Of a stretch of DNA of 64,000 nt, positions 1-64,000 are shown piece after piece; position 1 is the stretch's first letter, and each line of letters starts with the position of its first letter. The position numbers and the translations under genes are program-made. Source of the stretch: an uncultured Flaviramulus sp. Its GTDB lineage: Bacteria; Bacteroidota; Bacteroidia; Flavobacteriales; Flavobacteriaceae. The DNA lies in NCBI GenBank assembly GCA_947501105.1, contig CANMUP010000002.1, forward strand, positions 434,001-498,000, written 5' to 3'. A model generated the notes under the pieces. It had not been told where the DNA came from. It searched no databases and saw only the letters and a program-made list of their open reading frames with translations.

Positions 1-347
1 TCGGCTTCAGCACTGGTAAAACTATACATTTCACTTCCATCTGTTGTGTTAGTAACTGTAAGCCCAATTATTTGCTTAGGAAGTACAAATTTTAATACTA
101 CTGCTTCTCCCTCTTCATACCTTCCTTCTTTGGCTGGATTCCAGCCTAAAACGGCAATTTCTTCTGGAGTAAAAGTTAACCCGGTTTTAGGGTTTATATT
201 ATCAAAATAATACGCAAAGTTAGTTGTATATCTTTCATCTGACCATCCCTCTCCATTATCTTTTGAACACGCACTAAATATTAATGCTACAAACAATAAA
301 AGAAGAGCGGCTATTTTATACTCTTTTATTATATTAATTTTTTTCAT
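1..347 (-). CDS. Lipoprotein downstream of SusCD, truncated by window edge
   Basis: This is the N-terminal part, about 115 residues, of a secreted lipoprotein whose 3' end lies outside the window. It opens with MKKIN, a hydrophobic stretch and a lipobox ending FSAC, so the mature protein should begin at a lipidated cysteine near residue 27. The rest, with GWSDERYTTNFAYYFDN and a later VLKFVLPKQ stretch, resembles the small beta-sandwich surface proteins that follow susCD genes. It starts 16 bp after the SusD stop, so it is very likely the next gene of the same operon. Exact family and substrate cannot be told from the fragment. Confidence 0.75.
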   Translation of the reverse strand, partial: MKKINIIKEYKIAALLLLFVALIFSACSKDNGEGWSDERYTTNFAYYFDNINPKTGLTFTPEEIAVLGWNPAKEGRYEEGEAVVLKFVLPKQIIGLTVTNTTDGSEMYSFTSAEA

Positions 348-363
348 CTTTAATTTTTTTTAG

Positions 364-1869
364 TTATTTCAACTCCCAAATAAGGTCATCTACATCATCT
401 GTTTCTGCTCCAAACTGTGCAACAAGCGCCGCCTTATAATTAACCTCATTATCTGAAAGTTCTGAACCTGGATAAGTCCATCTTACAGGTATTCCAGGGT
501 CTGAAGCTGGAATGTTAAATGAAGAAAAAGGTAAACTTGGTATACCAGACCTTCTCATATTAAAGAAAGATTCTGTTCCAGAATTTTCTGCAAAAGCGAT
601 GTATTTCTGCTCTAATATTCTTGTTAATCCTGGATCTCCAGTAATATATTCAGATACTGATGCTCCTAAATACGCAGTAATAGCATCCTCTTCTGCTCCA
701 TACCATTCCATTGATGCTCTAACAGCGTTATCATAGTGATCTTTTGCATTATTAGAAATCCATCCCCTATGAGCAGCCTCAGCAATTGTAAACTCTTGCT
801 CCCAATAGCTAAAAAACACACCTGGTTGTCCAACATAATTCCAGTATTTTTCTTGATTAGGTTTTGATATTTCTCCATCTAAGGCTCTTGTAATATTATC
901 TGATGGATCTGCAGTAGAATCTGCACCTTCATAAGAATTTGGATCTGCTTTTACAGCAGCAGGATTACCTGGATTTGCATCAATAGCAGCTTGAGTAGGG
1001 TCTGCTACAATAAATAACCTTGGGTCATTATATGACTTAAGCATATCTATATACGTAGTAGCATATACAACTGATGCTTGGTACACACCATTATCTGGTT
1101 GATACGTTTGTTTAAACCCTTCCTCGTTTGCAAAATCTAACTGAGCATTATCACTTAAACTTGTCATCAACGGATATCTATCAGGATTGTTTACAATGTT
1201 ACTAAAACGTCCTTTAACATTAACCTCGGTATCATTTTCCTTTTTACTTAAAGAAATTAATATTCTTAAGGTGTATGAATTAATTAATTTATGCCATTTT
1301 TGTAAATCGCCATTATAATACACATCTCCTACCAAAACATATCCTGGATTTGCTGTTATAAAAGTGCCTAATTCTTGACTAGCTTCATCTAACCAATTTA
1401 ATGCTTGAATATAAACTGATTTAGAAGAGTCGTATTTTGGTCTAGGATTATCAACACCCATCATAGCTTCAGTTAAAGGCACATCTCCCATACGTCGTGT
1501 CATTTCAATATAGGCGCGTGCTGTATAGAACTTTGCTAAAATTTTATACTCTTCAGCATTTGCTACATCTGCCTCTTCTATCATTTTGTTAATGTTTCGA
1601 ATGCTTCCGTAGCTAAAACCACCACCAAAACCAGACCTCATATTTACAGAGCTAATACCATCTGTAGATGCCCATAAATGGTATTGATAATTTATATAGG
1701 TATCAGTAAAAGAATTGGTAGTACTAGGTGTTAAATTAGTAAACAATAAACTAGGAGGTACCGAGTTAGGATCGTTAGGGTTTTCCCTTAAATCTTCGTA
1801 ATCTAAACAGCTATTAACTGTACAGATAGCGAACAAAAATATAATTGATTTTATTAATATTTTTTTCAT
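364..1869 (-). CDS. SusD/RagB-family outer-membrane nutrient-binding lipoprotein
   Basis: The product (501 aa) has a lipoprotein signal with lipobox TVNSC, then a SusD-like helical body beginning LDYEDLRENPNDPNSV, typical of the SusD-like_2 branch. SusD proteins cap the SusC barrel and capture ligand at the cell surface. The C-terminal part carries ITGDPGLTRILEQKYIAF and FFNMRRSG, which match the usual 'taxed residues/row' region of the family. It lies 11 bp after susC in the sigma-FecR-SusC-SusD operon that diverges from the aminoethylphosphonate genes. Family is clear; the ligand (phosphonate-bearing molecule) is inferred only from context. Confidence 0.93.
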   Translation of the reverse strand: MKKILIKSIIFLFAICTVNSCLDYEDLRENPNDPNSVPPSLLFTNLTPSTTNSFTDTYINYQYHLWASTDGISSVNMRSGFGGGFSYGSIRNINKMIEEADVANAEEYKILAKFYTARAYIEMTRRMGDVPLTEAMMGVDNPRPKYDSSKSVYIQALNWLDEASQELGTFITANPGYVLVGDVYYNGDLQKWHKLINSYTLRILISLSKKENDTEVNVKGRFSNIVNNPDRYPLMTSLSDNAQLDFANEEGFKQTYQPDNGVYQASVVYATTYIDMLKSYNDPRLFIVADPTQAAIDANPGNPAAVKADPNSYEGADSTADPSDNITRALDGEISKPNQEKYWNYVGQPGVFFSYWEQEFTIAEAAHRGWISNNAKDHYDNAVRASMEWYGAEEDAITAYLGASVSEYITGDPGLTRILEQKYIAFAENSGTESFFNMRRSGIPSLPFSSFNIPASDPGIPVRWTYPGSELSDNEVNYKAALVAQFGAETDDVDDLIWELK

Positions 1870-1880
1870 CTTAGCTATTT

Positions 1881-4800
1881 TTAAAATTGAAAGTTTATGT
1901 TAAACCCATAAGATCTTTGAGACGGTTGCTGAAGATTTGTGTCTCCAGTTGCAACAGTATATGTGTCTAAATCCCCATAAGTATCATCCTTAGTCCAGTA
2001 TAATAAGTTTCGACCTACTATAGATATGGCTGCTGACTTAAAGAAGGTTTTATCTAAAAGTTTAGAAGGTAAATTATAGGTAAGTGTTACTTCTCTTAAC
2101 TTAACAAATGTTTTTTCTATTTGATTACTTCTCCAATCTGCTTTATAACCTTGCGCCCATTGTGGGTAAGTAATCAAAGTGCTATTAGGCTCAAAAACAC
2201 GTGTATCTTCTAGTACAGCACCTTCAGCATCGTAGGTTACATCTCCAGATACAATTGCCATACCTGGTATTAACATGGTTCTAGCATCTCCGCCAGTTGC
2301 AAAGGCAATATTAGATAATTCTCTTTCTGGGTGTATAGCATCAGGGTGAGAACCTGACCTCCAAAGGTCTCTCTCATATCTATCAAAAGTAGTACCTCCA
2401 AAACGACCATCAATCAAGAAATTAAGTGAGAAATTTTTATACTGAAGAGTATTATTAATACTAGCATTAAAATCCGGTGTAGTTAACCCTAAATCTCTTG
2501 CTGGAGTACTTACTGGTAATCCATTAGAACCTATTATAAGTTGTCCGTCTGAAGTTCGATCCCATGTATTCCACCAGTAATGTCCTAACTCACCTCCAAT
2601 AAATGTTCTACCTTCTCTATCTGGAATAGTACCATCTTCAAGTGGAGGTAAAGAAATTAAAAAATCACTATACTTATCAAAATTAATAATTGTAGTCCAA
2701 GTAAAGTTATTTGCTTTAAAGGGAATAGCTGTTATAGAAAAATCTAAACCTCTACGCTCAGTTGTTCTACCGTTTTGTTGAATACCATTCCACCCAGATG
2801 CAGCAGAAAACGATTGTGTAAATATTTGTGGACCATAGGTGTTTTGAAAATATGAAAAATCTATTCCAAATCTTCCTTTAAATAATTTTGCTTCAAAACC
2901 ATATTCGTAGGTTGACGTAAATGATGGTGATATATTAGGGTTCTCTAATGTACCAGGGTAACTCGCCGTTGGATTGTTTCTCCATCTTCCTCCTGTATCA
3001 TACGAATTTGTGGCATCATATATACCTAAATCCCCACCAACTTTAGCATAAGCTGTTCTAACTTTAAAGAAATCAATAACATCTGGTAAATCAAAAAATT
3101 CACTTAATATAAAACTACCATATATTGATGGGTAGAAAAACGTGTCATTAGCCGCAGGTAAAGTAGAAGATTTATCTACACGACCAGTAATACCAACATA
3201 AAGTTTATTTTGGTAAGCCAAATCTAAGGTTGCATAACCGCTATAAACCCCTTTTTGCTCTTTGTAACTAGTAGGTTGCACTTGATCTACAGAGTTAGAT
3301 AGCTTAAAAATACCTGGTACAATTAAAGCCGTAGTTGTAGCAGATTCTCTGTGATTTCTAAAGTATCTTTGATTACCACCTAACGTTGCATTAACATTAA
3401 ATTCGTCACCAAAAAAATCTTTATTATAAGATATTAAAAAGTCGGTATTATTCTCAAAATAGCGAGAGTTATTATATCTAAAACGTCCTCCTCTGTCACC
3501 AATACTATAGTCATAAATATCTTTATGAATTTCTTCATTATTGGTTAAAGTAAATGCATTTAAAGTAGAACGCACATAAGCACTAACATTATCGTTAAAT
3601 TTGTAAGTAAACTTTAAAAAAGATATAACATCATTCTTTGTCCAAGGCTTTTTCCATGCGTGAGCTAAAATATATGGGTTATTAAAACGCCAATGTTCTA
3701 CAAAGTTTTGACGAATATTTTCTTTTCCAGGTTCCCATATTTGATCTTTAAAGTTTCTAACATCAAAATGCGCACCACCCCAAATCGCTAAGTTATATAA
3801 AGGAGAGGTTGGTCCATAAGTACCTCTAATTCTATTATCTGAAAACTGATAGTTATATTGAATGGAGCCATCAACAGTAAACTTGTCTGATAAATTTAAG
3901 CTTCCCCTTAAACGTGTTGTATTTATATCTAAACGTTGACCCGGTGTAGATGCTTTAGAGTTTTTATATGTATTAGAAATAACAAAACTTCCTTTATCTG
4001 TATTGGTTTGCACCGTTACATTATGAGATGTAACATGACCAACTTCCATAAAGTTTTTAAGGTTATCAGGGCCTCTAGATATCCAGGGTGTAGGAATACG
4101 GTAGCCTGTAACTGGGTCTATCGGTGAATCATATTGTTCAATAAGTCTACCATCAAATTTTGGCCCCCAAATTGAGTAATCAAAATCATTTACTCCTCCT
4201 CCTAGAGTTTTTCCATCGCCGCCAGCTAAACCACCACCGTATCTGTATTGACCGTTGTTACCTGGTCCATACTCAGTTTGAATACTTGGGATTCTTAAAA
4301 AGCCATCTTGAAAAATTGTTGATGAGTTATATGAAATAACTACACCTTTTTTTTGACTTTTACCAGACTTCAACGTTAATTGAATGGCTCCATTTCTACC
4401 TGGAGAACCATATAAAGCTGATGCAGCACCAGATTTTAGCACTGTAATACTTTCAATATCATCAGATGCTAAATTCCAAATATCAGAATTTGTTTGTGGT
4501 ACACCATCTACTACCATTAAAGGCCTACTACCTCTAAGAAAAAATTGAGGGTCAGAAAAGAAATCTGAAGAATTGTTGGTAATTATTAAACCAGCTACTT
4601 TACCTGTTAAAGATTCAACAATATTAGGTGTTACAGCTTTTTGTAAAGCTTCACCTTTTACCTCTTGAACCGCAAAACCAACACGTTTCTTTTCTTTCTT
4701 AATACCAAGCGCCGTAACAACTACTTCTTCAAGTCTAGCTGCATCTTCTATAAGTATTACATTTATCGCTTCTTCATCTCCAACAGTAATAGTTTGGGTT

Positions 4801-5372
4801 TTCATTCCTACATAAGAAAACTCTAACACATCTCCTTTGTTTGCTGTAATAGAATAATTACCATCAAAATCTGTTTGAGTGCCCTTAGAAGTACCAGCTA
4901 TTATAATATTTACACCTGGCAAGGGGACATTACTTTGATCTGTTACAGTCCCAGTTATTTCAGTTTGTTGTTCCTCACTTTTATCTTTTAAGTCAGGTTC
5001 TGGTTTTTTTTCTTTTAATACTATGGTACTGCTATTCGTAAACTTAAAATCGAACGCCTTACTTACCAAGCTCTTTTCTAGTAATTGGTTTGCACCAATG
5101 ATTCCTTTTTTTAGATTTACCTTTGGAAAATTTTTAAACATATCTTCCTGATAAATAAAATTGAAGCTTGTTTGCTCCATGATAAGTTCAAAAACTTGGT
5201 CTACACTCAACGTCTTATCTTCATCAATCTTAATTTTAGTGTTTTGAGATAAGATATTACTTGGTGTAAAGCTAAAAAGCACACTACAGTATAGGAGTAT
5301 AAGTGACCTCATGATAATTAACAGTAGTTTCTTTTTAAAACTAAAAAGAAAGTTAGTTGATTTAATTTCCAT
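1881..5372 (-). CDS. SusC/RagA TonB-dependent receptor with STN signalling domain
   Basis: A 1163-residue outer-membrane transporter. After the signal sequence come an STN domain (about 45-120, starting KIKIDEDKTLSVDQVFELI), a carboxypeptidase-regulatory-like domain (about 138-210, GTVTDQSNVPLPGVNI), a TonB-box-like ARLEEVVVTALG, the plug (VVDGVPQ, ITVLKSGAASALYGSPG) and a long beta-barrel ending in an aromatic-rich strand. The STN domain is the part that contacts a FecR-type anti-sigma factor, fitting the sigma/FecR genes just upstream. The N-terminus, with its second Met before the hydrophobic core, parallels the other SusC of this window, which supports the chosen start. The ligand is not readable from the sequence. 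Confidence 0.95.
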   Translation of the reverse strand: MEIKSTNFLFSFKKKLLLIIMRSLILLYCSVLFSFTPSNILSQNTKIKIDEDKTLSVDQVFELIMEQTSFNFIYQEDMFKNFPKVNLKKGIIGANQLLEKSLVSKAFDFKFTNSSTIVLKEKKPEPDLKDKSEEQQTEITGTVTDQSNVPLPGVNIIIAGTSKGTQTDFDGNYSITANKGDVLEFSYVGMKTQTITVGDEEAINVILIEDAARLEEVVVTALGIKKEKKRVGFAVQEVKGEALQKAVTPNIVESLTGKVAGLIITNNSSDFFSDPQFFLRGSRPLMVVDGVPQTNSDIWNLASDDIESITVLKSGAASALYGSPGRNGAIQLTLKSGKSQKKGVVISYNSSTIFQDGFLRIPSIQTEYGPGNNGQYRYGGGLAGGDGKTLGGGVNDFDYSIWGPKFDGRLIEQYDSPIDPVTGYRIPTPWISRGPDNLKNFMEVGHVTSHNVTVQTNTDKGSFVISNTYKNSKASTPGQRLDINTTRLRGSLNLSDKFTVDGSIQYNYQFSDNRIRGTYGPTSPLYNLAIWGGAHFDVRNFKDQIWEPGKENIRQNFVEHWRFNNPYILAHAWKKPWTKNDVISFLKFTYKFNDNVSAYVRSTLNAFTLTNNEEIHKDIYDYSIGDRGGRFRYNNSRYFENNTDFLISYNKDFFGDEFNVNATLGGNQRYFRNHRESATTTALIVPGIFKLSNSVDQVQPTSYKEQKGVYSGYATLDLAYQNKLYVGITGRVDKSSTLPAANDTFFYPSIYGSFILSEFFDLPDVIDFFKVRTAYAKVGGDLGIYDATNSYDTGGRWRNNPTASYPGTLENPNISPSFTSTYEYGFEAKLFKGRFGIDFSYFQNTYGPQIFTQSFSAASGWNGIQQNGRTTERRGLDFSITAIPFKANNFTWTTIINFDKYSDFLISLPPLEDGTIPDREGRTFIGGELGHYWWNTWDRTSDGQLIIGSNGLPVSTPARDLGLTTPDFNASINNTLQYKNFSLNFLIDGRFGGTTFDRYERDLWRSGSHPDAIHPERELSNIAFATGGDARTMLIPGMAIVSGDVTYDAEGAVLEDTRVFEPNSTLITYPQWAQGYKADWRSNQIEKTFVKLREVTLTYNLPSKLLDKTFFKSAAISIVGRNLLYWTKDDTYGDLDTYTVATGDTNLQQPSQRSYGFNINFQF

Positions 5373-5422
5373 AAATTTGCATTTTATTAGTTGATTAATA
5401 ATTAGTTAATTGATTAATAATT

Positions 5423-5475
5423 CTAAAGGGGGGCAAAGCGTTTTTACTTTGGACAGTCGAAAACTTTGCTTCCTC
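5423..5475 (-). promoter_or_regulatory. SusC leader hairpin element, copy 1
   Basis: In the 5' leader of susC, read on the minus strand, arms GCAAAGTTTT (5469-5460) and AAAAACGCTTTGC (5445-5433) can pair, with a run of C residues just after. The same order of blocks (GGA, AAAGTTT, AAAGTA, AAAAC, CT, CCCC) is present in the leader of the second susC at 15399-15443. Its location between fecR and susC suggests post-transcriptional or internal-promoter control. Function is inference. Confidence 0.5.
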
Positions 5476-5482
5476 TTATTTT

Positions 5483-6679
5483 TTATTTTATAATTATAGT
5501 GTCGTTTTTTATTTCATAGGCATTTATAAATTTTGTGTTTTTTATTATTGAAAGAATTTCTTCTAAATTTTGACTTTTATTTAATACCCCTATATATTTA
5601 ACTGTTTCCAGTTCTTCATTTAAAATTTGAATGTCCACATTGTACCAGCGGGACAGGACTTTCATAATTTCTTTTAAACTTTTCTTTTTAAAACTGAAGA
5701 CCCCATTTCGCCATGCAATTTCTGGAGCAACATTCACTTCTTTTACTTCTATGTTTTTTGTTTCTTTACTTAAGATAGATTGTTGGTTTGGCTTTAATTC
5801 TTTCTTTTGTACGGTGTTGTCTAAAACTATTTTCCCTTCAATTAGAGTAGTGTAAATAAGAGCTTCATCATGATAGGCTTTAATATTAAACTCAGTTCCT
5901 ATAACTTCAATAGCTTGGTTTTCTGTAAGTATTTTAAAAGTAGCACCATGATGATTTTCACTTGGTGATACATCAAAATAAGCTTCTCCATATACAAGTT
6001 CTACTTGACGGGTTTTTCCTTTTATAAAGTTTTTTGGATATTTTAATTGAGATTCTGAGTTTAACCAAACTTGAGTTCCGTCTTCTAATTTTACAAAAAA
6101 TTGGCCTCCTCTTGGAATGGTTAAATAATTATATACTATTTCAGGTTTAGTATTATTAGCTTTAGATTTATAAACTAACTCTTCACCATTACTAGTTAAA
6201 TTGTCTGCGATGTAATCTTGTCCCTTTTCTAAAGCTATTGTAGATCCATCTTCTAGGGTTAAAATTGCTTTATCTGTACCTATTTTAATTTTTGAATTGG
6301 TATTAACAATTTTTGGAACTTCAATTACTGTACTTGATTGATTGCTATTAAAAAAAGAAATAGTTAAAATTAGTACTAGAACAGCGCAGGCAGCAAATAG
6401 AGGGAAATTTTTATAACCTTTTAATAAGTGAATTTTATTGTTGTTTTGAAGAGCTTCATCTTTGAGTTCATTAGTAGTTAATTGCCGTATTTTATTTTGA
6501 ATCTCAATCCAATCTGCTCTTTTACCATTATTTGTTGCAGTAAGTACCCAAGCCTTTTTTAATTTAAGAAATAAAGACTTATTTTTTGGAGAGGCATCAA
6601 TCCATTCAAATAAGATGGCTATTTCCTCTTCATTAGCGGTATTGGAAAGATACTTGTATATTAGGTTTTGCATTGACAT
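5483..6679 (-). CDS. FecR-family anti-sigma factor
   Basis: 398 aa inner-membrane regulator. Residues 1-90 form the cytoplasmic sigma-binding region; one membrane segment lies near 93-110 (FPLFAACAVLVLILTISFF); the periplasmic FecR domain runs about 185-290 with TIPRGGQFFVKLEDGTQVWLNSE removed to its core PRGG and VWLNS motifs; a DUF4974 domain closes the protein (KKKSLKEIMKVLSRWYNVD). In this family the periplasmic part senses the STN domain of the partner SusC and releases the ECF sigma factor. It follows the sigma gene by 36 bp and is closely similar to the FecR at 14098-15273, so the two systems probably arose by duplication. A second in-frame ATG lies two codons downstream. Confidence 0.94.
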   Translation of the reverse strand: MSMQNLIYKYLSNTANEEEIAILFEWIDASPKNKSLFLKLKKAWVLTATNNGKRADWIEIQNKIRQLTTNELKDEALQNNNKIHLLKGYKNFPLFAACAVLVLILTISFFNSNQSSTVIEVPKIVNTNSKIKIGTDKAILTLEDGSTIALEKGQDYIADNLTSNGEELVYKSKANNTKPEIVYNYLTIPRGGQFFVKLEDGTQVWLNSESQLKYPKNFIKGKTRQVELVYGEAYFDVSPSENHHGATFKILTENQAIEVIGTEFNIKAYHDEALIYTTLIEGKIVLDNTVQKKELKPNQQSILSKETKNIEVKEVNVAPEIAWRNGVFSFKKKSLKEIMKVLSRWYNVDIQILNEELETVKYIGVLNKSQNLEEILSIIKNTKFINAYEIKNDTIIIK

Positions 6680-6696
6680 TTTAAGTTACATTAGTT

Positions 6697-6723
6697 AGTA
6701 CACTTAAAAAGGCATTTACCCTA
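6697..6723 (-). promoter_or_regulatory. Possible ECF-type promoter for fecR-susCD, copy 1
   Basis: On the minus strand TAGGGT (6723-6718) is followed after 16 bases by GTACT (6701-6697). The same TAGGGT-N16-GT arrangement precedes the second fecR at 14050-14077. It overlaps the stop codon of the sigma gene and lies just before fecR. Two copies in matching positions support it, but the consensus of this sigma subgroup was not checked. Confidence 0.35.
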
Positions 6724-7345
6724 TATATAAAATATATTTTTGTAAAAATTGATAAAAAACAAATAGTAGGATTAGAGGCGCATAATGAGCTAATTTTAAT
6801 TTAAGCTCCTTATTAGCTCTTGTTATATTTGCTTCTACGGCTTTAATTGAAATATCTAATTCTTTCGCTATTTCTCTGTTTTTTTTGTTTTCTCTTCGAC
6901 GTTTAATAAAGACTTGTCTGCACCGTTCTGGTAATTCTTGAATTGCTCTTTCTATGATTACTTCTAATTCAGATAAATCCATTGAATCAAAATGTAAAGC
7001 ATTTAATACTTCTATATTTAACTGATTTTCTTTTTCCTGTAATTTCTGTGTTTTGTATTTAAGAACAATATTATTATGCCTAATCTGGTTTAAGCAATTA
7101 GATTTTGCAGATGTAAATAAAAATGCAGGAATTCCAGTATCTTTAATTATCTTCTCTTTGTTGATCCACAAATTTATAAAAGCCTCTTGTGCCATACTTT
7201 TTGACTTATCTTCATCATATAAAAATTGCATGCAAAACCCAACAATGTTATTATAATATTTATCAAAATAATATTGGAAAGCAATCTCATCCCCACGTTT
7301 GAAACGCAGGAAAACAGACTTTTTTGTTAATGAGAGATTTTTCAT
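6716..7345 (-). CDS. ECF RNA polymerase sigma-70 factor (Bacteroidota FecR-associated type)
   Basis: 209 aa. Region 2 covers about 25-90 (YYFDKYYNNIVGFCMQFL, then AQEAFINLWINKEKI) and region 4 about 125-180 (ELPERCRQVFIKRRRENKKNREI broken here as ELPERCRQVF and REIAKELDIS, then VEANITRANKEL). The C-terminus has a hydrophobic extension (LILLFVFYQFL), common in this flavobacterial subgroup and possibly a membrane tether. Its neighbours are the FecR anti-sigma factor and the SusCD operon it presumably activates; it diverges from phnA across a 200-bp region. Confidence 0.93.
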   Translation of the reverse strand: MKNLSLTKKSVFLRFKRGDEIAFQYYFDKYYNNIVGFCMQFLYDEDKSKSMAQEAFINLWINKEKIIKDTGIPAFLFTSAKSNCLNQIRHNNIVLKYKTQKLQEKENQLNIEVLNALHFDSMDLSELEVIIERAIQELPERCRQVFIKRRRENKKNREIAKELDISIKAVEANITRANKELKLKLAHYAPLILLFVFYQFLQKYILYIG

Positions 7346-7409
7346 GAATTAAATTTTAATAGTAAAATAAATGACTCAAATTTTAATATACTATCACTTT
7401 TAATGTGTG

Positions 7410-7417
7410 CAAAATTA
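7410..7417 (-). promoter_or_regulatory. Bacteroidota -7 box for the left sigma-FecR-SusCD operon
   Basis: TAATTTTG on the minus strand fits the TAnnTTTG -7 consensus and lies about 65 bp upstream of the sigma factor ATG. No convincing -33 TTTG was found at the expected spacing, so the call rests on one box. Confidence 0.35.
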
Positions 7418-7510
7418 CATATTAGCTGTAAATATAAGTTAATAAATTGTAAAATTATTATAATATATGTAAAAAATATACTTTTTATTATATTATAAGT
7501 AAAATTATTT

Positions 7511-7518
7511 TACATTTG
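7511..7518 (+). promoter_or_regulatory. Bacteroidota -7 box for the phnA operon
   Basis: TACATTTG matches TAnnTTTG and lies 27 bp before the phnA start. No good -33 box is seen, which could mean that an activator is needed. The shared 200-bp divergent region would let both operons be co-regulated. Confidence 0.4.
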
Positions 7519-7545
7519 TGAAAATTTAATTACAACATATAATTA

Positions 7546-8757
7546 ATGAAAATCAATAACAGAAATTATCCAAAACAAAAGAAAACAATAATAGGTATAT
7601 GTATGGACGGTACGTCTTTTCCATATTATGAAGCGGCTAAAGACGTCATGCCTAATTTACAACGCTTTATAAAGGAAGGTTCTTTCGGACTTGTAAAAAG
7701 TGTTATACCATCATTTACGAATCCTAATAATATGGCAATTACAACTGGTGTGCCACCTAATGTAAATGGTATTTGTGGAAACTTTTATTGGGATACAGAA
7801 TTGCAAGAAGAGGTCATGATGAATGACCCTAAATACTTAAAAGTACCTACTATTTTATCAGAATTAAGCCATAGTAATCGTAAAGTAGCTGTTGTAACAG
7901 CTAAAGATAAATTGCGAAAAATGCTAGCTCATAATCTTGATGGTATTTGTTTTTCTGCTGAATTTGCAAATGAAGCGACTTTAGAAGGTAACGGTATTGA
8001 AAATGTAGAAACCGATTTAATGAATAAAGTAAGGCCTGGTATTTACGACCCTTACATTTCTGTGTATTGTATTGAAGCTGGAGCTAAACTTTTACAACGC
8101 GAACATTTTGATGTAATGTATTTAACAACCACAGATTTTGTACAGCATAAGTATGCTCCAGGTAGTGAAGGCGCTAACGATTTTCTTTCTAAGATAGATA
8201 TATGGTTTGGTGAATTAGATAAGTTAGGCGCTATTATTGGAGTTACAGCTGACCATGGTATGGAAGCTAAGACCAATGAAGATGGTACGCCTAAAGTACA
8301 ATTCATAGAAAAACTATTAAACGAACAAGGCATTAACACACGTGTCATTTTACCAATTACAGACCCTTACGTAGTGCATCACGGTGCTTTGGGAGGATAC
8401 GGAACTTTATATTTAGATGATAAGTTGCAATTAGAAGATGCTAAAGCATATTTATTAAGTCTTGATGGTATTGAAAAGGTATTAACTAATGCTGAAGCGG
8501 TTGAAGCTTACGAATTGCCAGATGATAGAATTGGTGATTTAGTAGTGTTATCTGATGCAGCTACTACTATTGGTAGGACTCCAGACTGGCATGATCTTGA
8601 CAAAGTAAAAGAGGGTTTAAGATCTCATGGAGGAGAGCACTGTCAAGTGGTGCCAATGGTATTCAATAAAAAATTAAACGACGAATATGCTGAGAAATTA
8701 GCTAGTGGAAATTGCAGAAATTTTGATTTATTTCATTTCTTAAGTAACGGATTTTAA
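7546..8757 (+). CDS. phnA: Phosphonoacetate hydrolase
   Basis: 403 aa cytoplasmic enzyme of the alkaline phosphatase superfamily that cleaves phosphonoacetate to acetate and phosphate. Expected two-metal motifs are present in order: the first Asp in CMDGTS (D21), the nucleophile region SFTNPNNMA, TTDFVQHKY, TADHGM and the late HGGEHCQVVP. It is the third step of the pathway but first in the operon, followed 25 bp later by the aldehyde dehydrogenase that makes its substrate and by the transaminase. That full set separates it from general nucleotide pyrophosphatases of the same fold. No signal peptide, so hydrolysis is cytoplasmic and requires uptake of the intact phosphonate. Confidence 0.95.
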   Translation: MKINNRNYPKQKKTIIGICMDGTSFPYYEAAKDVMPNLQRFIKEGSFGLVKSVIPSFTNPNNMAITTGVPPNVNGICGNFYWDTELQEEVMMNDPKYLKVPTILSELSHSNRKVAVVTAKDKLRKMLAHNLDGICFSAEFANEATLEGNGIENVETDLMNKVRPGIYDPYISVYCIEAGAKLLQREHFDVMYLTTTDFVQHKYAPGSEGANDFLSKIDIWFGELDKLGAIIGVTADHGMEAKTNEDGTPKVQFIEKLLNEQGINTRVILPITDPYVVHHGALGGYGTLYLDDKLQLEDAKAYLLSLDGIEKVLTNAEAVEAYELPDDRIGDLVVLSDAATTIGRTPDWHDLDKVKEGLRSHGGEHCQVVPMVFNKKLNDEYAEKLASGNCRNFDLFHFLSNGF

Positions 8758-8782
8758 TAATAGCCAAAAAATTATCTAATTT

Positions 8783-10210
8783 ATGATTGAATTTGGAAGT
8801 ATAATAAACGGAAAACAAGTAAAAGGTGATGAGTGGATTGAAGTTACTAATCCATACACCAAAAAAGTAGTAGGTAGGGTCGCTTCTATTGATACTAAAA
8901 CTTTAGACCAAGTTTTAAAGGATACTAAAAAAACTAAAATAACTTTAACACGTTACGAGCGTTACGATATTTTAAATAAAATAGCAAACGAATTAGAAAA
9001 GCGTGTAGATGAAGTAAGTCAGATGATTACTGATGAAACGGGACTTTGCTTAAAAGATACACGCTATGAAGCAAGTCGAGTTTCAGATGTGCTGCGTTTT
9101 TCTGCAATGAAAGCTTTAGATGATGATTCTCAGGTATTTCCTTGCGATGTTTCTAAAAACGGAAAACCAAGACGTATTTATACCACGCGCGTACCATTAG
9201 GGTTAATTAGTGCGATTACGCCATTTAACCACCCCATGAATCAAGTAGTGCATAAAATTGCTCCGGCAATTGCTACTAACAACACAGTGGTTTTAAAACC
9301 TTCGGAAAGAACACCTTTATCGGCTTACTATTTTACGCAATTAGCTTTAGACTGTGGGTTACCGCCAAATATGCTAAACTGTATTAACGGTAAAGATGTA
9401 CAAGCTACTTCAGAAATGATGACTGTGCATCCAGATATTACGATGGTTTCTTTTACAGGAGGCAGCGAAATTGGAAAAATAATAGCTTCAAAAGCAGGAT
9501 ACAAAAAGTTAGTTTTAGAACTTGGTGGAAGCTCTGCTTTATTAATTTTAGACGATGCCGATATTGATGAAGCTGTTGAAGTGACCATGAATGGCACATT
9601 TAAAAACTCAGCACAACGATGTACTGCCGTTCGTAGAATATTAGTGCATGAAAGTATTGCGGATGAATATGCTAGTAAATTGGCTGATAAAGTGAAAGCT
9701 ATAAAATATGGTGATCCGTATGATGCAACTAACGATATGGGAACTGTAATTACTGAAGCTGCTGCTGAAGAAATGGAGCGACGCGTACAAAACGCTATTG
9801 CAAATGGTGCTGTTTGCTTAGCAGGAAATAAACGCGAAGGTGCTTTATTTGCACCAACCGTTTTAGACCATATTAAAAACGACCATGAGGTAGTTGCTAA
9901 AGAAACTTTTGGACCAGTAGCACCAATTATACGTTTTACAACTTTAGATGAAGCTATAGACATCGCAAATGATACCCCTTACGGTTTATCTGGTGGAGTG
10001 GTTAGTAACCATTGGCCTTCTATTCAACGTGTTATTACTGAATTAGATACTGGTACCGTAAATGTTAACGAAGCTCCAAGTTATAGGCTAGAATGGACAC
10101 CATTTGGGGGTGTTAAAGATTCTGGTTTAGGTTATAAAGAAGGTGTTATCGAAGCCATGAAAGGGTATACCTATGTAAAGACGTATTCTTTACCTTGGGA
10201 TATAGCTTAG
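8783..10210 (+). CDS. phnY: Phosphonoacetaldehyde dehydrogenase
   Basis: 475 aa NAD(P)-dependent aldehyde dehydrogenase that oxidises phosphonoacetaldehyde to phosphonoacetate. The ALDH landmarks are present: ITPFNHPMNQVVHK, the FTGGSEIGK nucleotide loop, ELGGSS with the general base, the catalytic Cys280 in SAQRCTAV, and KETFGPVAPI. The basic RRI after the Cys and the ERTPLS region suit an anionic substrate. Sequence alone would leave other ALDHs possible, but its place between phnA and phnW makes the PhnY role very likely. Confidence 0.93.
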   Translation: MIEFGSIINGKQVKGDEWIEVTNPYTKKVVGRVASIDTKTLDQVLKDTKKTKITLTRYERYDILNKIANELEKRVDEVSQMITDETGLCLKDTRYEASRVSDVLRFSAMKALDDDSQVFPCDVSKNGKPRRIYTTRVPLGLISAITPFNHPMNQVVHKIAPAIATNNTVVLKPSERTPLSAYYFTQLALDCGLPPNMLNCINGKDVQATSEMMTVHPDITMVSFTGGSEIGKIIASKAGYKKLVLELGGSSALLILDDADIDEAVEVTMNGTFKNSAQRCTAVRRILVHESIADEYASKLADKVKAIKYGDPYDATNDMGTVITEAAAEEMERRVQNAIANGAVCLAGNKREGALFAPTVLDHIKNDHEVVAKETFGPVAPIIRFTTLDEAIDIANDTPYGLSGGVVSNHWPSIQRVITELDTGTVNVNEAPSYRLEWTPFGGVKDSGLGYKEGVIEAMKGYTYVKTYSLPWDIA

Positions 10211-10293
10211 CTAAATAAATATTTAATAGCAAGCTTAAGATAATATCTAGAACTTGTTTTGGTAAAACACAAAAATTATTAAGATTTTATAAA

Positions 10294-11409
10294 ATGAAAA
10301 TAACTAGAAACGTATTATTAAATCCTGGTCCTGCAACGACTACATATTCAGTAAAATTAGCTCAGGCTGTTCCAGATATTTGTCCGAGAGAACAAGAGTT
10401 TGGTGATTTAATGGAATATTGCGCAACAGAAATTACAAAATTTGTAGGCGACCCAAAAGACTATGCCACAGTATTATTTGGAGGTTCTGGCACGGCAACT
10501 GTAGAGGCCATTTTAAATTCTGTAATTCCAGATAACGGAAAGGTTTTAATCATTGACAATGGTGCTTACGGAAAGCGTATGTGTCAAATCACCAATGTTT
10601 ATAAGATTCCAACGGTTGTTTTTGAATCTTCTTCCATAGAACCGATAGATTTAAACGATTTAGAGGCTTTAATTGAAAGTACAGATGGGTTAACACACTT
10701 AGCTATGATTCACCACGAAACAACAACAGGCTTACTAAATGATGTAACTTCAATTGGAAAAATTTGTAAAAAACATAGTATTAGTTTTATAGTAGATTCA
10801 ATGAGCGGATTTGCTGCCATTCCTATAGATATGAAAGCTATGAATATCGACTATTTAGCAGCTAGCTCAAATAAAAATATTCAAGGAATGGCAGGTATTG
10901 GTTTTGCCATTTGTAATAAAGCTATTTTAGAAACTACCGCTTCTATACCAATGCGCAGTTTATACTTAAACCTATATGCTCAATATGCTTATTTTGAAAA
11001 AACTCACCAAACACGTTTTACACCCCCAGTACAAACGTTTTATGCTTTAAAACAGGCAATAGTTGAGACTTTAGAAGAAACTATTGAAGGACGATATGCC
11101 AGATATACTAAATCTTGGGAGACTTTATTAGATGGTTTAGATGTGTTCGGTTTAGAGTATTTAATTGATAAAGAGCACCATTCTAAAATTATTACATCTA
11201 TTATCGAACCTAATACAGATGCTTATGATTTTAACGAAATGCACGATTACTTCTTTGAAAGGGGCTTTACCATTTATCCCGGGAAAGTAAATAATTATAA
11301 TACGTTTAGAATATCAAACATCGGACAAATTAATTATACAGATATTGAGGCTTTCTTAAAAATTTTAAAGGCGTATCTTGTGAAGATAAACTTTATTCAA
11401 AATAATTAA
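10294..11409 (+). CDS. phnW: 2-aminoethylphosphonate--pyruvate transaminase
   Basis: 371 aa PLP enzyme of class V aminotransferases. It converts 2-aminoethylphosphonate plus pyruvate to phosphonoacetaldehyde plus L-alanine. Family marks are the N-terminal LLNPGPATTT, the CPREQEFGDLM phosphate-binding area, GGSGTATVEA, HHETTTGLLND, VDSMSGFAAIP, and the PLP lysine K194 in SSNKNIQGM. Length is the usual one for PhnW. There is an 83-bp gap after phnY and 10 bp before the regulator, so the whole set may be one transcript. No phnX (phosphonatase) is present; the aldehyde goes through PhnY/PhnA instead. Confidence 0.96.
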   Translation: MKITRNVLLNPGPATTTYSVKLAQAVPDICPREQEFGDLMEYCATEITKFVGDPKDYATVLFGGSGTATVEAILNSVIPDNGKVLIIDNGAYGKRMCQITNVYKIPTVVFESSSIEPIDLNDLEALIESTDGLTHLAMIHHETTTGLLNDVTSIGKICKKHSISFIVDSMSGFAAIPIDMKAMNIDYLAASSNKNIQGMAGIGFAICNKAILETTASIPMRSLYLNLYAQYAYFEKTHQTRFTPPVQTFYALKQAIVETLEETIEGRYARYTKSWETLLDGLDVFGLEYLIDKEHHSKIITSIIEPNTDAYDFNEMHDYFFERGFTIYPGKVNNYNTFRISNIGQINYTDIEAFLKILKAYLVKINFIQNN

Positions 11410-11419
11410 ATTTTTAAAA

Positions 11420-11983
11420 ATGGAAGATATACTATTAAACCTCGGTAAGCAATTAAAAAAAATTAGATTAAATAAAAATTTGAGTTTAAAACAAGTTGCA
11501 AAAATGAGCGATGTTAGTATAGGTTTAATTTCTAAAATTGAAAATTTTAGAACCACACCATCACTTCCTGTTTTACTGAAAATAATGCAATCTTTAGAAA
11601 TCGATTTATCAGAATTAAATTTATCTGCATCAAAAGCGGAAAAATACATTCTTATTAGAAAAGGTGAAGGAGAAGTAGAAGAACGAGATGATTCGAAAGG
11701 TTTAGAATATACTTTTCTTTTCTCAAATAAAGTCCCAGCAAGTAATCTAAGGACTTATATTATTAAAATAAATGAAGGGGTTTACAGAAAACCTATTGCT
11801 GGTGACACTTATGAAATCGCATACGTAATCCAAGGAAAGTTAGACTACATACTTGATAAAGAAATTATAACTTTAGAGGAGGGTGATATTTTATTTTATG
11901 ATGGTTTATTTCCACTAGGTTGGAACACTAAATATTCTACTAATGCCACTTTACTCAAAATGTATTTGATTAAAAGACAATGA
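11420..11983 (+). CDS. XRE-family regulator with C-terminal cupin domain
   Basis: 187 aa. An HTH_3 domain occupies about 8-65 (GKQLKKIRLNKNLSLKQVAK, then ISKIENFRTTPSLPVLLKIM), and a cupin domain about 110-180 (ISKPIAGDTYEIAYVIQGKL with LEEGDILFYDG; first block read in the protein as RKPIAGDTYEIAYV). Such HTH-cupin proteins bind a small metabolite in the cupin barrel and control adjacent catabolic genes. It sits between phnW and the permease gene, whose ATG overlaps its TGA by 4 nt. A role as local sensor of aminoethylphosphonate or an intermediate is inferred. Confidence 0.88.
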   Translation: MEDILLNLGKQLKKIRLNKNLSLKQVAKMSDVSIGLISKIENFRTTPSLPVLLKIMQSLEIDLSELNLSASKAEKYILIRKGEGEVEERDDSKGLEYTFLFSNKVPASNLRTYIIKINEGVYRKPIAGDTYEIAYVIQGKLDYILDKEIITLEEGDILFYDGLFPLGWNTKYSTNATLLKMYLIKRQ

Positions 11984-13275
11984 CAGGACTTTCGAAACTG
12001 CAAAGTTACTGGAGAAAACGGATTTTTGCACTTACATGGCTTGCCTATGCAGGTTTCTATTTTGGGCGTAAAAATCTTTCAGTCACATGGAGTTCAATGG
12101 AAACCGATTTGGGGCTAGATAACTCAGATTACGCATCTATTATCTTTGTTTATAGTTTGATTTATACCATTGGCCAGTTTCTTAATGGGTATTTGTCTGA
12201 TGCATTTGGTCCAAGAAAAATAGTCAGTATAGGCTTGTTTCTTGCTGCCATCGTTAATTTCTTTTTAGGCATGTCATTTTCTGTTGGAATATTGGTTTTT
12301 TTAATTGCTTTAAATGGATACGGACAATCTACTGGTTGGAGCGGTTTAATTAAAAACATGACACCATGGTATAGAACTAATGAAAGAGGTATAGTCATGT
12401 CTTGGTGGTCTACATGTTATGTAACAGGTGGTTTTTTAGCAACAATATTCGCCACTTATGTGGCTTTCGATATGGAATTCATGTCGGAGTTTGGCTGGAA
12501 AAGAGGGTTCTTTTTCCCTTCTATGGTACTATTGACTATTGCCTTTATGTATTTACTTTTTACTAGGAATAACCCAAAAAGCATTAATCTTCCTGTTATT
12601 ATAGAAGACAAATACACACTTGGTGATGATGGGAAATCAAATAACATTAAACTCTTTAAAATCTTAATAAAAAATAAAGCACTTTGGATTTATTCAAGTT
12701 GCTATATGATATTAAAAATGACGCGTTATGCCTTTTTATTTTGGCTTCCAATATATTTGGAAAAAGGTTTAAATTATGATGTTAATGATGCAGGATATAT
12801 TTCTTCAGTTTACGAGTTAATTGGATTCTTCGGCGTTATACTTGCTGGCTATGCATCTGACAAATTATTTAATTCTAAACGGTTTAGCACGGTTACCATT
12901 ATGATGATTGGTTTAGCCCTTGTTTGTTTAATACATCCATACATGGTTACGTTTGGTAAAATGGGTGTCATTATAAGCATTGCTTTAATAGGTATGGCAA
13001 CCTATGGACCAGATTCGTTAATTTGTACTGCTGGTTCTATGGATGTTGGTGGAAAAAAAGGAGCAGGTATGGCCTCAGGAATTATTAACGGAATGGGTTC
13101 GGTAGGGCAAATGTTTTCGGGTTTTATTGTAGTCGCAATTAATGAAGCTTATGGTTGGGATAATTTGTTTAATTTCTTTGTAATTATGGCTCTTATAGGA
13201 GGTGGGTTAGCAGCTCTTAAATGGAACTTTAAAAGTCCAGATACTTATATTCCTAATTTGGATTCGAAATCATAA
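11980..13275 (+). CDS. OPA-type MFS transporter, probable phosphonate permease
   Basis: 431 aa, about 12 membrane segments, of the organophosphate:phosphate antiporter (GlpT/UhpT) branch of the MFS. Family signs are the opening WRKRIFALTWLAYAGFYFGRKNLS, seen here as YAGFYFGRKNLSV, GYLSDAFGPRK after helix 2, and NGYGQSTGWSGLIKNM in helix 4. GlpT relatives exchange an anionic phospho-compound for phosphate. Its 4-nt overlap with the phn operon regulator suggests that it imports 2-aminoethylphosphonate or another intermediate, in place of the usual phosphonate ABC transporter, which is absent here. A second OPA paralogue lies at 21645-22949 in the phosphodiesterase module. Confidence 0.88.
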   Translation: MTGLSKLQSYWRKRIFALTWLAYAGFYFGRKNLSVTWSSMETDLGLDNSDYASIIFVYSLIYTIGQFLNGYLSDAFGPRKIVSIGLFLAAIVNFFLGMSFSVGILVFLIALNGYGQSTGWSGLIKNMTPWYRTNERGIVMSWWSTCYVTGGFLATIFATYVAFDMEFMSEFGWKRGFFFPSMVLLTIAFMYLLFTRNNPKSINLPVIIEDKYTLGDDGKSNNIKLFKILIKNKALWIYSSCYMILKMTRYAFLFWLPIYLEKGLNYDVNDAGYISSVYELIGFFGVILAGYASDKLFNSKRFSTVTIMMIGLALVCLIHPYMVTFGKMGVIISIALIGMATYGPDSLICTAGSMDVGGKKGAGMASGIINGMGSVGQMFSGFIVVAINEAYGWDNLFNFFVIMALIGGGLAALKWNFKSPDTYIPNLDSKS

Positions 13276-13372
13276 CAATATATTTTAGGCTTGCTTTTTT
13301 TATTTTAATACACTTTTTTAAAAGTATATATTTTGAGAAATTTAGTTTTTTAATCAAAAAGATCAGGATAAA

Positions 13373-13963
13373 TTAATATCTGATTTTTTTCTGTTTTCTA
13401 AAAAGCAAAAACAAAAAACCATCAACCTTGTCTCTTATTCTTTTTCTTATCACAGAAAAAGCTTTAGTAATATGTGCTTCAACAGATTTAACAGAAATAT
13501 TTAAATAATTGGCTATCTCAATATTAGTTAGCCCTTCTTTTCTGCTTAATATAAACACTTCTTTGCATTTGGGAGGTAAGTTTTGTATTTCAGATGTAAT
13601 ACGTTCAATAGCTTTTTTGAAAAAACTGTCATCCTCTTCCGTTGCGACTTTCTCTAGTGCTGCATAATATTTTTGCTCCAAGAGTAAATGAGACTTGTTT
13701 TTTTTGTACTGATTAATAAACTCATGATATACAGATTTGAATAAATAATTCTGTACTGATTTTTTAATAGTGATTTTTTTTCGCTGCTCCCACGTTTTTA
13801 AAAACACATTTTGCAATATGTCCTGTGCCATAGCCTCATCATTGGCAAGCGAAAGCGCATAGGCAAAAAGTGGTTTGTTATAGGTTTCTAATGCATAAAC
13901 AAAAGCGCTCTCTTTGCCTTGTTTTATAGCTTCAATTAAATCATTTTGATTCTTATAATGCAT
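13373..13963 (-). CDS. ECF sigma-70 factor of the second SusCD system
   Basis: 196 aa from the ATG at 13963; an upstream TTG would add three residues and is less likely. Region 2 spans about 20-80 (NKPLFAYALSLANDEAMAQDI, read here up to DEAMAQ, then NVFLKTWEQRKKI) and region 4 about 125-180 (LPPKCKEVFILSRKEGLTN, NYLNISVKSVEAHITKAF). Unlike the left system, this sigma gene is divergent from its fecR, across 134 bp. It is only distantly similar to the left sigma. It should control fecR-susC-susD and perhaps the phosphodiesterase genes. Confidence 0.93.
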   Translation of the reverse strand: MHYKNQNDLIEAIKQGKESAFVYALETYNKPLFAYALSLANDEAMAQDILQNVFLKTWEQRKKITIKKSVQNYLFKSVYHEFINQYKKNKSHLLLEQKYYAALEKVATEEDDSFFKKAIERITSEIQNLPPKCKEVFILSRKEGLTNIEIANYLNISVKSVEAHITKAFSVIRKRIRDKVDGFLFLLFRKQKKIRY

Positions 13964-14049
13964 GATTTTCAATTCAAATAATAGTAATTCATAGCTAAAT
14001 TAGGTGATGAAGGTAATTAAAAAAGATAAAAAAAAAAGAATAAAAAAGT

Positions 14050-14077
14050 TAGGGTTTTTAAAATGAGGTTTGTCTTT
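14050..14077 (+). promoter_or_regulatory. Possible ECF-type promoter for fecR-susCD, copy 2
   Basis: TAGGGT (14050-14055) followed after 16 bases by GTCTTT (14072-14077) lies about 20 bp before the fecR ATG. It matches the TAGGGT-N16-GT arrangement before the first fecR (6723-6697). Equal spacing and equal position in two regulon units are the evidence; no consensus was computed. Confidence 0.38.
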
Positions 14078-14097
14078 CTATAAATTAAGGTCTACGT

Positions 14098-15273
14098 ATG
14101 AGTTTTAAAATTATAGAAAAAGCAATTATAAAATATCTGATACAGGAGGCAAATTCAGATGATTTGAGCACCTTATCAGAATGGATTCAAACTCCTGAAA
14201 ATCAAATAATTTTTGAGGATTATGTTAAAACTTATTACAAAATTACTCTAGCTATGTCTAACCCCGATGTTAATAAGATTAAAGGAAATTTGCTGCAGCA
14301 AATAAAGAAAGATCAAAACAAGACGCGTAAACTAACACTACGAAAAAATGTTATTAAATATGCTGCTGCTGCAGTTTTAGTAGGTATTCTAGCTACAAGC
14401 TATTTTTTTAGAAATAACTTTTTTAATAATAATATTGAAGAGGTAGCTCCAGAAATAGTGGATACTAAAGCTATTGTGCCAGGTACAGATAAGGCAACAT
14501 TAACTTTAGGAGATGGCTCAATTGTAGTGCTGGAAAAAGGCAATACATACCAAGGGCAAAATGTTAATAGTAATGGTGAAGAAATAGTTTATGAGACAAG
14601 TAAACAAAAGCCAACAGAAATAGTATATAACTATTTAACGATTCCAAGAGGAGGAGAATATTATATTGTCTTATCTGATGGGACTCGCGTTTGGTTAAAC
14701 TCAGAATCTCAACTTAAGTATCCAGAAAGTTTTTTAGAAGGAGAAACACGAGAAGTAGAACTTGTATATGGCGAAGCTTATTTTGATGTATCTCCAAGTA
14801 CTGAGCATAAAGGATCTAACTTCAAAGTGTTTAATAAATCTCAAGAAGTTGAGGTGTTAGGAACAGAGTTCAACATTAAAGCTTACAGAGACGAAGTTAA
14901 TATTTATACCACATTGGTAGAAGGAAAAGTTGTTGTAGATAATGGGATTTCAAAACAAAATTTAATTCCAAATCAGCAATCTAATTTAGATCTTGAAAAA
15001 AATAGTATTAAAGTAACTGTGGTTGACGTTGAAGAGGAAATTTCATGGAAAAATGGAGTTTTTAGTTTTAAAGGAAAATCTTTAAAAAACATTATGAGAG
15101 TCGTATCTAGATGGTATGATGTTGATGTAATCTTTTTAGATAAGAATTTAGAAGAACTAAAATTTAAAGGTGTTTTGGGTAAAAATCAAAGCATTGAAGA
15201 GATTTTATCAATTATGAAGTCTAGCACAATAAGTGACTATAAGATTGAGGGAAAAACTATAATTTTAAAATAG
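14098..15273 (+). CDS. FecR-family anti-sigma factor of the second SusCD system
   Basis: 391 aa. A cytoplasmic N-terminal region (1-80) precedes one membrane segment near 84-104 (IKYAAAAVLVGILATSYFF). The periplasmic FecR domain shows IPRGGEYYIVLSDGT, VWLNSESQLKYP, VYGEAYFDVSPS and GTEFNIKAY, and a DUF4974 domain ends the protein (GKSLKNIMRVVSRWYDVDV). Long stretches are identical or nearly so to the FecR at 5483-6679, pointing to duplication of the regulatory unit. It reads into a 223-bp leader before susC. Confidence 0.94.
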   Translation: MSFKIIEKAIIKYLIQEANSDDLSTLSEWIQTPENQIIFEDYVKTYYKITLAMSNPDVNKIKGNLLQQIKKDQNKTRKLTLRKNVIKYAAAAVLVGILATSYFFRNNFFNNNIEEVAPEIVDTKAIVPGTDKATLTLGDGSIVVLEKGNTYQGQNVNSNGEEIVYETSKQKPTEIVYNYLTIPRGGEYYIVLSDGTRVWLNSESQLKYPESFLEGETREVELVYGEAYFDVSPSTEHKGSNFKVFNKSQEVEVLGTEFNIKAYRDEVNIYTTLVEGKVVVDNGISKQNLIPNQQSNLDLEKNSIKVTVVDVEEEISWKNGVFSFKGKSLKNIMRVVSRWYDVDVIFLDKNLEELKFKGVLGKNQSIEEILSIMKSSTISDYKIEGKTIILK

Positions 15274-15398
15274 ACCATTCTTTTTGCTAGATGAATCCTA
15301 ATCTAGTAAAAATAAAAAACCTTGCAAAAGAGGTTGAAAACTAACTGTTTAATAAAATATAACTAAATGCTTATGAAATAAAAAAACAATTACAAAAA

Positions 15399-15443
15399 AG
15401 GAGGATAAAGTTTAACCGGCAAAAGTATAAAACTCTATCCCCT
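15399..15443 (+). promoter_or_regulatory. SusC leader hairpin element, copy 2
   Basis: Arms AGGAGGATAAAGTTT (15399-15413) and AAACTCTATCCCCT (15430-15443) can pair with one bulge and one mismatch around a 16-nt loop. The element lies about 55 nt before the susC ATG. Its block order matches the leader of the first susC (5423-5475). The rest of the 223-bp fecR-susC gap also holds two smaller dyads (CTAGAT/ATCTAG and AACCT/AGGTT near 15290-15340). A leader regulator or sRNA target is inferred. Confidence 0.5.
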
Positions 15444-15497
15444 AGGATCATTATCTATTAATTAAAAGTGTTTAACTAACAAATAACAAACAAATTT

Positions 15498-18400
15498 ATG
15501 GAAATTAAATTAACTAACGCTTGTTTTCAATATAGAAAACGGCTCTTAATGATTATAATGAGAACTTTCATTTTCTTATGCTGCACAATGGTTTTTGCCT
15601 TAGCACCTAATAATGTCATTTCACAAAATTCTAAAATTAAAGTAAAAGAAGATAAAGTATTAACTGTTGATGAGGTGTTTGACCTGATAATGGAGCAGAC
15701 AGATTATAAATTCTTTTATGAAGAAGGTATATTTAAAGATTTTCCCAAGGTACATTTAAAGAAAGGGACTTTAAAAACGAATAAGTTATTAAATAGAACC
15801 TTGTCTCAAGGTAATTTAAATATTATTGTAACTGATAATAATGCCATTTTAATACAAGAAAAACCTAAGGAGTCTATTACTTCTGACCAACAACATAAAA
15901 TTTCGGGAGAAATAACAGATGCTTCTGGTCAACCTCTACCAGGGGCCAATATTCTTGAAAAAGGTACAACGAATGGTACACAAACAGATTTTGATGGTAA
16001 GTTCTCATTAAATGTAAGCAATGAAAATGCAATTTTAGTAGTGTCTTATATTGGCTTTTTATCACAAGAAATATCAGTTAATAATCAAGAAACTATAACT
16101 GTTGCTTTATTAGAAGATGCAGCAAAATTAGATGAAGTTGTTGTAGTAGGATATGGTACAAGTACTAAAGAAAAATTTAATGGATCTGTATCAAAAGTAA
16201 ATAGTAAAACGCTAAACAATTATTCTTCTGCAAATTTTGAACAGGCATTGGCTGGTACAGTTTCAGGTGTTCAAATTTTAGGTAATAGTAAAAATCCGGG
16301 TGATAATTCTGTAATCCAAATTAGAGGACTTAGTACTTTGACTGCTGGAACTAACCCATTAATTGTAGTTGATGGAAATCCATTAAGTGAGGGATCTTCA
16401 TTAAGTTCGGTAAACACAAATGATATTGAGACTATAAGTATACTAAAAGATGCTGCTTCGGCTGCCATTTATGGATCCAGAGCATCAAATGGTGTCATAT
16501 TAATTACAACAAAAAAAGGAAATAAAGGTAAACTTAAAGTTACTTATAATGGGTATGTTGGTTTTCAGCAACGAATTGACAAATTTGAAGTGACTGATGC
16601 ATATGATACGGCATTATTCGATTTAGATGCTCGTAACTTTGGTTATATATCTGGGGGATCAGGAAGAAGTATTACAGATGATAACGCTACAAGAGATGCC
16701 AATGGAGGAGGAAAGCGAAGTAGAATACCTACGTATCTTCAAGGATATATAGATGGCACGCCTGGATTAACCAATACAAACTGGAATGATGCCGTTTTTA
16801 GAGATGCAATGCAACAAAACCATTATTTAAACCTTAGTGGTGGAAATGAAAAGAGCGACTATTCTATTTCATTTGGGCATTTGGATCAAGATAACATCAT
16901 TATTGCTTCTGGTTATAAAAGATATACTAATAATATAAGATTCAATTCGCAGATTAGCGATCGTGTTAAGTTTGGTATTAATACAAATATTTCAATGTCT
17001 GATGCTACTCCAACAGGAGAACGCGCTTGGTCACAAACCCTTTTAGGTAGAGGCAGACAAGCAGATCCAGCATTTACGGTTACATTGATGCAACCATATT
17101 ATCCTATATATAACGCTGATGGCTCTTTGTCAATTGCAGCGCAACTAGATGATAATAACCAAAATTGGGATGGCCCAATTTCAGAAAACACAATAGCACA
17201 CGTATTATTGTCTGATTTTACAAGAAAAGGCTTCAGACTTTTTGGAAATACATTTGTTGAAATTGAACCTATAGATGACCTTAAGTTTAAAACATCCTTT
17301 GGTGGAGACTACAGTACTAGTGTAGAGGAATTCTTTTCGCCTTCAACTTTTGGTAATTATAGAACACCAGTAGCGAGTAACCCTGCACAGGCAGCAAAGT
17401 ATGATACCAAAAGAGAGAATTTTATTATCGAAAACCTTTTGAGTTATAAAAAAACAATCAAATCACATACAATTGATGCATTATTTGGATATAGTTATCA
17501 ACAGGAATTTAGAAATGAAACCGATCTTGAGAGTAGAGATTTTGCTGATGATAATATAAGAAGTGTTAGCGGAGCAACATCTATTACTGCAACTTCTAGA
17601 AGTAGTAAATGGGCCTTAGAATCGTATTTTTCTCGTTTGCAATATGATTTTGATAACAAATATACGTTGTCTGCATCAATAAGAAGAGACGGCTCATCAC
17701 GTTTTGGAGCGAATACAAAGTATGGAAACTTTGCTTCAGTGTCAGCAGGCTGGGTTTTGAGTAATGAATCTTTCTTTCCTGAAGACAAGTTAATAAACTA
17801 TGCAAAACTTAGGGCAAGTTTAGGTCAAACTGGTAACAATCAAATTGGTGATTTTGGTTCAGTTGCATTAATCACTCCTGATAATTATGCAATTGGTGGA
17901 AGTCTAACTTCTGGAGTGTACACCAGCACATCACCAAATGCCGATTTATCTTGGGAAACCAATACTGCAGTTAACTTTGGTATAGACTTAGGTTTTTTGC
18001 AAAATAAACTATTTTTTACTGCAGAATATTACACATCTAAAACAACTGATTTGTTACTTGATGTTCCAGTTCCACAACAATCTGGTTTTTCTCAGTCTTT
18101 ACAAAATATTGGGGAGTTAGAAAATAAAGGAGTTGAATTCGAATTAAAAGGACGAAATTTTAATATTGGTGAATTGAAAATTGGCTTCAATGCTAACATT
18201 TCCCAAAGTAAAAATAAAGTATTAGCGCTTGGTAATGGGCAGAGCCAAATAATATTTAGTTCAGGGGTTGATTTTATTACTAAAGTAGGCGAACCAGTAG
18301 CTCAATTTTACAATTATAATGTGACAGGAGTTTACAAGTCACAGTCAGAAATTGATAATGACCCTATAACACCTTTATCGGGTACTGAAGTAGGAGACTA

Positions 18401-18992
18401 TATTGTACAAGACACAAATGGAGATGGAGTAATCACATCTGATGATAGAGCAATGCAGGGAGATTTTAATCCAGATTTTACTTATGGTTTTGGGTTTACA
18501 TTAAATTACAAAGGTTTTGATTTATCTGCTCAATTCACTGGAATTGAAGGGAGAAAAGTTTCAGATCATATAATTAACCGTACTGAAAGTGGAGAGGGTT
18601 TCTTTATTCCATCTCAGCATTATTTTGATAACTATTTTAACGATCGCAATCCAGATGGATTCTTTAGAAGACCTGATTTTTCTAGTTTTTCATCAGCTGG
18701 AAGACTAACAAGAAAATCAAACCTTTCAGTACTTGATGGTGACTACTTTAGACTCAGAAGTTTACAAATAGGGTATACATTACCAAGTAGTATAATTGAC
18801 AAATTAAGTATTGATAACTTAAGACTATACTTCACAGGAAACAACCTGTTTAATATCACAAAATTTAGAGGGTATAATTCTGATGGAGTAGATACAAGGT
18901 CAAATGAAAGACAGTCGTTGTCCCGAGGTTATATTGATTCATCAAGTCCATTGACTCGATTTATGGCCATAGGAATGGATATCAAATTTTAA
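15498..18992 (+). CDS. SusC/RagA TonB-dependent receptor with STN signalling domain (second system)
   Basis: 1164 aa. Order of parts: signal region with a second Met (MIIMRTFIFLCC), STN domain about 45-115 (KVKEDKVLTVDEVFDLIMEQ), carboxypeptidase-regulatory-like domain about 133-205 (ISGEITDASGQPLPGANILE), TonB box LDEVVVVGYGT, plug (VVDGNPL, ISILKDAASAAIYGSRASNG), and the barrel with typical SusC strands (LSASIRRDGSSRFG, YFRLRSLQIGYTLP, LRLYFTGNNLFNITKF). The STN domain fits control through the upstream FecR. It follows the more common SusC pattern than the left one. Substrate by context is a glycerophosphodiester or phospholipid-derived molecule, which is inference. Confidence 0.96.
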   Translation: MEIKLTNACFQYRKRLLMIIMRTFIFLCCTMVFALAPNNVISQNSKIKVKEDKVLTVDEVFDLIMEQTDYKFFYEEGIFKDFPKVHLKKGTLKTNKLLNRTLSQGNLNIIVTDNNAILIQEKPKESITSDQQHKISGEITDASGQPLPGANILEKGTTNGTQTDFDGKFSLNVSNENAILVVSYIGFLSQEISVNNQETITVALLEDAAKLDEVVVVGYGTSTKEKFNGSVSKVNSKTLNNYSSANFEQALAGTVSGVQILGNSKNPGDNSVIQIRGLSTLTAGTNPLIVVDGNPLSEGSSLSSVNTNDIETISILKDAASAAIYGSRASNGVILITTKKGNKGKLKVTYNGYVGFQQRIDKFEVTDAYDTALFDLDARNFGYISGGSGRSITDDNATRDANGGGKRSRIPTYLQGYIDGTPGLTNTNWNDAVFRDAMQQNHYLNLSGGNEKSDYSISFGHLDQDNIIIASGYKRYTNNIRFNSQISDRVKFGINTNISMSDATPTGERAWSQTLLGRGRQADPAFTVTLMQPYYPIYNADGSLSIAAQLDDNNQNWDGPISENTIAHVLLSDFTRKGFRLFGNTFVEIEPIDDLKFKTSFGGDYSTSVEEFFSPSTFGNYRTPVASNPAQAAKYDTKRENFIIENLLSYKKTIKSHTIDALFGYSYQQEFRNETDLESRDFADDNIRSVSGATSITATSRSSKWALESYFSRLQYDFDNKYTLSASIRRDGSSRFGANTKYGNFASVSAGWVLSNESFFPEDKLINYAKLRASLGQTGNNQIGDFGSVALITPDNYAIGGSLTSGVYTSTSPNADLSWETNTAVNFGIDLGFLQNKLFFTAEYYTSKTTDLLLDVPVPQQSGFSQSLQNIGELENKGVEFELKGRNFNIGELKIGFNANISQSKNKVLALGNGQSQIIFSSGVDFITKVGEPVAQFYNYNVTGVYKSQSEIDNDPITPLSGTEVGDYIVQDTNGDGVITSDDRAMQGDFNPDFTYGFGFTLNYKGFDLSAQFTGIEGRKVSDHIINRTESGEGFFIPSQHYFDNYFNDRNPDGFFRRPDFSSFSSAGRLTRKSNLSVLDGDYFRLRSLQIGYTLPSSIIDKLSIDNLRLYFTGNNLFNITKFRGYNSDGVDTRSNERQSLSRGYIDSSSPLTRFMAIGMDIKF

Positions 18993-19011
18993 TTAATAAA
19001 AAAATACTAAA

Positions 19012-20424
19012 ATGAATATCAAATTAAATATTATAACTATAGCCTTAATATCGTTGGTTTTAGGGTCTTGTTCAGAGAAGTTAGATTTGTCCCCAATAAC
19101 GGAAAAGGCAGCAAATAATTTTTATTCTAGTGAGCAAGAAATTGAAAGCGCTATAATAGGAGCTTATGCTCAACTTCAAAATGGAGGTCTTTACGGACTG
19201 GATTTAATAGGAGTTGGTGAAATACCAGGAGAAGATACTTTTGAGGAAATTGCGGCAAACGATGGTGGACGCTTTGGTCAATTAGATGATTTTTCTACAA
19301 ATGCAGGAAATGATTTGGTGGGAGACATATGGAGAGAATCCTATGAAGGAATTCAAAGAGTTAATATTGTTCTTAATAGAATTACAGATGTAGAATATGA
19401 AAATAATACTATAAAGAATAACAGGATTGGTGAAATGAAATTCCTTAGGGGTTTGCTGTACTTTAATCTTGTAAGATTGTATGGTGGAGTTCCATTGGCT
19501 CTTGAAGAAACAACTAATCCTTCTGATTATTTTGGACAAAGTCGTGCTTCGGTATCAGATATTTATGCTCAAATTGAATTAGATTTAAGCGATGCGATTC
19601 AAAATCTTCCACCAGATACTGATAAATTGGTAGGAAGACCGGCTAAAGGAGCTGCTCAAGCATTATTTGCCGATGTACAGATGAACCTGGGCGATTATAG
19701 CGAGGCTGTTACAATTCTTGGACCGCTTGTTAGTTCTGGGAATTACAGTTTAATGTCAACAACAGCAGAAATTTTTGGAGTTGCAAATGAAGGTAATTCA
19801 GAAACCTTATTTGAAGTTCAGTTTGCCAGCGGCGTTGATGGCAATAACGAAGGAGAACCAGCTGCATCGCAATTCAGACCATCTGGTACTACAGCAAATG
19901 CAAAGGGGCATAATTTGCCTTCTGAAGAATTTGTTGCTCTATATGAGGCAGGTGATACACGTATGAATGATTATGTAGGCATAGATGCAGCAGCTAATCC
20001 ATTCTACTTCTCTTTGAAATATGAAGTGTCTACAACTGGGGCTAATGATGGTGGCTCGGACCATATTATTATTAGATTCGCTGATGTGCTGTTAAAATAC
20101 GCAGAGGCATTAAATGAATCAGGAGGAGCAAATGCCGCACAGTATCTTAACATGGTTAGAAATAGAGCAGGTTTAGCAAATACAACCGCTACTACGCAAA
20201 GCGAACTGAGAGATGCCATAGAAATGGAAAGAAGGTTTGAGTTTATAGGAGAAGGGCATCGCTGGTTTGATTTAAAGAGAACTGGAGAAGCAATTCAGAC
20301 TATGAATGCATGGTTTACAGCCAATAATAAAAATATAACTATAAATGCAGATAATCTTATTTTGCCTATTCCTCAAAGTCAAATAGATACAGATCCTGCG
20401 ATTACTCAAAACTCTGGGTATTAA
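19012..20424 (+). CDS. SusD/RagB-family nutrient-binding lipoprotein (second system)
   Basis: 470 aa lipoprotein with lipobox VLGSC. The N-terminal SusD-like_3 region (LDLSPITEKAANNFYSSEQE) is followed by TPR helices (FLRGLLYFNLVRLYGGVPL) and the C-terminal SusD domain (IIIRFADVLLKYAEALNE, EMERRFEFIGEGHRWFDLKR, ending ILPIPQSQIDTDPAITQN). It starts 19 bp after susC and forms the lid of that transporter. This is a classical SusD, unlike the SusD-like_2 type of the left system, so the two pairs are not simply recent copies. Confidence 0.96.
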   Translation: MNIKLNIITIALISLVLGSCSEKLDLSPITEKAANNFYSSEQEIESAIIGAYAQLQNGGLYGLDLIGVGEIPGEDTFEEIAANDGGRFGQLDDFSTNAGNDLVGDIWRESYEGIQRVNIVLNRITDVEYENNTIKNNRIGEMKFLRGLLYFNLVRLYGGVPLALEETTNPSDYFGQSRASVSDIYAQIELDLSDAIQNLPPDTDKLVGRPAKGAAQALFADVQMNLGDYSEAVTILGPLVSSGNYSLMSTTAEIFGVANEGNSETLFEVQFASGVDGNNEGEPAASQFRPSGTTANAKGHNLPSEEFVALYEAGDTRMNDYVGIDAAANPFYFSLKYEVSTTGANDGGSDHIIIRFADVLLKYAEALNESGGANAAQYLNMVRNRAGLANTTATTQSELRDAIEMERRFEFIGEGHRWFDLKRTGEAIQTMNAWFTANNKNITINADNLILPIPQSQIDTDPAITQNSGY

Positions 20425-20466
20425 AAATAAACAAGAATAGTTTTTTTTTGAATTTAGTTTATTAAT

Positions 20467-20492
20467 GAATAAGGGGAGAAATCCCCTTGTTC
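20467..20492 (+). terminator. Strong hairpin after susD
   Basis: GAATAAGGGG (20467-20476) and CCCCTTGTTC (20483-20492) form a 10-bp stem with a 6-nt loop 43 bp after the SusD stop. There is no T run directly after it, so it may stabilise the susCD mRNA end or attenuate read-through into the phosphodiesterase gene rather than be a standard terminator. Confidence 0.5.
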
Positions 20493-20607
20493 ATAATAAC
20501 TTAATTAGTCCTTTTTTTCAATATCAAATTTCTGAATAAAGTGATTGTGTTTGTGAATTTAGAATAGATTAATATTTAGAAAACAGAAATAAAATAATTA
20601 TATAATA

Positions 20608-21540
20608 ATGAAAGCATATTTTTATATACTTCTTTTTTTTATGGCATTAATGTCTTGCAATAAAAAGGCATTAATTAAAAATAAAAAAAGTGAAAAGGAG
20701 TTTAAAATCTCTTCAATTCAAGAAAAGATTGCAAACTTTAAAGATTCAAAAAATAAAGAAATCATTGTGGTAGCCCATCGTGCAGATTGGCGCAATGCAC
20801 CAGAGAACTCATTACAAGCCATACAAAACTGTATCGATATGGGTGTAGATATGGTAGAAATTGATGTTAGAAAAACAAAAGACAATCAACTAGTTGTTAT
20901 TCATGATAGAACAATAGATAGAACCACAACAGGAAAAGGCTATGTTAAAGACTGGTCACTAGATTCATTAAAAACTTTACGATTAAAAGATGGGTTAGGA
21001 GTGCCAACACAGCATAGGATACCAACCCTTAAGGAAGCATTATTGGTTACTAAAGACAAGATATTGGTCAATTTAGATAAGAGCTACGATATTTTTGATG
21101 AGTGTTATGAAATCATCAAAGAAACACAAACCCAAGACCAAGTCATTATTAAAGGAGCTATAAGTAAACCAGAAGTCGAGCAAGAATTCGGGCAGTATTT
21201 AGATAAAGTTCTTTTTATGCCTGTAGTAAGACTTCATAAACCTGGAGCCAAAGAAATAGTAGATCAATACATGCTGTTGTCTCCTCCCGAAGCCATAGAG
21301 TTTACTGCTAAATATGATACACTTCAAGGTATAAACAGATTTAAAAAACTAAGAGAACAAGGAACAAGTGTTTGGGTAAATTCTCTTTGGCCACAACACA
21401 ATGGCGGACATGATGATGAAAAAGCAGCCGTAAATCCTTCAGTATATGATTGGTATATAAATAATGATGTAGATATCATTCAAACCGATAGACCTCAATT
21501 ACTCTTAAATTATTTGAGAAGCAAAGGACTTCACAATTAA
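20608..21540 (+). CDS. Lipoprotein glycerophosphodiester phosphodiesterase
   Basis: 310 aa, lipoprotein signal with lipobox ALMSC, so it acts outside the cytoplasm. GDPD motifs are present: the catalytic His-Arg (H57-R58) in VVAHRADWRNAPENS, the metal ligands in VEIDVRKTKD, and the second His in VVIHDRTIDRTTTGKG. The family hydrolyses glycerophosphodiesters to sn-glycerol 3-phosphate and an alcohol. It follows susD by 183 bp and has a strong terminator after it. It is paralogous to the enzyme at 23591-24547. Some relatives of this fold act on other phosphodiesters, so the exact substrate is open. Confidence 0.92.
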   Translation: MKAYFYILLFFMALMSCNKKALIKNKKSEKEFKISSIQEKIANFKDSKNKEIIVVAHRADWRNAPENSLQAIQNCIDMGVDMVEIDVRKTKDNQLVVIHDRTIDRTTTGKGYVKDWSLDSLKTLRLKDGLGVPTQHRIPTLKEALLVTKDKILVNLDKSYDIFDECYEIIKETQTQDQVIIKGAISKPEVEQEFGQYLDKVLFMPVVRLHKPGAKEIVDQYMLLSPPEAIEFTAKYDTLQGINRFKKLREQGTSVWVNSLWPQHNGGHDDEKAAVNPSVYDWYINNDVDIIQTDRPQLLLNYLRSKGLHN

Positions 21541-21580
21541 GAATCGTATTTTTTTTTTCATATATGATTGAATTAGTTTG

Positions 21581-21611
21581 ATAAGCGCAGTTGAGTGGCT
21601 GCGCTTATTTT
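21581..21611 (+). terminator. Rho-independent terminator after the first phosphodiesterase gene
   Basis: ATAAGCGCAG (21581-21590) and CTGCGCTTAT (21599-21608) form a perfect 10-bp stem with an 8-nt loop, followed by a T-rich tract. It separates susCD-phosphodiesterase from the downstream permease operon. Confidence 0.85.
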
Positions 21612-21644
21612 TTAATAGAAATAGCTTTATAAAAAATAGAATGC

Positions 21645-22949
21645 ATGATAAATTATTTTAAAAAGTCATTACCTCAAGAATCTAATAAAACAGATGAAGA
21701 AAAAAAAGCGCTTTATAAGAAATTAAAATGGCAGGTCTTTATTTCTGCTACTTTAGGATATGGGTTATACTATGTATGTCGTTTAAGTTTAAATGTGGTT
21801 AAAAAACCTATAGTAGATAGCGGACTTTTAACCGAAACAGAACTTGGTATTATTGGGTCTGCGTTATTTTTCTCGTATGCCATAGGAAAGTTTACAAATG
21901 GCTTTTTAGCAGATCATAGCAATATAAAACGGTTTATGTCTGTAGGACTTTTAGTGTCTTCTTTAGCAAACTTAATTATGGGTTTTACCAGTAGCTTCTT
22001 ATTTTTTGCTATATGTTGGGGTGTTAATGGTTGGGTGCAATCTATGGGAGCGCCTTCAAGTGTAGTGTCTTTATCACGGTGGTATAAAGATAAAGAGCGT
22101 GGGAGTTTTTATGGGTTTTGGAGTACGAGTCATAATATTGGGGAAGCTATAACCTATATACTTACAGCCGTAGTAGCCTCTTATTTTGGATGGCAATGGG
22201 GTTTTAGAGCTGCTGCTATAGTAGGTGTTTTAGGTGCTTTAATGATTGCTATATTTTTTCATGATACTCCGGAAAGCAAAGGTTTACCAACAGTAAATGA
22301 AGATTTTAGTAAAAAGAAATCATCAACTTGGAATGAGCAAAAAGGGGTTTTAAAAAACCCCTACGTATGGTTGCTAGCTTTATCTAGTGCTTTTATGTAT
22401 ATATCCAGATATGCGGTAAACAGTTGGGGACCTTATTATTTTGAAGCTGCAAAAGGGTATACGCTTACTCAAGCTAATAGTTTAGTAGCTATAAGTGCAG
22501 TATGTGGTATTTTAGGAACGGCATCTTCAGGATTTGTATCAGATAAATTTTTTAAAGGAAGAAGAAACGCACCAGCACTTATTTTCGGACTCATGAATGT
22601 ACTAGGGATTTCACTTTTTCTACTTGGACCAAAAAATGTTTGGTGGGTTGATGTGACAAGTATGGTGATTTTTGGGTTAGCCATAGGTGGTTTAATTTGT
22701 TATTTAGGAGGCTTAATGGCAGTGGATATCGCATCAAAAAAAGCATCAGGAGCAGCTTTAGGCATTGTTGGAATTATGAGTTATGCTGCCGCAGGCATTC
22801 AAGATATTGCTAGTGGGTATCTTATTGAAAACAACAAAGCAATTGTTGATGGAGAAACCATTTATAATTTCGATACTATTACTATATTTTGGATTGGAGC
22901 TGCAATTCTGTCTTTTGTATTAGCATTATTTACTTGGAAGAAAACTTGA
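21645..22949 (+). CDS. OPA-type MFS transporter, probable glycerol-3-phosphate permease
   Basis: 434 aa with about 12 membrane segments. It belongs to the GlpT/UhpT branch: KWQVFISATLGYGLYYVCRLSLNV (here YYVCRLSLNVVKKP), FTNGFLADHSNIKRF, and WGVNGWVQSMGAPS in helix 4. GlpT relatives import sn-glycerol 3-phosphate in exchange for phosphate. The gene lies between two extracytoplasmic phosphodiesterases that would release just that compound, so the glycerol-3-phosphate role is a good inference. It begins a compact set: 8 bp to the HAD gene, then 18 bp to the second phosphodiesterase. Confidence 0.9.
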   Translation: MINYFKKSLPQESNKTDEEKKALYKKLKWQVFISATLGYGLYYVCRLSLNVVKKPIVDSGLLTETELGIIGSALFFSYAIGKFTNGFLADHSNIKRFMSVGLLVSSLANLIMGFTSSFLFFAICWGVNGWVQSMGAPSSVVSLSRWYKDKERGSFYGFWSTSHNIGEAITYILTAVVASYFGWQWGFRAAAIVGVLGALMIAIFFHDTPESKGLPTVNEDFSKKKSSTWNEQKGVLKNPYVWLLALSSAFMYISRYAVNSWGPYYFEAAKGYTLTQANSLVAISAVCGILGTASSGFVSDKFFKGRRNAPALIFGLMNVLGISLFLLGPKNVWWVDVTSMVIFGLAIGGLICYLGGLMAVDIASKKASGAALGIVGIMSYAAAGIQDIASGYLIENNKAIVDGETIYNFDTITIFWIGAAILSFVLALFTWKKT

Positions 22950-22957
22950 AATAAAAG

Positions 22958-23572
22958 ATGAATAAAATTAAAAATATTGTTTTTGATTTAGGAGGAGTTA
23001 TAATGAATCTTAATGTTCCTAAAACTATTGAGGAGTTTGAAAGGTTAGGAATAACTAACATTGTAAATAGTACTGGACACCACTATACGGATTCTATTTT
23101 TTATGATTTTGAGATTGGAGCAGTATCAGAAGATGAATTTGTAAATAGACTTTCTGAGGTATCAAATTCTAATATATCTTATAAAGCCATTAAAGAGGCT
23201 TGGAATGCTATGATATTGAATATGCCTAAAGAAAGAATTGAAATGCTTATTAATTTAAAAAATGATTATAAACTATACCTTTTAAGTAATACAAACAGTA
23301 TACATCAAGAAAAATTTGAAAGAGAATTCAAAATTCATAATGGCTATGATTTTAAAGATTTATTCAATAAAGTATATTATTCTCATCAAGTAGGAATTAG
23401 AAAACCAGAAGAAGAAATATTTCATTTTGTTCTTAAATCAAGTAAATTAGAAGCAAAAGAAACTCTTTTTATTGATGATTCATTTGAAAACATAAAAGTT
23501 GCTCAAAAAGCTGGAATTCAAACGTATCATATAAATTACAAAAACACATTAAATAGTTTGTTTAATAATTAA
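22958..23572 (+). CDS. HAD-superfamily (IA, YihX-like) phosphatase
   Basis: 204 aa cytoplasmic hydrolase. Motif I is FDLGGV with the nucleophile D10, motif II is LLSNTN, the Lys motif is GIRKPEEEIF and motif IV is FIDDSFEN. The Gly in place of the second motif-I Asp is usual in YihX-type members. Family members dephosphorylate sugar phosphates and related compounds. Between a GlpT-like permease and a phosphodiesterase it could act on glycerol 3-phosphate, but this is only context. Confidence 0.88.
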   Translation: MNKIKNIVFDLGGVIMNLNVPKTIEEFERLGITNIVNSTGHHYTDSIFYDFEIGAVSEDEFVNRLSEVSNSNISYKAIKEAWNAMILNMPKERIEMLINLKNDYKLYLLSNTNSIHQEKFEREFKIHNGYDFKDLFNKVYYSHQVGIRKPEEEIFHFVLKSSKLEAKETLFIDDSFENIKVAQKAGIQTYHINYKNTLNSLFNN

Positions 23573-23590
23573 TATATAATAACAGTGGTT

Positions 23591-24547
23591 ATGAAAAATA
23601 TAATATTCGTTTCATTATTGATAGTTTTCTTTATCTCTTGTAAAGGTGATAAGAAAGATAAAACAGAATTCAAAATATCTGATAATAAGAGTTCTAGTCT
23701 TATTTTAAATAAATTAAAAAACCCATCTTCAGAATATATATTAACTGTTGCTCATAGAGGAGACTGGAGAAATGCTCCAGAAAACTCTGTTGATGCAATT
23801 AAAAGAGCTATTGATATGGGAATTGATATTGTTGAAATTGATATTCGAAAAACAAAGGACAATCATTTAATTGTAATGCATGACAAATCTGTTAATAGAA
23901 CGACAACAGGTAAAGGTAAAATAGCAGAAATATTATTGGATTCAATTCAAAAGCTTGTACTTAAAAATGGAGCTGGGATGCCTACAAAGCATGAAGTGCC
24001 AACACTTAAGGAAGTTATGAATTTTGTAAAAGGTAAACCTGTATTACTTAATTTGGATAAAGCCTGGGATAATTTACCAGAAAGCTACGCAGTTTTAAAA
24101 GAAACGGGAACAATAAACCAAGCTATTTTCAAGGGTAATGATCCATTGCATGTCATGAGAGAAAAGCATGGAAAGCTAATGGATAGTATTAATTATATGC
24201 CTATGGTGTGGCCAATTAACTATAACATTTATGGAGAAACTTCAGAAGCACCTGATGTTTATGCTAAAGGGTTTATTGATAAATATAACCCAATTGCATT
24301 TGAGGTTATTTATGATAAAGAAGATTCTCCTGTAATAGATGCCATTGCTTTAATGAAGAAAGAAAATATTTCAGTTTGGGTCAATACATTATGGGATGAA
24401 TTATGCGCAGGTCATACAGATGATAAGGCTTTAGAAAATCCAGATGCACATTGGGGATGGATTATAGAAAAAGGAGCCAATGTTATTCAAACTGATCGTC
24501 CTAAAGAATTAATGGAATATCTAAAAGGCGAAGGGTTGCATGATTAA
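23591..24547 (+). CDS. Second lipoprotein glycerophosphodiester phosphodiesterase
   Basis: 318 aa from the ATG at 23591; a GTG two codons upstream is less likely. Lipobox FFISC follows a hydrophobic stretch, so it is extracytoplasmic. GDPD motifs: VAHRGDWRNAPENS with H55-R56, VEIDIRKTKD, and VMHDKSVNRTTTGKG. A late WVNTLWDELCAGHTDD insert with the same pattern as the first enzyme (WVNSLWPQHNGGHDDE) shows both belong to one subgroup. It ends the permease-HAD operon. Why two related enzymes are kept in one locus is not clear; they may differ in headgroup preference. Confidence 0.92.
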   Translation: MKNIIFVSLLIVFFISCKGDKKDKTEFKISDNKSSSLILNKLKNPSSEYILTVAHRGDWRNAPENSVDAIKRAIDMGIDIVEIDIRKTKDNHLIVMHDKSVNRTTTGKGKIAEILLDSIQKLVLKNGAGMPTKHEVPTLKEVMNFVKGKPVLLNLDKAWDNLPESYAVLKETGTINQAIFKGNDPLHVMREKHGKLMDSINYMPMVWPINYNIYGETSEAPDVYAKGFIDKYNPIAFEVIYDKEDSPVIDAIALMKKENISVWVNTLWDELCAGHTDDKALENPDAHWGWIIEKGANVIQTDRPKELMEYLKGEGLHD

Positions 24548-24636
24548 TAATTGATTATTAAAAACTAAATTATTTAAAATTTGATAATTCGTGTTAAGGT
24601 TTTCTTGTTTTATTTCTGTTTTGTTATGTTTAGCTT

Positions 24637-24644
24637 TAAATTTG
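24637..24644 (+). promoter_or_regulatory. Bacteroidota -7 box before manA
   Basis: TAAATTTG fits TAnnTTTG, 28 bp before the manA ATG. A TTTG upstream (24620-24623) is too close for a normal -33 box. It suggests manA has its own start, apart from the phosphodiesterase operon. Confidence 0.4.
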
Positions 24645-24672
24645 CATTGCACTAATCAATAACTTAAAGAAG

Positions 24673-25875
24673 ATGCCTAAATTATTTGCTCTTAAAGGAA
24701 AAATTCAAAATTACGCTTGGGGCGGAACCAAGTTTATTCCTGAATTACTAGGGCTTGAAAGTAATGACGATAAATGCGCAGAATATTGGTTAGGTGCACA
24801 CGTAAATGCTCCCTCTGTAATATCGACACCTGAGGGCAACCAAAATTTAGATAGCTATTTAGCGTCTCATAGTGTTGAAAGTTTAGGCAATGAAGTTGTT
24901 GAAAATTTTGGTAGACTTCCTTTTCTGTTTAAAGTATTGGATGTATACGATATGCTATCTATTCAAGTACACCCAACTAAAATTGAAGCTGAAAAAGGAT
25001 TTAGACATGAAAATGAATTAGGGATACCTTTAACGGCCCCTCATAGAAACTATAAAGATGATAACCATAAACCAGAAATCATGGTGGCTCTTAGTGAGTT
25101 TTGGTTATTGCATGGGTTTTTATCTAAAGACAAGTTGGTTGAAAGACTGAGAAATACTCCAGAGTTTGTCAATATGTTGTCCGTTTTTAACGAAGCTGGT
25201 TATTTTGGTTTGTATAAAAGAGTTATGGAGCAATCAGTTGATGAAACAAACCAAATATTAACATCATTAATAAACCGTATAATGCCATTATACTTGCAAG
25301 GTAAGCTGGATAAATCTAGTCCAGATTATTGGGCTGCTAAAGCTGTAGACTCATCAACAGATAAAAGTGTTTTAGACAAAGGCATTTATTCTATCTATTT
25401 TTTCAATATCGTTAAAGCTAATAAAGGTGAAGCTATTTTTCAGGATGCTGGAATTCCTCATGCTTACCTTGAAGGGCAAAACATGGAACTTATGGCAAAT
25501 TCAGATAATGTTTTGCGTGGTGGTTTAACTCCAAAGCATATAGATGTACCTGAGTTATTAAAACATGTAGCTTTTGAAGAAACTATACCAAATGTTATGG
25601 AAGGAAGCTTACAAGAAGATGGTATTGAAAGAATTTACAAAACTCCAGCACCAGATTTTGAGCTTAGCAAAATAGATTTAAAAATATCTGATATCTATAA
25701 ATCTAATACAAAAACTGCTCAAATTTTAATAGTTATTGACGGTGAAGTAGAAATCGTTACAGATAGTAATAAGTTAACTATAGGTAAAGGTGAATCGGCT
25801 TTTTTAGAAGCAGATTGTAAATATGTAATATCTTCTCTATCTAATACAACAATATATAAAGCTACAACACCCTAG
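24673..25875 (+). CDS. manA: Mannose-6-phosphate isomerase, class I
   Basis: 400 aa cytoplasmic zinc enzyme interconverting mannose 6-phosphate and fructose 6-phosphate. Family marks are LKGKIQNYAWGGTKFIPELL (here NYAWGGTKFIPELLG), SIQVHPTKIEAEKGF with metal-ligand His, NHKPEIMVAL, GIPHAYLEGQNMELMANSDN and LRGGLTPKHID. Length and the second cupin half near the C-terminus (VIDGEVEIVTDSN, IGKGESAFLEAD) are normal. It is the last gene of the plus-strand run; a connection to the phosphorus genes is not evident. Confidence 0.95.
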   Translation: MPKLFALKGKIQNYAWGGTKFIPELLGLESNDDKCAEYWLGAHVNAPSVISTPEGNQNLDSYLASHSVESLGNEVVENFGRLPFLFKVLDVYDMLSIQVHPTKIEAEKGFRHENELGIPLTAPHRNYKDDNHKPEIMVALSEFWLLHGFLSKDKLVERLRNTPEFVNMLSVFNEAGYFGLYKRVMEQSVDETNQILTSLINRIMPLYLQGKLDKSSPDYWAAKAVDSSTDKSVLDKGIYSIYFFNIVKANKGEAIFQDAGIPHAYLEGQNMELMANSDNVLRGGLTPKHIDVPELLKHVAFEETIPNVMEGSLQEDGIERIYKTPAPDFELSKIDLKISDIYKSNTKTAQILIVIDGEVEIVTDSNKLTIGKGESAFLEADCKYVISSLSNTTIYKATTP

Positions 25876-25893
25876 AACTTATATTATATAAAA

Positions 25894-26046
25894 TTAATCT
25901 AAAGCATTTTTTGTTACAAACCATCTCCAGCCTATAATTGCCATTTGTAGTTTTGTAGCTTTAGCTAAGTCTAATTGCTTTTTAGAATAACTTGGTAAGA
26001 CCATTTTATTTACCCTTGCTAAAAATTTAAATACTTGCTTTTTCAT
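25894..26046 (-). CDS. Small conserved flavobacterial protein
   Basis: 50 aa from the ATG at 26046, preceded by a clear AAGGA ribosome-binding site (on the minus strand, AGAAGGATCACAAAC before ATG); a longer start 15 codons upstream lacks this. Sequence MKKQVFKFLARVNKMVLPSY with QLDLAKATKLQMAIIGWRW later: basic, one hydrophobic segment. From memory similar short proteins recur in Flavobacteriaceae, sometimes mislabelled SsrA-binding protein. Function unknown. Confidence 0.75.
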   Translation of the reverse strand: MKKQVFKFLARVNKMVLPSYSKKQLDLAKATKLQMAIIGWRWFVTKNALD

Positions 26047-26100
26047 GTTTGTGATCCTTCTTAGAAGGTAAAAATAATAAAACTTATTCATGACTAAGCT

Positions 26101-26504
26101 TTACATTTTTTTTTGAATTTATATAATCGAGAATATTACGATGATAATATTGATTATAAATTTGGCAAGTGTTATCATAATTTTCAGGTTTTAAAGGTTA
26201 GTAATTGGTTTAATTTTATCAATGTTTTTTGAAGATATATATTTGGGAATATGTTCACCAAATGTTTTTATATAAATTAATAAAATTGGATATAGATTTG
26301 TAAGTAAAAAGACAGTTTAAATTTTAATATTTGAGTGACTGTCTTCAATGAAGTTTTAAATTGTAATTTAAAAATTAAAAAAACGTTTTAATTTGTAATA
26401 ATTGTAGGTGGTTTTTCAGATGAATTTTGAAAACCAAGGGAGTTTTCATAAAAAAAATGATGGTTTTTTACTATTTCATCTTTTTTAAATTTAAAGTATA
26501 AAAA
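26101..26504. other. Gene-free AT-rich region
   Basis: About 400 bp between the small conserved gene and the M56 peptidase gene. No ORF with a credible start, no repeat and no clear RNA structure was seen except the terminator at its right end. Confidence 0.5.
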
Positions 26505-26529
26505 AAGACACTCAAAAAATGAGTGTCTT
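26505..26529 (-). terminator. Terminator of the BlaI/M56 operon
   Basis: AAGACACTCA (26505-26514) and TGAGTGTCTT (26520-26529) form a perfect 10-bp stem with loop AAAAA; on the minus strand it is followed by a T run. It lies 22 bp after the M56 peptidase stop. Confidence 0.85.
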
Positions 26530-26551
26530 AAAACGTCATTTTTTAATAGAT

Positions 26552-28609
26552 TTAGTTTTCCTTTTTGGTGATAATTTCTACAACACCATCTTTTCCTTTT
26601 TTACCATACTTTTTTACAGCAGAATCACCTTTAAGCACATTAATACTTTTGATGTTTTCAGTATCAATATCTTCAAACTTATCTTTCTTAATTTTTTTTC
26701 CATCTAATATGTATAATGGTTCTTTTTCATTATCGCCACTAATAACAATTTTACTACTTCTCCCTTTTCCTAAAGTTTTTACTTTATAATTACCTTTAAC
26801 ATTATCATTTTTTAAAATAATTATGTCTTCTTCCACCTCGTTATCGCCGTCACTTTCAATAATAACTTCAATATCTTCATCATTATCTATAGTTGTTTCT
26901 ACACTTTTACTAATTGTTACGCTACGATATTTTCCTTTTTTACCATGATTTTTAAAATGAATGGTGTCTTCATGTATTATTTCATAATTGTCATCATCAT
27001 TTGAAAAAACAAAAACATTGTTTCCTTTTCCAGATTTATGAATTTTATGTTTACCATCTTTGGATTTTATAACATAGGCATTGGCACCATGAATATGTTT
27101 AGCACTGCCGTTTCCTATTGAAATAGACTCACCATCTTCATTAAAAGAAATTTTTATAGGTTTAATTGCTTCACCAGAACTTATGCTATAATTGGCGCTA
27201 GATTTTTTTGAGTTTACATCTATTTTTATAGCTGTAATTTCGTTCTTATCATTTCTTTTAATGCCTTTAAATTTAACAGTAACACCTTTTTTCTTTAACT
27301 CGTTAGTAACCTTTTCAAAATCTGCATCAGTAAAATTTTTAGTTATTACAACCATTTCATTGTCACTATTAGTTTTGGTAATGCTTTTACCTGCTTTTGT
27401 ATTAATGATAGCTGGTTTTTTAGTTACAAAGTTCCCAACACTTCTATTAACTATTTTTCCATTTTCAATTTCGCCAACTTCAATATTTGGTATTGGTTTT
27501 TCTCCATTCTTCCAAGTTGCTGAAGTTTTATTTCGCCCTTTTTCAATACCTGTTGTTAATTCTACTATTTCATTCTTATTATTTCTTTTAAGATTGTTTA
27601 GAGTTAATGAAATATCAGATTTTTCTAAACGTTTTTTTATTTGATTTAATTCACCATCAGTATTATTCTTTGTAATAATTGAGGTTTTATTTAAATCTAT
27701 TACATTATCTATGCTTTCTTTAGTTAATAAAAGGTTGTTGGTTTCAGGCTTTTCTTTTTCAATGTATACTTTTTTGGTGTTAAAACTCATTAAAAAAATG
27801 ACTAGTATGGGAATGACTAATACATACTTAAGGCGATTAATTTTTTTTGATTTTGATTTGTGTAACATAACGATTCGTTTTTTGATTAATGAATTATAAA
27901 AATTATTGGTTAAAGCCAATTGATGAGTTGGCATACTTGTTTTTAATAAAGTGTATTGATAACTTTTTTTGCAGTCAGATTTATTTTGAGCATTTTGATC
28001 GGCTATAAATTCTAAATTCTGTTTTAAATCTTTATTATAAAACCAAACAAAAGGATTAAACCATAACACAATACACGATAGTTGCGTTAGTAAAATATCT
28101 ATTGAATGATACTGACGAGCATGTACTTTCTCGTGTGTTATGATTTGTTCTAATTCATTCTTGTTAAATAAATCAGGGTTGTAAACTATCCAATTAAAAA
28201 ATGAAAAAGGAGAAACTTCACTATTTGTTTTTATGTAAGTATGTTGTCCCAGTTTTTCTCTTTCATTTATAAATATCATTTTAGCTAAAGAGAATAACTG
28301 AATTAAAAACCGAATAGATAAGAATACTACACCTAATATATATATGGTGTATAATAATTGCAAAAAAGTAATGGATTGCTCTGGTTTTGTGTTTAAAGAA
28401 GTTGCATCACTAAATACATAGGCGTCCATCAATACAGGAGCGCGTTCAATATAAATTGGAATTACTACAAAAGGTAATACAAAAGCAGTAAATAGCCCAA
28501 TTAATAAAAACCAACGATTAGATTGAAAAAAAGTATCACGCTGTAAAAACAATTTATAACATAGATAAAAAACAGCAATAACGGTACTAGTTTTAAGTAA
28601 ATATTCCAT
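26552..28609 (-). CDS. BlaR1-like M56 metallopeptidase with duplicated domain and plug-like tail
   Basis: 685 aa. The N-terminal third is an integral-membrane M56 peptidase: membrane segments near 5-20, 33-52, 82-105 and 260-275, the zinc motif HEKVH (159-163), and the third ligand Glu200 in NLEFIADQNA. The extracytoplasmic part contains two copies of an 80-residue unit, about 311-392 and 421-501, each opening ITKN-TD and sharing LKRNNKNEI/IKRNDKNEI. The tail from about 630 (PLYILDGKKIKKDKFEDID to KSINVLKGDSA, KYGKKGKDGVVEI) looks like a TonB-receptor plug fragment. In BlaR/BlaI pairs the peptidase senses an envelope signal and inactivates the repressor encoded just upstream (2 bp gap). Confidence 0.9.
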   Translation of the reverse strand: MEYLLKTSTVIAVFYLCYKLFLQRDTFFQSNRWFLLIGLFTAFVLPFVVIPIYIERAPVLMDAYVFSDATSLNTKPEQSITFLQLLYTIYILGVVFLSIRFLIQLFSLAKMIFINEREKLGQHTYIKTNSEVSPFSFFNWIVYNPDLFNKNELEQIITHEKVHARQYHSIDILLTQLSCIVLWFNPFVWFYNKDLKQNLEFIADQNAQNKSDCKKSYQYTLLKTSMPTHQLALTNNFYNSLIKKRIVMLHKSKSKKINRLKYVLVIPILVIFLMSFNTKKVYIEKEKPETNNLLLTKESIDNVIDLNKTSIITKNNTDGELNQIKKRLEKSDISLTLNNLKRNNKNEIVELTTGIEKGRNKTSATWKNGEKPIPNIEVGEIENGKIVNRSVGNFVTKKPAIINTKAGKSITKTNSDNEMVVITKNFTDADFEKVTNELKKKGVTVKFKGIKRNDKNEITAIKIDVNSKKSSANYSISSGEAIKPIKISFNEDGESISIGNGSAKHIHGANAYVIKSKDGKHKIHKSGKGNNVFVFSNDDDNYEIIHEDTIHFKNHGKKGKYRSVTISKSVETTIDNDEDIEVIIESDGDNEVEEDIIILKNDNVKGNYKVKTLGKGRSSKIVISGDNEKEPLYILDGKKIKKDKFEDIDTENIKSINVLKGDSAVKKYGKKGKDGVVEIITKKEN

Positions 28610-28611
28610 AG

Positions 28612-28971
28612 TTATTTTTGTTTTTCAATTAATGCAATAATCTCTTTTAACTCGTCAACACTTATCTTTTCTTCTTTAGCAAAAAACGATACCATGTTTT
28701 TATAAGAGTTATTAAAATAATTATCAATGGCCACATTCATGAACCTTTTTTTATACACTTCTTTTGTCACAATAGGGTAGTATTGATGCGTTTTACCATA
28801 GGCATTATAGGCTACAAAACCTTTATCTTCTAGGTTTCTTATAATGGTTGAGAGCGTATTGTAATGTGGCTTATCTTCAATTATTTCGTTAAGTACATCT
28901 TTTACAAAAGCTTTTTCAAGCTTCCATAAAATATGCATGATTTCTTCTTCTTTGTTTGTTAACTTTTCCAT
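28612..28971 (-). CDS. BlaI/MecI/CopY-family transcriptional repressor
   Basis: 119 aa winged-helix repressor: MEKLTNKEEEIMHILWKLEK, then VKDVLNEI, HYNTLSTIIRNLEDKGFVAY and the C-terminal dimerisation helices. Partner of the M56 peptidase that follows at 2 bp; together they form a signal-cleaved repressor switch. The divergent side contains long AT-rich dyads (29066-29104) that are the likely operator, so the pair is probably autoregulated. No beta-lactamase gene is nearby. Confidence 0.94.
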   Translation of the reverse strand: MEKLTNKEEEIMHILWKLEKAFVKDVLNEIIEDKPHYNTLSTIIRNLEDKGFVAYNAYGKTHQYYPIVTKEVYKKRFMNVAIDNYFNNSYKNMVSFFAKEEKISVDELKEIIALIEKQK

Positions 28972-29065
28972 TAAATATGTATTTGGATATTACGTTGCGT
29001 TTCAGTAGTACCTAGTTATTAGTTATACTAAGGCGAGGTGTTACTGCTTTATAACAAAACAAACC

Positions 29066-29104
29066 TATAACTATTTTTATAGTTATACAACTATTTTAAT
29101 AGTT
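29066..29104. promoter_or_regulatory. Probable BlaI operator, two tandem dyads
   Basis: TATAACTAT (29066-29074) and ATAGTTATA (29079-29087) form a perfect dyad with centre TTTT. It is followed by AACTATT (29089-29095) and AATAGTT (29098-29104), a second dyad using the same ACTAT/ATAGT half-site. The site is about 95 bp upstream of the BlaI start. Assignment to BlaI is by position. Confidence 0.6.
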
Positions 29105-29145
29105 ATTTAACGAAATTTATAGTTTTTATTATATTGGAAAATAAA

Positions 29146-29174
29146 AATCCGGTTCTTAAAACAAGAACCGGATT
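29146..29174 (-). terminator. Terminator after the 116-aa lipoprotein gene
   Basis: AATCCGGTTCTT (29146-29157) and AAGAACCGGATT (29163-29174) form a perfect 12-bp stem with a 5-nt loop; on the minus strand a T-rich tract follows. Confidence 0.85.
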
Positions 29175-29198
29175 GTGTTAAATTAGAGTTGAAAAGTA

Positions 29199-29549
29199 TT
29201 AATCTATAATAAGTTCGCATTTAAATTTATCTTTATCAACGCCAACACCACATTCCCAATCTGATTCAGGCGGATAAGTTCCATTTTGTTCAATTTTGTA
29301 GTATAATATGTTGTTCTTCATTAAACCCCACATATCTTTACCATCATCAGCTAGATAAGTTATTATACGTTCTGAAATATCATCTGCATTAACATATTTT
29401 AGCCCTTTTGTGTTGGCTTTATCAAGCATGTAAGTTCCATTAAGGCTATAGGTTCCACTAATTTCAAGACCAATAACTTCTATTTCGTCTTTAGAACAAG
29501 ATGTGAAGACAAAAACAGAGAGCAGCACAATAAGAGTTAATTTTTTCAT
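29199..29549 (-). CDS. Small lipoprotein of unknown function
   Basis: 116 aa with signal and lipobox FTSC (MKKLTLIVLLSVFVFTSCSK). The mature part begins with an acidic tract and GLEISGTYSLNGTYML, a pattern seen in small lipocalin-like beta-barrels, and has two late cysteines (WECGVGVDK, FKCEL). A single gene with its own terminator. No family recognised with certainty. Confidence 0.75.
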   Translation of the reverse strand: MKKLTLIVLLSVFVFTSCSKDEIEVIGLEISGTYSLNGTYMLDKANTKGLKYVNADDISERIITYLADDGKDMWGLMKNNILYYKIEQNGTYPPESDWECGVGVDKDKFKCELIID

Positions 29550-29605
29550 AGTTAGTGTTTTAATAGGTTTGGTATATCAAATGTTGTAAATTTTATTTTT
29601 AAAGC

Positions 29606-29661
29606 GATGCAGTTGGTCGATTTTTCGATGAATGAGCTGAAATTGATGCAGTTAATCGATT
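29606..29661. repeat. Pair of 17-bp direct repeats upstream of the antiporter gene
   Basis: GATGCAGTTGGTCGATT (29606-29622) and GATGCAGTTAATCGATT (29645-29661) match at 15 of 17 positions and are spaced 39 bp start to start. They lie between two divergent genes and resemble a tandem regulator-binding site. No regulator can be named. Confidence 0.45.
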
Positions 29662-29767
29662 ATAAAAATTCAATGTATTAAGAACTTGTTGGGTTAGTAG
29701 AGAATAAACTTTGGTCTTCAAGCTTCTAAAATCTAACTTTATAATATCTTCGCAAAAAATATTATTT

Positions 29768-30724
29768 ATGAGTTTACTTTGGGTTATACTTGGTTTTATA
29801 CTACTAGTAGTAGGAGGTGAGTTTTTAGTGAGGTCGTCTGTAGCCTTGTCATTTAAGTTTAATATTTCTAAAATGGTAATTGGTATGACGGTAGTTTCCT
29901 TTGCTACTTCTGCACCGGAGTTGTTAGTGAGTTTACAGGCTGCTTTAACTGGGTCTCCTGCAATTGCTATTACTAACGTGGTAGGCTCTAATATTGCTAA
30001 TATTGCGTTGGTACTTGGTATTACTGCTTTGGTTGGTGCTATTGCGGTAGATAAATCGTTTTATAAAGTCAATTGGCCAGTAATGATGTTGTTCTCGGTT
30101 GCATTGTATGTTTTTCTGAAGAATGATAGTATTATTACTGCTCTAGAGGGGGGGATTTTATTTATGGGGCTTATTTTGTTTTTATATATATTGATTAAAA
30201 GAGCTAAAAAAGATACAGTAATAGAAGATGTTGATGATGCTTTAGCTGTGGTTTCTAATTTTAAAATATTTATCTGGTTAATTATTGGTGCCGCTGCTTT
30301 GTATTTTGGAAGTAAATGGTTGGTAGAAGGAGCTACTGAAATTGCAAAAGCTGTTGGTGTTAGCGAAGCAGTTATTGGGGTGTCATTAATTGCCATTGGT
30401 ACTAGTGTGCCTGAATTAGCGGCGTCTATTATTGCGGCTGCAAAACAAGAAAAAGCAATTTCTTTAGGGAATTTAATAGGTTCCAATATATTTAATATTG
30501 GTTCTGTATTGGGACTAACAGCTATGATAAAACCAATTCCTATTCCAGATAATAGCCCAGAGATACTTACAAGCCATATTTTATGGATGCTTGGTTTCGC
30601 GGCAGTTTTATTACCAATGATTTTTATTCCTAAAAAGTTACAAATAAGTAGAGCAAAAGGATTCTTTTTAGTGTTTGCTTATGGAATATTTATGTTTTTG
30701 GTATTTGCTTCTAAGAAATTTTAA
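29768..30724 (+). CDS. Calcium/sodium antiporter (CaCA family)
   Basis: 318 aa from the ATG at 29768; an upstream TTG at 29711 would add a non-membrane tail and is rejected. About ten membrane segments in two inverted halves, each with the alpha-repeat: GMTVVSFATSAPELLVSL with NVVGSNIANI in the first, GVSLIAIGTSVPELAASI with NLIGSNIFNIGSV in the second. These are the ion-binding motifs of the YrbG-type exchangers, which expel Ca2+ in exchange for Na+. Length is typical. Confidence 0.93.
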   Translation: MSLLWVILGFILLVVGGEFLVRSSVALSFKFNISKMVIGMTVVSFATSAPELLVSLQAALTGSPAIAITNVVGSNIANIALVLGITALVGAIAVDKSFYKVNWPVMMLFSVALYVFLKNDSIITALEGGILFMGLILFLYILIKRAKKDTVIEDVDDALAVVSNFKIFIWLIIGAAALYFGSKWLVEGATEIAKAVGVSEAVIGVSLIAIGTSVPELAASIIAAAKQEKAISLGNLIGSNIFNIGSVLGLTAMIKPIPIPDNSPEILTSHILWMLGFAAVLLPMIFIPKKLQISRAKGFFLVFAYGIFMFLVFASKKF

Positions 30725-30759
30725 TCAGCATAAATAAAATTTGTTGGTAAACAAACGGG

Positions 30760-31056
30760 TTACTCAACTTGTGTCATTTCATTTAGAATTACTTTTGCAA
30801 TAGCTCCATCTGTTACTTTCTGAAACTCTGCTAAATGTTTGCTATTCATGTGCATTTGCCATAATGCTCTACTTTCCCAATTTTCATAAAATATAAATAG
30901 ATTTTTTTCTTGATTATCTTGGTGTAAATCATAATTAATACACCCTTCTTCTGTTTTTGTTAAGTCAATTAATTTAATGAGTTCCCTTTTTACTAGTTCA
31001 AGCTTTTCTGGTTTTACTAAAATTTTTGCAACTATTGTCAATTTTTTATTTTCCAT
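30760..31056 (-). CDS. Antibiotic biosynthesis monooxygenase (ABM) domain protein
   Basis: 98 aa single-domain ABM protein of the YgiN kind: KLTIVAKILVKPEKLELVK, TEEGCINYDLHQDN, FIFYENWESRALWQMHMNS and HLAEFQKV. Members are small dimeric quinol monooxygenases or unknown-substrate oxygenases without a metal. A 16-bp perfect palindrome lies 36 bp upstream (31092-31107). Enzyme activity is not proven by sequence. Confidence 0.9.
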   Translation of the reverse strand: MENKKLTIVAKILVKPEKLELVKRELIKLIDLTKTEEGCINYDLHQDNQEKNLFIFYENWESRALWQMHMNSKHLAEFQKVTDGAIAKVILNEMTQVE

Positions 31057-31091
31057 TTTTCTATAATATTTTATGTTTTAAAGTTTAAAAT

Positions 31092-31107
31092 AAGTGAAAT
31101 TTCACTT
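31092..31107. promoter_or_regulatory. Perfect 16-bp palindrome, probable operator
   Basis: AAGTGAAATTTCACTT is a perfect palindrome upstream of the ABM gene. Its length and position are those of an operator for a dimeric HTH repressor. No regulator gene lies next to it. Confidence 0.5.
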
Positions 31108-31169
31108 CATTGTATAGTTTAAACCATAAGTTGTTTGTTGCTTTTTTGATGCCGACAAGATCATTAATA

Positions 31170-31207
31170 AAAAAAGCGCTAACATATATATGTTAGCGCT
31201 TTTTTTT
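31170..31207 (-). terminator. Terminator of the type II glutamine synthetase gene, usable in both directions
   Basis: AAAAAGCGCTAACATA and TATGTTAGCGCTTTTT pair almost perfectly around 31187, flanked by A and T runs on the two sides. It lies 28 bp after the stop of the minus-strand glutamine synthetase gene. Confidence 0.85.
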
Positions 31208-31234
31208 ATGAACAGAATGTTAATCTAGCTTCAA

Positions 31235-32251
31235 TTATATTTCAGCGCCTTTAACAGTTTTAATAATTCTTGCAGCAATTTTATATGGATCAGCATTTGA
31301 TGCTGGACGACGATCCTCTAAATAACCTTTCCAACCATTATCAACAGTATAAATAGGAATTCTAATTGAAGCACCTCTATCTGATATTCCATAAGAGAAA
31401 TCAGAAATAGAAGCAGTTTCATGTAGTCCAGTTAAACGTTGATCGTTAAACTCACCATATACATCAATATGTTCTGTAGTTACAGGTCTAAATGCCTCAC
31501 AAATAGCTTCATATGTTTCTTTAGAACCACAAGTTCTTAATGTTGTATTAGAGAAGTTAGCATGCATGCCAGAACCATTCCAGTCACCTTTTACTGGTTT
31601 AGGGTGGTATTCTATATAGTATCCATATTGTTCAGTTAATCTATCTAATAAATATCTAGCAATCCAAATTTCGTCACCTGCTTTTTTAGCGCCTTTGGCA
31701 AACAATTGGAATTCCCACTGCCCACTAGCAACTTCTTGGTTAATACCTTCAAAATTTAATCCGGCATCAATACATAAATCAGCATGTTGTTCAACAAAAT
31801 CTCTACCATGTGTATTTTTTCCACCTACAGAACAGTAATACATACCTTGTGGCCCAGGGTAACCACCAATAGGAAACCCTAAAGGTAATTGTGTATGCGT
31901 ATCCATAATGAAATATTCTTGTTCAAATCCAAACCAGAAATCATTATCATTATCATCAATACCAGCTCTTCCGTTAGATTCGTGTGCTGTTCCATCAGCA
32001 TTTAAAACTTCAGTCATTACTAAATATCCATTAGTACGAGCAGGATCAGGATAAATTGCCACAGGTTTTAATACGCAATCTGAAGATCCACCTTCAGCTT
32101 GTTGTGTTGACGATCCATCAAAAGACCAATTTCCTATTTCTTCTAAGGTTCCTTTAAAGTTTTCATGCTCTTCAACCTTAGTTTTGCTTCTCAAGTTTTG
32201 AGTTGGCTTGTAACCATCTAACCAAAGGTATTCTAATTTAATTTTTGCCAT
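31235..32251 (-). CDS. glnII: Glutamine synthetase, type II (eukaryote-like)
   Basis: 338 aa, the short decameric GSII form that makes glutamine from glutamate, ammonia and ATP. Family blocks: YLWLDGYKPTQNLRSKTK, WSFDGSSTQQAEGGSSDC, FGFEQEYFIMD with metal ligands, GLNFEGINQEVASGQWEFQ, GSGMHANFSN and YGISDRGASIRIP. It diverges from the type III enzyme gene at 32523 across a 271-bp region. Two different synthetase types side by side suggest separate regulation by nitrogen supply. Confidence 0.95.
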   Translation of the reverse strand: MAKIKLEYLWLDGYKPTQNLRSKTKVEEHENFKGTLEEIGNWSFDGSSTQQAEGGSSDCVLKPVAIYPDPARTNGYLVMTEVLNADGTAHESNGRAGIDDNDNDFWFGFEQEYFIMDTHTQLPLGFPIGGYPGPQGMYYCSVGGKNTHGRDFVEQHADLCIDAGLNFEGINQEVASGQWEFQLFAKGAKKAGDEIWIARYLLDRLTEQYGYYIEYHPKPVKGDWNGSGMHANFSNTTLRTCGSKETYEAICEAFRPVTTEHIDVYGEFNDQRLTGLHETASISDFSYGISDRGASIRIPIYTVDNGWKGYLEDRRPASNADPYKIAARIIKTVKGAEI

Positions 32252-32476
32252 AATGAATGTTTTATAAATACGATACTAATAATAATTCAGCAAATATAAA
32301 ATTTTATGTATATACTATAAATATTATGGGGGTATTTTAATTAACATGTTTGTTATTTTTGTTTAACCCCTATTTTTTTGAGGTTTATTTTGAAAAAAGG
32401 ATATAAATTTGTTTAAAAATTGAAAAATTGTTAATAATAAAGCCTTCAGTTTTATGCATTTATTATTTTTGGTATT

Positions 32477-32484
32477 TACTTTTG
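32477..32484 (+). promoter_or_regulatory. Bacteroidota -7 box before the type III glutamine synthetase gene
   Basis: TACTTTTG fits TAnnTTTG, 38 bp before the ATG. No standard -33 box was found. The rest of the 271-bp divergent region shows no clear dyad. Confidence 0.4.
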
Positions 32485-32522
32485 TAAAAAAATATTGTTG
32501 AAACATCTAAAATTATTTTAAA

Positions 32523-34709
32523 ATGTCAACCTTAAGATTTCATGCTATAAAAAAATCGCTTTCATCTAAACCTATTGCCGTAGAAGAAAAAGAACGTCGT
32601 TCAGATTTGTTTGGAAAAAATGTATTCAATGAAAATACGATGCGACAATATTTAACTAAAGATGCTTTTGTCGGGGTAATGAATGCGATTCAATACGGAA
32701 AGAAAATCGATCGATCTATAGCAAATCAAGTGTCTTCCTCAATGAAAGATTGGGCATTGTCAAAAGGTGTAACACATTATACGCATTGGTTTCAACCATT
32801 AACAGGTGCGACTGCAGAAAAGCATGATGCTTTTTTTGAAACTATTGGAGGAGGAATGGCAATTGAAAAATTTGGAGGAAGCCAATTGGTGCAACAGGAA
32901 CCAGATGCATCAAGTTTTCCAAGCGGTGGTATTAGAAACACTTTTGAAGCACGTGGTTATACTGCTTGGGATCCAACATCTCCTGCTTTTATATATGGAA
33001 CAACCCTATGTATACCTACGATATTCGTTGCTTATACAGGTGAGGCTTTAGATTACAAAACACCATTATTAAGAGCGCTACATGCTGTTGATGATGCAGC
33101 AACTGCTATTTGTAAATATTTTGATAAAAACGTAAAAAAAGTAACATCGTCTTTAGGATGGGAACAAGAGTATTTTTTAGTAGATAAAACTTTGGCGGCA
33201 AGTCGTCCTGATATTATTTTAACAGGAAGAACGTTACTAGGGCATTCTGCGGCAAAAGGACAACAATTAGATGATCATTATTTTGGTTCAATTCCAAGCA
33301 GAGCTTTAAATTTTATGCGCGAACTAGAAACCGAATGTATGCTTTTGGGAATCCCTGTAAAAACGCGACATAACGAAGTAGCACCAAACCAGTTTGAATT
33401 AGCTCCTATTTATGAAGAAGCTAACTTAGCGGTCGATCATAATTCTTTATTGATGGATATTATGGGACGTATTGCTGCAAAGCATAACTTTAAAGTTCTT
33501 ATGCACGAAAAACCTTTTGCAGGAATCAATGGTTCGGGTAAACATAATAATTGGTCACTTTCAACAGATACGGGTGTAAATTTATTAGCTCCTGGAAAAA
33601 CACCAATGAGTAATCTACAATTTTTAACCTTTTTTATTAATACAATAAAAGCGGTAAATGAGCATGAAGCACTTTTAAGAGCAGCTATTGCATCGGCAAG
33701 TAACGACCACAGGTTGGGAGCTAACGAAGCTCCTCCAGCTATTATTTCAGTTTTTATTGGGGAGCAACTAACTAAGGTTTTAGAAGAGTTAGAAGGTGTT
33801 ACTAAAGGAAAATTATCACCTCAAGAAAAAACAGAATTAAAGTTAAATGTTGTTGGTAAAATACCTGATGTTTTATTAGATAATACAGATAGAAACAGAA
33901 CATCACCTTTTGCATTTACAGGAAATAAATTTGAGTTTAGAGCTGTGGGGTCTACAGCAAATTGTGGTAACCCTATGACGGTTTTAAATACAATAGTTGC
34001 TAAACAATTAAAAGATTTTAAAGTTGAAGTTGATAAGCTAATCGATAAAAAAGATTTAAAGAAGGACGAAGCCGTTTTTAATGTTTTAAGAGAATATATA
34101 AAATCTTCTAAGCGCATTTTGTTTGAAGGAAATGGATATGGAGAAGCTTGGGAAAAAGAAGCTAAAAAAAGAGGGCTGAGTAATAATAAAACAACGCCCG
34201 AAGCTTTAAAAGCTAGAATGTCTAAAAAAACTATTGCATTGTTTGAGGAAATGAATGTGATGAGTAAAATTGAAACCGAGGCACGTTACGAAATTGAAAT
34301 TGAAGCCTACATTATGCATATTCAAATAGAGGGTCGTGTTTTAGGAGATATTGCGCGAAATCATATAGTACCAACTGCGGTAAAATATCAAAATGTTTTA
34401 ATAGAAAATGTTAAGGGCTTAAAGGAAATTTTTGATAAAAATTTTAAAACAGTTTCTAAAGAACAAATTAATTTAATTGAAGAAATATCAAATCATATAG
34501 AAGGGATTAATGCTAATGTTACAAAAATGACTAACGAAAGGAAGTTAGCAAATGCTATTGAAAATGCAGAAAAGAAAGCGCATGCGTATTGTTTTAATGT
34601 AAAACCGTTGTTTGAAGATATTCGCTATCACTGCGATAAATTAGAACTGCTTGTTGATGATGAGATTTGGCCATTAACAAAGTATAGAGAATTATTATTT
34701 ACAAGATAG
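32523..34709 (+). CDS. glnN: Glutamine synthetase, type III
   Basis: 728 aa, the long GSIII form typical of Bacteroidota and cyanobacteria. Blocks: N-terminal FGKNVFNENTMRQYL, HWFQPLTGATAEKHDAF, WEQEYFLVDK with metal ligands, KTRHNEVAPNQFELAPIYEE (core NEVAPNQFELAP), HEKPFAGINGSGKHNNWS, and NPMTVLNTIVAKQL. A helical C-terminal extension (KTISKEQINLIEEIS region) is normal for this type. It diverges from the GSII gene. Confidence 0.97.
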   Translation: MSTLRFHAIKKSLSSKPIAVEEKERRSDLFGKNVFNENTMRQYLTKDAFVGVMNAIQYGKKIDRSIANQVSSSMKDWALSKGVTHYTHWFQPLTGATAEKHDAFFETIGGGMAIEKFGGSQLVQQEPDASSFPSGGIRNTFEARGYTAWDPTSPAFIYGTTLCIPTIFVAYTGEALDYKTPLLRALHAVDDAATAICKYFDKNVKKVTSSLGWEQEYFLVDKTLAASRPDIILTGRTLLGHSAAKGQQLDDHYFGSIPSRALNFMRELETECMLLGIPVKTRHNEVAPNQFELAPIYEEANLAVDHNSLLMDIMGRIAAKHNFKVLMHEKPFAGINGSGKHNNWSLSTDTGVNLLAPGKTPMSNLQFLTFFINTIKAVNEHEALLRAAIASASNDHRLGANEAPPAIISVFIGEQLTKVLEELEGVTKGKLSPQEKTELKLNVVGKIPDVLLDNTDRNRTSPFAFTGNKFEFRAVGSTANCGNPMTVLNTIVAKQLKDFKVEVDKLIDKKDLKKDEAVFNVLREYIKSSKRILFEGNGYGEAWEKEAKKRGLSNNKTTPEALKARMSKKTIALFEEMNVMSKIETEARYEIEIEAYIMHIQIEGRVLGDIARNHIVPTAVKYQNVLIENVKGLKEIFDKNFKTVSKEQINLIEEISNHIEGINANVTKMTNERKLANAIENAEKKAHAYCFNVKPLFEDIRYHCDKLELLVDDEIWPLTKYRELLFTR

Positions 34710-34720
34710 TTTTTTATTTG

Positions 34721-34832
34721 GGCGTTACCACAACCCTTCGACTGCGCTCAGGGCAGTGGTCGGGCTTTCGGCAGTCGCTTTTTTGAGAAAAACAAAAAAG
34801 AGCTTCAACAAATGCCTCAATCCCTAACGTAC
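34721..34832. repeat. Dispersed Bacteroidota intergenic repeat with internal hairpins
   Basis: The segment opens GGGCGTTACC and closes CCCTAACGTACC, giving loosely inverted ends. Inside are CCCT/AGGG and GACTGC/GCAGTC pairs and the block GGTCGGGCTTTCGG. The GGGCGTT...GGTCGGGCTTTCGG...AATCCCTAACG pattern is one I recall from many Bacteroidetes genomes as a non-coding repeat. It is far richer in GC than its surroundings. Confidence 0.6.
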
Positions 34833-34889
34833 CTATTTGCTAGTTCATATTTTTAAAACTTAAAGTTGTTTTGTTTTTTGTAAAGGTTC

Positions 34890-35083
34890 GTTTAACGTTT
34901 CGACTATGATTAGTACGGGATTTAAAAGTAGCGAACTTTCGATTAAGCACTTAGCCAAAACTTTTAATTTTGTTTTATCTTTTTTATTCATAAAGCCAAA
35001 TCAAAAGATTTGGCGGACTTGATTAAAATCTCTAAACTTTGGATTAAGTACCAAAACCCGTATTGATTATAGCCATTGTTAGC
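34890..35083. repeat. Long inverted-repeat element left of the BLUF gene
   Basis: Left end GTTTAACGTTTCGACTATGA and right end CCCGTATTGATTATAGCCAT (35057 onward, continuing to GTTAGC at 35083) are imperfect inverted copies over about 27 bp with one indel; left reads on to TTAGTACGGG. The interior is non-coding. The shape recalls integron attC sites, but GTTAGCA does not meet the GTTRRRY core, so this is only a resemblance. Confidence 0.5.
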
Positions 35084-35097
35084 AATTGTATTCAAAA

Positions 35098-35517
35098 CTA
35101 GTAATCTATGTTTTCTAATAAAAAGCCAGCAATCTCTGGTAGATTAATAATAATTTTTTTTATCACTTGAGGGTCATTTAAATCAGTACGAATTCCTGGC
35201 ATCAGACTCAATTTAGGGTCTTCAAAATCGGCACAACCCATTGCCCAATTAGGAAAGAGACGATTATCTGCAGAAGAGTCCAGTAATATTTTAACTCCAT
35301 TATGACGTTTATCTCTTAGTATACGTGTCATGAGGTCATTAATTAGCTTTACTTCGCCTTCAATAACCTGAAGAAAACATCCTTTCTTATACATCAGAAC
35401 ACCTGTGATTTTATCTATAGAATTGAATGCACGTGATTCGTGGAGTAGATTCAGTAAACTACGTTTATCAAATTGCTCTGAAGCTTGACTAGTGTAAATG
35501 ATACGATGAAGTGTCAT
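35098..35517 (-). CDS. BLUF-domain blue-light sensor
   Basis: 139 aa stand-alone BLUF protein that binds FAD. Signature residues are all present: Tyr8 (IIYTSQA), Asn32, Gln50 (FLQVIEGE), Trp91 and Met93 (NWAMGCADF), as expected for a working photocycle. There is no fused output domain, so it must act through a partner, as PixD-type proteins do. It lies between two inverted-repeat elements (34890-35083 and 35553-35616) that look like cassette boundaries, and has no operon partner. Confidence 0.95.
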   Translation of the reverse strand: MTLHRIIYTSQASEQFDKRSLLNLLHESRAFNSIDKITGVLMYKKGCFLQVIEGEVKLINDLMTRILRDKRHNGVKILLDSSADNRLFPNWAMGCADFEDPKLSLMPGIRTDLNDPQVIKKIIINLPEIAGFLLENIDY

Positions 35518-35552
35518 AATTATGAATGTTTAATATCTATTTTATAATAATT

Positions 35553-35616
35553 GCTAATGTTTTTTACGGATATGCGTCGTTTTAATGACTTATATCCGAC
35601 GTTAAACGAAGTTAGC
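35553..35616. repeat. Inverted-repeat element right of the BLUF gene
   Basis: Nested arms: GCTAA (35553-35557) with TTAGC (35612-35616), and CGGATAT (35567-35573) with ATATCCG (35592-35598), around an 18-nt loop. GTTAAAC (35601-35607) fits the integron R' core GTTRRRY. Like the left element it ends in GTTAGC. It lies directly upstream of the BLUF start and may hold its promoter. Confidence 0.5.
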
Positions 35617-35749
35617 CAAATTTTCTGACAAAGTCAAGTAAATTCGTTTTCTACATCTGGTTCTATCCAATTAAAATTTTAGTTGAAAAACCGTTAATAA
35701 AACCTGTTTCATATTTTAATGAAAAGGCATCAGTTTTAAAATATTACTT

Positions 35750-35757
35750 TACTTTTG
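35750..35757 (+). promoter_or_regulatory. Bacteroidota -7 box before purM
   Basis: TACTTTTG fits TAnnTTTG, 17 bp before the purM ATG. A -33 box is not evident. Confidence 0.4.
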
Positions 35758-35774
35758 CATCACAATACAACACA

Positions 35775-36953
35775 ATGAGTCAAGAAGTTTCAAAACGATA
35801 CGCACAACGGGGTGTTTCAGCATCTAAGGAGGATGTGCACAATGCAATTAAAAATATTGATAAAGGATTATTTCCTAAAGCCTTCTGTAAAATAGTACCA
35901 GATTATTTAACAAATGATGATGATTATTGTTTGATTATGCATGCTGATGGTGCGGGGACAAAATCATCATTAGCTTATATGTACTGGAAAGAAACTGGCG
36001 ATGTTTCTGTTTGGAAAGGCATTGCTCAAGATGCGCTAATTATGAATATTGATGATTTGTTATGTGTTGGTGCAACAGATAATATTATGTTATCATCTAC
36101 TATTGGACGTAATAAAAATTTAATTCCAGGAGAGGTTTTATCAGCTATAATTAATGGAACTGAAGAATTGCTTGAAGATTTAAAATCTTTTGGTGTTACC
36201 ATACATTCAACTGGAGGAGAAACGGCAGATGTTGGCGATTTGGTACGAACCATTATTGTAGATTCTACAGTAACTGCTAGAATGAAACGTAGCGAGGTTA
36301 TTGATAATGCCAATATTAAAGCGGGTGATGTTATTGTAGGCTTAGAAAGTTTTGGACAAGCTACTTACGAGGCAGCATACAATGGAGGTATGGGAAGTAA
36401 TGGATTAACTTCTGCCAGACACGATGTGTTTCATAAATATTTAGCAGAAAAATACCCAGAAAGTTTTGATGCATCAGTACCCGAAGATTTAGTGTATTCA
36501 GGCGGTGTAAAATTAACTGATGCTGTTGAAGATTCTCCAATTGATGCAGGTAAATTAGTGCTATCTCCAACACGAACGTATGCACCAATTATAAAATCTA
36601 TTTTATCAAAATATAATGCTGAAAATGTACATGGAATGGTGCATTGCTCTGGTGGTGCGCAAACCAAAATTCTTCATTTTGTTGATGAGTTTCACATTAT
36701 TAAGGATAATATGTTTCCAATTCCGCCACTGTTTAAATTAATACAAGAGCAAAGCAAAACAGATTGGAAAGAAATGTATCAAGTTTTTAACTGTGGTCAT
36801 AGAATGGAGCTATATGTTACTCCAGAAATTGCAGAGGATATTATTTCTATATCAAAATCGTTTGATGTTGATGCAAAAATAATTGGTAGAGTAGAAGCTT
36901 CTAAAACTAAAAAGCTTACAATAAAATCTGAGTTTGGAGAGTTTAATTACTAG
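35775..36953 (+). CDS. purM: Phosphoribosylformylglycinamidine cyclo-ligase (AIR synthetase)
   Basis: 392 aa cytoplasmic purine-biosynthesis enzyme closing the imidazole ring of FGAM with ATP. Blocks: SKRYAQRGVSASKEDVHNAI, MHADGAGTKSSLAY, QDALIMNIDDLLCVGA, STGGETADVGDLVRT, GLESFGQATYE and MVHCSGGAQTK, ending with a GHRMELYV region. It is somewhat longer than the proteobacterial form, as usual for Bacteroidota. It stands alone, followed after 71 bp by a DUF3078 gene. Confidence 0.95.
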   Translation: MSQEVSKRYAQRGVSASKEDVHNAIKNIDKGLFPKAFCKIVPDYLTNDDDYCLIMHADGAGTKSSLAYMYWKETGDVSVWKGIAQDALIMNIDDLLCVGATDNIMLSSTIGRNKNLIPGEVLSAIINGTEELLEDLKSFGVTIHSTGGETADVGDLVRTIIVDSTVTARMKRSEVIDNANIKAGDVIVGLESFGQATYEAAYNGGMGSNGLTSARHDVFHKYLAEKYPESFDASVPEDLVYSGGVKLTDAVEDSPIDAGKLVLSPTRTYAPIIKSILSKYNAENVHGMVHCSGGAQTKILHFVDEFHIIKDNMFPIPPLFKLIQEQSKTDWKEMYQVFNCGHRMELYVTPEIAEDIISISKSFDVDAKIIGRVEASKTKKLTIKSEFGEFNY

Positions 36954-37024
36954 TTATTAATCTTTTTTGTTAAATTGGAATGGTTTTTGATAAAAAACAT
37001 ACTTTAATTATATCCAACCTAACC

Positions 37025-37990
37025 ATGAAAAAAACACTTATTGCCACATTTTGTATGTGTCTTCAATTTGTATTTGCACAACCAGATTCCTTATTTATAA
37101 AACCTGATACCCCTAAAGAAGATATTGTAAAACCTCAATGGGTTCAAAAAAATAAAGCCACAATTGACTTAAGCGAGGTTGCATTTGTTAATTGGAATGC
37201 TGGTGGTAGTAATTCTATATCTGGATTAATAGGAATACGATCTGAAGCAAACTACAAAGACAAATACTTTTTTTGGAACAATAATATAGCGACGCGTTAT
37301 GGTATTAACAAACAACAAAGTAGAGAAGTTAGAAAAACAGATGATTTATTTGAGATAAACTCTAATATTGGATACAAACCAAATGAAGAATCTAATTGGT
37401 TTTATTCAGCCCGACTTAATTTTAAAACCCAGTTAACAAACGGATATAAATATCCAAATAAAGATAATCCTATTTCTAGGCTAATGGCCCCTGGTTATTT
37501 GTTTTTTGGGGGCGGAATGGAGTATGGAAAAGATATTGAAGAGCTCTCTTTTTATTTTTCACCAATTACTTTAAAAGCTACTTTTGTTTTAGACGAAGAG
37601 TTAGCAAATGCAGGTTCTTTTGGAGTTACACCTGCCGTTTTGGATGAAAATGGAAACATAATTAAAGAGGGTGACCGTGTTAGAAATGAAGTAGGTATTT
37701 TAGTTACTAATAGTTATAAAATGAAAGTGGCTGAAAATATAACAATGATGCATCAGGTAAATTTATATACCGATTATATAAACAACTTTGGTAATGTTGA
37801 TATGGATTGGAGAGTAGATTTTGATTTTAAAGTAAATAGCTTTGTTAGGGCTACTCTAGGTTCTCATTTAAAATATGATGATGACGTAAAAACTTCTACA
37901 CCATCAGAAATTGAGGGCGAATTTGATGAAGCTGGAGCTAAAATACAATGGAAACAATTTTTAGGTGTTGGTTTTGCCGTAGACTTTTAA
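37025..37990 (+). CDS. DUF3078 outer-membrane-type protein
   Basis: 321 aa from the ATG at 37025; this start puts the signal peptide (MKKTLIATFCMCLQFVFAQ) at the N-terminus, unlike the ATG-like start 45 bp upstream. The mature part has alternating beta-strand pattern (VAFVNWNAGGSNSISGLIG, YFFWNNNIATRYG, SNIGYKPNEESNWFYSAR truncated here) and ends in an aromatic FAVDF, as outer-membrane barrels do. DUF3078 is common in Bacteroidota and has no known function. Confidence 0.88.
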   Translation: MKKTLIATFCMCLQFVFAQPDSLFIKPDTPKEDIVKPQWVQKNKATIDLSEVAFVNWNAGGSNSISGLIGIRSEANYKDKYFFWNNNIATRYGINKQQSREVRKTDDLFEINSNIGYKPNEESNWFYSARLNFKTQLTNGYKYPNKDNPISRLMAPGYLFFGGGMEYGKDIEELSFYFSPITLKATFVLDEELANAGSFGVTPAVLDENGNIIKEGDRVRNEVGILVTNSYKMKVAENITMMHQVNLYTDYINNFGNVDMDWRVDFDFKVNSFVRATLGSHLKYDDDVKTSTPSEIEGEFDEAGAKIQWKQFLGVGFAVDF

Positions 37991-38003
37991 AGAGCTAAAA
38001 AAA

Positions 38004-38034
38004 CATTAAAACCTATGAATCATAGGCTTTAATG
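38004..38034. terminator. Bidirectional terminator between convergent genes
   Basis: CATTAAAACCTATG (38004-38017) and CATAGGCTTTAATG (38021-38034) pair with one mismatch and a 3-nt loop. An A run precedes it, giving a T run on the minus strand; it serves the DUF3078 and T9SS cargo genes that converge here. Confidence 0.8.
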
Positions 38035-38053
38035 CTAGATATATATTCTTTTT

Positions 38054-39130
38054 TTAGTTTTTGATAAGTTTTAAAACAGTTCCATTTTCTAAGCGGATAA
38101 AGTAAATCCCATTTGTGTAATTGCGAACATTAATGGTTTTATCATTTAACTTCCCTTCGGCTATTTTTGACCCTAATACATTATAAATAGTATACTGTTT
38201 AATATTTTGATTATTGCTTGTTAACTTTACATAATCTGTAGCAGGATTTGGATATAATTTAGCTTCAAAAGCATCAGGTTTATTAATTCCTAATATCATC
38301 AAATTGCTAGGGATAAAAGTAAATACGGAAGACCATAAAGATGTTAATGGATTAGAAGCACAAGTTGCATTTACCCTAACATAAGCATCATAAGTAGCAT
38401 TTAATGTTAGCCCTGTTGCTACAGCATTTGGAGCTGTGGTATTTTCATTATCGATATAGTCTACTGGATTATCTGGGTCGCCACCTTGATTAACTACTAC
38501 CCAATCATAGCTATCTGAACCTGCTTGATTGTCCCAAGTAAGATTTACAGACATATCATTAATTCTCGTAGCAGCAAGGTTATCTGGAGGCATAATAGCA
38601 CTAAGCCCGACTGTAAAATTATAATCTATTCCAGATTCAGAGGTATTATCCCTCCATGATACACCATCAGGATAAACATTGCTAACAGCTCCTCTCAGCC
38701 CCATGTTAAACGACCAACCTCCAGCGCCATGAACATATGCTGTATATGTTGCTCCTAGGTTATATGCAATAGGAGTTGCTAATAAAAATGTAGAATTATC
38801 ATCAGTATATCTAATTCTTATAGGTTCATCAACCACCAGTGTTCCAGAATTTCCAGAACCTTCATAAATTCTTATACTGTATTTACTAGGCGAATCAAGA
38901 TTTGGAGTGATATCAGTTACCCAAAACCTAACATAAGTAAAAGAACCTGGAGTATTAGGTGTTTTAAAGGATTGCCCCATGGATTTTGCATTTGTCCCTG
39001 GACTCAATTGGTATGATATGGCAATAGTACCAGATGTATTCTCAACTTTGCTTGTTATACATTGAGCCGATAGAGTTTCAGCAAAAAGTAGAACACCAAA
39101 AATGATAATTGAATTGTATAGTTTTTTCAT
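38054..39130 (-). CDS. T9SS-secreted protein with fibronectin type III domain
   Basis: 358 aa. Signal peptide 1-22 (IIFGVLLFAETLSAQ), a beta-sandwich region about 25-165 (SMGQSFKTPNTPGSFTYVRF), a fibronectin type III domain about 178-265 (PPDNLAATRINDMSVNLTWD), and a type A T9SS sorting tail from 285 (AKLYPNPATDYVKL, NVLGSKIAEGKL, YTNGIYFIRLENG, ending KLIKN). It should be exported by the type IX system and anchored or released at the surface. Binding role not known. Confidence 0.93.
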   Translation of the reverse strand: MKKLYNSIIIFGVLLFAETLSAQCITSKVENTSGTIAISYQLSPGTNAKSMGQSFKTPNTPGSFTYVRFWVTDITPNLDSPSKYSIRIYEGSGNSGTLVVDEPIRIRYTDDNSTFLLATPIAYNLGATYTAYVHGAGGWSFNMGLRGAVSNVYPDGVSWRDNTSESGIDYNFTVGLSAIMPPDNLAATRINDMSVNLTWDNQAGSDSYDWVVVNQGGDPDNPVDYIDNENTTAPNAVATGLTLNATYDAYVRVNATCASNPLTSLWSSVFTFIPSNLMILGINKPDAFEAKLYPNPATDYVKLTSNNQNIKQYTIYNVLGSKIAEGKLNDKTINVRNYTNGIYFIRLENGTVLKLIKN

Positions 39131-39341
39131 ATAAAATAAATTAAGGGTTATTGAATTTGCTACAAATGTAAGTGCACAGTCATCCTTATTAATCTGTAAT
39201 GTTGTAAGTGCGTCTTATAGGTAATAATCGGTGTTATTTGCTAATAAGCGTAAATATGAGGTAAGAAATATTGCTGCTGATTTATTATATTAAGCATTAT
39301 AGCTTTTGAAATTTTGAGTTAGAAGAATTAACTCATTTTCT

Positions 39342-40004
39342 TTATTCAAGAGAACCCATACTTAGGTATTTATAATCTTCAAGTTCATTTAAATCCTTAA
39401 TAAGTTTTGAACTGCCACCTTTTAAAAAATAAATATGATCAGAAACATCAATAATCTGTCTGTACATATGATCAGTTATAATAATGGCTTTCTTTTGCTT
39501 TTCTTGAGAAATTATAGCTTTTATTTTTTCGATATGTAAAGGAGCCAAGTGAGAAAAGGGTTCATCTAGTAAAACAATTTTGCTGTCTTTTTTTAGAATA
39601 ATATAAGTTTCTATTAAACGACGTTCGCCACCTGATAGTTTATTAAATTTTGAATTTATATACATGCTAAAAGAATCAAAATCATTTATAAAATCCTTCC
39701 ATGAGACTTTGAAAATGGCGAAAACCATTTTTAATTTTAATGCCTTCGGAATAAAGTTGTGTTGAGGTAAATAGGCTACTAGTTTTGTTTGGAATAAAGG
39801 TTTTAAAATGGGTTTGTTGTCTATTCGTACTAGTTTGTATTTAGGTTTTAAACTCCCGAAGATTATATTTAATAAACAGCTTTTGCCACATCCGTTGCTT
39901 CCTAAAATCCCAGTAGTTTTACCTATTTCAGCTTTTAGATAGATACCATTTAAAATTCGTTTTTCTTTAAAATAAAGTTCAACATTATCTATTTCTAAAA
40001 TCAT
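39342..40004 (-). CDS. ABC transporter ATP-binding protein
   Basis: 220 aa single ATPase domain: Walker A GSNGCGKS (about 36-43), Q-loop AYLPQHNFIP, signature LSGGERR, Walker B IVLLDEPF and the switch His in IITDHMYRQ. The preceding gene encodes a small three-helix membrane protein overlapping it by 4 nt, and no normal permease is present. So this may be a reduced exporter or a gene-regulatory ATPase; the substrate is unknown. Confidence 0.92.
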   Translation of the reverse strand: MILEIDNVELYFKEKRILNGIYLKAEIGKTTGILGSNGCGKSCLLNIIFGSLKPKYKLVRIDNKPILKPLFQTKLVAYLPQHNFIPKALKLKMVFAIFKVSWKDFINDFDSFSMYINSKFNKLSGGERRLIETYIILKKDSKIVLLDEPFSHLAPLHIEKIKAIISQEKQKKAIIITDHMYRQIIDVSDHIYFLKGGSSKLIKDLNELEDYKYLSMGSLE

Positions 40005-40288
40005 ATAAATTCTCCCAAAATTAAAAGAAAAGGAATACTAAAAAATAAGTCAATAAGATATAAAAAAGAGAATAGCTTAAAAGTAGAAATGCCTAAATTT
40101 TTATAAAAAATTAATTTTCTTTTTGCGTTCGTTTCATTTAAAAAATACCATAAAAAGGCAACCAATAGTAACTTTACAATTAATATTGGAACGATCTCAT
40201 ATTTTAAAAAAGAGAGTATTGTATTAACTCCAAAGGACCATAAAATTAGTGGTCTGTAAAAAACGAATATTGAAAATAACTGCTGCAT
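40001..40288 (-). CDS. Small membrane protein coupled to an ABC ATPase
   Basis: 95 aa with about three hydrophobic segments (FSIFVFYRPLILWSF, VPILIVKLLLVAFLWYFL, FKLFSFLYLIDLFFSIPFLL shortened here). Its stop overlaps the ATPase start by 4 nt, a sign of translational coupling. A basic loop NAKRKLIFYKN lies between helices 2 and 3. It may be the membrane partner of the ATPase, or an accessory. No family recognised. Confidence 0.75.
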   Translation of the reverse strand: MQQLFSIFVFYRPLILWSFGVNTILSFLKYEIVPILIVKLLLVAFLWYFLNETNAKRKLIFYKNLGISTFKLFSFLYLIDLFFSIPFLLILGEFI

Positions 40289-40378
40289 AACTATCTAAAT
40301 AACGCATTTGATATAAAAATATTCTAACAATTCATTTATATGAGTAACAGGATAGTATTAAAAATTCATAAATTATTG

Positions 40379-40386
40379 TATTTTTG
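40379..40386 (+). promoter_or_regulatory. Bacteroidota -7 box before prfA
   Basis: TATTTTTG fits TAnnTTTG and lies 20 bp before the prfA ATG. No -33 box seen. Confidence 0.35.
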
Positions 40387-40406
40387 GCTACCAATAAAAT
40401 AGGTAG

Positions 40407-41483
40407 ATGTTAGAGAAATTACAAATAGTAAAACAGCGTTTTGATGAGGTTAGTGATTTAATTATTCAACCCGATATAATTACCGACCAAAAACGTTATG
40501 TTGAGCTTAATAGAGAGTATAAAGACTTGCGAATTCTTATGGGTAAGCGAGAACAATATATAGAACTTACTGATAATTTAACTGAAGCAGAATCTATTAT
40601 TGCAGATGGAAGTGATGATGAAATGGTAGAAATGGCTAAAATGCAATATGATGAAGCAAAAGAAGGCATTCCTAAATTAGAAGAAGAAATTAGAGTGCTT
40701 TTAATTCCAAAAGATCCCGAAGACTCTAAAAACGCAGTTGTAGAATTACGAGCAGGAACTGGTGGAGATGAAGCGAGTATTTTTGCTGGAGATTTGTTTA
40801 GGATGTACACTAAATATTGTGAAGGTAGAGGATGGAAAGTTAGTACAGTAGATTTTAGCGAGGGCACAAATGGTGGTTTTAAAGAAATTCAGTTTGAAGT
40901 TTCTGGTGAAGATGTTTACGGTACCTTAAAGTTTGAAGCTGGCGTACACCGTGTACAACGTGTGCCGCAAACCGAAACTCAAGGGCGTGTACACACAAGT
41001 GCTGCGACCTGTATGGTTTTTCCAGAAGCTGAAGAATTTGATGTAGAAATTAACCCAAAAGAGGTACGGATAGATTTTTTCTGTTCTTCAGGCCCTGGTG
41101 GACAATCGGTAAATACAACATATTCCGCTGTGCGTTTAACGCATATTCCTACTGGATTAGTTGCGCAATGTCAAGACCAAAAATCGCAGCATAAGAATAA
41201 AGAAAAGGCCTTTAAAGTATTGCGTTCGCGTTTATATGAAATGGAGCTAGCTAAGAAAAACGCTGAAGATGCTGAAAAAAGAGGCAGTATGGTAAGTTCT
41301 GGTGATAGAAGTGCGAAAATTAGAACTTATAATTACCCACAAGGTCGTGTTACTGACCATAGAATTGGTTTAACGCTTTACGACCTAAGCAATATTGTAA
41401 ACGGAGATATTCAAAAAATAATAGACGAATTGATGTTAGCTGAAAACACTGAAAAGTTAAAAGCTAATGATGATGTAATTTAA
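40407..41483 (+). CDS. prfA: Peptide chain release factor 1
   Basis: 358 aa. The class I release factor that reads UAA and UAG. It has the GGQ motif at 231-233 ([14 protein letters not shown]), which triggers peptidyl-tRNA hydrolysis, and the PxT stop-codon motif as P187-Q-T189 ([14 protein letters not shown]) rather than the SPF of RF2. Length is normal. A strong terminator follows directly, before pyrF. Confidence 0.96.
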
Positions 41484-41491
41484 AAATAGAC

Positions 41492-41515
41492 GGCCTCTTA
41501 ATTGAGGCCTTTTTT
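41492..41515 (+). terminator. Rho-independent terminator between prfA and pyrF
   Basis: GGCCTC (41492-41497) and GAGGCC (41504-41509) form a stem with loop TTAATT and six T residues after it. It ends only 5 nt before the pyrF ATG, which leaves no room for a promoter downstream. Confidence 0.88.
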
Positions 41516-41520
41516 ATAGT

Positions 41521-42348
41521 ATGACTACAAACCAACTAATAGAAGAAATTAAAAAAAAGAAATCTTTTCTATGTATAGGATTAGATGTCGATTTAAATAA
41601 AATTCCACAACACCTTTTACAAGAAGAAGATCCAATATTTGCATTCAACAAAGCTATTATTGATGCTACACACCATTTATGTGTTGCGTATAAACCTAAT
41701 ACGGCATTTTACGAAGCTTATGGATTAAAAGGGTGGAAATCTTTAGAAAGAACAATCCAATACTTAAACAAAAATCATCCAGAAATTTTTACCATTGCAG
41801 ATGCTAAACGTGGTGATATTGGTAATACAAGCACCATGTACGCTAAAGCTTTTTTAGAAGATTTGGAGTTTGATTCTGTTACTGTTGCTCCATATATGGG
41901 AAAAGATTCTGTTGAGCCTTTTTTGGCTTTTAAAGATAAACATACCATTCTTTTAGCATTAACCTCTAACCAAGGTGCTTTCGATTTTCAAACTAAAACA
42001 ATTGATGGAAAAGAGTTGTATAAACAAGTTTTAGAGACCTCAAAAACTTGGGAGAATTCAAAAAACTTAATGTATGTTGTGGGTGCAACAAAAGCTAAAT
42101 TTTTAGCAGATATTAGACAAATTATTCCAGAAAGTTTTTTGTTGGTTCCAGGAGTAGGAGCGCAAGGAGGGAATCTGCAAGAGGTTTGTAAATACGGTAT
42201 GAATTCACAAATTGGTTTGCTTATTAACTCATCTCGCGGTATAATTTATGCTTCAAAAGAAAAAGATTTTGCTTACGCCGCAGCTTTAAAAGCTGAAGAA
42301 CTTCAAAAGCAAATGGCTGTTGAACTGGATCGTCATTCCGAGGAGTAA
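41521..42348 (+). CDS. pyrF: Orotidine 5'-phosphate decarboxylase (type 2)
   Basis: 275 aa, last step of UMP synthesis. Type 2 signs: [42 protein letters not shown] with the catalytic Lys/Asp set, and [11 protein letters not shown]. The final residues LDRHSEE are encoded by the start of a REP-like repeat (42329-42420), so the native C-terminus was altered by repeat insertion, apparently harmlessly. The gene begins 5 nt after the prfA terminator, so expression may rely on read-through or on a promoter inside prfA. Confidence 0.95.
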
Positions 42349-42420
42349 AAACGACGTGGGAATCTATACAAATCATTGTGAGATTGCCACAGAAAATTAT
42401 AAATTTTCTTCGCAATGACA
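42329..42420. repeat. REP-like dispersed repeat joining pyrF and the next gene
   Basis: The ends GTCATTCCG (42332 onward) and CGCAATGAC (42411 onward) are inverted copies with one mismatch. An inner hairpin GAAAATT/AATTTTC (42392-42408) and blocks GTGGGAATCTA and GAGATTGCCAC match a GTCATTGCGAG-type repeat known from many bacterial genomes. The left end codes for the PyrF tail; the right end carries the ATG of the binding-protein gene. Confidence 0.7.
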
Positions 42421-43227
42421 AAGAAATTCAAAGACCAATTAAATAGAATACTTCTTTTAAAAGAAACTCCTAAACGCATAATATCTTTAGTGCCAAGTCA
42501 AACCGAATTACTAATTGATTTGGGTTTAGAGGATAATATTGTTGGCATTACTAAGTTTTGTGTGCATCCTATTCATTTAAAAAAGGAAAAGCTGATAGTT
42601 GGTGGAACAAAGCAAATTAATATAGATAAAATTGTAAGCTTAAAACCAGATGTTATTCTTTGTAATAAAGAAGAAAACACTAAAGAAATTGTTGAAGCTT
42701 GTGAGCAAGTTTGTAATGTTCATGTATCTGATGTTTTTACTATAGAAGATAGCCTTGAGTTAATTAATCAATACGGAACACTTTTTGGCAAAAAAGGAGA
42801 AGCTTTAAAAATTGTAACTGAAATTAAAAAAGAGGTTGATGCTTTTAAAGCCTTCATTTTAAATAAACAGGCTTTAAAAGTCGCTTATTTTATTTGGAAA
42901 AACCCTTGGATGGTTGCAGGAAATAATACATTTATTAATTATATACTAGGTTTAAATAAGTTAGAAAATGTCTATGAAAACAAAAGACGTTATCCAGAAA
43001 TTGAACTTATTAATGTGCCAATTAATAAAAGTGTAGATGTGGTTTTATTATCAAGCGAACCATTTCCTTTTAACAATTCTCATAAAAAAGAGTTGCAACC
43101 GTTTTACCCCAACGCAACCATTGAGTTGGTTGATGGAGAAATGTTTTCTTGGTACGGATCAAGGCTTACAAAAGCTTTTACGTATTTTAAAACGCTCCGT
43201 TTAAATCTTCAGAATAATGCACTTTAG
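42415..43227 (+). CDS. BtuF-like periplasmic-binding-fold protein
   Basis: 270 aa of the helical-backbone metal/cobalamin receptor fold: TPKRIISLVPSQTELLIDLG, IVGITKFCVHP, VGGTKQINIDKIVSLKPDVI and GEMFSWYGSRL. It lacks a clear signal peptide, as do many flavobacterial relatives, so a cytoplasmic role is possible. The B12-dependent mutase IcmF is 6 kb away, but no btuC/btuD is in the window. The start codon lies inside a dispersed repeat, and no other start fits. Confidence 0.82.
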   Translation: MTKKFKDQLNRILLLKETPKRIISLVPSQTELLIDLGLEDNIVGITKFCVHPIHLKKEKLIVGGTKQINIDKIVSLKPDVILCNKEENTKEIVEACEQVCNVHVSDVFTIEDSLELINQYGTLFGKKGEALKIVTEIKKEVDAFKAFILNKQALKVAYFIWKNPWMVAGNNTFINYILGLNKLENVYENKRRYPEIELINVPINKSVDVVLLSSEPFPFNNSHKKELQPFYPNATIELVDGEMFSWYGSRLTKAFTYFKTLRLNLQNNAL

Positions 43228-43333
43228 TAGCATCATCTACAAAATTTGCGATTTTACTTTCTAACTCTTTTAAACTAATTAATTTACTTAAGTTGGGCTT
43301 AATTTTTCCAACTCTACAAAAATGCGGACTCAT
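43187..43333 (-). CDS. Possible 48-aa ORF overlapping the BtuF-like gene end
   Basis: ATG at 43333 reads MSPHFCRVGKIKPNLSKLIS and ends DLNGAF; it fills the gap downstream of the plus-strand gene and overlaps its last 41 bases. Composition (ELESKIANFVDD) looks protein-like, but there is no strong ribosome-binding site. Uncertain. Confidence 0.25.
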   Translation of the reverse strand: MSPHFCRVGKIKPNLSKLISLKELESKIANFVDDATKVHYSEDLNGAF

Positions 43334-43409
43334 AACGTTCTTTTTTATATATAAAGTACGTGTATTTCAGCCTTTTAGATGTAAAGAAAAAGTTAAAAAA
43401 TTGCTAAAC

Positions 43410-43607
43410 TTATACGGATGGTTGGCTTAACTCTCTAGATAAATATTTTAGCCTGTTAAGTTTGTTTAGAAGTTTTATGGCTCTATATTCAGAAATATCA
43501 CTTAAAGCAGAATCAGTTTGACGAAAATTATAAGCCTGTTCAACAAGTTCCTTATAGCGCTCGCTAAGTTTTGTTTGATTGCTTTTTATAATATCAATTC
43601 TGTTCAT
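43410..43607 (-). CDS. Small helical hypothetical protein
   Basis: 65 aa, MNRIDIIKSNQTKLSERYKE with a predicted all-helical, charged pattern (YRAIKLLNKLNRLKYLSREL). No signal or membrane segment. It is a lone gene between noncoding flanks. Possibly a small cytoplasmic binding protein; no family recognised. Confidence 0.6.
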   Translation of the reverse strand: MNRIDIIKSNQTKLSERYKELVEQAYNFRQTDSALSDISEYRAIKLLNKLNRLKYLSRELSQPSV

Positions 43608-43783
43608 TTTACTATTTGAAAATCAAGCTATTAAATATACATTTTTTATTTAAAAATAAAAAAGAAGCTAGCAACTATTTTTTAAATGAATCAATACAAA
43701 TGTAATTATTGTAATGTTTTGTTAATATAGATTATGTTTCATGTGTATTTAATAACTTTAAGACACTAACTAAACTATTTAAC

Positions 43784-44293
43784 ATGAAAACTTTAATAAG
43801 TACAGTATTGATTTTATTTTTTGTGACTTCTGGTTTTGCACAAAATAACAATTGCGGTTGTTGTACCGAAACACATGCTGAATTTGATTTTTGGATTGGC
43901 AATTGGAATGTAACTAACCCAGACGGGACAGCTGCTGGAACAAATAAAATTGATAAAATTCAAGATAACTGTATTCTTCGTGAAAACTGGACGAGTGCCA
44001 AAGGAAACTTTACAGGAACAAGCAATACTTTTTATAATGCAAAGTCCAAGCAATGGGAACAAGTTTGGATTGATAATAAAGGCGGAAGTTTACATTTAAA
44101 AGGTAATAGACAGGATAATCAAATGATTTTAAAAACAGATGTAGCGACAAATAAAGATGGAAATTCTTTTTACCATCGCGTAACATGGACTTTAAACGAT
44201 GATGGTTCTGTACGACAATATTGGGAAACTATTACCAATGATAAAGATATTACCGTGGCTTTTGATGGGTTGTATAAAAAGGTTGAAGGGTAA
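43784..44293 (+). CDS. Secreted hypothetical protein, probable beta-barrel
   Basis: 169 aa with a signal peptide (ISTVLILFFVTSGFAQ). The mature part starts NNNCGCCTETHAEFDFWIGN, with a CxCC cluster, then a beta-rich run (WEQVWIDNKGGSLHLKG, FYHRVTWTLNDDGSVRQYWE). The FDFWIGNW opening is seen in small lipocalin-like periplasmic proteins of unknown role. Single gene. Confidence 0.8.
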   Translation: MKTLISTVLILFFVTSGFAQNNNCGCCTETHAEFDFWIGNWNVTNPDGTAAGTNKIDKIQDNCILRENWTSAKGNFTGTSNTFYNAKSKQWEQVWIDNKGGSLHLKGNRQDNQMILKTDVATNKDGNSFYHRVTWTLNDDGSVRQYWETITNDKDITVAFDGLYKKVEG

Positions 44294-44326
44294 ATTATTA
44301 CAACGAGAAGAAGAGTATTACACTTT

Positions 44327-44815
44327 TTAATATTTGATTATAATTTCACTCCCATCTTTTAAATGGTAAATAGATTCAATAATATTTAGTAATTCTTCAA
44401 AAACTAAATTTATTTCATTTTCTGATTCAGATTTATACCATTTTGAATAATTTGATGAAATATTACCTTCCTTGTCTTTAGTGTTCGGTTTAGAAAAATC
44501 AAACTCTAATATTTTGTTTTTTTGAATTTTTGAGTATTTTTTAGACTCACTTAGGTATTTATCACTTACTATTTCACAATAATATTCTTTGTTTCTTTCT
44601 AATCCTATATATTGAATATAATATGAGTCAAATTCTACTATTAGATATTCTAAGCTCTGGTTTTTTGATATTATTTCAATAAAATCATTTTTGAGCTTTT
44701 CTTTTTCAGCTTTCCATTTGTACACTTTGGTTTTTTCAATTGTTCTTTTCTGAATTTTAGTAAAAATTCCGTAAACTATTATTAAACCTAATATAGCTCC
44801 TATTATAAATTTCAC
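44327..44815 (-). CDS. Membrane-anchored hypothetical protein
   Basis: 162 aa from a GTG at 44815, which gives a natural N-terminal anchor MKFIIGAILGLIIVYGIF. The longer reading to 44881 starts at TTG inside the upstream gene and adds 22 unlikely residues. After the anchor the chain is hydrophilic with Lys/Glu-rich helices. No family recognised; start uncertain. Confidence 0.6.
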   Translation of the reverse strand: MKFIIGAILGLIIVYGIFTKIQKRTIEKTKVYKWKAEKEKLKNDFIEIISKNQSLEYLIVEFDSYYIQYIGLERNKEYYCEIVSDKYLSESKKYSKIQKNKILEFDFSKPNTKDKEGNISSNYSKWYKSESENEINLVFEELLNIIESIYHLKDGSEIIIKY

Positions 44816-44864
44816 TATTATATATTTTTCATATTGGACACAATTTGAGTATATAAATATTTGT

Positions 44865-45569
44865 TTAATCCTGCAACGCAAAAACTTTCTTTAGCAAATC
44901 TGTAGTTCTAGACGATAGTTTTGTGCGTATTTCTTTTTCTTCAACAGCAATCATAGTGTAAACTCCTTTTAAAGCTTCACCAGTAACATAATCGGTTAAA
45001 TCTGGGTTTACATTATTTGTAAAAGGAATGCTATTATATTTGTTTATTAAGTTATTCCAAATCTCATCTGCACCAACTTTACTAAATGAATTTTTTATAA
45101 CAGGATTAAATTTGTCGTATAAAGCGGTTTGAGTTTTACTCGTCAAGTATTGCGTTGCTGCATCATTGTTTCCTAGTAAAATGTTTTTAGCATCGGCAAA
45201 CGTAATGCCTTTAACAGCGTCAACAAAAATAGGCGTAGCTTCTTTTACAGCATCTTCAGCAGCTCTATTAAGCACTTTTAAACCTTCATCGGCTAATTTA
45301 CTTAAACCAATATCTCTAAGGGCTTTATCAACTTTATGTAGTTCTTCTGGTAATAATATTTTAACCAATTCATTCCTAAAAAAACCATCGGTTTGCGTCA
45401 ATTTCGTTACTTGTTTGTCTATACCAAAATCTAAAGCTTGTCGTAATCCAGATGCTATTTCGGCATTTCCAATGCCTCCGCTTTGCGGTAATTGTTTTGC
45501 TATTTCTTGTAATTCTGCACAAGCAGTAAGATTAAATATTAAGAAGACTGCTAAAAATTTACGAATCAT
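44865..45569 (-). CDS. DUF4197 lipoprotein
   Basis: 234 aa with lipobox LTAC (MIRKFLAVFLIFNLTACAE). The body is helical and matches DUF4197: LRQALDFGIDKQVTKLTQTD, LLPEELHKVDKALRDIGL, ITFADAKNILLGNNDAATQYL split here as DAKNILLGN, and TLDLLKKVF at the end. Periplasmic, unknown function; common in Bacteroidota and Proteobacteria. Confidence 0.9.
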   Translation of the reverse strand: MIRKFLAVFLIFNLTACAELQEIAKQLPQSGGIGNAEIASGLRQALDFGIDKQVTKLTQTDGFFRNELVKILLPEELHKVDKALRDIGLSKLADEGLKVLNRAAEDAVKEATPIFVDAVKGITFADAKNILLGNNDAATQYLTSKTQTALYDKFNPVIKNSFSKVGADEIWNNLINKYNSIPFTNNVNPDLTDYVTGEALKGVYTMIAVEEKEIRTKLSSRTTDLLKKVFALQD

Positions 45570-45610
45570 AATTTATGTTTTATATATTTAACAAAGATAT
45601 ATTTTTACAA

Positions 45611-46567
45611 ATGAAGTTATTTCAAATACTGTGCCTAATATTTTGTGTTACACTGTTTAATTGTCAAGATAATAAAAAGGAAAGGAAAGCGGAATTATCA
45701 GAAAAACCAAAACAATATATAACGGTTTTGGGTATTGCTCAAGATGCTGGTTTTCCCCAAATTAATTGTAATAAAGTTTGCTGTGAAGCCTTTTATAATG
45801 AGAAAGAACAAAAGAAATTAATTTCATGTTTAGGTTTGGTTGATTTACAAGACCGTAAAAAATGGCTGTTTGATGCTACGCCTGATATTGCTGAACAAAC
45901 CCAGTTACTTAAAGAAAATCATTTAGATGATAATAAAGTTATTGATGGTGTATTTTTAACACATGCTCATATTGGGCATTATACAGGGCTGATGTATTTT
46001 GGAAGAGAAGCTTTAGGTGGAAATAACATTCCAGTATATGCCATGCCAAAAATGAAAACCTTTTTAGAGAACAATGGACCATGGAGCCAGTTAGTAGGTT
46101 TAAATAATATTGATTTGAAACCTCTTAAAAGCGATTCTACTTTGGTGTTAAATTCAAAATTAATAGTGACCCCTTTTTTAGTGCCACATCGCGATGAATA
46201 TTCCGAAACGGTTGGTTATAAAATTGAAGGACAACACAAATCAGCTTTATTTATTCCTGATATTGATAAGTGGCATGTTTGGAAGCGAAACATTATTGAA
46301 GAAGTTAAAAAAGTAGATTATGCTTTTTTAGATGCTTCCTTTTTTAGGGATGGAGAATTGGATAGAGATATGAGTAAAATTCCACATCCGTTTACTACCG
46401 AAACGACAACGCTGTTTGAAAACGAATCAAAGGAAACAAAAAATAAAATTCACTTTATTCATTTTAATCATACCAACCCTACATTAAAAGATAGCCACAG
46501 ATTAAAAGATAGTATTCAAGATTTAGGCTTTCATTTTGCCAAAGAAGGTGCTATTTATGGGCTTTAG
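45611..46567 (+). CDS. Lipoprotein of the metallo-beta-lactamase fold, PqqB-like
   Basis: 318 aa from the ATG at 45611, which gives a lipoprotein signal with lipobox LFNC; a start 12 codons earlier spoils it. MBL metal motif HAHIGH (THAHIGHYTG), later VPHRDEYSETVGYK and FIPDIDKW, and a terminal HFNHTNP. The opening VLGIAQDAGFPQINC, with a Cys-rich block NKVCCEAF, is like PqqB of PQQ synthesis, but no other pqq gene is present, so it is probably a periplasmic hydrolase of unknown substrate. Confidence 0.85.
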   Translation: MKLFQILCLIFCVTLFNCQDNKKERKAELSEKPKQYITVLGIAQDAGFPQINCNKVCCEAFYNEKEQKKLISCLGLVDLQDRKKWLFDATPDIAEQTQLLKENHLDDNKVIDGVFLTHAHIGHYTGLMYFGREALGGNNIPVYAMPKMKTFLENNGPWSQLVGLNNIDLKPLKSDSTLVLNSKLIVTPFLVPHRDEYSETVGYKIEGQHKSALFIPDIDKWHVWKRNIIEEVKKVDYAFLDASFFRDGELDRDMSKIPHPFTTETTTLFENESKETKNKIHFIHFNHTNPTLKDSHRLKDSIQDLGFHFAKEGAIYGL

Positions 46568-46654
46568 CTAATTAAAACCCAAAGTATTTTTAATTAAACA
46601 CTATTTTAGCATAATAATTGTTATAAGTTTAATAAATGATTAAGAATTAGATAG

Positions 46655-47779
46655 ATGCAAATTAAAAAGCTCTCGATTTATTTATTGTGTTTTTTATGTC
46701 CTATGATTTTTTTAGGACAAATAAAGGTTTCTGAAAAAATCCAAGATTCCTATATAGCAACCCAAGACGAAAACGCACTTTATTTTGTCGATTTTTGGGC
46801 TACTTGGTGCATGCCATGTATTCATGTATCTAAATATTTAGAATCTCTACAAAAGCAATATCCAGATAACTTTTATATTCTCTCGTTATCACAAGAAAAC
46901 CCTGAAGTAGTTAAGCGTTTTATGAAAAAACATAAAATAGATTTAGGAGTAGCTATTGATTATCAAGGAGAGACGTTTCAAAAAAACAACATACAGAGTT
47001 TACCATATGGTATTTTATACAATGCCAAAGGCGAAAAACTGTGGGAAGGGCACCCAGCAGAGTTTAAGGCATATCATATTAAAAAGTTTTTAAGAGAAAA
47101 TAAAAAGAAGATTGCTATAGATAGAATGTTTAAATCTCAATCTTATAAAAAAACTGCAGTTTCTAAAATTGAGATACCTAAAAAGGATTTTGAGTACTCA
47201 AAAATAAGAGTAGACGAGGTTACAGAAATTCAAGCCATTAAAAAGCGAACACATTTAGAATTACAAGGAAAACTGCAAGATATTTTAGCTTATTCATTTA
47301 ATGTTTTTAAAGATCAGATAAAAATACCTTCAGCTTTAAATAAATCCTATAAAATGAGTTTTAAGTTTAAAACTGATGCCTATTTAAATATGTCTAAAAC
47401 TATTTTAGAAGCTCTAAAATTAAATCAGTTTAACTCTGAAATAGAGGGAGAAGCCTTAGTTTTTAATTTAAAAAAGCCAACGTTTTGGGATACTAGACAA
47501 ATAGATTGGGGAACAGATTCTCAAGCTTTTTTAATAGGAGATTCTGATATTCAGGCAGATAATGTTACGCTTAACCAAGTAAAATATCAATTGGCAACAC
47601 TTTTAGGAACACCTATTGTAATTAATGATAAGTATTTAGATGGTAAGCTCCACGATTGGCAAATACACTATAAATATTTCGATTTGATGGCATCTAGCTT
47701 TAAAGATAATTATGGAATTCAAATTGAAAAGAAGATTGTTAACTACCCTGAATATATAATAACAAAAAAGACACCTTGA
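46655..47779 (+). CDS. TlpA-like thioredoxin-fold protein, exported
   Basis: 374 aa. Signal peptide (LSIYLLCFLCPMIFLGQ), then a thioredoxin domain about 28-145 with active-site WCMPC (C52 and C55 in FWATWCMPCIHVS) and the cis-Pro region IQSLPYGILY. A C-terminal part of about 200 residues follows, including AYLNMSKTILEALKLNQF, as seen in other flavobacterial redoxins. It should act on disulphides in the periplasm. The stop codon lies inside a terminator stem. Confidence 0.9.
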   Translation: MQIKKLSIYLLCFLCPMIFLGQIKVSEKIQDSYIATQDENALYFVDFWATWCMPCIHVSKYLESLQKQYPDNFYILSLSQENPEVVKRFMKKHKIDLGVAIDYQGETFQKNNIQSLPYGILYNAKGEKLWEGHPAEFKAYHIKKFLRENKKKIAIDRMFKSQSYKKTAVSKIEIPKKDFEYSKIRVDEVTEIQAIKKRTHLELQGKLQDILAYSFNVFKDQIKIPSALNKSYKMSFKFKTDAYLNMSKTILEALKLNQFNSEIEGEALVFNLKKPTFWDTRQIDWGTDSQAFLIGDSDIQADNVTLNQVKYQLATLLGTPIVINDKYLDGKLHDWQIHYKYFDLMASSFKDNYGIQIEKKIVNYPEYIITKKTP

Positions 47780-47796
47780 GAGAAAGGTGCCTTTTT
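47765..47796 (+). terminator. Terminator overlapping the TlpA-like stop codon
   Basis: AAAAAGACACCTT (47765-47777) pairs with AAGGTGCCTTTTT (47784-47796), with one A/C mismatch. The left arm runs into the TGA stop (47777-47779). The T run is in the right arm. Confidence 0.8.
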
Positions 47797-47831
47797 ACAA
47801 TCACAAACTATAAACTAATTCAGGTTCTCTT

Positions 47832-48929
47832 TTAGTTTCCTAGTACTCTAAATTCTGTACGTCTATTTTTTTGGTGCTCAGATTCAGCACATTCAACACC
47901 ATTAGAACAACGGTTAACTAATCTTGTTTCTCCGTAACCTCTAGCAGTTAAGCGACTTCTTGAAATCCCTCTTGATACTAAATAGTTAACAACAGAGTTA
48001 GCACGTTGTTGAGATAAAGACATGTTATAATCATCATTACCTCTAGCATCTGTATGAGACATTAATTCAATGCTTACAGGTTTACTTTTAAGTAATGGTA
48101 ATAAAGTTTCATCAATGATTTTCTTTGAAGCTGGTGTGATACGTGCGCTAGCTAATTCGTAAAATATTGGTAAAACGTTAGCATCTAATAAGCCGCAATC
48201 AACTTCTTCCCATGTTGTAATACCACCTTTTTTAGCTAAAACTGTTCTAGTTACTGTTTGCATTTTTGCTGGCACTGTAACACTTCTTGTTGAAGCTGGA
48301 GTTGCTACTACTTGACGTTTAATGGTTTGGTATTCTGCAGGAATATCTATTTGATCCATTCTAGCAGGTGTTTTAACAACACGTTTTTTATATGTTGTTG
48401 GAACTTCAGAAACTGGAACATTATTTGTGTTCGCATCATTAGCTAAAGTTGTATAGCTTACATCTCTAAATTGAGCTGGGTATTCAACAAAACAGGCTAC
48501 AACACAATCTTCTTTATTAGGAGAATCACATGCAGTTTCTTTATACTCCCATCCAGAAGTTTTTGGATAAATTTCAAAAGTTTTTGAGTTAGACCCAAAA
48601 GTAGCAGGGTTAATACTTAAATCTGTTCTTCCTTCTTTTTTAATATAAGAAACATCAACAGTTTCATAAACAGCAGGAACGTAAACATACTTTTTAGTAG
48701 CTTCTTTCACTAAAACAGTTTCCTCAACAGTTTTGTAAGTTGCAGGAACAACATTTAGTTTGTTGTATGCTGGATAAACCTCGATGGTTTCTTCTACATC
48801 CTTAAATTCGTCTTTAGTAATACATTTAACGTAGCATTTTCCGGGTTCTGGATTATCAGGTAAGTTTTGAGCTTGAGTAAATCCGATGCCTAAAATAAAA
48901 GTTAGGCAAAAAAATAAATTTGTTTTCAT
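47832..48929 (-). CDS. OmpA-family outer-membrane protein with repeated PATYxTV strands
   Basis: 365 aa with a signal peptide (FFCLTFILGIGFTQAQ). The middle part (about 25-240) is made of repeats of the kind VPATYKTVEETVLVKEA, VPAVYETVDVSYIKKEG, IPAEYQTIKRQVVATPA and VPAKMQTVTRTVLAKKG. The C-terminal OmpA domain (about 255-365) binds peptidoglycan: LMSHTDARGNDDYNMSLSQQ, RGYGETRLVNRC and NRRTEFRVL. Conserved in Flavobacteriaceae; probably a cell-wall-linked structural protein. Confidence 0.93.
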   Translation of the reverse strand: MKTNLFFCLTFILGIGFTQAQNLPDNPEPGKCYVKCITKDEFKDVEETIEVYPAYNKLNVVPATYKTVEETVLVKEATKKYVYVPAVYETVDVSYIKKEGRTDLSINPATFGSNSKTFEIYPKTSGWEYKETACDSPNKEDCVVACFVEYPAQFRDVSYTTLANDANTNNVPVSEVPTTYKKRVVKTPARMDQIDIPAEYQTIKRQVVATPASTRSVTVPAKMQTVTRTVLAKKGGITTWEEVDCGLLDANVLPIFYELASARITPASKKIIDETLLPLLKSKPVSIELMSHTDARGNDDYNMSLSQQRANSVVNYLVSRGISRSRLTARGYGETRLVNRCSNGVECAESEHQKNRRTEFRVLGN

Positions 48930-49097
48930 AAAAAATTAAAGTTTAGTTAATGGTTATATTTTTCCACTGATTTTGTGACACGAGAAAAAAAATAAAGTCA
49001 CATTTTTAGTTTCATAACCGTAAGAACTATACAAACACTGTGGCTTTTAAAGTTTTAGATAATTCAATATAAATAGCGTGTTTTTTTGAATATTCCG

Positions 49098-49105
49098 TAA
49101 ATTTG
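49098..49105 (+). promoter_or_regulatory. Bacteroidota -7 box before icmF
   Basis: TAAATTTG fits TAnnTTTG, 27 bp before the ATG at 49133. It covers the alternative TTG start at 49103, which argues for the ATG. Confidence 0.45.
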
Positions 49106-49132
49106 CATCACAAAATTCAAGTTTCTTTAAGA

Positions 49133-52100
49133 ATGATACAAGCAACACCATATAGTCCAAAGTATAAAGTAAGAATAGTTACTGCAGCATCATTGTTTGA
49201 TGGTCATGATGCCTCAATAAACATTATGCGCCGAATTATTCAAGCAACAGGAGTAGAGGTCATTCATTTAGGTCATGATAGAAGTGTTGAAGAAGTTGTG
49301 AATACAGCGATTCAAGAAGATGTAAATGCCATTTGTTTAACGTCTTATCAAGGCGGTCATAATGAGTATTTTAAATTTATGTATGATTTACTTAAAGAAC
49401 GCGGAGCAGAGCACATTAAAATTTTTGGTGGCGGAGGCGGCGTTATTTTGCCTTCTGAAATCAAAGACTTGATGGATTATGGAATTGCTCGTATTTATTC
49501 TCCAGATGATGGTCGCGAAATGGGATTACAAGGGATGATTAACGACTTGGTTGAACAATCAGATTTTGCAATAGGAGATGCCTTAAACGCTAATGTTAAA
49601 GAGTTATCAAAGAAAAACCCAAAAGCGATAGCACGCGTTATTTCTTCAGCTGAAAACTTTCCAGAAGTTGCAAGAGAGACTTTAGATAAAATTCATGCAA
49701 AAAACAAAGCATCAAAAACTCCAGTATTAGGTATTACTGGTACAGGAGGTGCAGGGAAATCGTCTTTAGTAGATGAGTTGGTGCGTCGTTTTTTAATAGA
49801 TTTTCCTAAAAAAACAGTTGGTATTGTTTCAGTTGATCCTTCAAAACGGAAGACAGGAGGCGCACTGCTAGGAGACCGTATTCGTATGAATGCTATTAAC
49901 TCACCTAGAGTGTATATGCGTAGTTTGGCAACACGTCAATCTAATTTGGCCTTGTCAAAATATGTTAACGAAGCTGTAGAAGTATTAAAAGCAGCTGAAT
50001 ACGACTTAATTATTTTAGAAACCTCTGGTATTGGTCAATCTGATACTGAAATTATTGAACATAGTGATGTATCATTATATGTGATGACGCCAGAATTTGG
50101 AGCAGCTACACAATTAGAGAAAATTGATATGCTCGATTTTGCTGATTTGGTTGCAATTAACAAATTTGATAAACGAGGTTCGCTTGATGCTTTGCGTGAT
50201 GTAAAAAAACAATACATGCGCAACAATAATCTTTGGGATATACCTCAAGATGAATTACCAGTTTTTGGTACTATTGCCTCTCAATTTAACGATCCAGGAA
50301 TGAATACGCTTTACAAAGCGATTATGGATAAATTGGTAGAAAAAGCACATGCAGATTTAAAATCGACTTTCGAGATTTCTAAAGAAATGAGCGAAAAGAT
50401 TTTTGTTATCCCTCCTAATAGAACACGTTATCTATCTGAAATAGCAGAAAGCAATCGTGCTTATGATAAAAAAGCGAATGAGCAAGTTGAAGTGGCACAA
50501 AAGCTTTACGGAGTTTATAAAACTTTAGAATCTGTTGTTGGAGAAACTCCTAAATTAGATAAAGCAGGAATTGATAATAATTCTTTAAACTCATCAGGAG
50601 ATAAAGATTTTATTAAACTTTTGGTTGGAGAATTTGATCGTGTAAAACTAAACCTCGACCCTTACAATTGGGAAATGATTATTGGCTGGGGTGAAAAAGT
50701 TAATAAATACAAAAATCCAATATATTCTTTTAAAGTTAGAGATAAAGAAATTAAAATTGAAACCCATACAGAGTCATTATCTCACTTACAAATCCCTAAA
50801 GTTGCTTTACCAAAGTATGAAGCTTGGGGAGATATTTTAAAATGGAATTTACAGGAAAATGTTCCTGGGGAGTTCCCTTATACTTCGGGCCTATATCCTT
50901 TTAAAAGAACGGGCGAAGATCCAGCAAGAATGTTTGCAGGCGAAGGAGGTCCAGAACGTACTAACAGACGTTTTCATTATGTTAGTGCGGGGTTGCCAGC
51001 AAAACGTTTATCTACTGCCTTTGATAGTGTAACATTATACGGTAGCGACCCAGACCATCGTCCAGATATTTACGGAAAGATTGGAAATGCTGGTGTTTCT
51101 ATTTGTTGTTTAGACGATGCCAAGAAATTATATTCTGGCTTCGATTTAGCAAATGTTATGACCTCTGTGAGTATGACTATTAATGGTCCAGCTCCAATGC
51201 TATTAGGTTTCTTTATGAATGCAGCTATTGATCAACAATGTGAGGTTTATATTAAAGAAAATGGATTAGAAGACGACGTTGAAAGTAAAATTTCTAAAAT
51301 TTATAAAGGTAAAGAGCGCCCTATATATAATGGAGAATTACCAGAAGGAAACGATGGTTTAGGTTTAATGCTTTTAGGTGTTACAGGAGATCAGGTTTTA
51401 CCAAAAGACGTTTATCAAGATATTAAAATAAAAACTATAGCACAAGTACGCGGGACCGTTCAAGCAGATATTTTAAAAGAAGACCAAGCACAAAACACTT
51501 GTATTTTTTCTACTGAATTTGCATTGCGTTTAATGGGAGATGTGCAAGAATACTTTATTGAAAATAATGTTCGGAATTTCTATTCGGTCTCTATATCTGG
51601 ATATCATATTGCTGAAGCTGGAGCAAACCCAATTACACAATTGGCATTAACTTTATCTAACGGATTTACTTATGTTGAGTATTATTTAAGCCGTGGAATG
51701 GATATCAATAAATTTGGCCCAAACTTATCGTTCTTTTTCTCAAATGGTATCGACCCAGAGTATGCAGTTATTGGTCGTGTAGCTCGTAAAATTTGGTCGA
51801 AAGCTATGAAGCATAAATACGGAGCAAATGCAAGAGCTCAAATGTTGAAATATCATATTCAAACTTCTGGCCGTAGTTTACATGCACAAGAAATAGACTT
51901 TAATGATATTCGTACAACACTTCAAGCCTTATATGCAATTTATGATAACTGTAATTCATTACATACCAATGCATATGATGAGGCGATTACAACTCCAACT
52001 GAAGAATCAGTTAGACGTGCCATGGCAATTCAGTTAATCATCAACAAAGAGTTAGGCTTAGCTAAAAATGAAAACCCAATTCAAGGGTCTTTCATCATTG

Positions 52101-52543
52101 AAGAGTTAACAGATTTAGTTGAAGAAGCTGTATTATTAGAATTTGATAGAATTACTGAGCGAGGTGGTGTTCTTGGAGCCATGGAGACTATGTATCAGCG
52201 ATCAAAAATTCAAGAAGAAAGTTTATATTATGAAACCTTGAAACACAACGGCAAATTTCCAATTATTGGTGTAAATACATTTTTGAGCTCTAAAGGTTCC
52301 CCAACGGTTATTCCTGCGGAAGTTATTCGAGCCACAGAAGAAGAGAAGCAATTCCAGATTAAAACGTTAGAGAATATTCATAAAGTCAACGATACAATAG
52401 AATTGTTAGGGGATTTACAGAAGAAAGCCGTTAATAATGAAAACATTTTTGAAGCTTTAATGGATGTTTGTAAAGTATGTACCCTTGGAGAGATTACTTC
52501 AGCTTTATTTGAAGTAGGTGGGCAGTATAGAAGAAACATGTAA
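49133..52543 (+). CDS. icmF: Fused isobutyryl-CoA mutase (B12 domain, G-protein chaperone, mutase)
   Basis: 1136 aa, an adenosylcobalamin enzyme that interconverts isobutyryl-CoA and butyryl-CoA; some relatives also act on pivalyl-CoA. Order: B12-binding domain about 10-145 with DGHD (D23 and H25), then a MeaB-like GTPase about 190-420 with P-loop GTGGAGKS (203-210), [16 protein letters not shown] and NKFDKRG, then the mutase barrel about 560-1136 ([54 protein letters not shown]). The arrangement and length are those of IcmF rather than of methylmalonyl-CoA mutase. Built-in GTPase guards the cofactor. It stands alone. Confidence 0.95.
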
Positions 52544-52746
52544 TTAGAAGATCTTTTTTCGAATTATTTTTAATTGCTTAAAAATCAGATGAATGGTAAT
52601 AAATTTATGACTGTTTTAGCGTGTTTTTTTGCAAAAATAATCGAGTTATGGACGTATGTAAACCGTTGAACTAAAATATTTTAAGAAATAGTGCGATTTT
52701 AAATTCTAAAAGTAAATTCATATTAAATAACCCAAATATATTAGAT

Positions 52747-52884
52747 ATGAAAACTACTTTAAACTACAAATTTAGAAGGAAGTCTGAAAATCATTTAGAT
52801 TGGTTGATTAACATTATTAAATCTGAAAAGTATTATCTTATAGAAGCTAGTATAGTTATCCCTAATCAGCGTTATCAAAATTAA
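52747..52884 (+). CDS. Possible 45-aa ORF
   Basis: ATG at 52747 encodes MKTTLNYKFRRKSENHLDWL and ends IVIPNQRYQN. Basic and mostly polar; it is the only readable ORF in the 430-bp gap after icmF. No family or good ribosome-binding site; weak support. The rest of the gap appears empty. Confidence 0.35.
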   Translation: MKTTLNYKFRRKSENHLDWLINIIKSEKYYLIEASIVIPNQRYQN

Positions 52885-52976
52885 ATGATTTAGAATAATT
52901 ATGACTATTAGTTCATTTTGAAGCAACCATTTTTCTTTTTTGCATCTAAATAATAAACCCATTAGTATATTTAAAA

Positions 52977-53405
52977 ATGAAAAATTCTATATTATTTCTA
53001 TTTGCTTTAATTTTAATTAGTTGCTCATCTGATGATAATAAGGTCTTAATTGAAAACGAAGCGTTATTAGGGAAATGGAAAGTTATTGAAGTGCTAGTAG
53101 ATCCAGGAGATGGAAGTGGTACTTTTCAACCAGCTACATACAGCAGAACAGTTGAGTTTTTTAGTAATGCAATAGTAACAGCAAGTGGAACTTTGTGTTT
53201 TATGGGTTCAGAAAGTAATCCAAGTACTGGAACGTTTAAGTTAATTAGTACTAATGAAACAGATATTAATCATGATGGAGAAATAAAACCAAATGATTGC
53301 GGGTTTAGTGAAGCTAGAGTTTATTTTGATATTACCTCTAACAATGAACTGATACTTTGGTATCCTTGTATTGAAGGTTGTGCCGAAAAGTTTGTAAAAA
53401 TTTAG
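52977..53405 (+). CDS. Small lipocalin-like lipoprotein
   Basis: 142 aa, lipobox LISC (FLFALILISCSSDDN). The mature part opens EALLGKWKVIEVLVDPGDG and has a beta-barrel pattern with four late cysteines (LCFMGSE, PNDCGFSEA, WYPCIEGCAEK), common to flavobacterial lipocalin-like proteins. No known ligand. Its stop is 7 bp from the end of the convergent next gene. Confidence 0.82.
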   Translation: MKNSILFLFALILISCSSDDNKVLIENEALLGKWKVIEVLVDPGDGSGTFQPATYSRTVEFFSNAIVTASGTLCFMGSESNPSTGTFKLISTNETDINHDGEIKPNDCGFSEARVYFDITSNNELILWYPCIEGCAEKFVKI

Positions 53406-53412
53406 TAGAAAC

Positions 53413-53808
53413 TTACAAAGTTAACAACCAAGTACGTTGAAGTTTTTTAAATTTCTTTAACTCCTTACGTAAAATTGGCAAAAAATCTTTCCCATTACTG
53501 TTAGAGCGTTCTAAACGATAAGAATTTTTATAAAGCATATTAGTAATACGTTTTAGCGATGCAATGTGCTTATGTCTTCTTTCTGAATAGCGTTCTAATT
53601 CTGCATTTACAATTTCGGGAACTAAAGAGACCGATTGCTGAACAATATCACCCGAAAAATAAATATTAACATCTTCAGATCCGTCATTTTTTAAGACAGA
53701 TAAATCATAATTTAAATACGTAGATATGTCTTGCGATAGAGCGAAAATCTCTAGTGCTTTTTTATAAACCGGTAATTCCGATAGGTTTTGTGGGGTATTG
53801 GATAACAT
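53413..53808 (-). CDS. Four-helix-bundle-like hypothetical protein
   Basis: 131 aa from the ATG at 53808. A GTG at 53847 is also in frame, but a TAATTTTG -7 box (53841-53834) covers that area and favours the ATG. The ELPVYKKALEIFALSQDIST opening and long helices resemble the 23S rRNA intervening-sequence four-helix family. No rRNA is near. Function not known. Confidence 0.65.
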   Translation of the reverse strand: MLSNTPQNLSELPVYKKALEIFALSQDISTYLNYDLSVLKNDGSEDVNIYFSGDIVQQSVSLVPEIVNAELERYSERRHKHIASLKRITNMLYKNSYRLERSNSNGKDFLPILRKELKKFKKLQRTWLLTL

Positions 53809-53865
53809 GTTTCTTTTTTCTAATGCAATTTTATCAAAATTACTCACAAGAATTCAAATTAGTCT

Positions 53866-53894
53866 TTTGATTTTAAAGTAAATATGTATATTTG
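53866..53894 (+). promoter_or_regulatory. Promoter of the Lrp-family regulator gene
   Basis: TTTG (53866-53869), 17 bases, then TATATTTG (53887-53894): a fair match to the Bacteroidota TTTG/TAnnTTTG promoter, 37 bp before the ATG. Confidence 0.55.
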
Positions 53895-53931
53895 CTTTAA
53901 ATATTAATGTTCTATAGTTTAATTTCTTTAA

Positions 53932-54375
53932 ATGAGTATTGATAACCTAAATAAGAAGATTTTAAAGTGTTTACAGCAAAACGCAAGGCAATCTAATGCA
54001 GAAATTGGAAGGCAAGTTGGTATTAGTTCTCCAGCAGTTTCTGAGCGTATAAAAAAAATGGAAGACATTGGGGTTATTGAAGATTATAAAGCTATGGTTT
54101 CTCCTTTCGATTTGGGATATCAATTTAAAGCCATAATTACTTTACGAGCTTTTATGGGAAAACTAAAACCGTTTTTGGAAAAAGTAAAAACCTATGATGA
54201 GGTTATAAATTGTTATCGTATTACTGGTGATGAGAACATAGTTATGGAAGTGATTTTAAAAAATCAAAAACACTTAGAAGTATTTATAGATCAACTTATT
54301 AGTTATGGAGAAACAAAAACACAAATTGTTTTGTCTCGTGTGGTAAAGCAAAAAGAAATTAAACCTATTGAATAA
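53932..54375 (+). CDS. Lrp/AsnC-family transcriptional regulator
   Basis: 147 aa. N-terminal winged HTH (about 4-60: LNKKILKCLQQNARQSNAEI, VGISSPAVSERIKKMEDIGV) and a C-terminal RAM domain (about 70-142: YQFKAIITLRAFMGKLKPFL, YRITGDENIVMEVILKN). Such proteins form octamers and respond to amino acids. No adjacent amino-acid gene on the same strand, so the target is unclear. Confidence 0.93.
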   Translation: MSIDNLNKKILKCLQQNARQSNAEIGRQVGISSPAVSERIKKMEDIGVIEDYKAMVSPFDLGYQFKAIITLRAFMGKLKPFLEKVKTYDEVINCYRITGDENIVMEVILKNQKHLEVFIDQLISYGETKTQIVLSRVVKQKEIKPIE

Positions 54376-54376
54376 A

Positions 54377-55126
54377 TTACTTTTTTTGAATAACTATATG
54401 AGGTACAGTGTCTAAATCCCAATCAATAACTAATCCGCCAGCTAACGATTGTGCTATTTTTTTTCCATATAAATATTCACATAAATATAAAGAAGCTTCA
54501 AAACTTTTTGCACCACCAGCAGAGGTTATATATTTTCCGTCGTGAACAAAAAGCACGTCTTTTCTAACATCTAGTTTTGGGAACATTTTACGCATAGTAT
54601 CAATATCGCTAGGGAAGGTTGTAGATACACTATTATCCAACAGACCAGCTTTAGCAAGCACAAAGGCACCATCACAATGCGAAGTGATAAATTGAGCTTC
54701 TTTATCAACTTGTTTTACAAAACTTATCATTGCTTCGTCTTCTAAGTCTGTGTCTAAATGATGTTCGGCACTTGGCACAACTAGGATGTCTATTTTTGGT
54801 AATATGTCTTTTAAATAATTATAATCTGGAATAATTCGCATACCTTCAAAAGTAGTAATCGATTTATCTGTATTGGCTACTGTAAACACATTCATAGCCT
54901 TAATACTATCTCTAAAAATGGTGTGCTGAAAAATATCGAAAGGCGCTGTAAGTTCAGTGTTATAAACGCCTTCCATTATTAAAAACCCAACATTGTATCG
55001 ATTAGGTTCTAATTTGGGGAATTGTTTTTCAATTGAAGACCCTGTACTACTCTTTTCTTTTTTTTCTTCTGAAAAATTACAACTCACAAAAAGTATTGCA
55101 ATTAAAATATATAGTATTTTTTTCAT
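54377..55126 (-). CDS. DJ-1/PfpI-family lipoprotein
   Basis: 249 aa from the ATG at 55126, giving a lipoprotein signal with lipobox LFVSC; an earlier start is inside the preceding gene. The class I glutamine-amidotransferase-like domain has the nucleophile C151 in TSHCDGAFVLAKAG and the opening RYNVGFLIMEGVYNTELTAP. Members include glyoxalases, amidases and chaperones; extracytoplasmic forms are less studied. It is last in an MFS-VOC-PfpI operon, 2 bp after the VOC gene. Confidence 0.88.
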   Translation of the reverse strand: MKKILYILIAILFVSCNFSEEKKEKSSTGSSIEKQFPKLEPNRYNVGFLIMEGVYNTELTAPFDIFQHTIFRDSIKAMNVFTVANTDKSITTFEGMRIIPDYNYLKDILPKIDILVVPSAEHHLDTDLEDEAMISFVKQVDKEAQFITSHCDGAFVLAKAGLLDNSVSTTFPSDIDTMRKMFPKLDVRKDVLFVHDGKYITSAGGAKSFEASLYLCEYLYGKKIAQSLAGGLVIDWDLDTVPHIVIQKK

Positions 55127-55128
55127 GT

Positions 55129-55506
55129 TTATTGTATCCTCCAAGGTGGGCTCTTTCTGTTGCTACCAGCTTTATATATAATAATATGATTTCCGTCCAA
55201 ATCGTTTAAATGTGCTTCTCGCCACAACCACATTTTATCTTCTGGCTCACTTGTAAATATAATGCCTTTTCCTTTTAGTTGTTTTACTAATTCATCAAGA
55301 TTATCATCTTCAAAATAAATAGTAATACCATGTCCTTTTGGTAATTCATCTACCTGATGAATTGAAAATGTACTATTGCCATTAGGGCATTCAAATCTAA
55401 CATACCTTGGGAGTGCATCAACAATTAGATGCAACCCCAAAGTTTGATAGAATTTAGTTGCGTTTAAAACATCTAACGATGGTATTGTAATTTGATTTAA
55501 ATCCAT
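55129..55506 (-). CDS. VOC-family (glyoxalase/bleomycin resistance-like) protein
   Basis: 125 aa from the ATG at 55506; longer in-frame readings run into the MFS gene. One VOC domain: MDLNQITIPSLDVLNATKFY, HLIVDALPRYVRFECPNG, ITIYFEDDNLDELVKQL and HLNDLDGNHIIIYKAG with the terminal metal-ligand pattern. Start overlaps the MFS stop by 10 nt. Substrate unknown. Confidence 0.9.
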   Translation of the reverse strand: MDLNQITIPSLDVLNATKFYQTLGLHLIVDALPRYVRFECPNGNSTFSIHQVDELPKGHGITIYFEDDNLDELVKQLKGKGIIFTSEPEDKMWLWREAHLNDLDGNHIIIYKAGSNRKSPPWRIQ

Positions 55507-56750
55507 AAAATTTCTTTTTCTTCTTTTCTTTCTTTTTCTTTTATTCTCTTTTTTACATTCAAATATTGTCTTAAAAAGAACAAAAGGAAAACACAAAGTG
55601 CAGCAAGACCAGTAATTATATACCATGTGTTTTCAAAGCCTAATTTGTCTGTCATCTGTAAACCAGCATTATGCCCAAAAATATGAGCAATTGAAAACGA
55701 GATAGAGTATAATGCCATATACTCGCCTTGATTTCCTTTTTTAGCTCTATCCATAGCAAAAGCATTAGAAAAAGGAAATGCTATCATTTCTCCAAACGTC
55801 ATTAAAAGCATACCAATTATCAATACTCCAGTCCAAGACGTAAAGTTTAAAATAATAAAACTTAGCCCTGTTAAAATGCCTCCAAAAAGCATCAACCCAG
55901 TTTTAGTAAATGTTGTGTTTTCTAACCATTTTATTAGGGGCATTTCAAAGACTGCTATTATTATACCATTCATTCCTAAAAGAAGGCCTATTTCTAATTC
56001 GCTTAAAAAATGTGCTTCTCTATAATAGAGAGGTATTGTTGATAAAAATTGTAAAAAAACAACTCCAAATAAAGTCATAGCAACTAAGAAAATCAAAAAT
56101 GCTTTATCTTTATAAGCCGATTTTGGATTTTCTACCTTAATATTATCTAACTGCTTTGTAGCCTTTGGGTTTAGTACATAAATTAATACCAATGTAGCAA
56201 CAATACATGTAATTCCGTCAACCCAAAATAACCCACCATAGCCTAATGTAGTTATAATAAGACCGCCGATAGCAGGTCCAGCAGAAAACCCAAGGTTAAT
56301 AGCTAAACGTATTAGGGTCACAGAACGCGTTTTGTTTTCTGGTTTACTATAGGCACTTAAAGCAACAAACATGGCGGGTCTAAATGTGTCTGCTACTAAC
56401 ATTACCAAAAAAATACCTAAGCAAAATGCAACAAAAGTATCTAAGAACTGGAGTGCAATAAAAAGAACACCTGTGCTTACTAAGCTATACGCCATTACTT
56501 TATAAAAACCAATTCTATCAGTTAATTTACCACCTAACCATGATCCCACAACCGAACCTAAACCAAAAGCACTCATTATCCACGCTACCTCACCACTCTT
56601 AGAGAAATTTAAATTCTCGGTTAGATATAAGGATAAGAACGGAATAACCATAGTACCGGCTCTATTGATTAGTGTTATTAAAGCGAGCCACCAAACTTCT
56701 CGAGAAAGGCCTCTAAATGTGTTTAGATAGTTGTTAAATAGTGTTTTCAT
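55497..56750 (-). CDS. MFS transporter
   Basis: 417 aa, about 12 membrane segments. Typical MFS features: INRAGTMVIPFLSLYLTENL, GKLTDRIGFYKVM after helix 2 (the loop 2-3 signature), and DTFRPAMFVALSAY. Drug-type MFS exporters look like this. The next two genes, for VOC and PfpI proteins, overlap or nearly touch it, hinting at a detoxification unit. Substrate unknown. Confidence 0.9.
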   Translation of the reverse strand: MKTLFNNYLNTFRGLSREVWWLALITLINRAGTMVIPFLSLYLTENLNFSKSGEVAWIMSAFGLGSVVGSWLGGKLTDRIGFYKVMAYSLVSTGVLFIALQFLDTFVAFCLGIFLVMLVADTFRPAMFVALSAYSKPENKTRSVTLIRLAINLGFSAGPAIGGLIITTLGYGGLFWVDGITCIVATLVLIYVLNPKATKQLDNIKVENPKSAYKDKAFLIFLVAMTLFGVVFLQFLSTIPLYYREAHFLSELEIGLLLGMNGIIIAVFEMPLIKWLENTTFTKTGLMLFGGILTGLSFIILNFTSWTGVLIIGMLLMTFGEMIAFPFSNAFAMDRAKKGNQGEYMALYSISFSIAHIFGHNAGLQMTDKLGFENTWYIITGLAALCVFLLFFLRQYLNVKKRIKEKERKEEKEILWI

Positions 56751-56821
56751 TAGTACTGATTGTTCAAGTTTCTGTTTTCAAATTTTCGGTTTTAGTTAAA
56801 AGTCGTTAATAGACTAAAAAT

Positions 56822-56851
56822 AAAAAGCCCGACTGTGAAGTCGGGCTTTTT
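56822..56851. terminator. Bidirectional terminator hairpin
   Basis: AAAAAGCCCGACT (56822-56834) and AGTCGGGCTTTTT (56839-56851) form a perfect 13-bp stem with loop GTGA. It lies in the 330-bp gap between divergent MFS and P450 genes, so its source transcript is unclear; perhaps a small RNA ends here. The remaining gap shows no gene. Confidence 0.75.
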
Positions 56852-57080
56852 AATATTGTAATATTTTATAATGATATCACCACAATATATAATAAGCCCA
56901 ACTCCTTGTCTTTAAACAAGAGGTCCATTGCTTTCTATAAATTGTGACGTTATTACGCATCTTTTCTTTTTTGTAAGCCACAAAGCTATATAAAATATTC
57001 TTAAGTTGTATTTTTGAAATAGAAAATATTTAAAAAAAAATCATTTTAATAGTGATTTATATTATTGAGTTAAAATATTT

Positions 57081-58499
57081 ATGCATCATAAAGAATCAAT
57101 TACAATAAAAGATTTATCATCACCTAAAGGGCATTTCTTATTAGGGCATTTACCTCAATTTAACACACACAATAAACATCAAGTTTTAGAGCGTTGGGTT
57201 GATGAATGTGGTGATTTGTTTAAAATAAATTTTGTGGGTAAGGAGTTTATTGTTTCGGCTAAACCATCTTTAAATAATACGATTTTAAGATTACGACCAG
57301 AGAAGTTTAAGCGTTTTTCGAAAATAGACGAAATTTTAAAAGAGATGGGTGTTTCTGGGGTTTTTAATGCTGAAGGAGCGCATTGGAAACGACATAGAAA
57401 GCCAATTGCAGAAGCTTTAAATATGCAACATGTAAAGGCGTATTATCCTATTATTTTAGATAAAACGATCAACTTACTTGAGAAATTTAGAACATGTTCA
57501 AAAGAAAATAATGCTATAGATATTCAAAAAGAGCTTATGCTATTTACTATAGATATAACAACCGAAATAGCATTTGGACATAAATTAGACACTATAAATA
57601 ATACAGATAATAGTTTTCAAAAGCACTTGGAAGTTATTTTTCCTATGATAAACGAGCGCATTACTGCACCAATACCTATTTGGCGATTCATAAAACGAAA
57701 AAAAGATAAAGTTTTAAAAAAATCAATGTCGGCTATTGAAAAAATAATTTACGAGTTTATAGATGAATCAAAAAGTAAAATAAAGAATAATCCAGAGTTA
57801 AAAACGCAGCCATCAAATTTTTTGGAGGCTCTTTTGTTGGCAAATGAAAATAATGTTTTTAATGATGAAGAGGTATATGGAAATATTTTTACCATGCTTT
57901 TGGCGGGAGAAGATACAACGTCGAACTCTATATCTTGGACCCTGTTTTATCTGTCTCAGCACCCCGAAGTAGTAAATAAAATTAGAGAAGAAGCTAATAC
58001 AGTATATTTTAATGATGATGCACCAACTACTTTTGAAATGCTTTCAGAATTAAAATATACAAATGCGGTAGTACAAGAAGCAATAAGATTAAAACCAACT
58101 ACGCCACAGTTGTATTTTGAAGCAAATGAAGATGTTGAAATAGAAGGATTGCTTATACCCAAAAAAGGTAAAGTAATTTTACAAAATAAAGTGGCTCAAA
58201 CAAACGAAGCGTATTTTACAAACGCTAATTCATTTGAACCAGAACGATGGATGGTTAATGAATGCCCAATGCATAAAAACCATTCACCACAAGTTATAAA
58301 AGCTTTTGGTGGCGGACCACGTTATTGCCCTGGAATGTTTTTGGCTATAAACGAAATGGTTACACTAGTTTCCACACTTTGCAAACATTTCAATTTCAAA
58401 TTAGCAGTTAAGCCAGAAGATATTGTTGAGCAGTTTGAGTTTACGATGTATCCTAAAAATCTTTTAGTTGAATTTATAAATATTAAGTCTAAAAACTAA
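57081..58499 (+). CDS. Cytochrome P450
   Basis: 472 aa, soluble type. Motifs: I-helix GEDTTSNSISW (core G-D-T-T), the ExxR motif in QEAIRLKPTTPQ, PERW-type EPERWMV, and the heme loop FGGGPRYCPGMFLA with Cys416. Redox partners are not adjacent. The next gene (12 bp) is a DUF1684 lipoprotein. The substrate cannot be told; long-chain fatty acid or terpenoid are usual options. Confidence 0.94.
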   Translation: MHHKESITIKDLSSPKGHFLLGHLPQFNTHNKHQVLERWVDECGDLFKINFVGKEFIVSAKPSLNNTILRLRPEKFKRFSKIDEILKEMGVSGVFNAEGAHWKRHRKPIAEALNMQHVKAYYPIILDKTINLLEKFRTCSKENNAIDIQKELMLFTIDITTEIAFGHKLDTINNTDNSFQKHLEVIFPMINERITAPIPIWRFIKRKKDKVLKKSMSAIEKIIYEFIDESKSKIKNNPELKTQPSNFLEALLLANENNVFNDEEVYGNIFTMLLAGEDTTSNSISWTLFYLSQHPEVVNKIREEANTVYFNDDAPTTFEMLSELKYTNAVVQEAIRLKPTTPQLYFEANEDVEIEGLLIPKKGKVILQNKVAQTNEAYFTNANSFEPERWMVNECPMHKNHSPQVIKAFGGGPRYCPGMFLAINEMVTLVSTLCKHFNFKLAVKPEDIVEQFEFTMYPKNLLVEFINIKSKN

Positions 58500-58511
58500 T
58501 TCTATATAAAA

Positions 58512-59117
58512 ATGAAATTATTATTTGCTCTAAGTTTTTGTGTTATCTGTTTTACAAGCTGTGCTCAAAAAAAGCAACCAATAAAAGGAGAAACCGAGTT
58601 TCAACGTGAAATGAATGCCGAATATAAAGATGCTACAACATCTCCATTAAAAGATAAGGACAGAAAAAAGTTTGAAGGACTAGATTTTTTTAAGTTCGAT
58701 TCTACTTACGTAGTAACTGCAAGTTTTAAAAGAACTCCAAACGAGAAAGTTTTTAAAATGAAAACCACTACAGATAGAACCCCAGAATATGTTAAGTATG
58801 GCGAATTGAATTTTGATTTAAAAGGAAAGAACTTCACATTGAATATATATCAAAATCAAGGATTAATAGAAAAAGAAGGTTATAAAGATTATTTGTTTTT
58901 ACCCTTTTTAGATGAAACCAACGGATTAGAAAGTTATGGTGGCGGACGCTATATTGATACTAGAATTCAAGAAGGAGATATTATGGTAATAGATTTTAAT
59001 AAAGCCTATAACCCTTATTGTGCTTATAACGACAAATATTCTTGCCCCATTGTACCAAGAAAAAACTATTTAAAAACAAGAATAGAAGCAGGAGTTAAAG
59101 CTTTTGATAAGTATTGA
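58512..59117 (+). CDS. DUF1684 lipoprotein
   Basis: 201 aa with lipobox FTSC (CVICFTSCAQ). DUF1684 blocks: EFQREMNAEYKDATTSPLKD, KFEGLDFFKFDSTYVV, FLPFLDETNGLESYGGGRYI, DFNKAYNPYCAYNDKYSCPI. In other bacteria this domain is of unknown function; the NPYCAYN-CP block suggests a binding pocket. Probably co-transcribed with the P450 gene. Confidence 0.92.
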   Translation: MKLLFALSFCVICFTSCAQKKQPIKGETEFQREMNAEYKDATTSPLKDKDRKKFEGLDFFKFDSTYVVTASFKRTPNEKVFKMKTTTDRTPEYVKYGELNFDLKGKNFTLNIYQNQGLIEKEGYKDYLFLPFLDETNGLESYGGGRYIDTRIQEGDIMVIDFNKAYNPYCAYNDKYSCPIVPRKNYLKTRIEAGVKAFDKY

Positions 59118-59242
59118 AATATGTGAAGTTTGTTTAATGTGTTTGTGTGTGATTTCGTTGCTTTATCTAAAACTAAGCTACTAAAAGAAAACGAACTAAA
59201 GGAAAATCCTATAGGTTTTCCAAGTATTTTGTTAGGTACAGT

Positions 59243-59830
59243 TTATTTTAGATTGTTTATTTCTTTTTTATTTAAATTAAGAAAAGCTAATACTGAATTT
59301 TCTACTTTTCCAGAAGCATGCTTTGCTCTAGTTATGTAAGGTCCATAGTCATGTTTTGGACGAGAAGTTCTTGTGTTGTATAATAGAGTATCAATATTAT
59401 TAACCTCCAAATAGTGTTCAAAATCTGACCATATATAGATCTTTACTTTTTCACCAGGGACCATTAAATCACATTTGAATATTAAATTCCTAACAGGTGT
59501 TTTTGGTACTTCTGGGTTTACTAAGTTAAAAGTATTCGGCATGAATAATACTTTACTATCTCGTAAAACGCGCAATTGAATTTCAACATTTTTTGCAACA
59601 TTGTTCCCTATGTTTTCTATTAAAAACTCTGATTCTAATCTATTACTATTAGGCGCTTTATTTATACCAATCTCAGTTGAAACTAATTCTACTTTATTAA
59701 AATGCTTAAGAAAATATGGATTATCAAAAACCAGCTGACCAACACTCACCATTATAGCAATAATTGATAATAATAAAGAAATATTGATTTTGTTCTTTCT
59801 ACGATTCTTCTTTTTATTCTTTTTCTTCAT
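59243..59830 (-). CDS. Membrane-anchored hypothetical protein
   Basis: 195 aa from the ATG at 59830; the frame also opens at a TTG 9 codons upstream. A basic start (MKKKNKKKNRRKNK) precedes one membrane helix (ISLLLSIIAIMVSVGQLVF), and the outside part is beta-rich (FLIENIGNNVAKNVEIQLRV), like small CARDB-type domains. No family assigned. Confidence 0.7.
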   Translation of the reverse strand: MKKKNKKKNRRKNKINISLLLSIIAIMVSVGQLVFDNPYFLKHFNKVELVSTEIGINKAPNSNRLESEFLIENIGNNVAKNVEIQLRVLRDSKVLFMPNTFNLVNPEVPKTPVRNLIFKCDLMVPGEKVKIYIWSDFEHYLEVNNIDTLLYNTRTSRPKHDYGPYITRAKHASGKVENSVLAFLNLNKKEINNLK

Positions 59831-59927
59831 TGTTTTAATTGCACCTATTGTTGTCAACGTATGCCAGTTTCAATTATTTATATATAACGTTAAATGAAAC
59901 TATCTTTTTTTTCCGATAAACCTGGCT

Positions 59928-60293
59928 TTACTTCACCAAAAACATCCCTAAAAACACAGCTAAAAAACCAATCACAAAACTCGCAATAGTGTATAAAGCA
60001 AAACTTGTAAAATCACCAGATTTTAAAAACACATGGTTTTCATAAGCAAAAGTAGAGAAGGTTGTAAAACCACCACAAAATCCAGTTGCTAATAATAAAG
60101 TTTGGCTTTGAGTTAGTGAATCATTTTTAGCAGCAAACCCTAAAATAATTCCAATAAGTAAACTACCTATAATGTTTGCAGCAAAAGTGCCGTAAGGTAT
60201 TCCAGTAGCTGTGGAGTTTAAGTATTTACCAATTAAAAAGCGTAGTACGCTACCAAAACCACCGCCAACAAAAACCAATAAAATTTGCTTCAT
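59928..60293 (-). CDS. crcB: Fluoride ion channel CrcB/Fluc
   Basis: 121 aa with four hydrophobic segments. The Fluc signature GFCGGFTTFSTFAYE is complete, as is GGGFGSVLRFLIGKYL at the start. These channels form dual-topology dimers that export F-. It lies 8 bp after the SRPBCC-domain gene, so they may be one transcript. No fluoride riboswitch was seen upstream. Confidence 0.96.
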   Translation of the reverse strand: MKQILLVFVGGGFGSVLRFLIGKYLNSTATGIPYGTFAANIIGSLLIGIILGFAAKNDSLTQSQTLLLATGFCGGFTTFSTFAYENHVFLKSGDFTSFALYTIASFVIGFLAVFLGMFLVK

Positions 60294-60301
60294 TTATGGA
60301 G

Positions 60302-61324
60302 TTATTCTTTTATTGGAATATAAATTTCGGTAATCCAATCTGCTGGATTCGGTTTGCTCATAGGGTCTGTTAAATATACCTCAAGAGCAGGTAAATCGTG
60401 CACCTCTTCTAAATCATTATCACCAATATATTTTGTAGCAGTTTCCCAAGCTTCTTTTAAATTAGTATAATCTCCATTTAAAGTTGTTTTAATTGCTTTA
60501 AAGGGCTGTAATTGTCCTGTTAAAATATCACTATCTGTAGTAATTATTTTTTCAGTAGTAGGCACACAATAAGAAAACATGACAGCATTATTTTCTTCAT
60601 CCCATTTATGATAAGCAACAAAAGGTGCCCCAGCCATGGTTATATTGTTTTTCATAGCGTACTCACCAACTTTAGGTAGCATTTCAATCATTTTGCTTTT
60701 TAAATCACTTATTTTACAAGACGTTGTATTGTATAAATAATACCCTCCGCTATGGTTAGTAGGTCCGTTAACGGTAACATTGTATTTTTGCATACTAGCA
60801 ACAACAATGCTGTCTAGTTTTTCAAGGCTTCGCTCGTAATGTGGTCCAATTTGTTTTTCCATGCCACCCATTAAAACAGAAAACATTTTAAAAACAAATG
60901 GTAAATTTTTCCCAGAAATGGTCCATGTAGCATCAGTAGAGCCATCATCGTTAGATTTAAATTTCCAATTTACATCTGATGGAGGAAATTCAGCAAATTG
61001 CATATGTTGTTGTATAGATGTGTTTGGAGAAGCTTCAGTAGTTTTCATAGTACCAATACCATCTTTATCCTCCCAAGAATATGATCCATTTACACCTTTT
61101 GTTTGATCGGCTAATGTAATTGTCATATCAGGATCGGATTCTACCCAAGAGGACCATGATTCCCAATTTTTAAAATCGATAACATTATCGTAAATAATTG
61201 CAGCTGGTGCTTTTATAGTTCGCGTTCTGGTAACTTCAAATTCATTGGGTTGTACGGCAATATAAATTGCAGCGCCAATAATACCTATCAGTAATAAAAA
61301 CAGAATATATTTTAGTGTTTTCAT
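60302..61324 (-). CDS. SRPBCC plus GyrI-like domain protein, membrane-anchored
   Basis: 340 aa from the ATG at 61324. A membrane helix (6-24, YILFLLLIGIIGAAIYIAV) is followed by an SRPBCC/polyketide-cyclase-like domain about 38-180 (NVIDFKNWESWSSWVESDPD) and a GyrI/AraC-effector-like domain about 190-340 (SCKISDLKSKMIEMLPKVGE, LTDPMSKPNPADWITEIYIP). Both domains bind small hydrophobic molecules in other proteins. Transcribed before crcB. Confidence 0.88.
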   Translation of the reverse strand: MKTLKYILFLLLIGIIGAAIYIAVQPNEFEVTRTRTIKAPAAIIYDNVIDFKNWESWSSWVESDPDMTITLADQTKGVNGSYSWEDKDGIGTMKTTEASPNTSIQQHMQFAEFPPSDVNWKFKSNDDGSTDATWTISGKNLPFVFKMFSVLMGGMEKQIGPHYERSLEKLDSIVVASMQKYNVTVNGPTNHSGGYYLYNTTSCKISDLKSKMIEMLPKVGEYAMKNNITMAGAPFVAYHKWDEENNAVMFSYCVPTTEKIITTDSDILTGQLQPFKAIKTTLNGDYTNLKEAWETATKYIGDNDLEEVHDLPALEVYLTDPMSKPNPADWITEIYIPIKE

Positions 61325-61507
61325 CTTAAAAAAATTATAGTAAATATTGAAAATCAAATATAATCATTTTAATCTTTGATTAATAAATTATTACATTTGC
61401 TACTCTAAAATTAAATATTTAATAATTGAGCTTATTTATTTTGAATAATCACTAATTTTTCAGGTATAATGAGTCCAGTTTTTATAGAAAAACTAAAATT
61501 AAAATAA

Positions 61508-63547
61508 ATGAAATTAAAAACAGTATTAAGTTTTGCTTTAGTAGCAACCTTTTTGTTATCCTGCGGTAATGATAAATCTGAAAAGCAAAGCGATAATATA
61601 AAAGAAAAAGAATCGACTGCATTTAATTATAACGTTGAGCAATTTGCAGACATTAAAATATTGCGTTATCAAATTCCAGGCTGGGAAAAATTAACTTTAA
61701 AAGAGCAAAAACTTGTATATTATTTAACACAAGCTGGCTTAGCTGGAAGAGATATTATGTGGGATCAAAATTACCGACATAATCTTAAAATTAGAAAAGC
61801 GTTAGAACATGTTTATACAAACTATAAAGGTGATAAGACTACTGATAGTTGGAACGCTTTTGAAACCTATTTAAAACGTGTTTGGTTTAGTAATGGGATT
61901 CATCATCATTATTCAAATGATAAGCTAAAACCTGAGTTTTCTTCAGATTATTTAAAAGAATTATTAGCTAAAACTAACGCAATTCTAGAAGGAGAAGCTT
62001 TCGACGTTGTTTTTAATGATGCAGATTCTAAAAAAGTAAATCAAGCAAAAGGGGCTGATAATGTGGCGCTTTCTGCAGTTAATTTTTACGGACCAAATGT
62101 TACCAATGCCGATGTAGAAAGTTTTTATAAAGCAAAAGTATCTCCTAATCCAGAAAAACCTTTATCATATGGATTAAACTCCCAATTGGTAAAAGAAAAT
62201 GGTGAGTTAAAAGAGCGTGTTTATAAATCTGGTGGATTATACGGTTCTGCCATAGATGAAATTACTAAATGGCTTGAATTGGCTAAAGGGGTTGCCGAAA
62301 ATGAAGCTCAAGGTAATGCACTTGGATTATTAATTGAATATTATAAAACAGGAGATTTACAAACTTGGGATGATTATAATGTGGCATGGACTGCTGCTAC
62401 TACAGGAAATGTAGACTATATTAATAGTTTTATTGAAGTATATAACGATCCGTTAGGCTATAGAGGTTCTTATGAGAGTATTATTCAGATTAATGATTTT
62501 GATATGTCTCAAAAAATGAAAGTTTTATCGGATAACGCACAATGGTTTGAAGATAATTCACCTTTAATGGATGCCCATAAAAAGAAGAACGTTGTTGGTG
62601 TCACTTACAAAGTGGTTAATATAGCGGGTGAAGCTGGAGATGCGTCACCAAGCACACCAATTGGTGTAAACTTGCCAAACGCTAACTGGATTCGTGCTGC
62701 CGTAGGAAGTAAATCGGTATCTTTAGGTAATGTCATTAATGCTTATAATAACGCAGGAAGTTCAGGACGTTTAAAGGAGTTTGTAAATGATGAAGAAGAA
62801 TTAAAATTAGAAGAAGAATACGGACAAATAGCTGATAAATTGCATACAGCTTTGCATGAAGTTATTGGACATGCTTCGGGTCAATTAAATCCAGGTGTTG
62901 GAGAAACTAAAGAAACACTTAAAAACTATGCATCAACACTTGAAGAGGGCCGTGCAGATTTAGTTGGATTATACTATTTATACAATCCTAAATTGCAAGA
63001 ATTAGAATTAGTTAAAGATTGGAAAGCCGTTGGGAAAGCTGCTTATGATGGTTATATTAGAAATGGATTAATGACACAGTTAATTCGTTTAAATTTAGGC
63101 GATGATGTTGAGGAAGCACACATGCGTAACAGACAATGGGTTTCGGCTTGGGCTTTTGAAAAAGGAAAAGCTGATAATGTTATTGAAAAAGTAACTCGAG
63201 AAGGAAAAACCTATTTCAATATTAAAGATTATGATAAGTTGCATGATTTATTCGGACAATTATTACGCGAAACACAGCGTATAAAATCTGAAGGAGATTA
63301 TGCTGCAGTTGAAGCTTTAGTAGAAGACTATGGTGTAAAAGTGGATCAAGCAGTTCATGCTGAGGTTTTAGAAAGAAACAAACAGTTTACAGCTGCTCCA
63401 TACAGTGGTTTTGTAAACCCTGTTTTAGTTGCTGAAAAAAATGAAGCTGGAGAAATTACAGAAATTAAAGTGGTACAACCAGAAACATTTCCTGGTCAAA
63501 TGCTAGACTATAGTAAAAATTATAACTTTTTACCGGAAGTAAATTAA
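61508..63547 (+). CDS. Lipoprotein M49-family metallopeptidase (dipeptidyl peptidase III-like)
   Basis: 679 aa with lipobox LLSC near residue 18. The M49 zinc motif HEVIGH is at 450-455 and the second motif EEGRAD at 479-484, the spacing expected of the family. DPP III removes dipeptides from the N-terminus of short peptides. The lipoprotein signal places it in the envelope, so it could trim peptides there. The N-terminal 300 residues are helical. The final residues include FLPEVN. Confidence 0.93.
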   Translation: MKLKTVLSFALVATFLLSCGNDKSEKQSDNIKEKESTAFNYNVEQFADIKILRYQIPGWEKLTLKEQKLVYYLTQAGLAGRDIMWDQNYRHNLKIRKALEHVYTNYKGDKTTDSWNAFETYLKRVWFSNGIHHHYSNDKLKPEFSSDYLKELLAKTNAILEGEAFDVVFNDADSKKVNQAKGADNVALSAVNFYGPNVTNADVESFYKAKVSPNPEKPLSYGLNSQLVKENGELKERVYKSGGLYGSAIDEITKWLELAKGVAENEAQGNALGLLIEYYKTGDLQTWDDYNVAWTAATTGNVDYINSFIEVYNDPLGYRGSYESIIQINDFDMSQKMKVLSDNAQWFEDNSPLMDAHKKKNVVGVTYKVVNIAGEAGDASPSTPIGVNLPNANWIRAAVGSKSVSLGNVINAYNNAGSSGRLKEFVNDEEELKLEEEYGQIADKLHTALHEVIGHASGQLNPGVGETKETLKNYASTLEEGRADLVGLYYLYNPKLQELELVKDWKAVGKAAYDGYIRNGLMTQLIRLNLGDDVEEAHMRNRQWVSAWAFEKGKADNVIEKVTREGKTYFNIKDYDKLHDLFGQLLRETQRIKSEGDYAAVEALVEDYGVKVDQAVHAEVLERNKQFTAAPYSGFVNPVLVAEKNEAGEITEIKVVQPETFPGQMLDYSKNYNFLPEVN

Positions 63548-63549
63548 GT

Positions 63550-63672
63550 GTTATATAATTCCGTTTTTAAGACAGAGCTTTTTAATTAAGGCTCTGTTTT
63601 TTTATTTACACTAAAAACTAAAAGAATTAGATTAACAACGATAAGGGCTGCAATAATTAAAAGGATTTTCAT
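63550..63672 (-). CDS. Possible 40-aa membrane peptide
   Basis: ATG at 63672 reads MKILLIIAALIVVNLILLVF then a basic tail, a clear single membrane helix. The 3' part crosses the terminator after the M49 gene, so the true end may be different. Weak support. Confidence 0.3.
63571..63603 (+). terminator. Terminator of the M49 peptidase gene
   Basis: ACAGAGC (63571-63577) and GCTCTGT (63590-63596) form a stem extended by AT pairs, followed by eight T residues. It lies 23 bp after the stop codon. Confidence 0.8.
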
Positions 63673-63822
63673 GATTCAGGTTTCTCTAGTTATTATCTAG
63701 ATGCAGATTTTAACATTTGGTTGCGTCAAATCTTACATCTATTTATATAACAGTTAAAAACCGTTTTTCCCTAACACATTTTTTTGAAATTTAATTTGAA
63801 GTCTTAAAAAGCTATGTAAAGA

Positions 63823-64000
63823 CTACTTTAAAAAAAACTTAATCGCAACAATAAATAATATAAATGAAATAAAAGCAATCAAAACCCATACACTACCAGC
63901 ATAAAAACGTTTGTGCAGTTTTAAATCTTTTCGATAAGTAAAACCAATAATGATTGCAAAGACAATAAAAAATAAAACTCCGAAAATGATTTGACCTTTA
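63823..64000 (-). CDS. Small membrane protein, truncated by window edge
   Basis: The last 58 codons of a minus-strand gene: KGQIIFGVLFFIVFAIIIGF, then TYRKDLKLHKRFYAGSVWVL and a second hydrophobic segment ending VAIKFFLK. Two membrane helices with a basic loop. The start lies just beyond the window edge. Function unknown. Confidence 0.7.
   Translation of the reverse strand, partial: KGQIIFGVLFFIVFAIIIGFTYRKDLKLHKRFYAGSVWVLIAFISFILFIVAIKFFLK

Follow-up and report, generated by a model that had tools for sequence, protein, structure and literature searches.

SusCD pairs are usually taken to import glycans, and what polysaccharides marine and gut Bacteroidota live on is judged from how many such pairs they have. 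The 2-aminoethylphosphonate (AEP) transporters AepXVW, AepP and AepSTU work at the inner membrane. These three systems are the characterised AEP importers (PMC8316502). SusCD clusters for organophosphorus compounds (PUS), some with phosphonate enzymes, have been published (Lidbury et al., 2020; PMC8115612), and the concept of an organophosphorus SusCD system is therefore already known. On the catabolic side, pbfA-phnY-phnA is confined to Proteobacteria according to a paper of 2025 (PMC12366243), to which Kriegella aquimaris is a Bacteroidota exception.

The window (the whole 64,000-nucleotide stretch of DNA analysed) begins with two sets of ECF sigma factor, FecR, SusC and SusD genes. The original prediction had described both sets, and profile searches bear it out in that each lies where it was placed and all of the named genes match their families. 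Its further description of the transporters as STN-SusC proteins held for SusC, with TIGR04056 over its cut-off in both, but not for the STN domain, for which there was no Pfam call in SusC1 or SusC2; the N-terminal extension of approximately 138 residues is STN-like by eye only. Unit 1 is encoded on the reverse strand and comprises ECF sigma factor 1 (6716..7345; TIGR02985, 139.8 bits), the anti-sigma factor FecR1 (5483..6679; PF16344 and PF04773), the TonB-linked outer-membrane transporter SusC1 with its N-terminal extension (1881..5372; TIGR04056, 493.2 bits, cut-off 368) and SusD1, a SusD-like_2 outer-membrane lipoprotein (364..1869; PF12771, 213.5 bits). The third gene, after SusD1, encodes a LamG/trans-sialidase-C lipoprotein; its 5' part lies at 3..347 on the reverse strand and it runs past the window start, with a full length of 611 residues (PF22925, 43.4 bits; PF13385, 41.0 bits). 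The predicted structures of SusD1 (eight sequences, pLDDT 56.4) and of the LamG protein (five sequences, pLDDT 44.2) are too poor for reading a ligand pocket.

As predicted, unit 1 diverges from a phnA-phnY-phnW operon on the forward strand. PhnA, a phosphonoacetate hydrolase (7546..8757; TIGR02335, 447.9 bits, cut-off 407.55), and PhnW, the AEP aminotransferase (10294..11409; TIGR03301, 413.7 bits, cut-off 360.8), both exceed equivalog cut-offs, PhnW scoring 347.1 against TIGR02326, below the cut-off of 400.8. Between them lies a PhnY-like phosphonoacetaldehyde dehydrogenase (8783..10210), for which TIGR03250 was the best of 45 families at 631.9 bits, just below its cut-off of 635.65. The operon continues for two genes more than the original reasoning had given it: an HTH-cupin (PuuR-like) regulator (11420..11983, forward; PF01381 over cut-off, PF07883 and PRK09943 below) and, overlapping it by 4 nt, MFS1 (11980..13275, forward; PF07690, with the best match, TIGR00881, below cut-off), an OPA-like transporter and candidate inner-membrane AEP importer. 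An MFS1-type gene is also kept next to phnW in other loci, as judged by neighbourhood comparison. Sigma-70-like promoter sites in 7200-14200 were at chance level (32 versus 33.4), as was a Bacteroidota-type pattern in the window (3 versus 3.76). Beyond the window start there is a PbfA/PurU/flavoprotein gene group with PbfA approximately 16 kb away, and PbfA is present in seven of the nine PhnA-bearing genomes, this one included.

PhnA is rare, occurring in nine of 397 Flavobacteriaceae genomes; eight of these nine have a SusCD pair no more than about 10 kb away from it. Genome islands might gather SusCD sets and catabolic operons that have no functional coupling, and SusCD pairs are so abundant that one would be expected within 10 kb in perhaps 20-43% of places (a rough estimate from first-look candidate counts in five of the nine genomes). 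Even at 43%, however, the observed eight of nine gives a binomial p of 0.0065. Members of the SusD1 clade (at least 55% identity) co-occur with PhnA (5/2/4/386, Fisher p = 3.2e-8) and are adjacent to phnA in all five cases of co-occurrence. These results, together with the neighbour counts given below, make a purely accidental neighbourhood very improbable, although the adjacency of units 1 and 2, which among the loci examined is unique to this genome, speaks for it. Of 17 named Bacteroidota loci with PhnA (a set that overlaps with the nine genomes), 11 have SusCD nearby; the other six have none within 10 kb, five of them carrying an apparent TRAP transporter instead, so that SusCD is dispensable for PhnA loci. 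Outside Flavobacteriaceae, SusCD accompanies only one of eight other PhnA loci, two of these stretches being nearly one-sided. Half of the ten places of the 55% clade do not adjoin PhnA (two are next to phospholipase C and three are those in which no such gene was found). Distant SusCDs also adjoin PhnAYW in Wocania, Membranihabitans and an uncultured Flavobacteriaceae, and the SusD1 type is therefore not tightly tied to AEP.

Phosphonate, phosphoesterase, choline or ethanolamine genes were found beside 32 of 37 SusD1 relatives and beside none of 12 control SusCD loci (Fisher p = 6.7e-8). For this count, the neighbourhoods of SusD1 supplied the reference families, several loci match themselves, and two loci (L154 and L206) are positive only through a weak alkaline-phosphatase-like protein. 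Relatives were taken at E <= 1e-60; the main set, scored with three candidates per genome, numbers 36 (31 positive), and one further positive completes the 37. L099, a strong relative outside the three-per-genome scoring, was placed in the strong set. The counts were curated by hand: L193 and L171 were excluded as generic aminotransferase matches, and the locus described here (L073) was counted with its phn genes. Neighbours that exceed NCBI cut-offs include PbfA, a PhnX-like protein, BetA, BetB and an ethanolamine permease. Choline, AEP and ethanolamine/PbfA loci form branches of the SusD tree, and in both the SusD and SusC trees the grouping follows the type of neighbour. One branch mixes ethanolamine and PbfA loci interchangeably, a pattern that recognition of the common aminoethyl-P group would be expected to give. 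In the reverse direction the association is partial: four of ten loci with an ethanolamine permease have a SusD1 relative nearby.

An ordinary glycan importer, the ligand of which is the sugar backbone of an AEP- or phosphoethanolamine-decorated glycan, would account for the LamG and trans-sialidase-C domains of the third gene, for the sulfatases that adjoin two SusD1 relatives (L082 and L185) and for the glycan-binding names of several solved SusD relatives, the three best matches being named only 'SusD homolog' or 'putative'. Of 20 proteins of the window compared with Pfam, however, none matched a glycoside hydrolase or polysaccharide lyase family. The genes directly downstream of 31 SusD1 relatives encode phosphatases, phosphodiesterases, LamG proteins and phospholipase C, and the families listed for them (25 of 31) include no glycoside hydrolase. 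The corresponding genes in the control set are GH66, GH31, GH78, PIG-L and SusE/F. GH16 does occur near some weaker relatives, there together with GDPD. The comparison of orthologue neighbourhoods that accompanied the original prediction thus found SusCD1 relatives mostly with phospho genes rather than glycoside hydrolases alongside, which argues that the organophosphorus link is not accidental. As choline and ethanolamine catabolism also lies beside the sister clades, we regard the glycan reading as unlikely. Judged from its neighbours, SusCD1 would instead be one of a SusD-like_2 subfamily that specialises in the head groups choline, ethanolamine and AEP. More tentatively, and with rather less than even confidence, the subfamily could be devoted to taking up the head groups of phospho- and phosphonolipids across the outer membrane, choline, ethanolamine and AEP each having a branch. 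Marine Bacteroidota would use it for the 'selfish' import of head-group conjugates, for example fragments of ceramide-AEP from marine invertebrates, in the way that polysaccharide utilisation loci (PULs) import glycans.

In the organophosphorus reading, SusC1-SusD1 and the LamG surface lipoprotein would capture molecules with AEP head groups (lipid fragments or glycans) and import them in a TonB-dependent manner. Some periplasmic or surface enzyme would then free AEP; no AEP-releasing enzyme was identified in the window, and phospholipase C was rejected for this role as PF05506 was not found in the genome. MFS1 may carry AEP to the cytoplasm, where PhnW, PhnY and PhnA, all encoded here, would convert it via phosphonoacetaldehyde and phosphonoacetate to acetate and phosphate by the established pathway. 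With the PbfA/PurU/flavoprotein group, hydroxy- or N-methyl-AEP could be used as well. The architecture also suggests that the SusC N-terminal extension, FecR and the ECF sigma factor sense the cargo and induce their own system.

Unit 2 comprises ECF sigma factor 2 (13373..13972, reverse; TIGR02985, 128.1 bits) and, on the forward strand, FecR2 (14098..15273; PF16344 and PF04773), SusC2 (15498..18992; TIGR04056, 863.8 bits, cut-off 368) and SusD2, of the SusD_RagB/SusD-like_3 type (19012..20424; PF07980, 137.3 bits). It reads, as had been predicted, into two GDPD lipoproteins, an OPA-like MFS and a HAD protein. GDPD1 (20608..21540, forward; nearest PDB sequence 3i10) and GDPD2 (23585..24547, forward) both combine GDPD (PF03009) with DUF4996 (PF16387) and have a lipobox that was read by eye. 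Between them lie MFS2, an OPA-like organophosphate transporter (21645..22949, forward; best family below its cut-off), and the HAD phosphatase (22958..23572, forward; best NCBIfam match glucose-1-phosphatase, below cut-off). The last gene of the stretch, a class-I mannose-6-phosphate isomerase (ManA; 24673..25875, forward; TIGR00218, 235.6 bits), belongs to unit 2 only uncertainly and is absent from the stretches around the eight best SusD2 relatives. GDPD adjoins six of those eight, among them a second copy of unit 2 in the same genome. Glycerophosphodiesters would be imported by SusC2-SusD2 and cut by the GDPD lipoproteins, after which MFS2 could import glycerol- or sugar-phosphate and the HAD protein may dephosphorylate it.

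The original prediction had joined both units into a single phosphonate plus glycerophosphodiester counterpart of a PUL. Its organophosphorus link is upheld by the neighbour counts (32/37 versus 0/12). The single island is not supported: all 30 PhnA loci (28 distinct) fetched from outside this genome lack GDPD, and SusCD2 relatives have GDPD without phnA. These are thus two neighbouring modules and not one conserved island. Taken together, the data favour, as the probable reading, two adjacent organophosphorus SusCD nutrient modules, each with its own sigma/FecR pair, the predicted ligands being head-group AEP for module 1 and glycerophosphodiesters for module 2. If a whole subfamily does serve choline, ethanolamine and aminophosphonate head groups, the annotation of many SusCDs would change, and Bacteroidota would gain access to the cycling of aminophosphonates and lipid head groups in the sea, with an outer-membrane step for AEP.

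The closest known system is PUS/PusCD of Flavobacterium johnsoniae and its relatives, which shares with this locus SusCD, an ECF sigma factor and phosphodiesterases or phosphonate enzymes rather than CAZymes. Here too, SusC/SusD genes stand beside phosphoesterase or phosphonate genes, with no CAZyme among the 20 scanned proteins. A phosphate-starvation system of this kind, induced by low phosphate and serving mainly for phosphorus, is a serious competitor that we nevertheless consider somewhat unlikely. The locus has the same layout of ECF sigma factor, SusCD, phosphoesterases and inner-membrane transporter, and PusCD is reported beside phosphonate-degrading enzymes (PMC8115612). However, the relatives of SusCD1 accompany carbon and nitrogen catabolism (betaine and ethanolamine). 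The presence of a sigma/FecR pair at the locus also suggests that the substrate is the inducer, but sigma factors occur in PUSI and PUSIII as well (PMC8115612). PusD1 and SusD2 have the same Pfam domains (pf07980 and pf14322), but the phosphodiesterases of PUSI, in the text available, are pf00149 and pf16670, whereas those here are GDPD with DUF4996, and SusD1 is of the SusD-like_2 type (PMC8115612). The identification of unit 2 as PUSI of F. johnsoniae was rejected on this enzyme family (PF03009 and PF16387 versus pf00149 and pf16670). One of the six PusCD forms of Lidbury et al. (2020) may be close to SusCD1. Beyond PusCD, no tie of SusCD to these head groups was found in the available parts of three further papers (PMC5561996, PMC8154272 and PMC8812569).

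Of the PhnW-PhnY-PhnA pathway with ancillary PbfA, the locus has PhnA and PhnW, which both exceed equivalog cut-offs, a PhnY-like protein for which the PhnY family is the best match just below cut-off, and, 16 kb beyond the window, a gene of the PbfA type. It differs in that SusCD and an OPA-like MFS accompany the pathway here. The PhnWYA operon with its OPA-type MFS also distinguishes the locus from PUS. With PULs the locus shares the sigma/FecR/SusC/SusD core, whereas its catabolic genes are organophosphorus genes in place of the CAZymes that accompany SusCD in a PUL. What is new here is the predicted head-group SusD subfamily, the marine link between PhnWYA and SusCD, and PbfA with PhnYA in Bacteroidota.

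ORF calling and profile searches of the window bore out the genes named in the original prediction. Unit 1 lies on the reverse strand and consists of a sigma factor (6716-7345), FecR (5483-6679), SusC1 (1881-5372) and SusD1 (364-1869); the next gene on this strand encodes a 611-residue LamG/trans-sialidase-C lipoprotein (profile search) and extends beyond the window. Diverging from unit 1 at a distance of 200 nt is the phn operon, in the order PhnA, PhnY, PhnW, HTH-cupin regulator and OPA-like MFS transporter (MFS1), with intergenic gaps of 25, 83, 10 and -4 nt. Unit 2 starts with a sigma factor (13373-13972, reverse strand), followed by FecR, SusC2, SusD2, GDPD1, an OPA MFS transporter, HAD, GDPD2 and ManA. 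The two FecRs are 51% identical, SusC1 and SusC2 are 42% identical over a 364-residue stretch, and the two SusDs fall into separate Pfam types. A profile search of nine proteins from the remainder of the window detected no organophosphorus genes (0/9). The nine include a Na/Ca exchanger, glutamine synthetase III, RF-1, methylmalonyl-CoA mutase, a P450, an M49 peptidase and, at 26552-28609, a BlaR1-type M56 peptidase that carries a C-terminal TonB-plug-like domain.

PhnA (TIGR02335 above the cut-off) is present in nine of 397 Flavobacteriaceae genomes, and a SusC-SusD pair lies within ~10 kb of phnA in eight of these. The SusD belongs to the SusD1 clade (at least 55% identity) in five of them (the source genome G000, G146, G179, G330 and G344), and a different SusCD is found in three (G001, with a weak SusD match of 29.5% over 122 residues, G020 and G393). 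The ninth genome, G229, has no SusCD near phnA, nor anywhere in the surrounding 51 kb that were retrieved. SusCD pairs are common; the chance of one within 10 kb was roughly estimated at 20-43% from first-look candidate counts in five of the nine genomes, and the binomial p for eight of nine then lies between 2e-5 and 0.0065. Clade-specific co-occurrence is a sharper test. In a survey scoring three candidates per genome, SusD1 relatives of at least 55% identity occupy ten places in seven of the 397 genomes; PhnA is present in 5/7 of these versus 4/390 of the others (Fisher p 3.2e-8), and a clade member adjoins phnA in all five genomes that carry both. At the G393 locus (L132) a further SusD1 relative (27%) lies on contig C10 between phnA and PbfA, where NPP and purple acid phosphatase genes and others of ethanolamine type also occur.

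In an overlapping collection of 17 named Bacteroidota PhnA loci (an 18th, L151, from a Chromatiales symbiont, was left out), SusCD is found within 10 kb of phnA in 11: Snuella, uncultured Flaviramulus, Wocania, four Arenibacter, Kriegella, an uncultured Flavobacteriaceae, Membranihabitans and a MAG (L144, where the sole SusD seen is a 25% match). None was found within this distance at the other six, namely Aestuariivivens (a short contig) and five Arenibacter. Eight Arenibacter loci (L138-L143, L145 and L150) were compared. In the five without SusCD, a conserved protein resembling a TRAP large subunit (by eye) immediately precedes phnA; in L139, L142 and L150 the SusC1-SusD1 pair lies between this same protein and phnA. 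SusC1-SusD1 is here a modular cassette, acquired or lost whole in different Arenibacter. Beyond Flavobacteriaceae the link mostly fails, with SusCD in one (G683) of eight other PhnA genomes, of which six represent a single genus, two have nearly one-sided stretches and one (G766) falls under the PhnA cut-off. The six of a single genus, from another family (L119-L124), encode PhnA 67-69% identical in a different gene setting, and the fetched stretches, two nearly one-sided, contain no SusCD.

The neighbourhoods of SusD1 relatives were searched within 9 kb (E<=1e-20) for PhnA, PhnW, PbfA, PhnX-like, phospholipase C, NPP-type phosphodiesterase, purple acid phosphatase, alkaline-phosphatase-superfamily, GDPD, ethanolamine permease, BetA and BCCT proteins. 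All 36 places with a relative at E<=1e-60 were fetched (the source locus as window plus L073, counted through the phn genes in the window), and 31 have such a gene, or 32/37 once the strong relative L099 (9.2e-77) is added. Two of these (L154 and L206) count solely through a weak alkaline-phosphatase-like protein; none was found within 9 kb at L188, L082, L190 (partly masked), L200 and L193 (a 23% aminotransferase match, uncounted). Among weaker relatives the count is 12/17, with L171 (generic match) uncounted and L099 moved to the strong set. No such gene was found at 12 control loci, the SusD2 relatives of next rank (34-38% identity). The comparison (32/5 versus 0/12, Fisher p 6.7e-8) is biased towards the subfamily reading, because SusD1 neighbourhoods supplied the reference families and some loci are matched by their own proteins; Pfam tallies of downstream genes are free of that bias. 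At 31 of 35 relatives (source locus omitted), the tally took at most two unmasked genes per locus, each on the SusD strand, 3' of SusD and encoding at least 150 residues, and 48 of 49 listed proteins (one SusC-like omitted) gave: alkaline-phosphatase-superfamily 8, purple acid phosphatase 7, LamG 6, PF01663 phosphodiesterase 4, Exo_endo_phos 3, phospholipase C 2, sulfatase 2 and CBM9 2. No GH is among the 25 of 31 families listed. The control tally, which took at most three genes per locus from 11 of the 12 loci and covered 28 of 32 listed proteins (four SusC/SusD-like omitted), gave PIG-L 5, MFS 4, sulfatase 3 and PF01663 3, plus GH66, GH31, GH78, ROK and SusE/F; the equal counts suggest that the PF01663 matches are the sulfatases.

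Several neighbour labels exceed NCBI cut-offs: BetA (823) and BetB (766 with NF009725; TIGR01804 is under its own cut-off) in L094, an ethanolamine permease (455) beside phospholipase C in L099, PbfA in Kriegella (727) and L153 (717), and PhnX-like (237) and TIGR03364 (404) proteins in L165. The remainder were assigned by BLAST to these proteins, the L196 permease being just 35% identical. One SusCD branch (L092, L094, L095, L096, L191, L192, L194, L198, L199 and L204) combines a TetR regulator with an NPP-type phosphodiesterase, L094 and L194 also having BetB-BetA, and is likely a choline-phosphoester uptake locus. At L098, L157, L159 and L161 SusCD adjoins a GDPD fused to or beside GH16, perhaps for phosphoglycerol-decorated glucans. 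In the reverse direction, four of ten ethanolamine-permease places in 199 genomes (nine over the cut-off) lie within ~10 kb of a SusD1 relative (two strong, two weak) and six do not.

In a quick-method SusD tree of 62 rows, with author-assigned neighbour labels, choline/NPP (11 of 12 rows so labelled), PhnAYW (10 of 15; two have phospholipase C and three none) and ethanolamine/phosphatase/PbfA (15 rows) each form a starred branch; within the last, ethanolamine and PbfA labels swap places. The tree requires 22 label changes versus a shuffled mean of 42.9 (0/200 shuffles as low), a clustering that near-copies among the rows promote. The SusC tree, which carries a long-branch warning, is concordant (15 versus 33.6). 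The PhnAYW label is scattered (seven changes, at least four forced by the starred branches); the operon has therefore repeatedly been paired with different SusCDs.

In module 2, a GDPD adjoins six of the eight best other SusD2 relatives (L084, L085, L086, L087, L089 and L090); of the remainder, L097 has a purple acid phosphatase and L088 none. Neither phnA nor ManA was found in these eight stretches, nor a GDPD in 30 PhnA loci (28 distinct). L090, on contig C5 of the source genome, is a second copy of the GDPD unit (sigma, FecR, SusC, SusD, GDPD, HAD, GDPD, MFS) without ManA.

These results show gene content, order and association. The established route of AEP breakdown by PhnW, PhnY and PhnA runs via phosphonoacetaldehyde and phosphonoacetate, and GDPDs are known to cut glycerophosphodiesters. 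SusD1 would bind an aminoethyl-phosphono head group borne on something too large for porins; ceramide-AEP from marine invertebrates could plausibly supply it. At 15 of the 17 named Bacteroidota loci a protein at least 69% identical to MFS1 stands beside phnW (in two pieces in L145); MFS1 may take AEP through the inner membrane, and the sigma/FecR pair may self-induce the unit.

Beyond the window start, in a partly masked region, the SusD1 strand encodes MORN and T9SS-type proteins, a DAO+GcvT flavoprotein, two ETF-subunit-like proteins (by eye) and PurU (355.9 versus a cut-off of 285.95). A PbfA-type gene on this strand (G000:C2:416772-418079; 712 versus a cut-off of 525, with generic NF004755 scoring 725) lies ~24 kb from phnA. 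The stretch G000:C2:416772-425649 (L184, L073) holds the PbfA-type, PurU, ETF-like and flavoprotein genes, which possibly form an N-methyl/hydroxy-AEP module. PbfA exceeds the cut-off in seven of the nine PhnA genomes, in six on the same contig within ~45 kb. In AEP clusters, N-methyl-AEP is oxidised by the flavoenzymes PbfB/C/D (PMC10590968). Lidbury et al. (2020; PMC8115612) described PusCD clusters that contain phosphodiesterases and, in certain strains, enzymes of phosphonate degradation. Among the matches listed from the open-licence literature, subscription papers lying mostly outside, none linked the head groups choline, ethanolamine and AEP to one SusD clade. The pbfA-phnY-phnA combination is stated in a 2025 paper (PMC12366243) to be confined to Proteobacteria. 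Contrary to that statement, Kriegella aquimaris is a Bacteroidota exception, with PbfA (727 bits, cut-off 525) immediately 5' of phnA-phnY-phnW (L083:15284-16639; L146:8569-9924).
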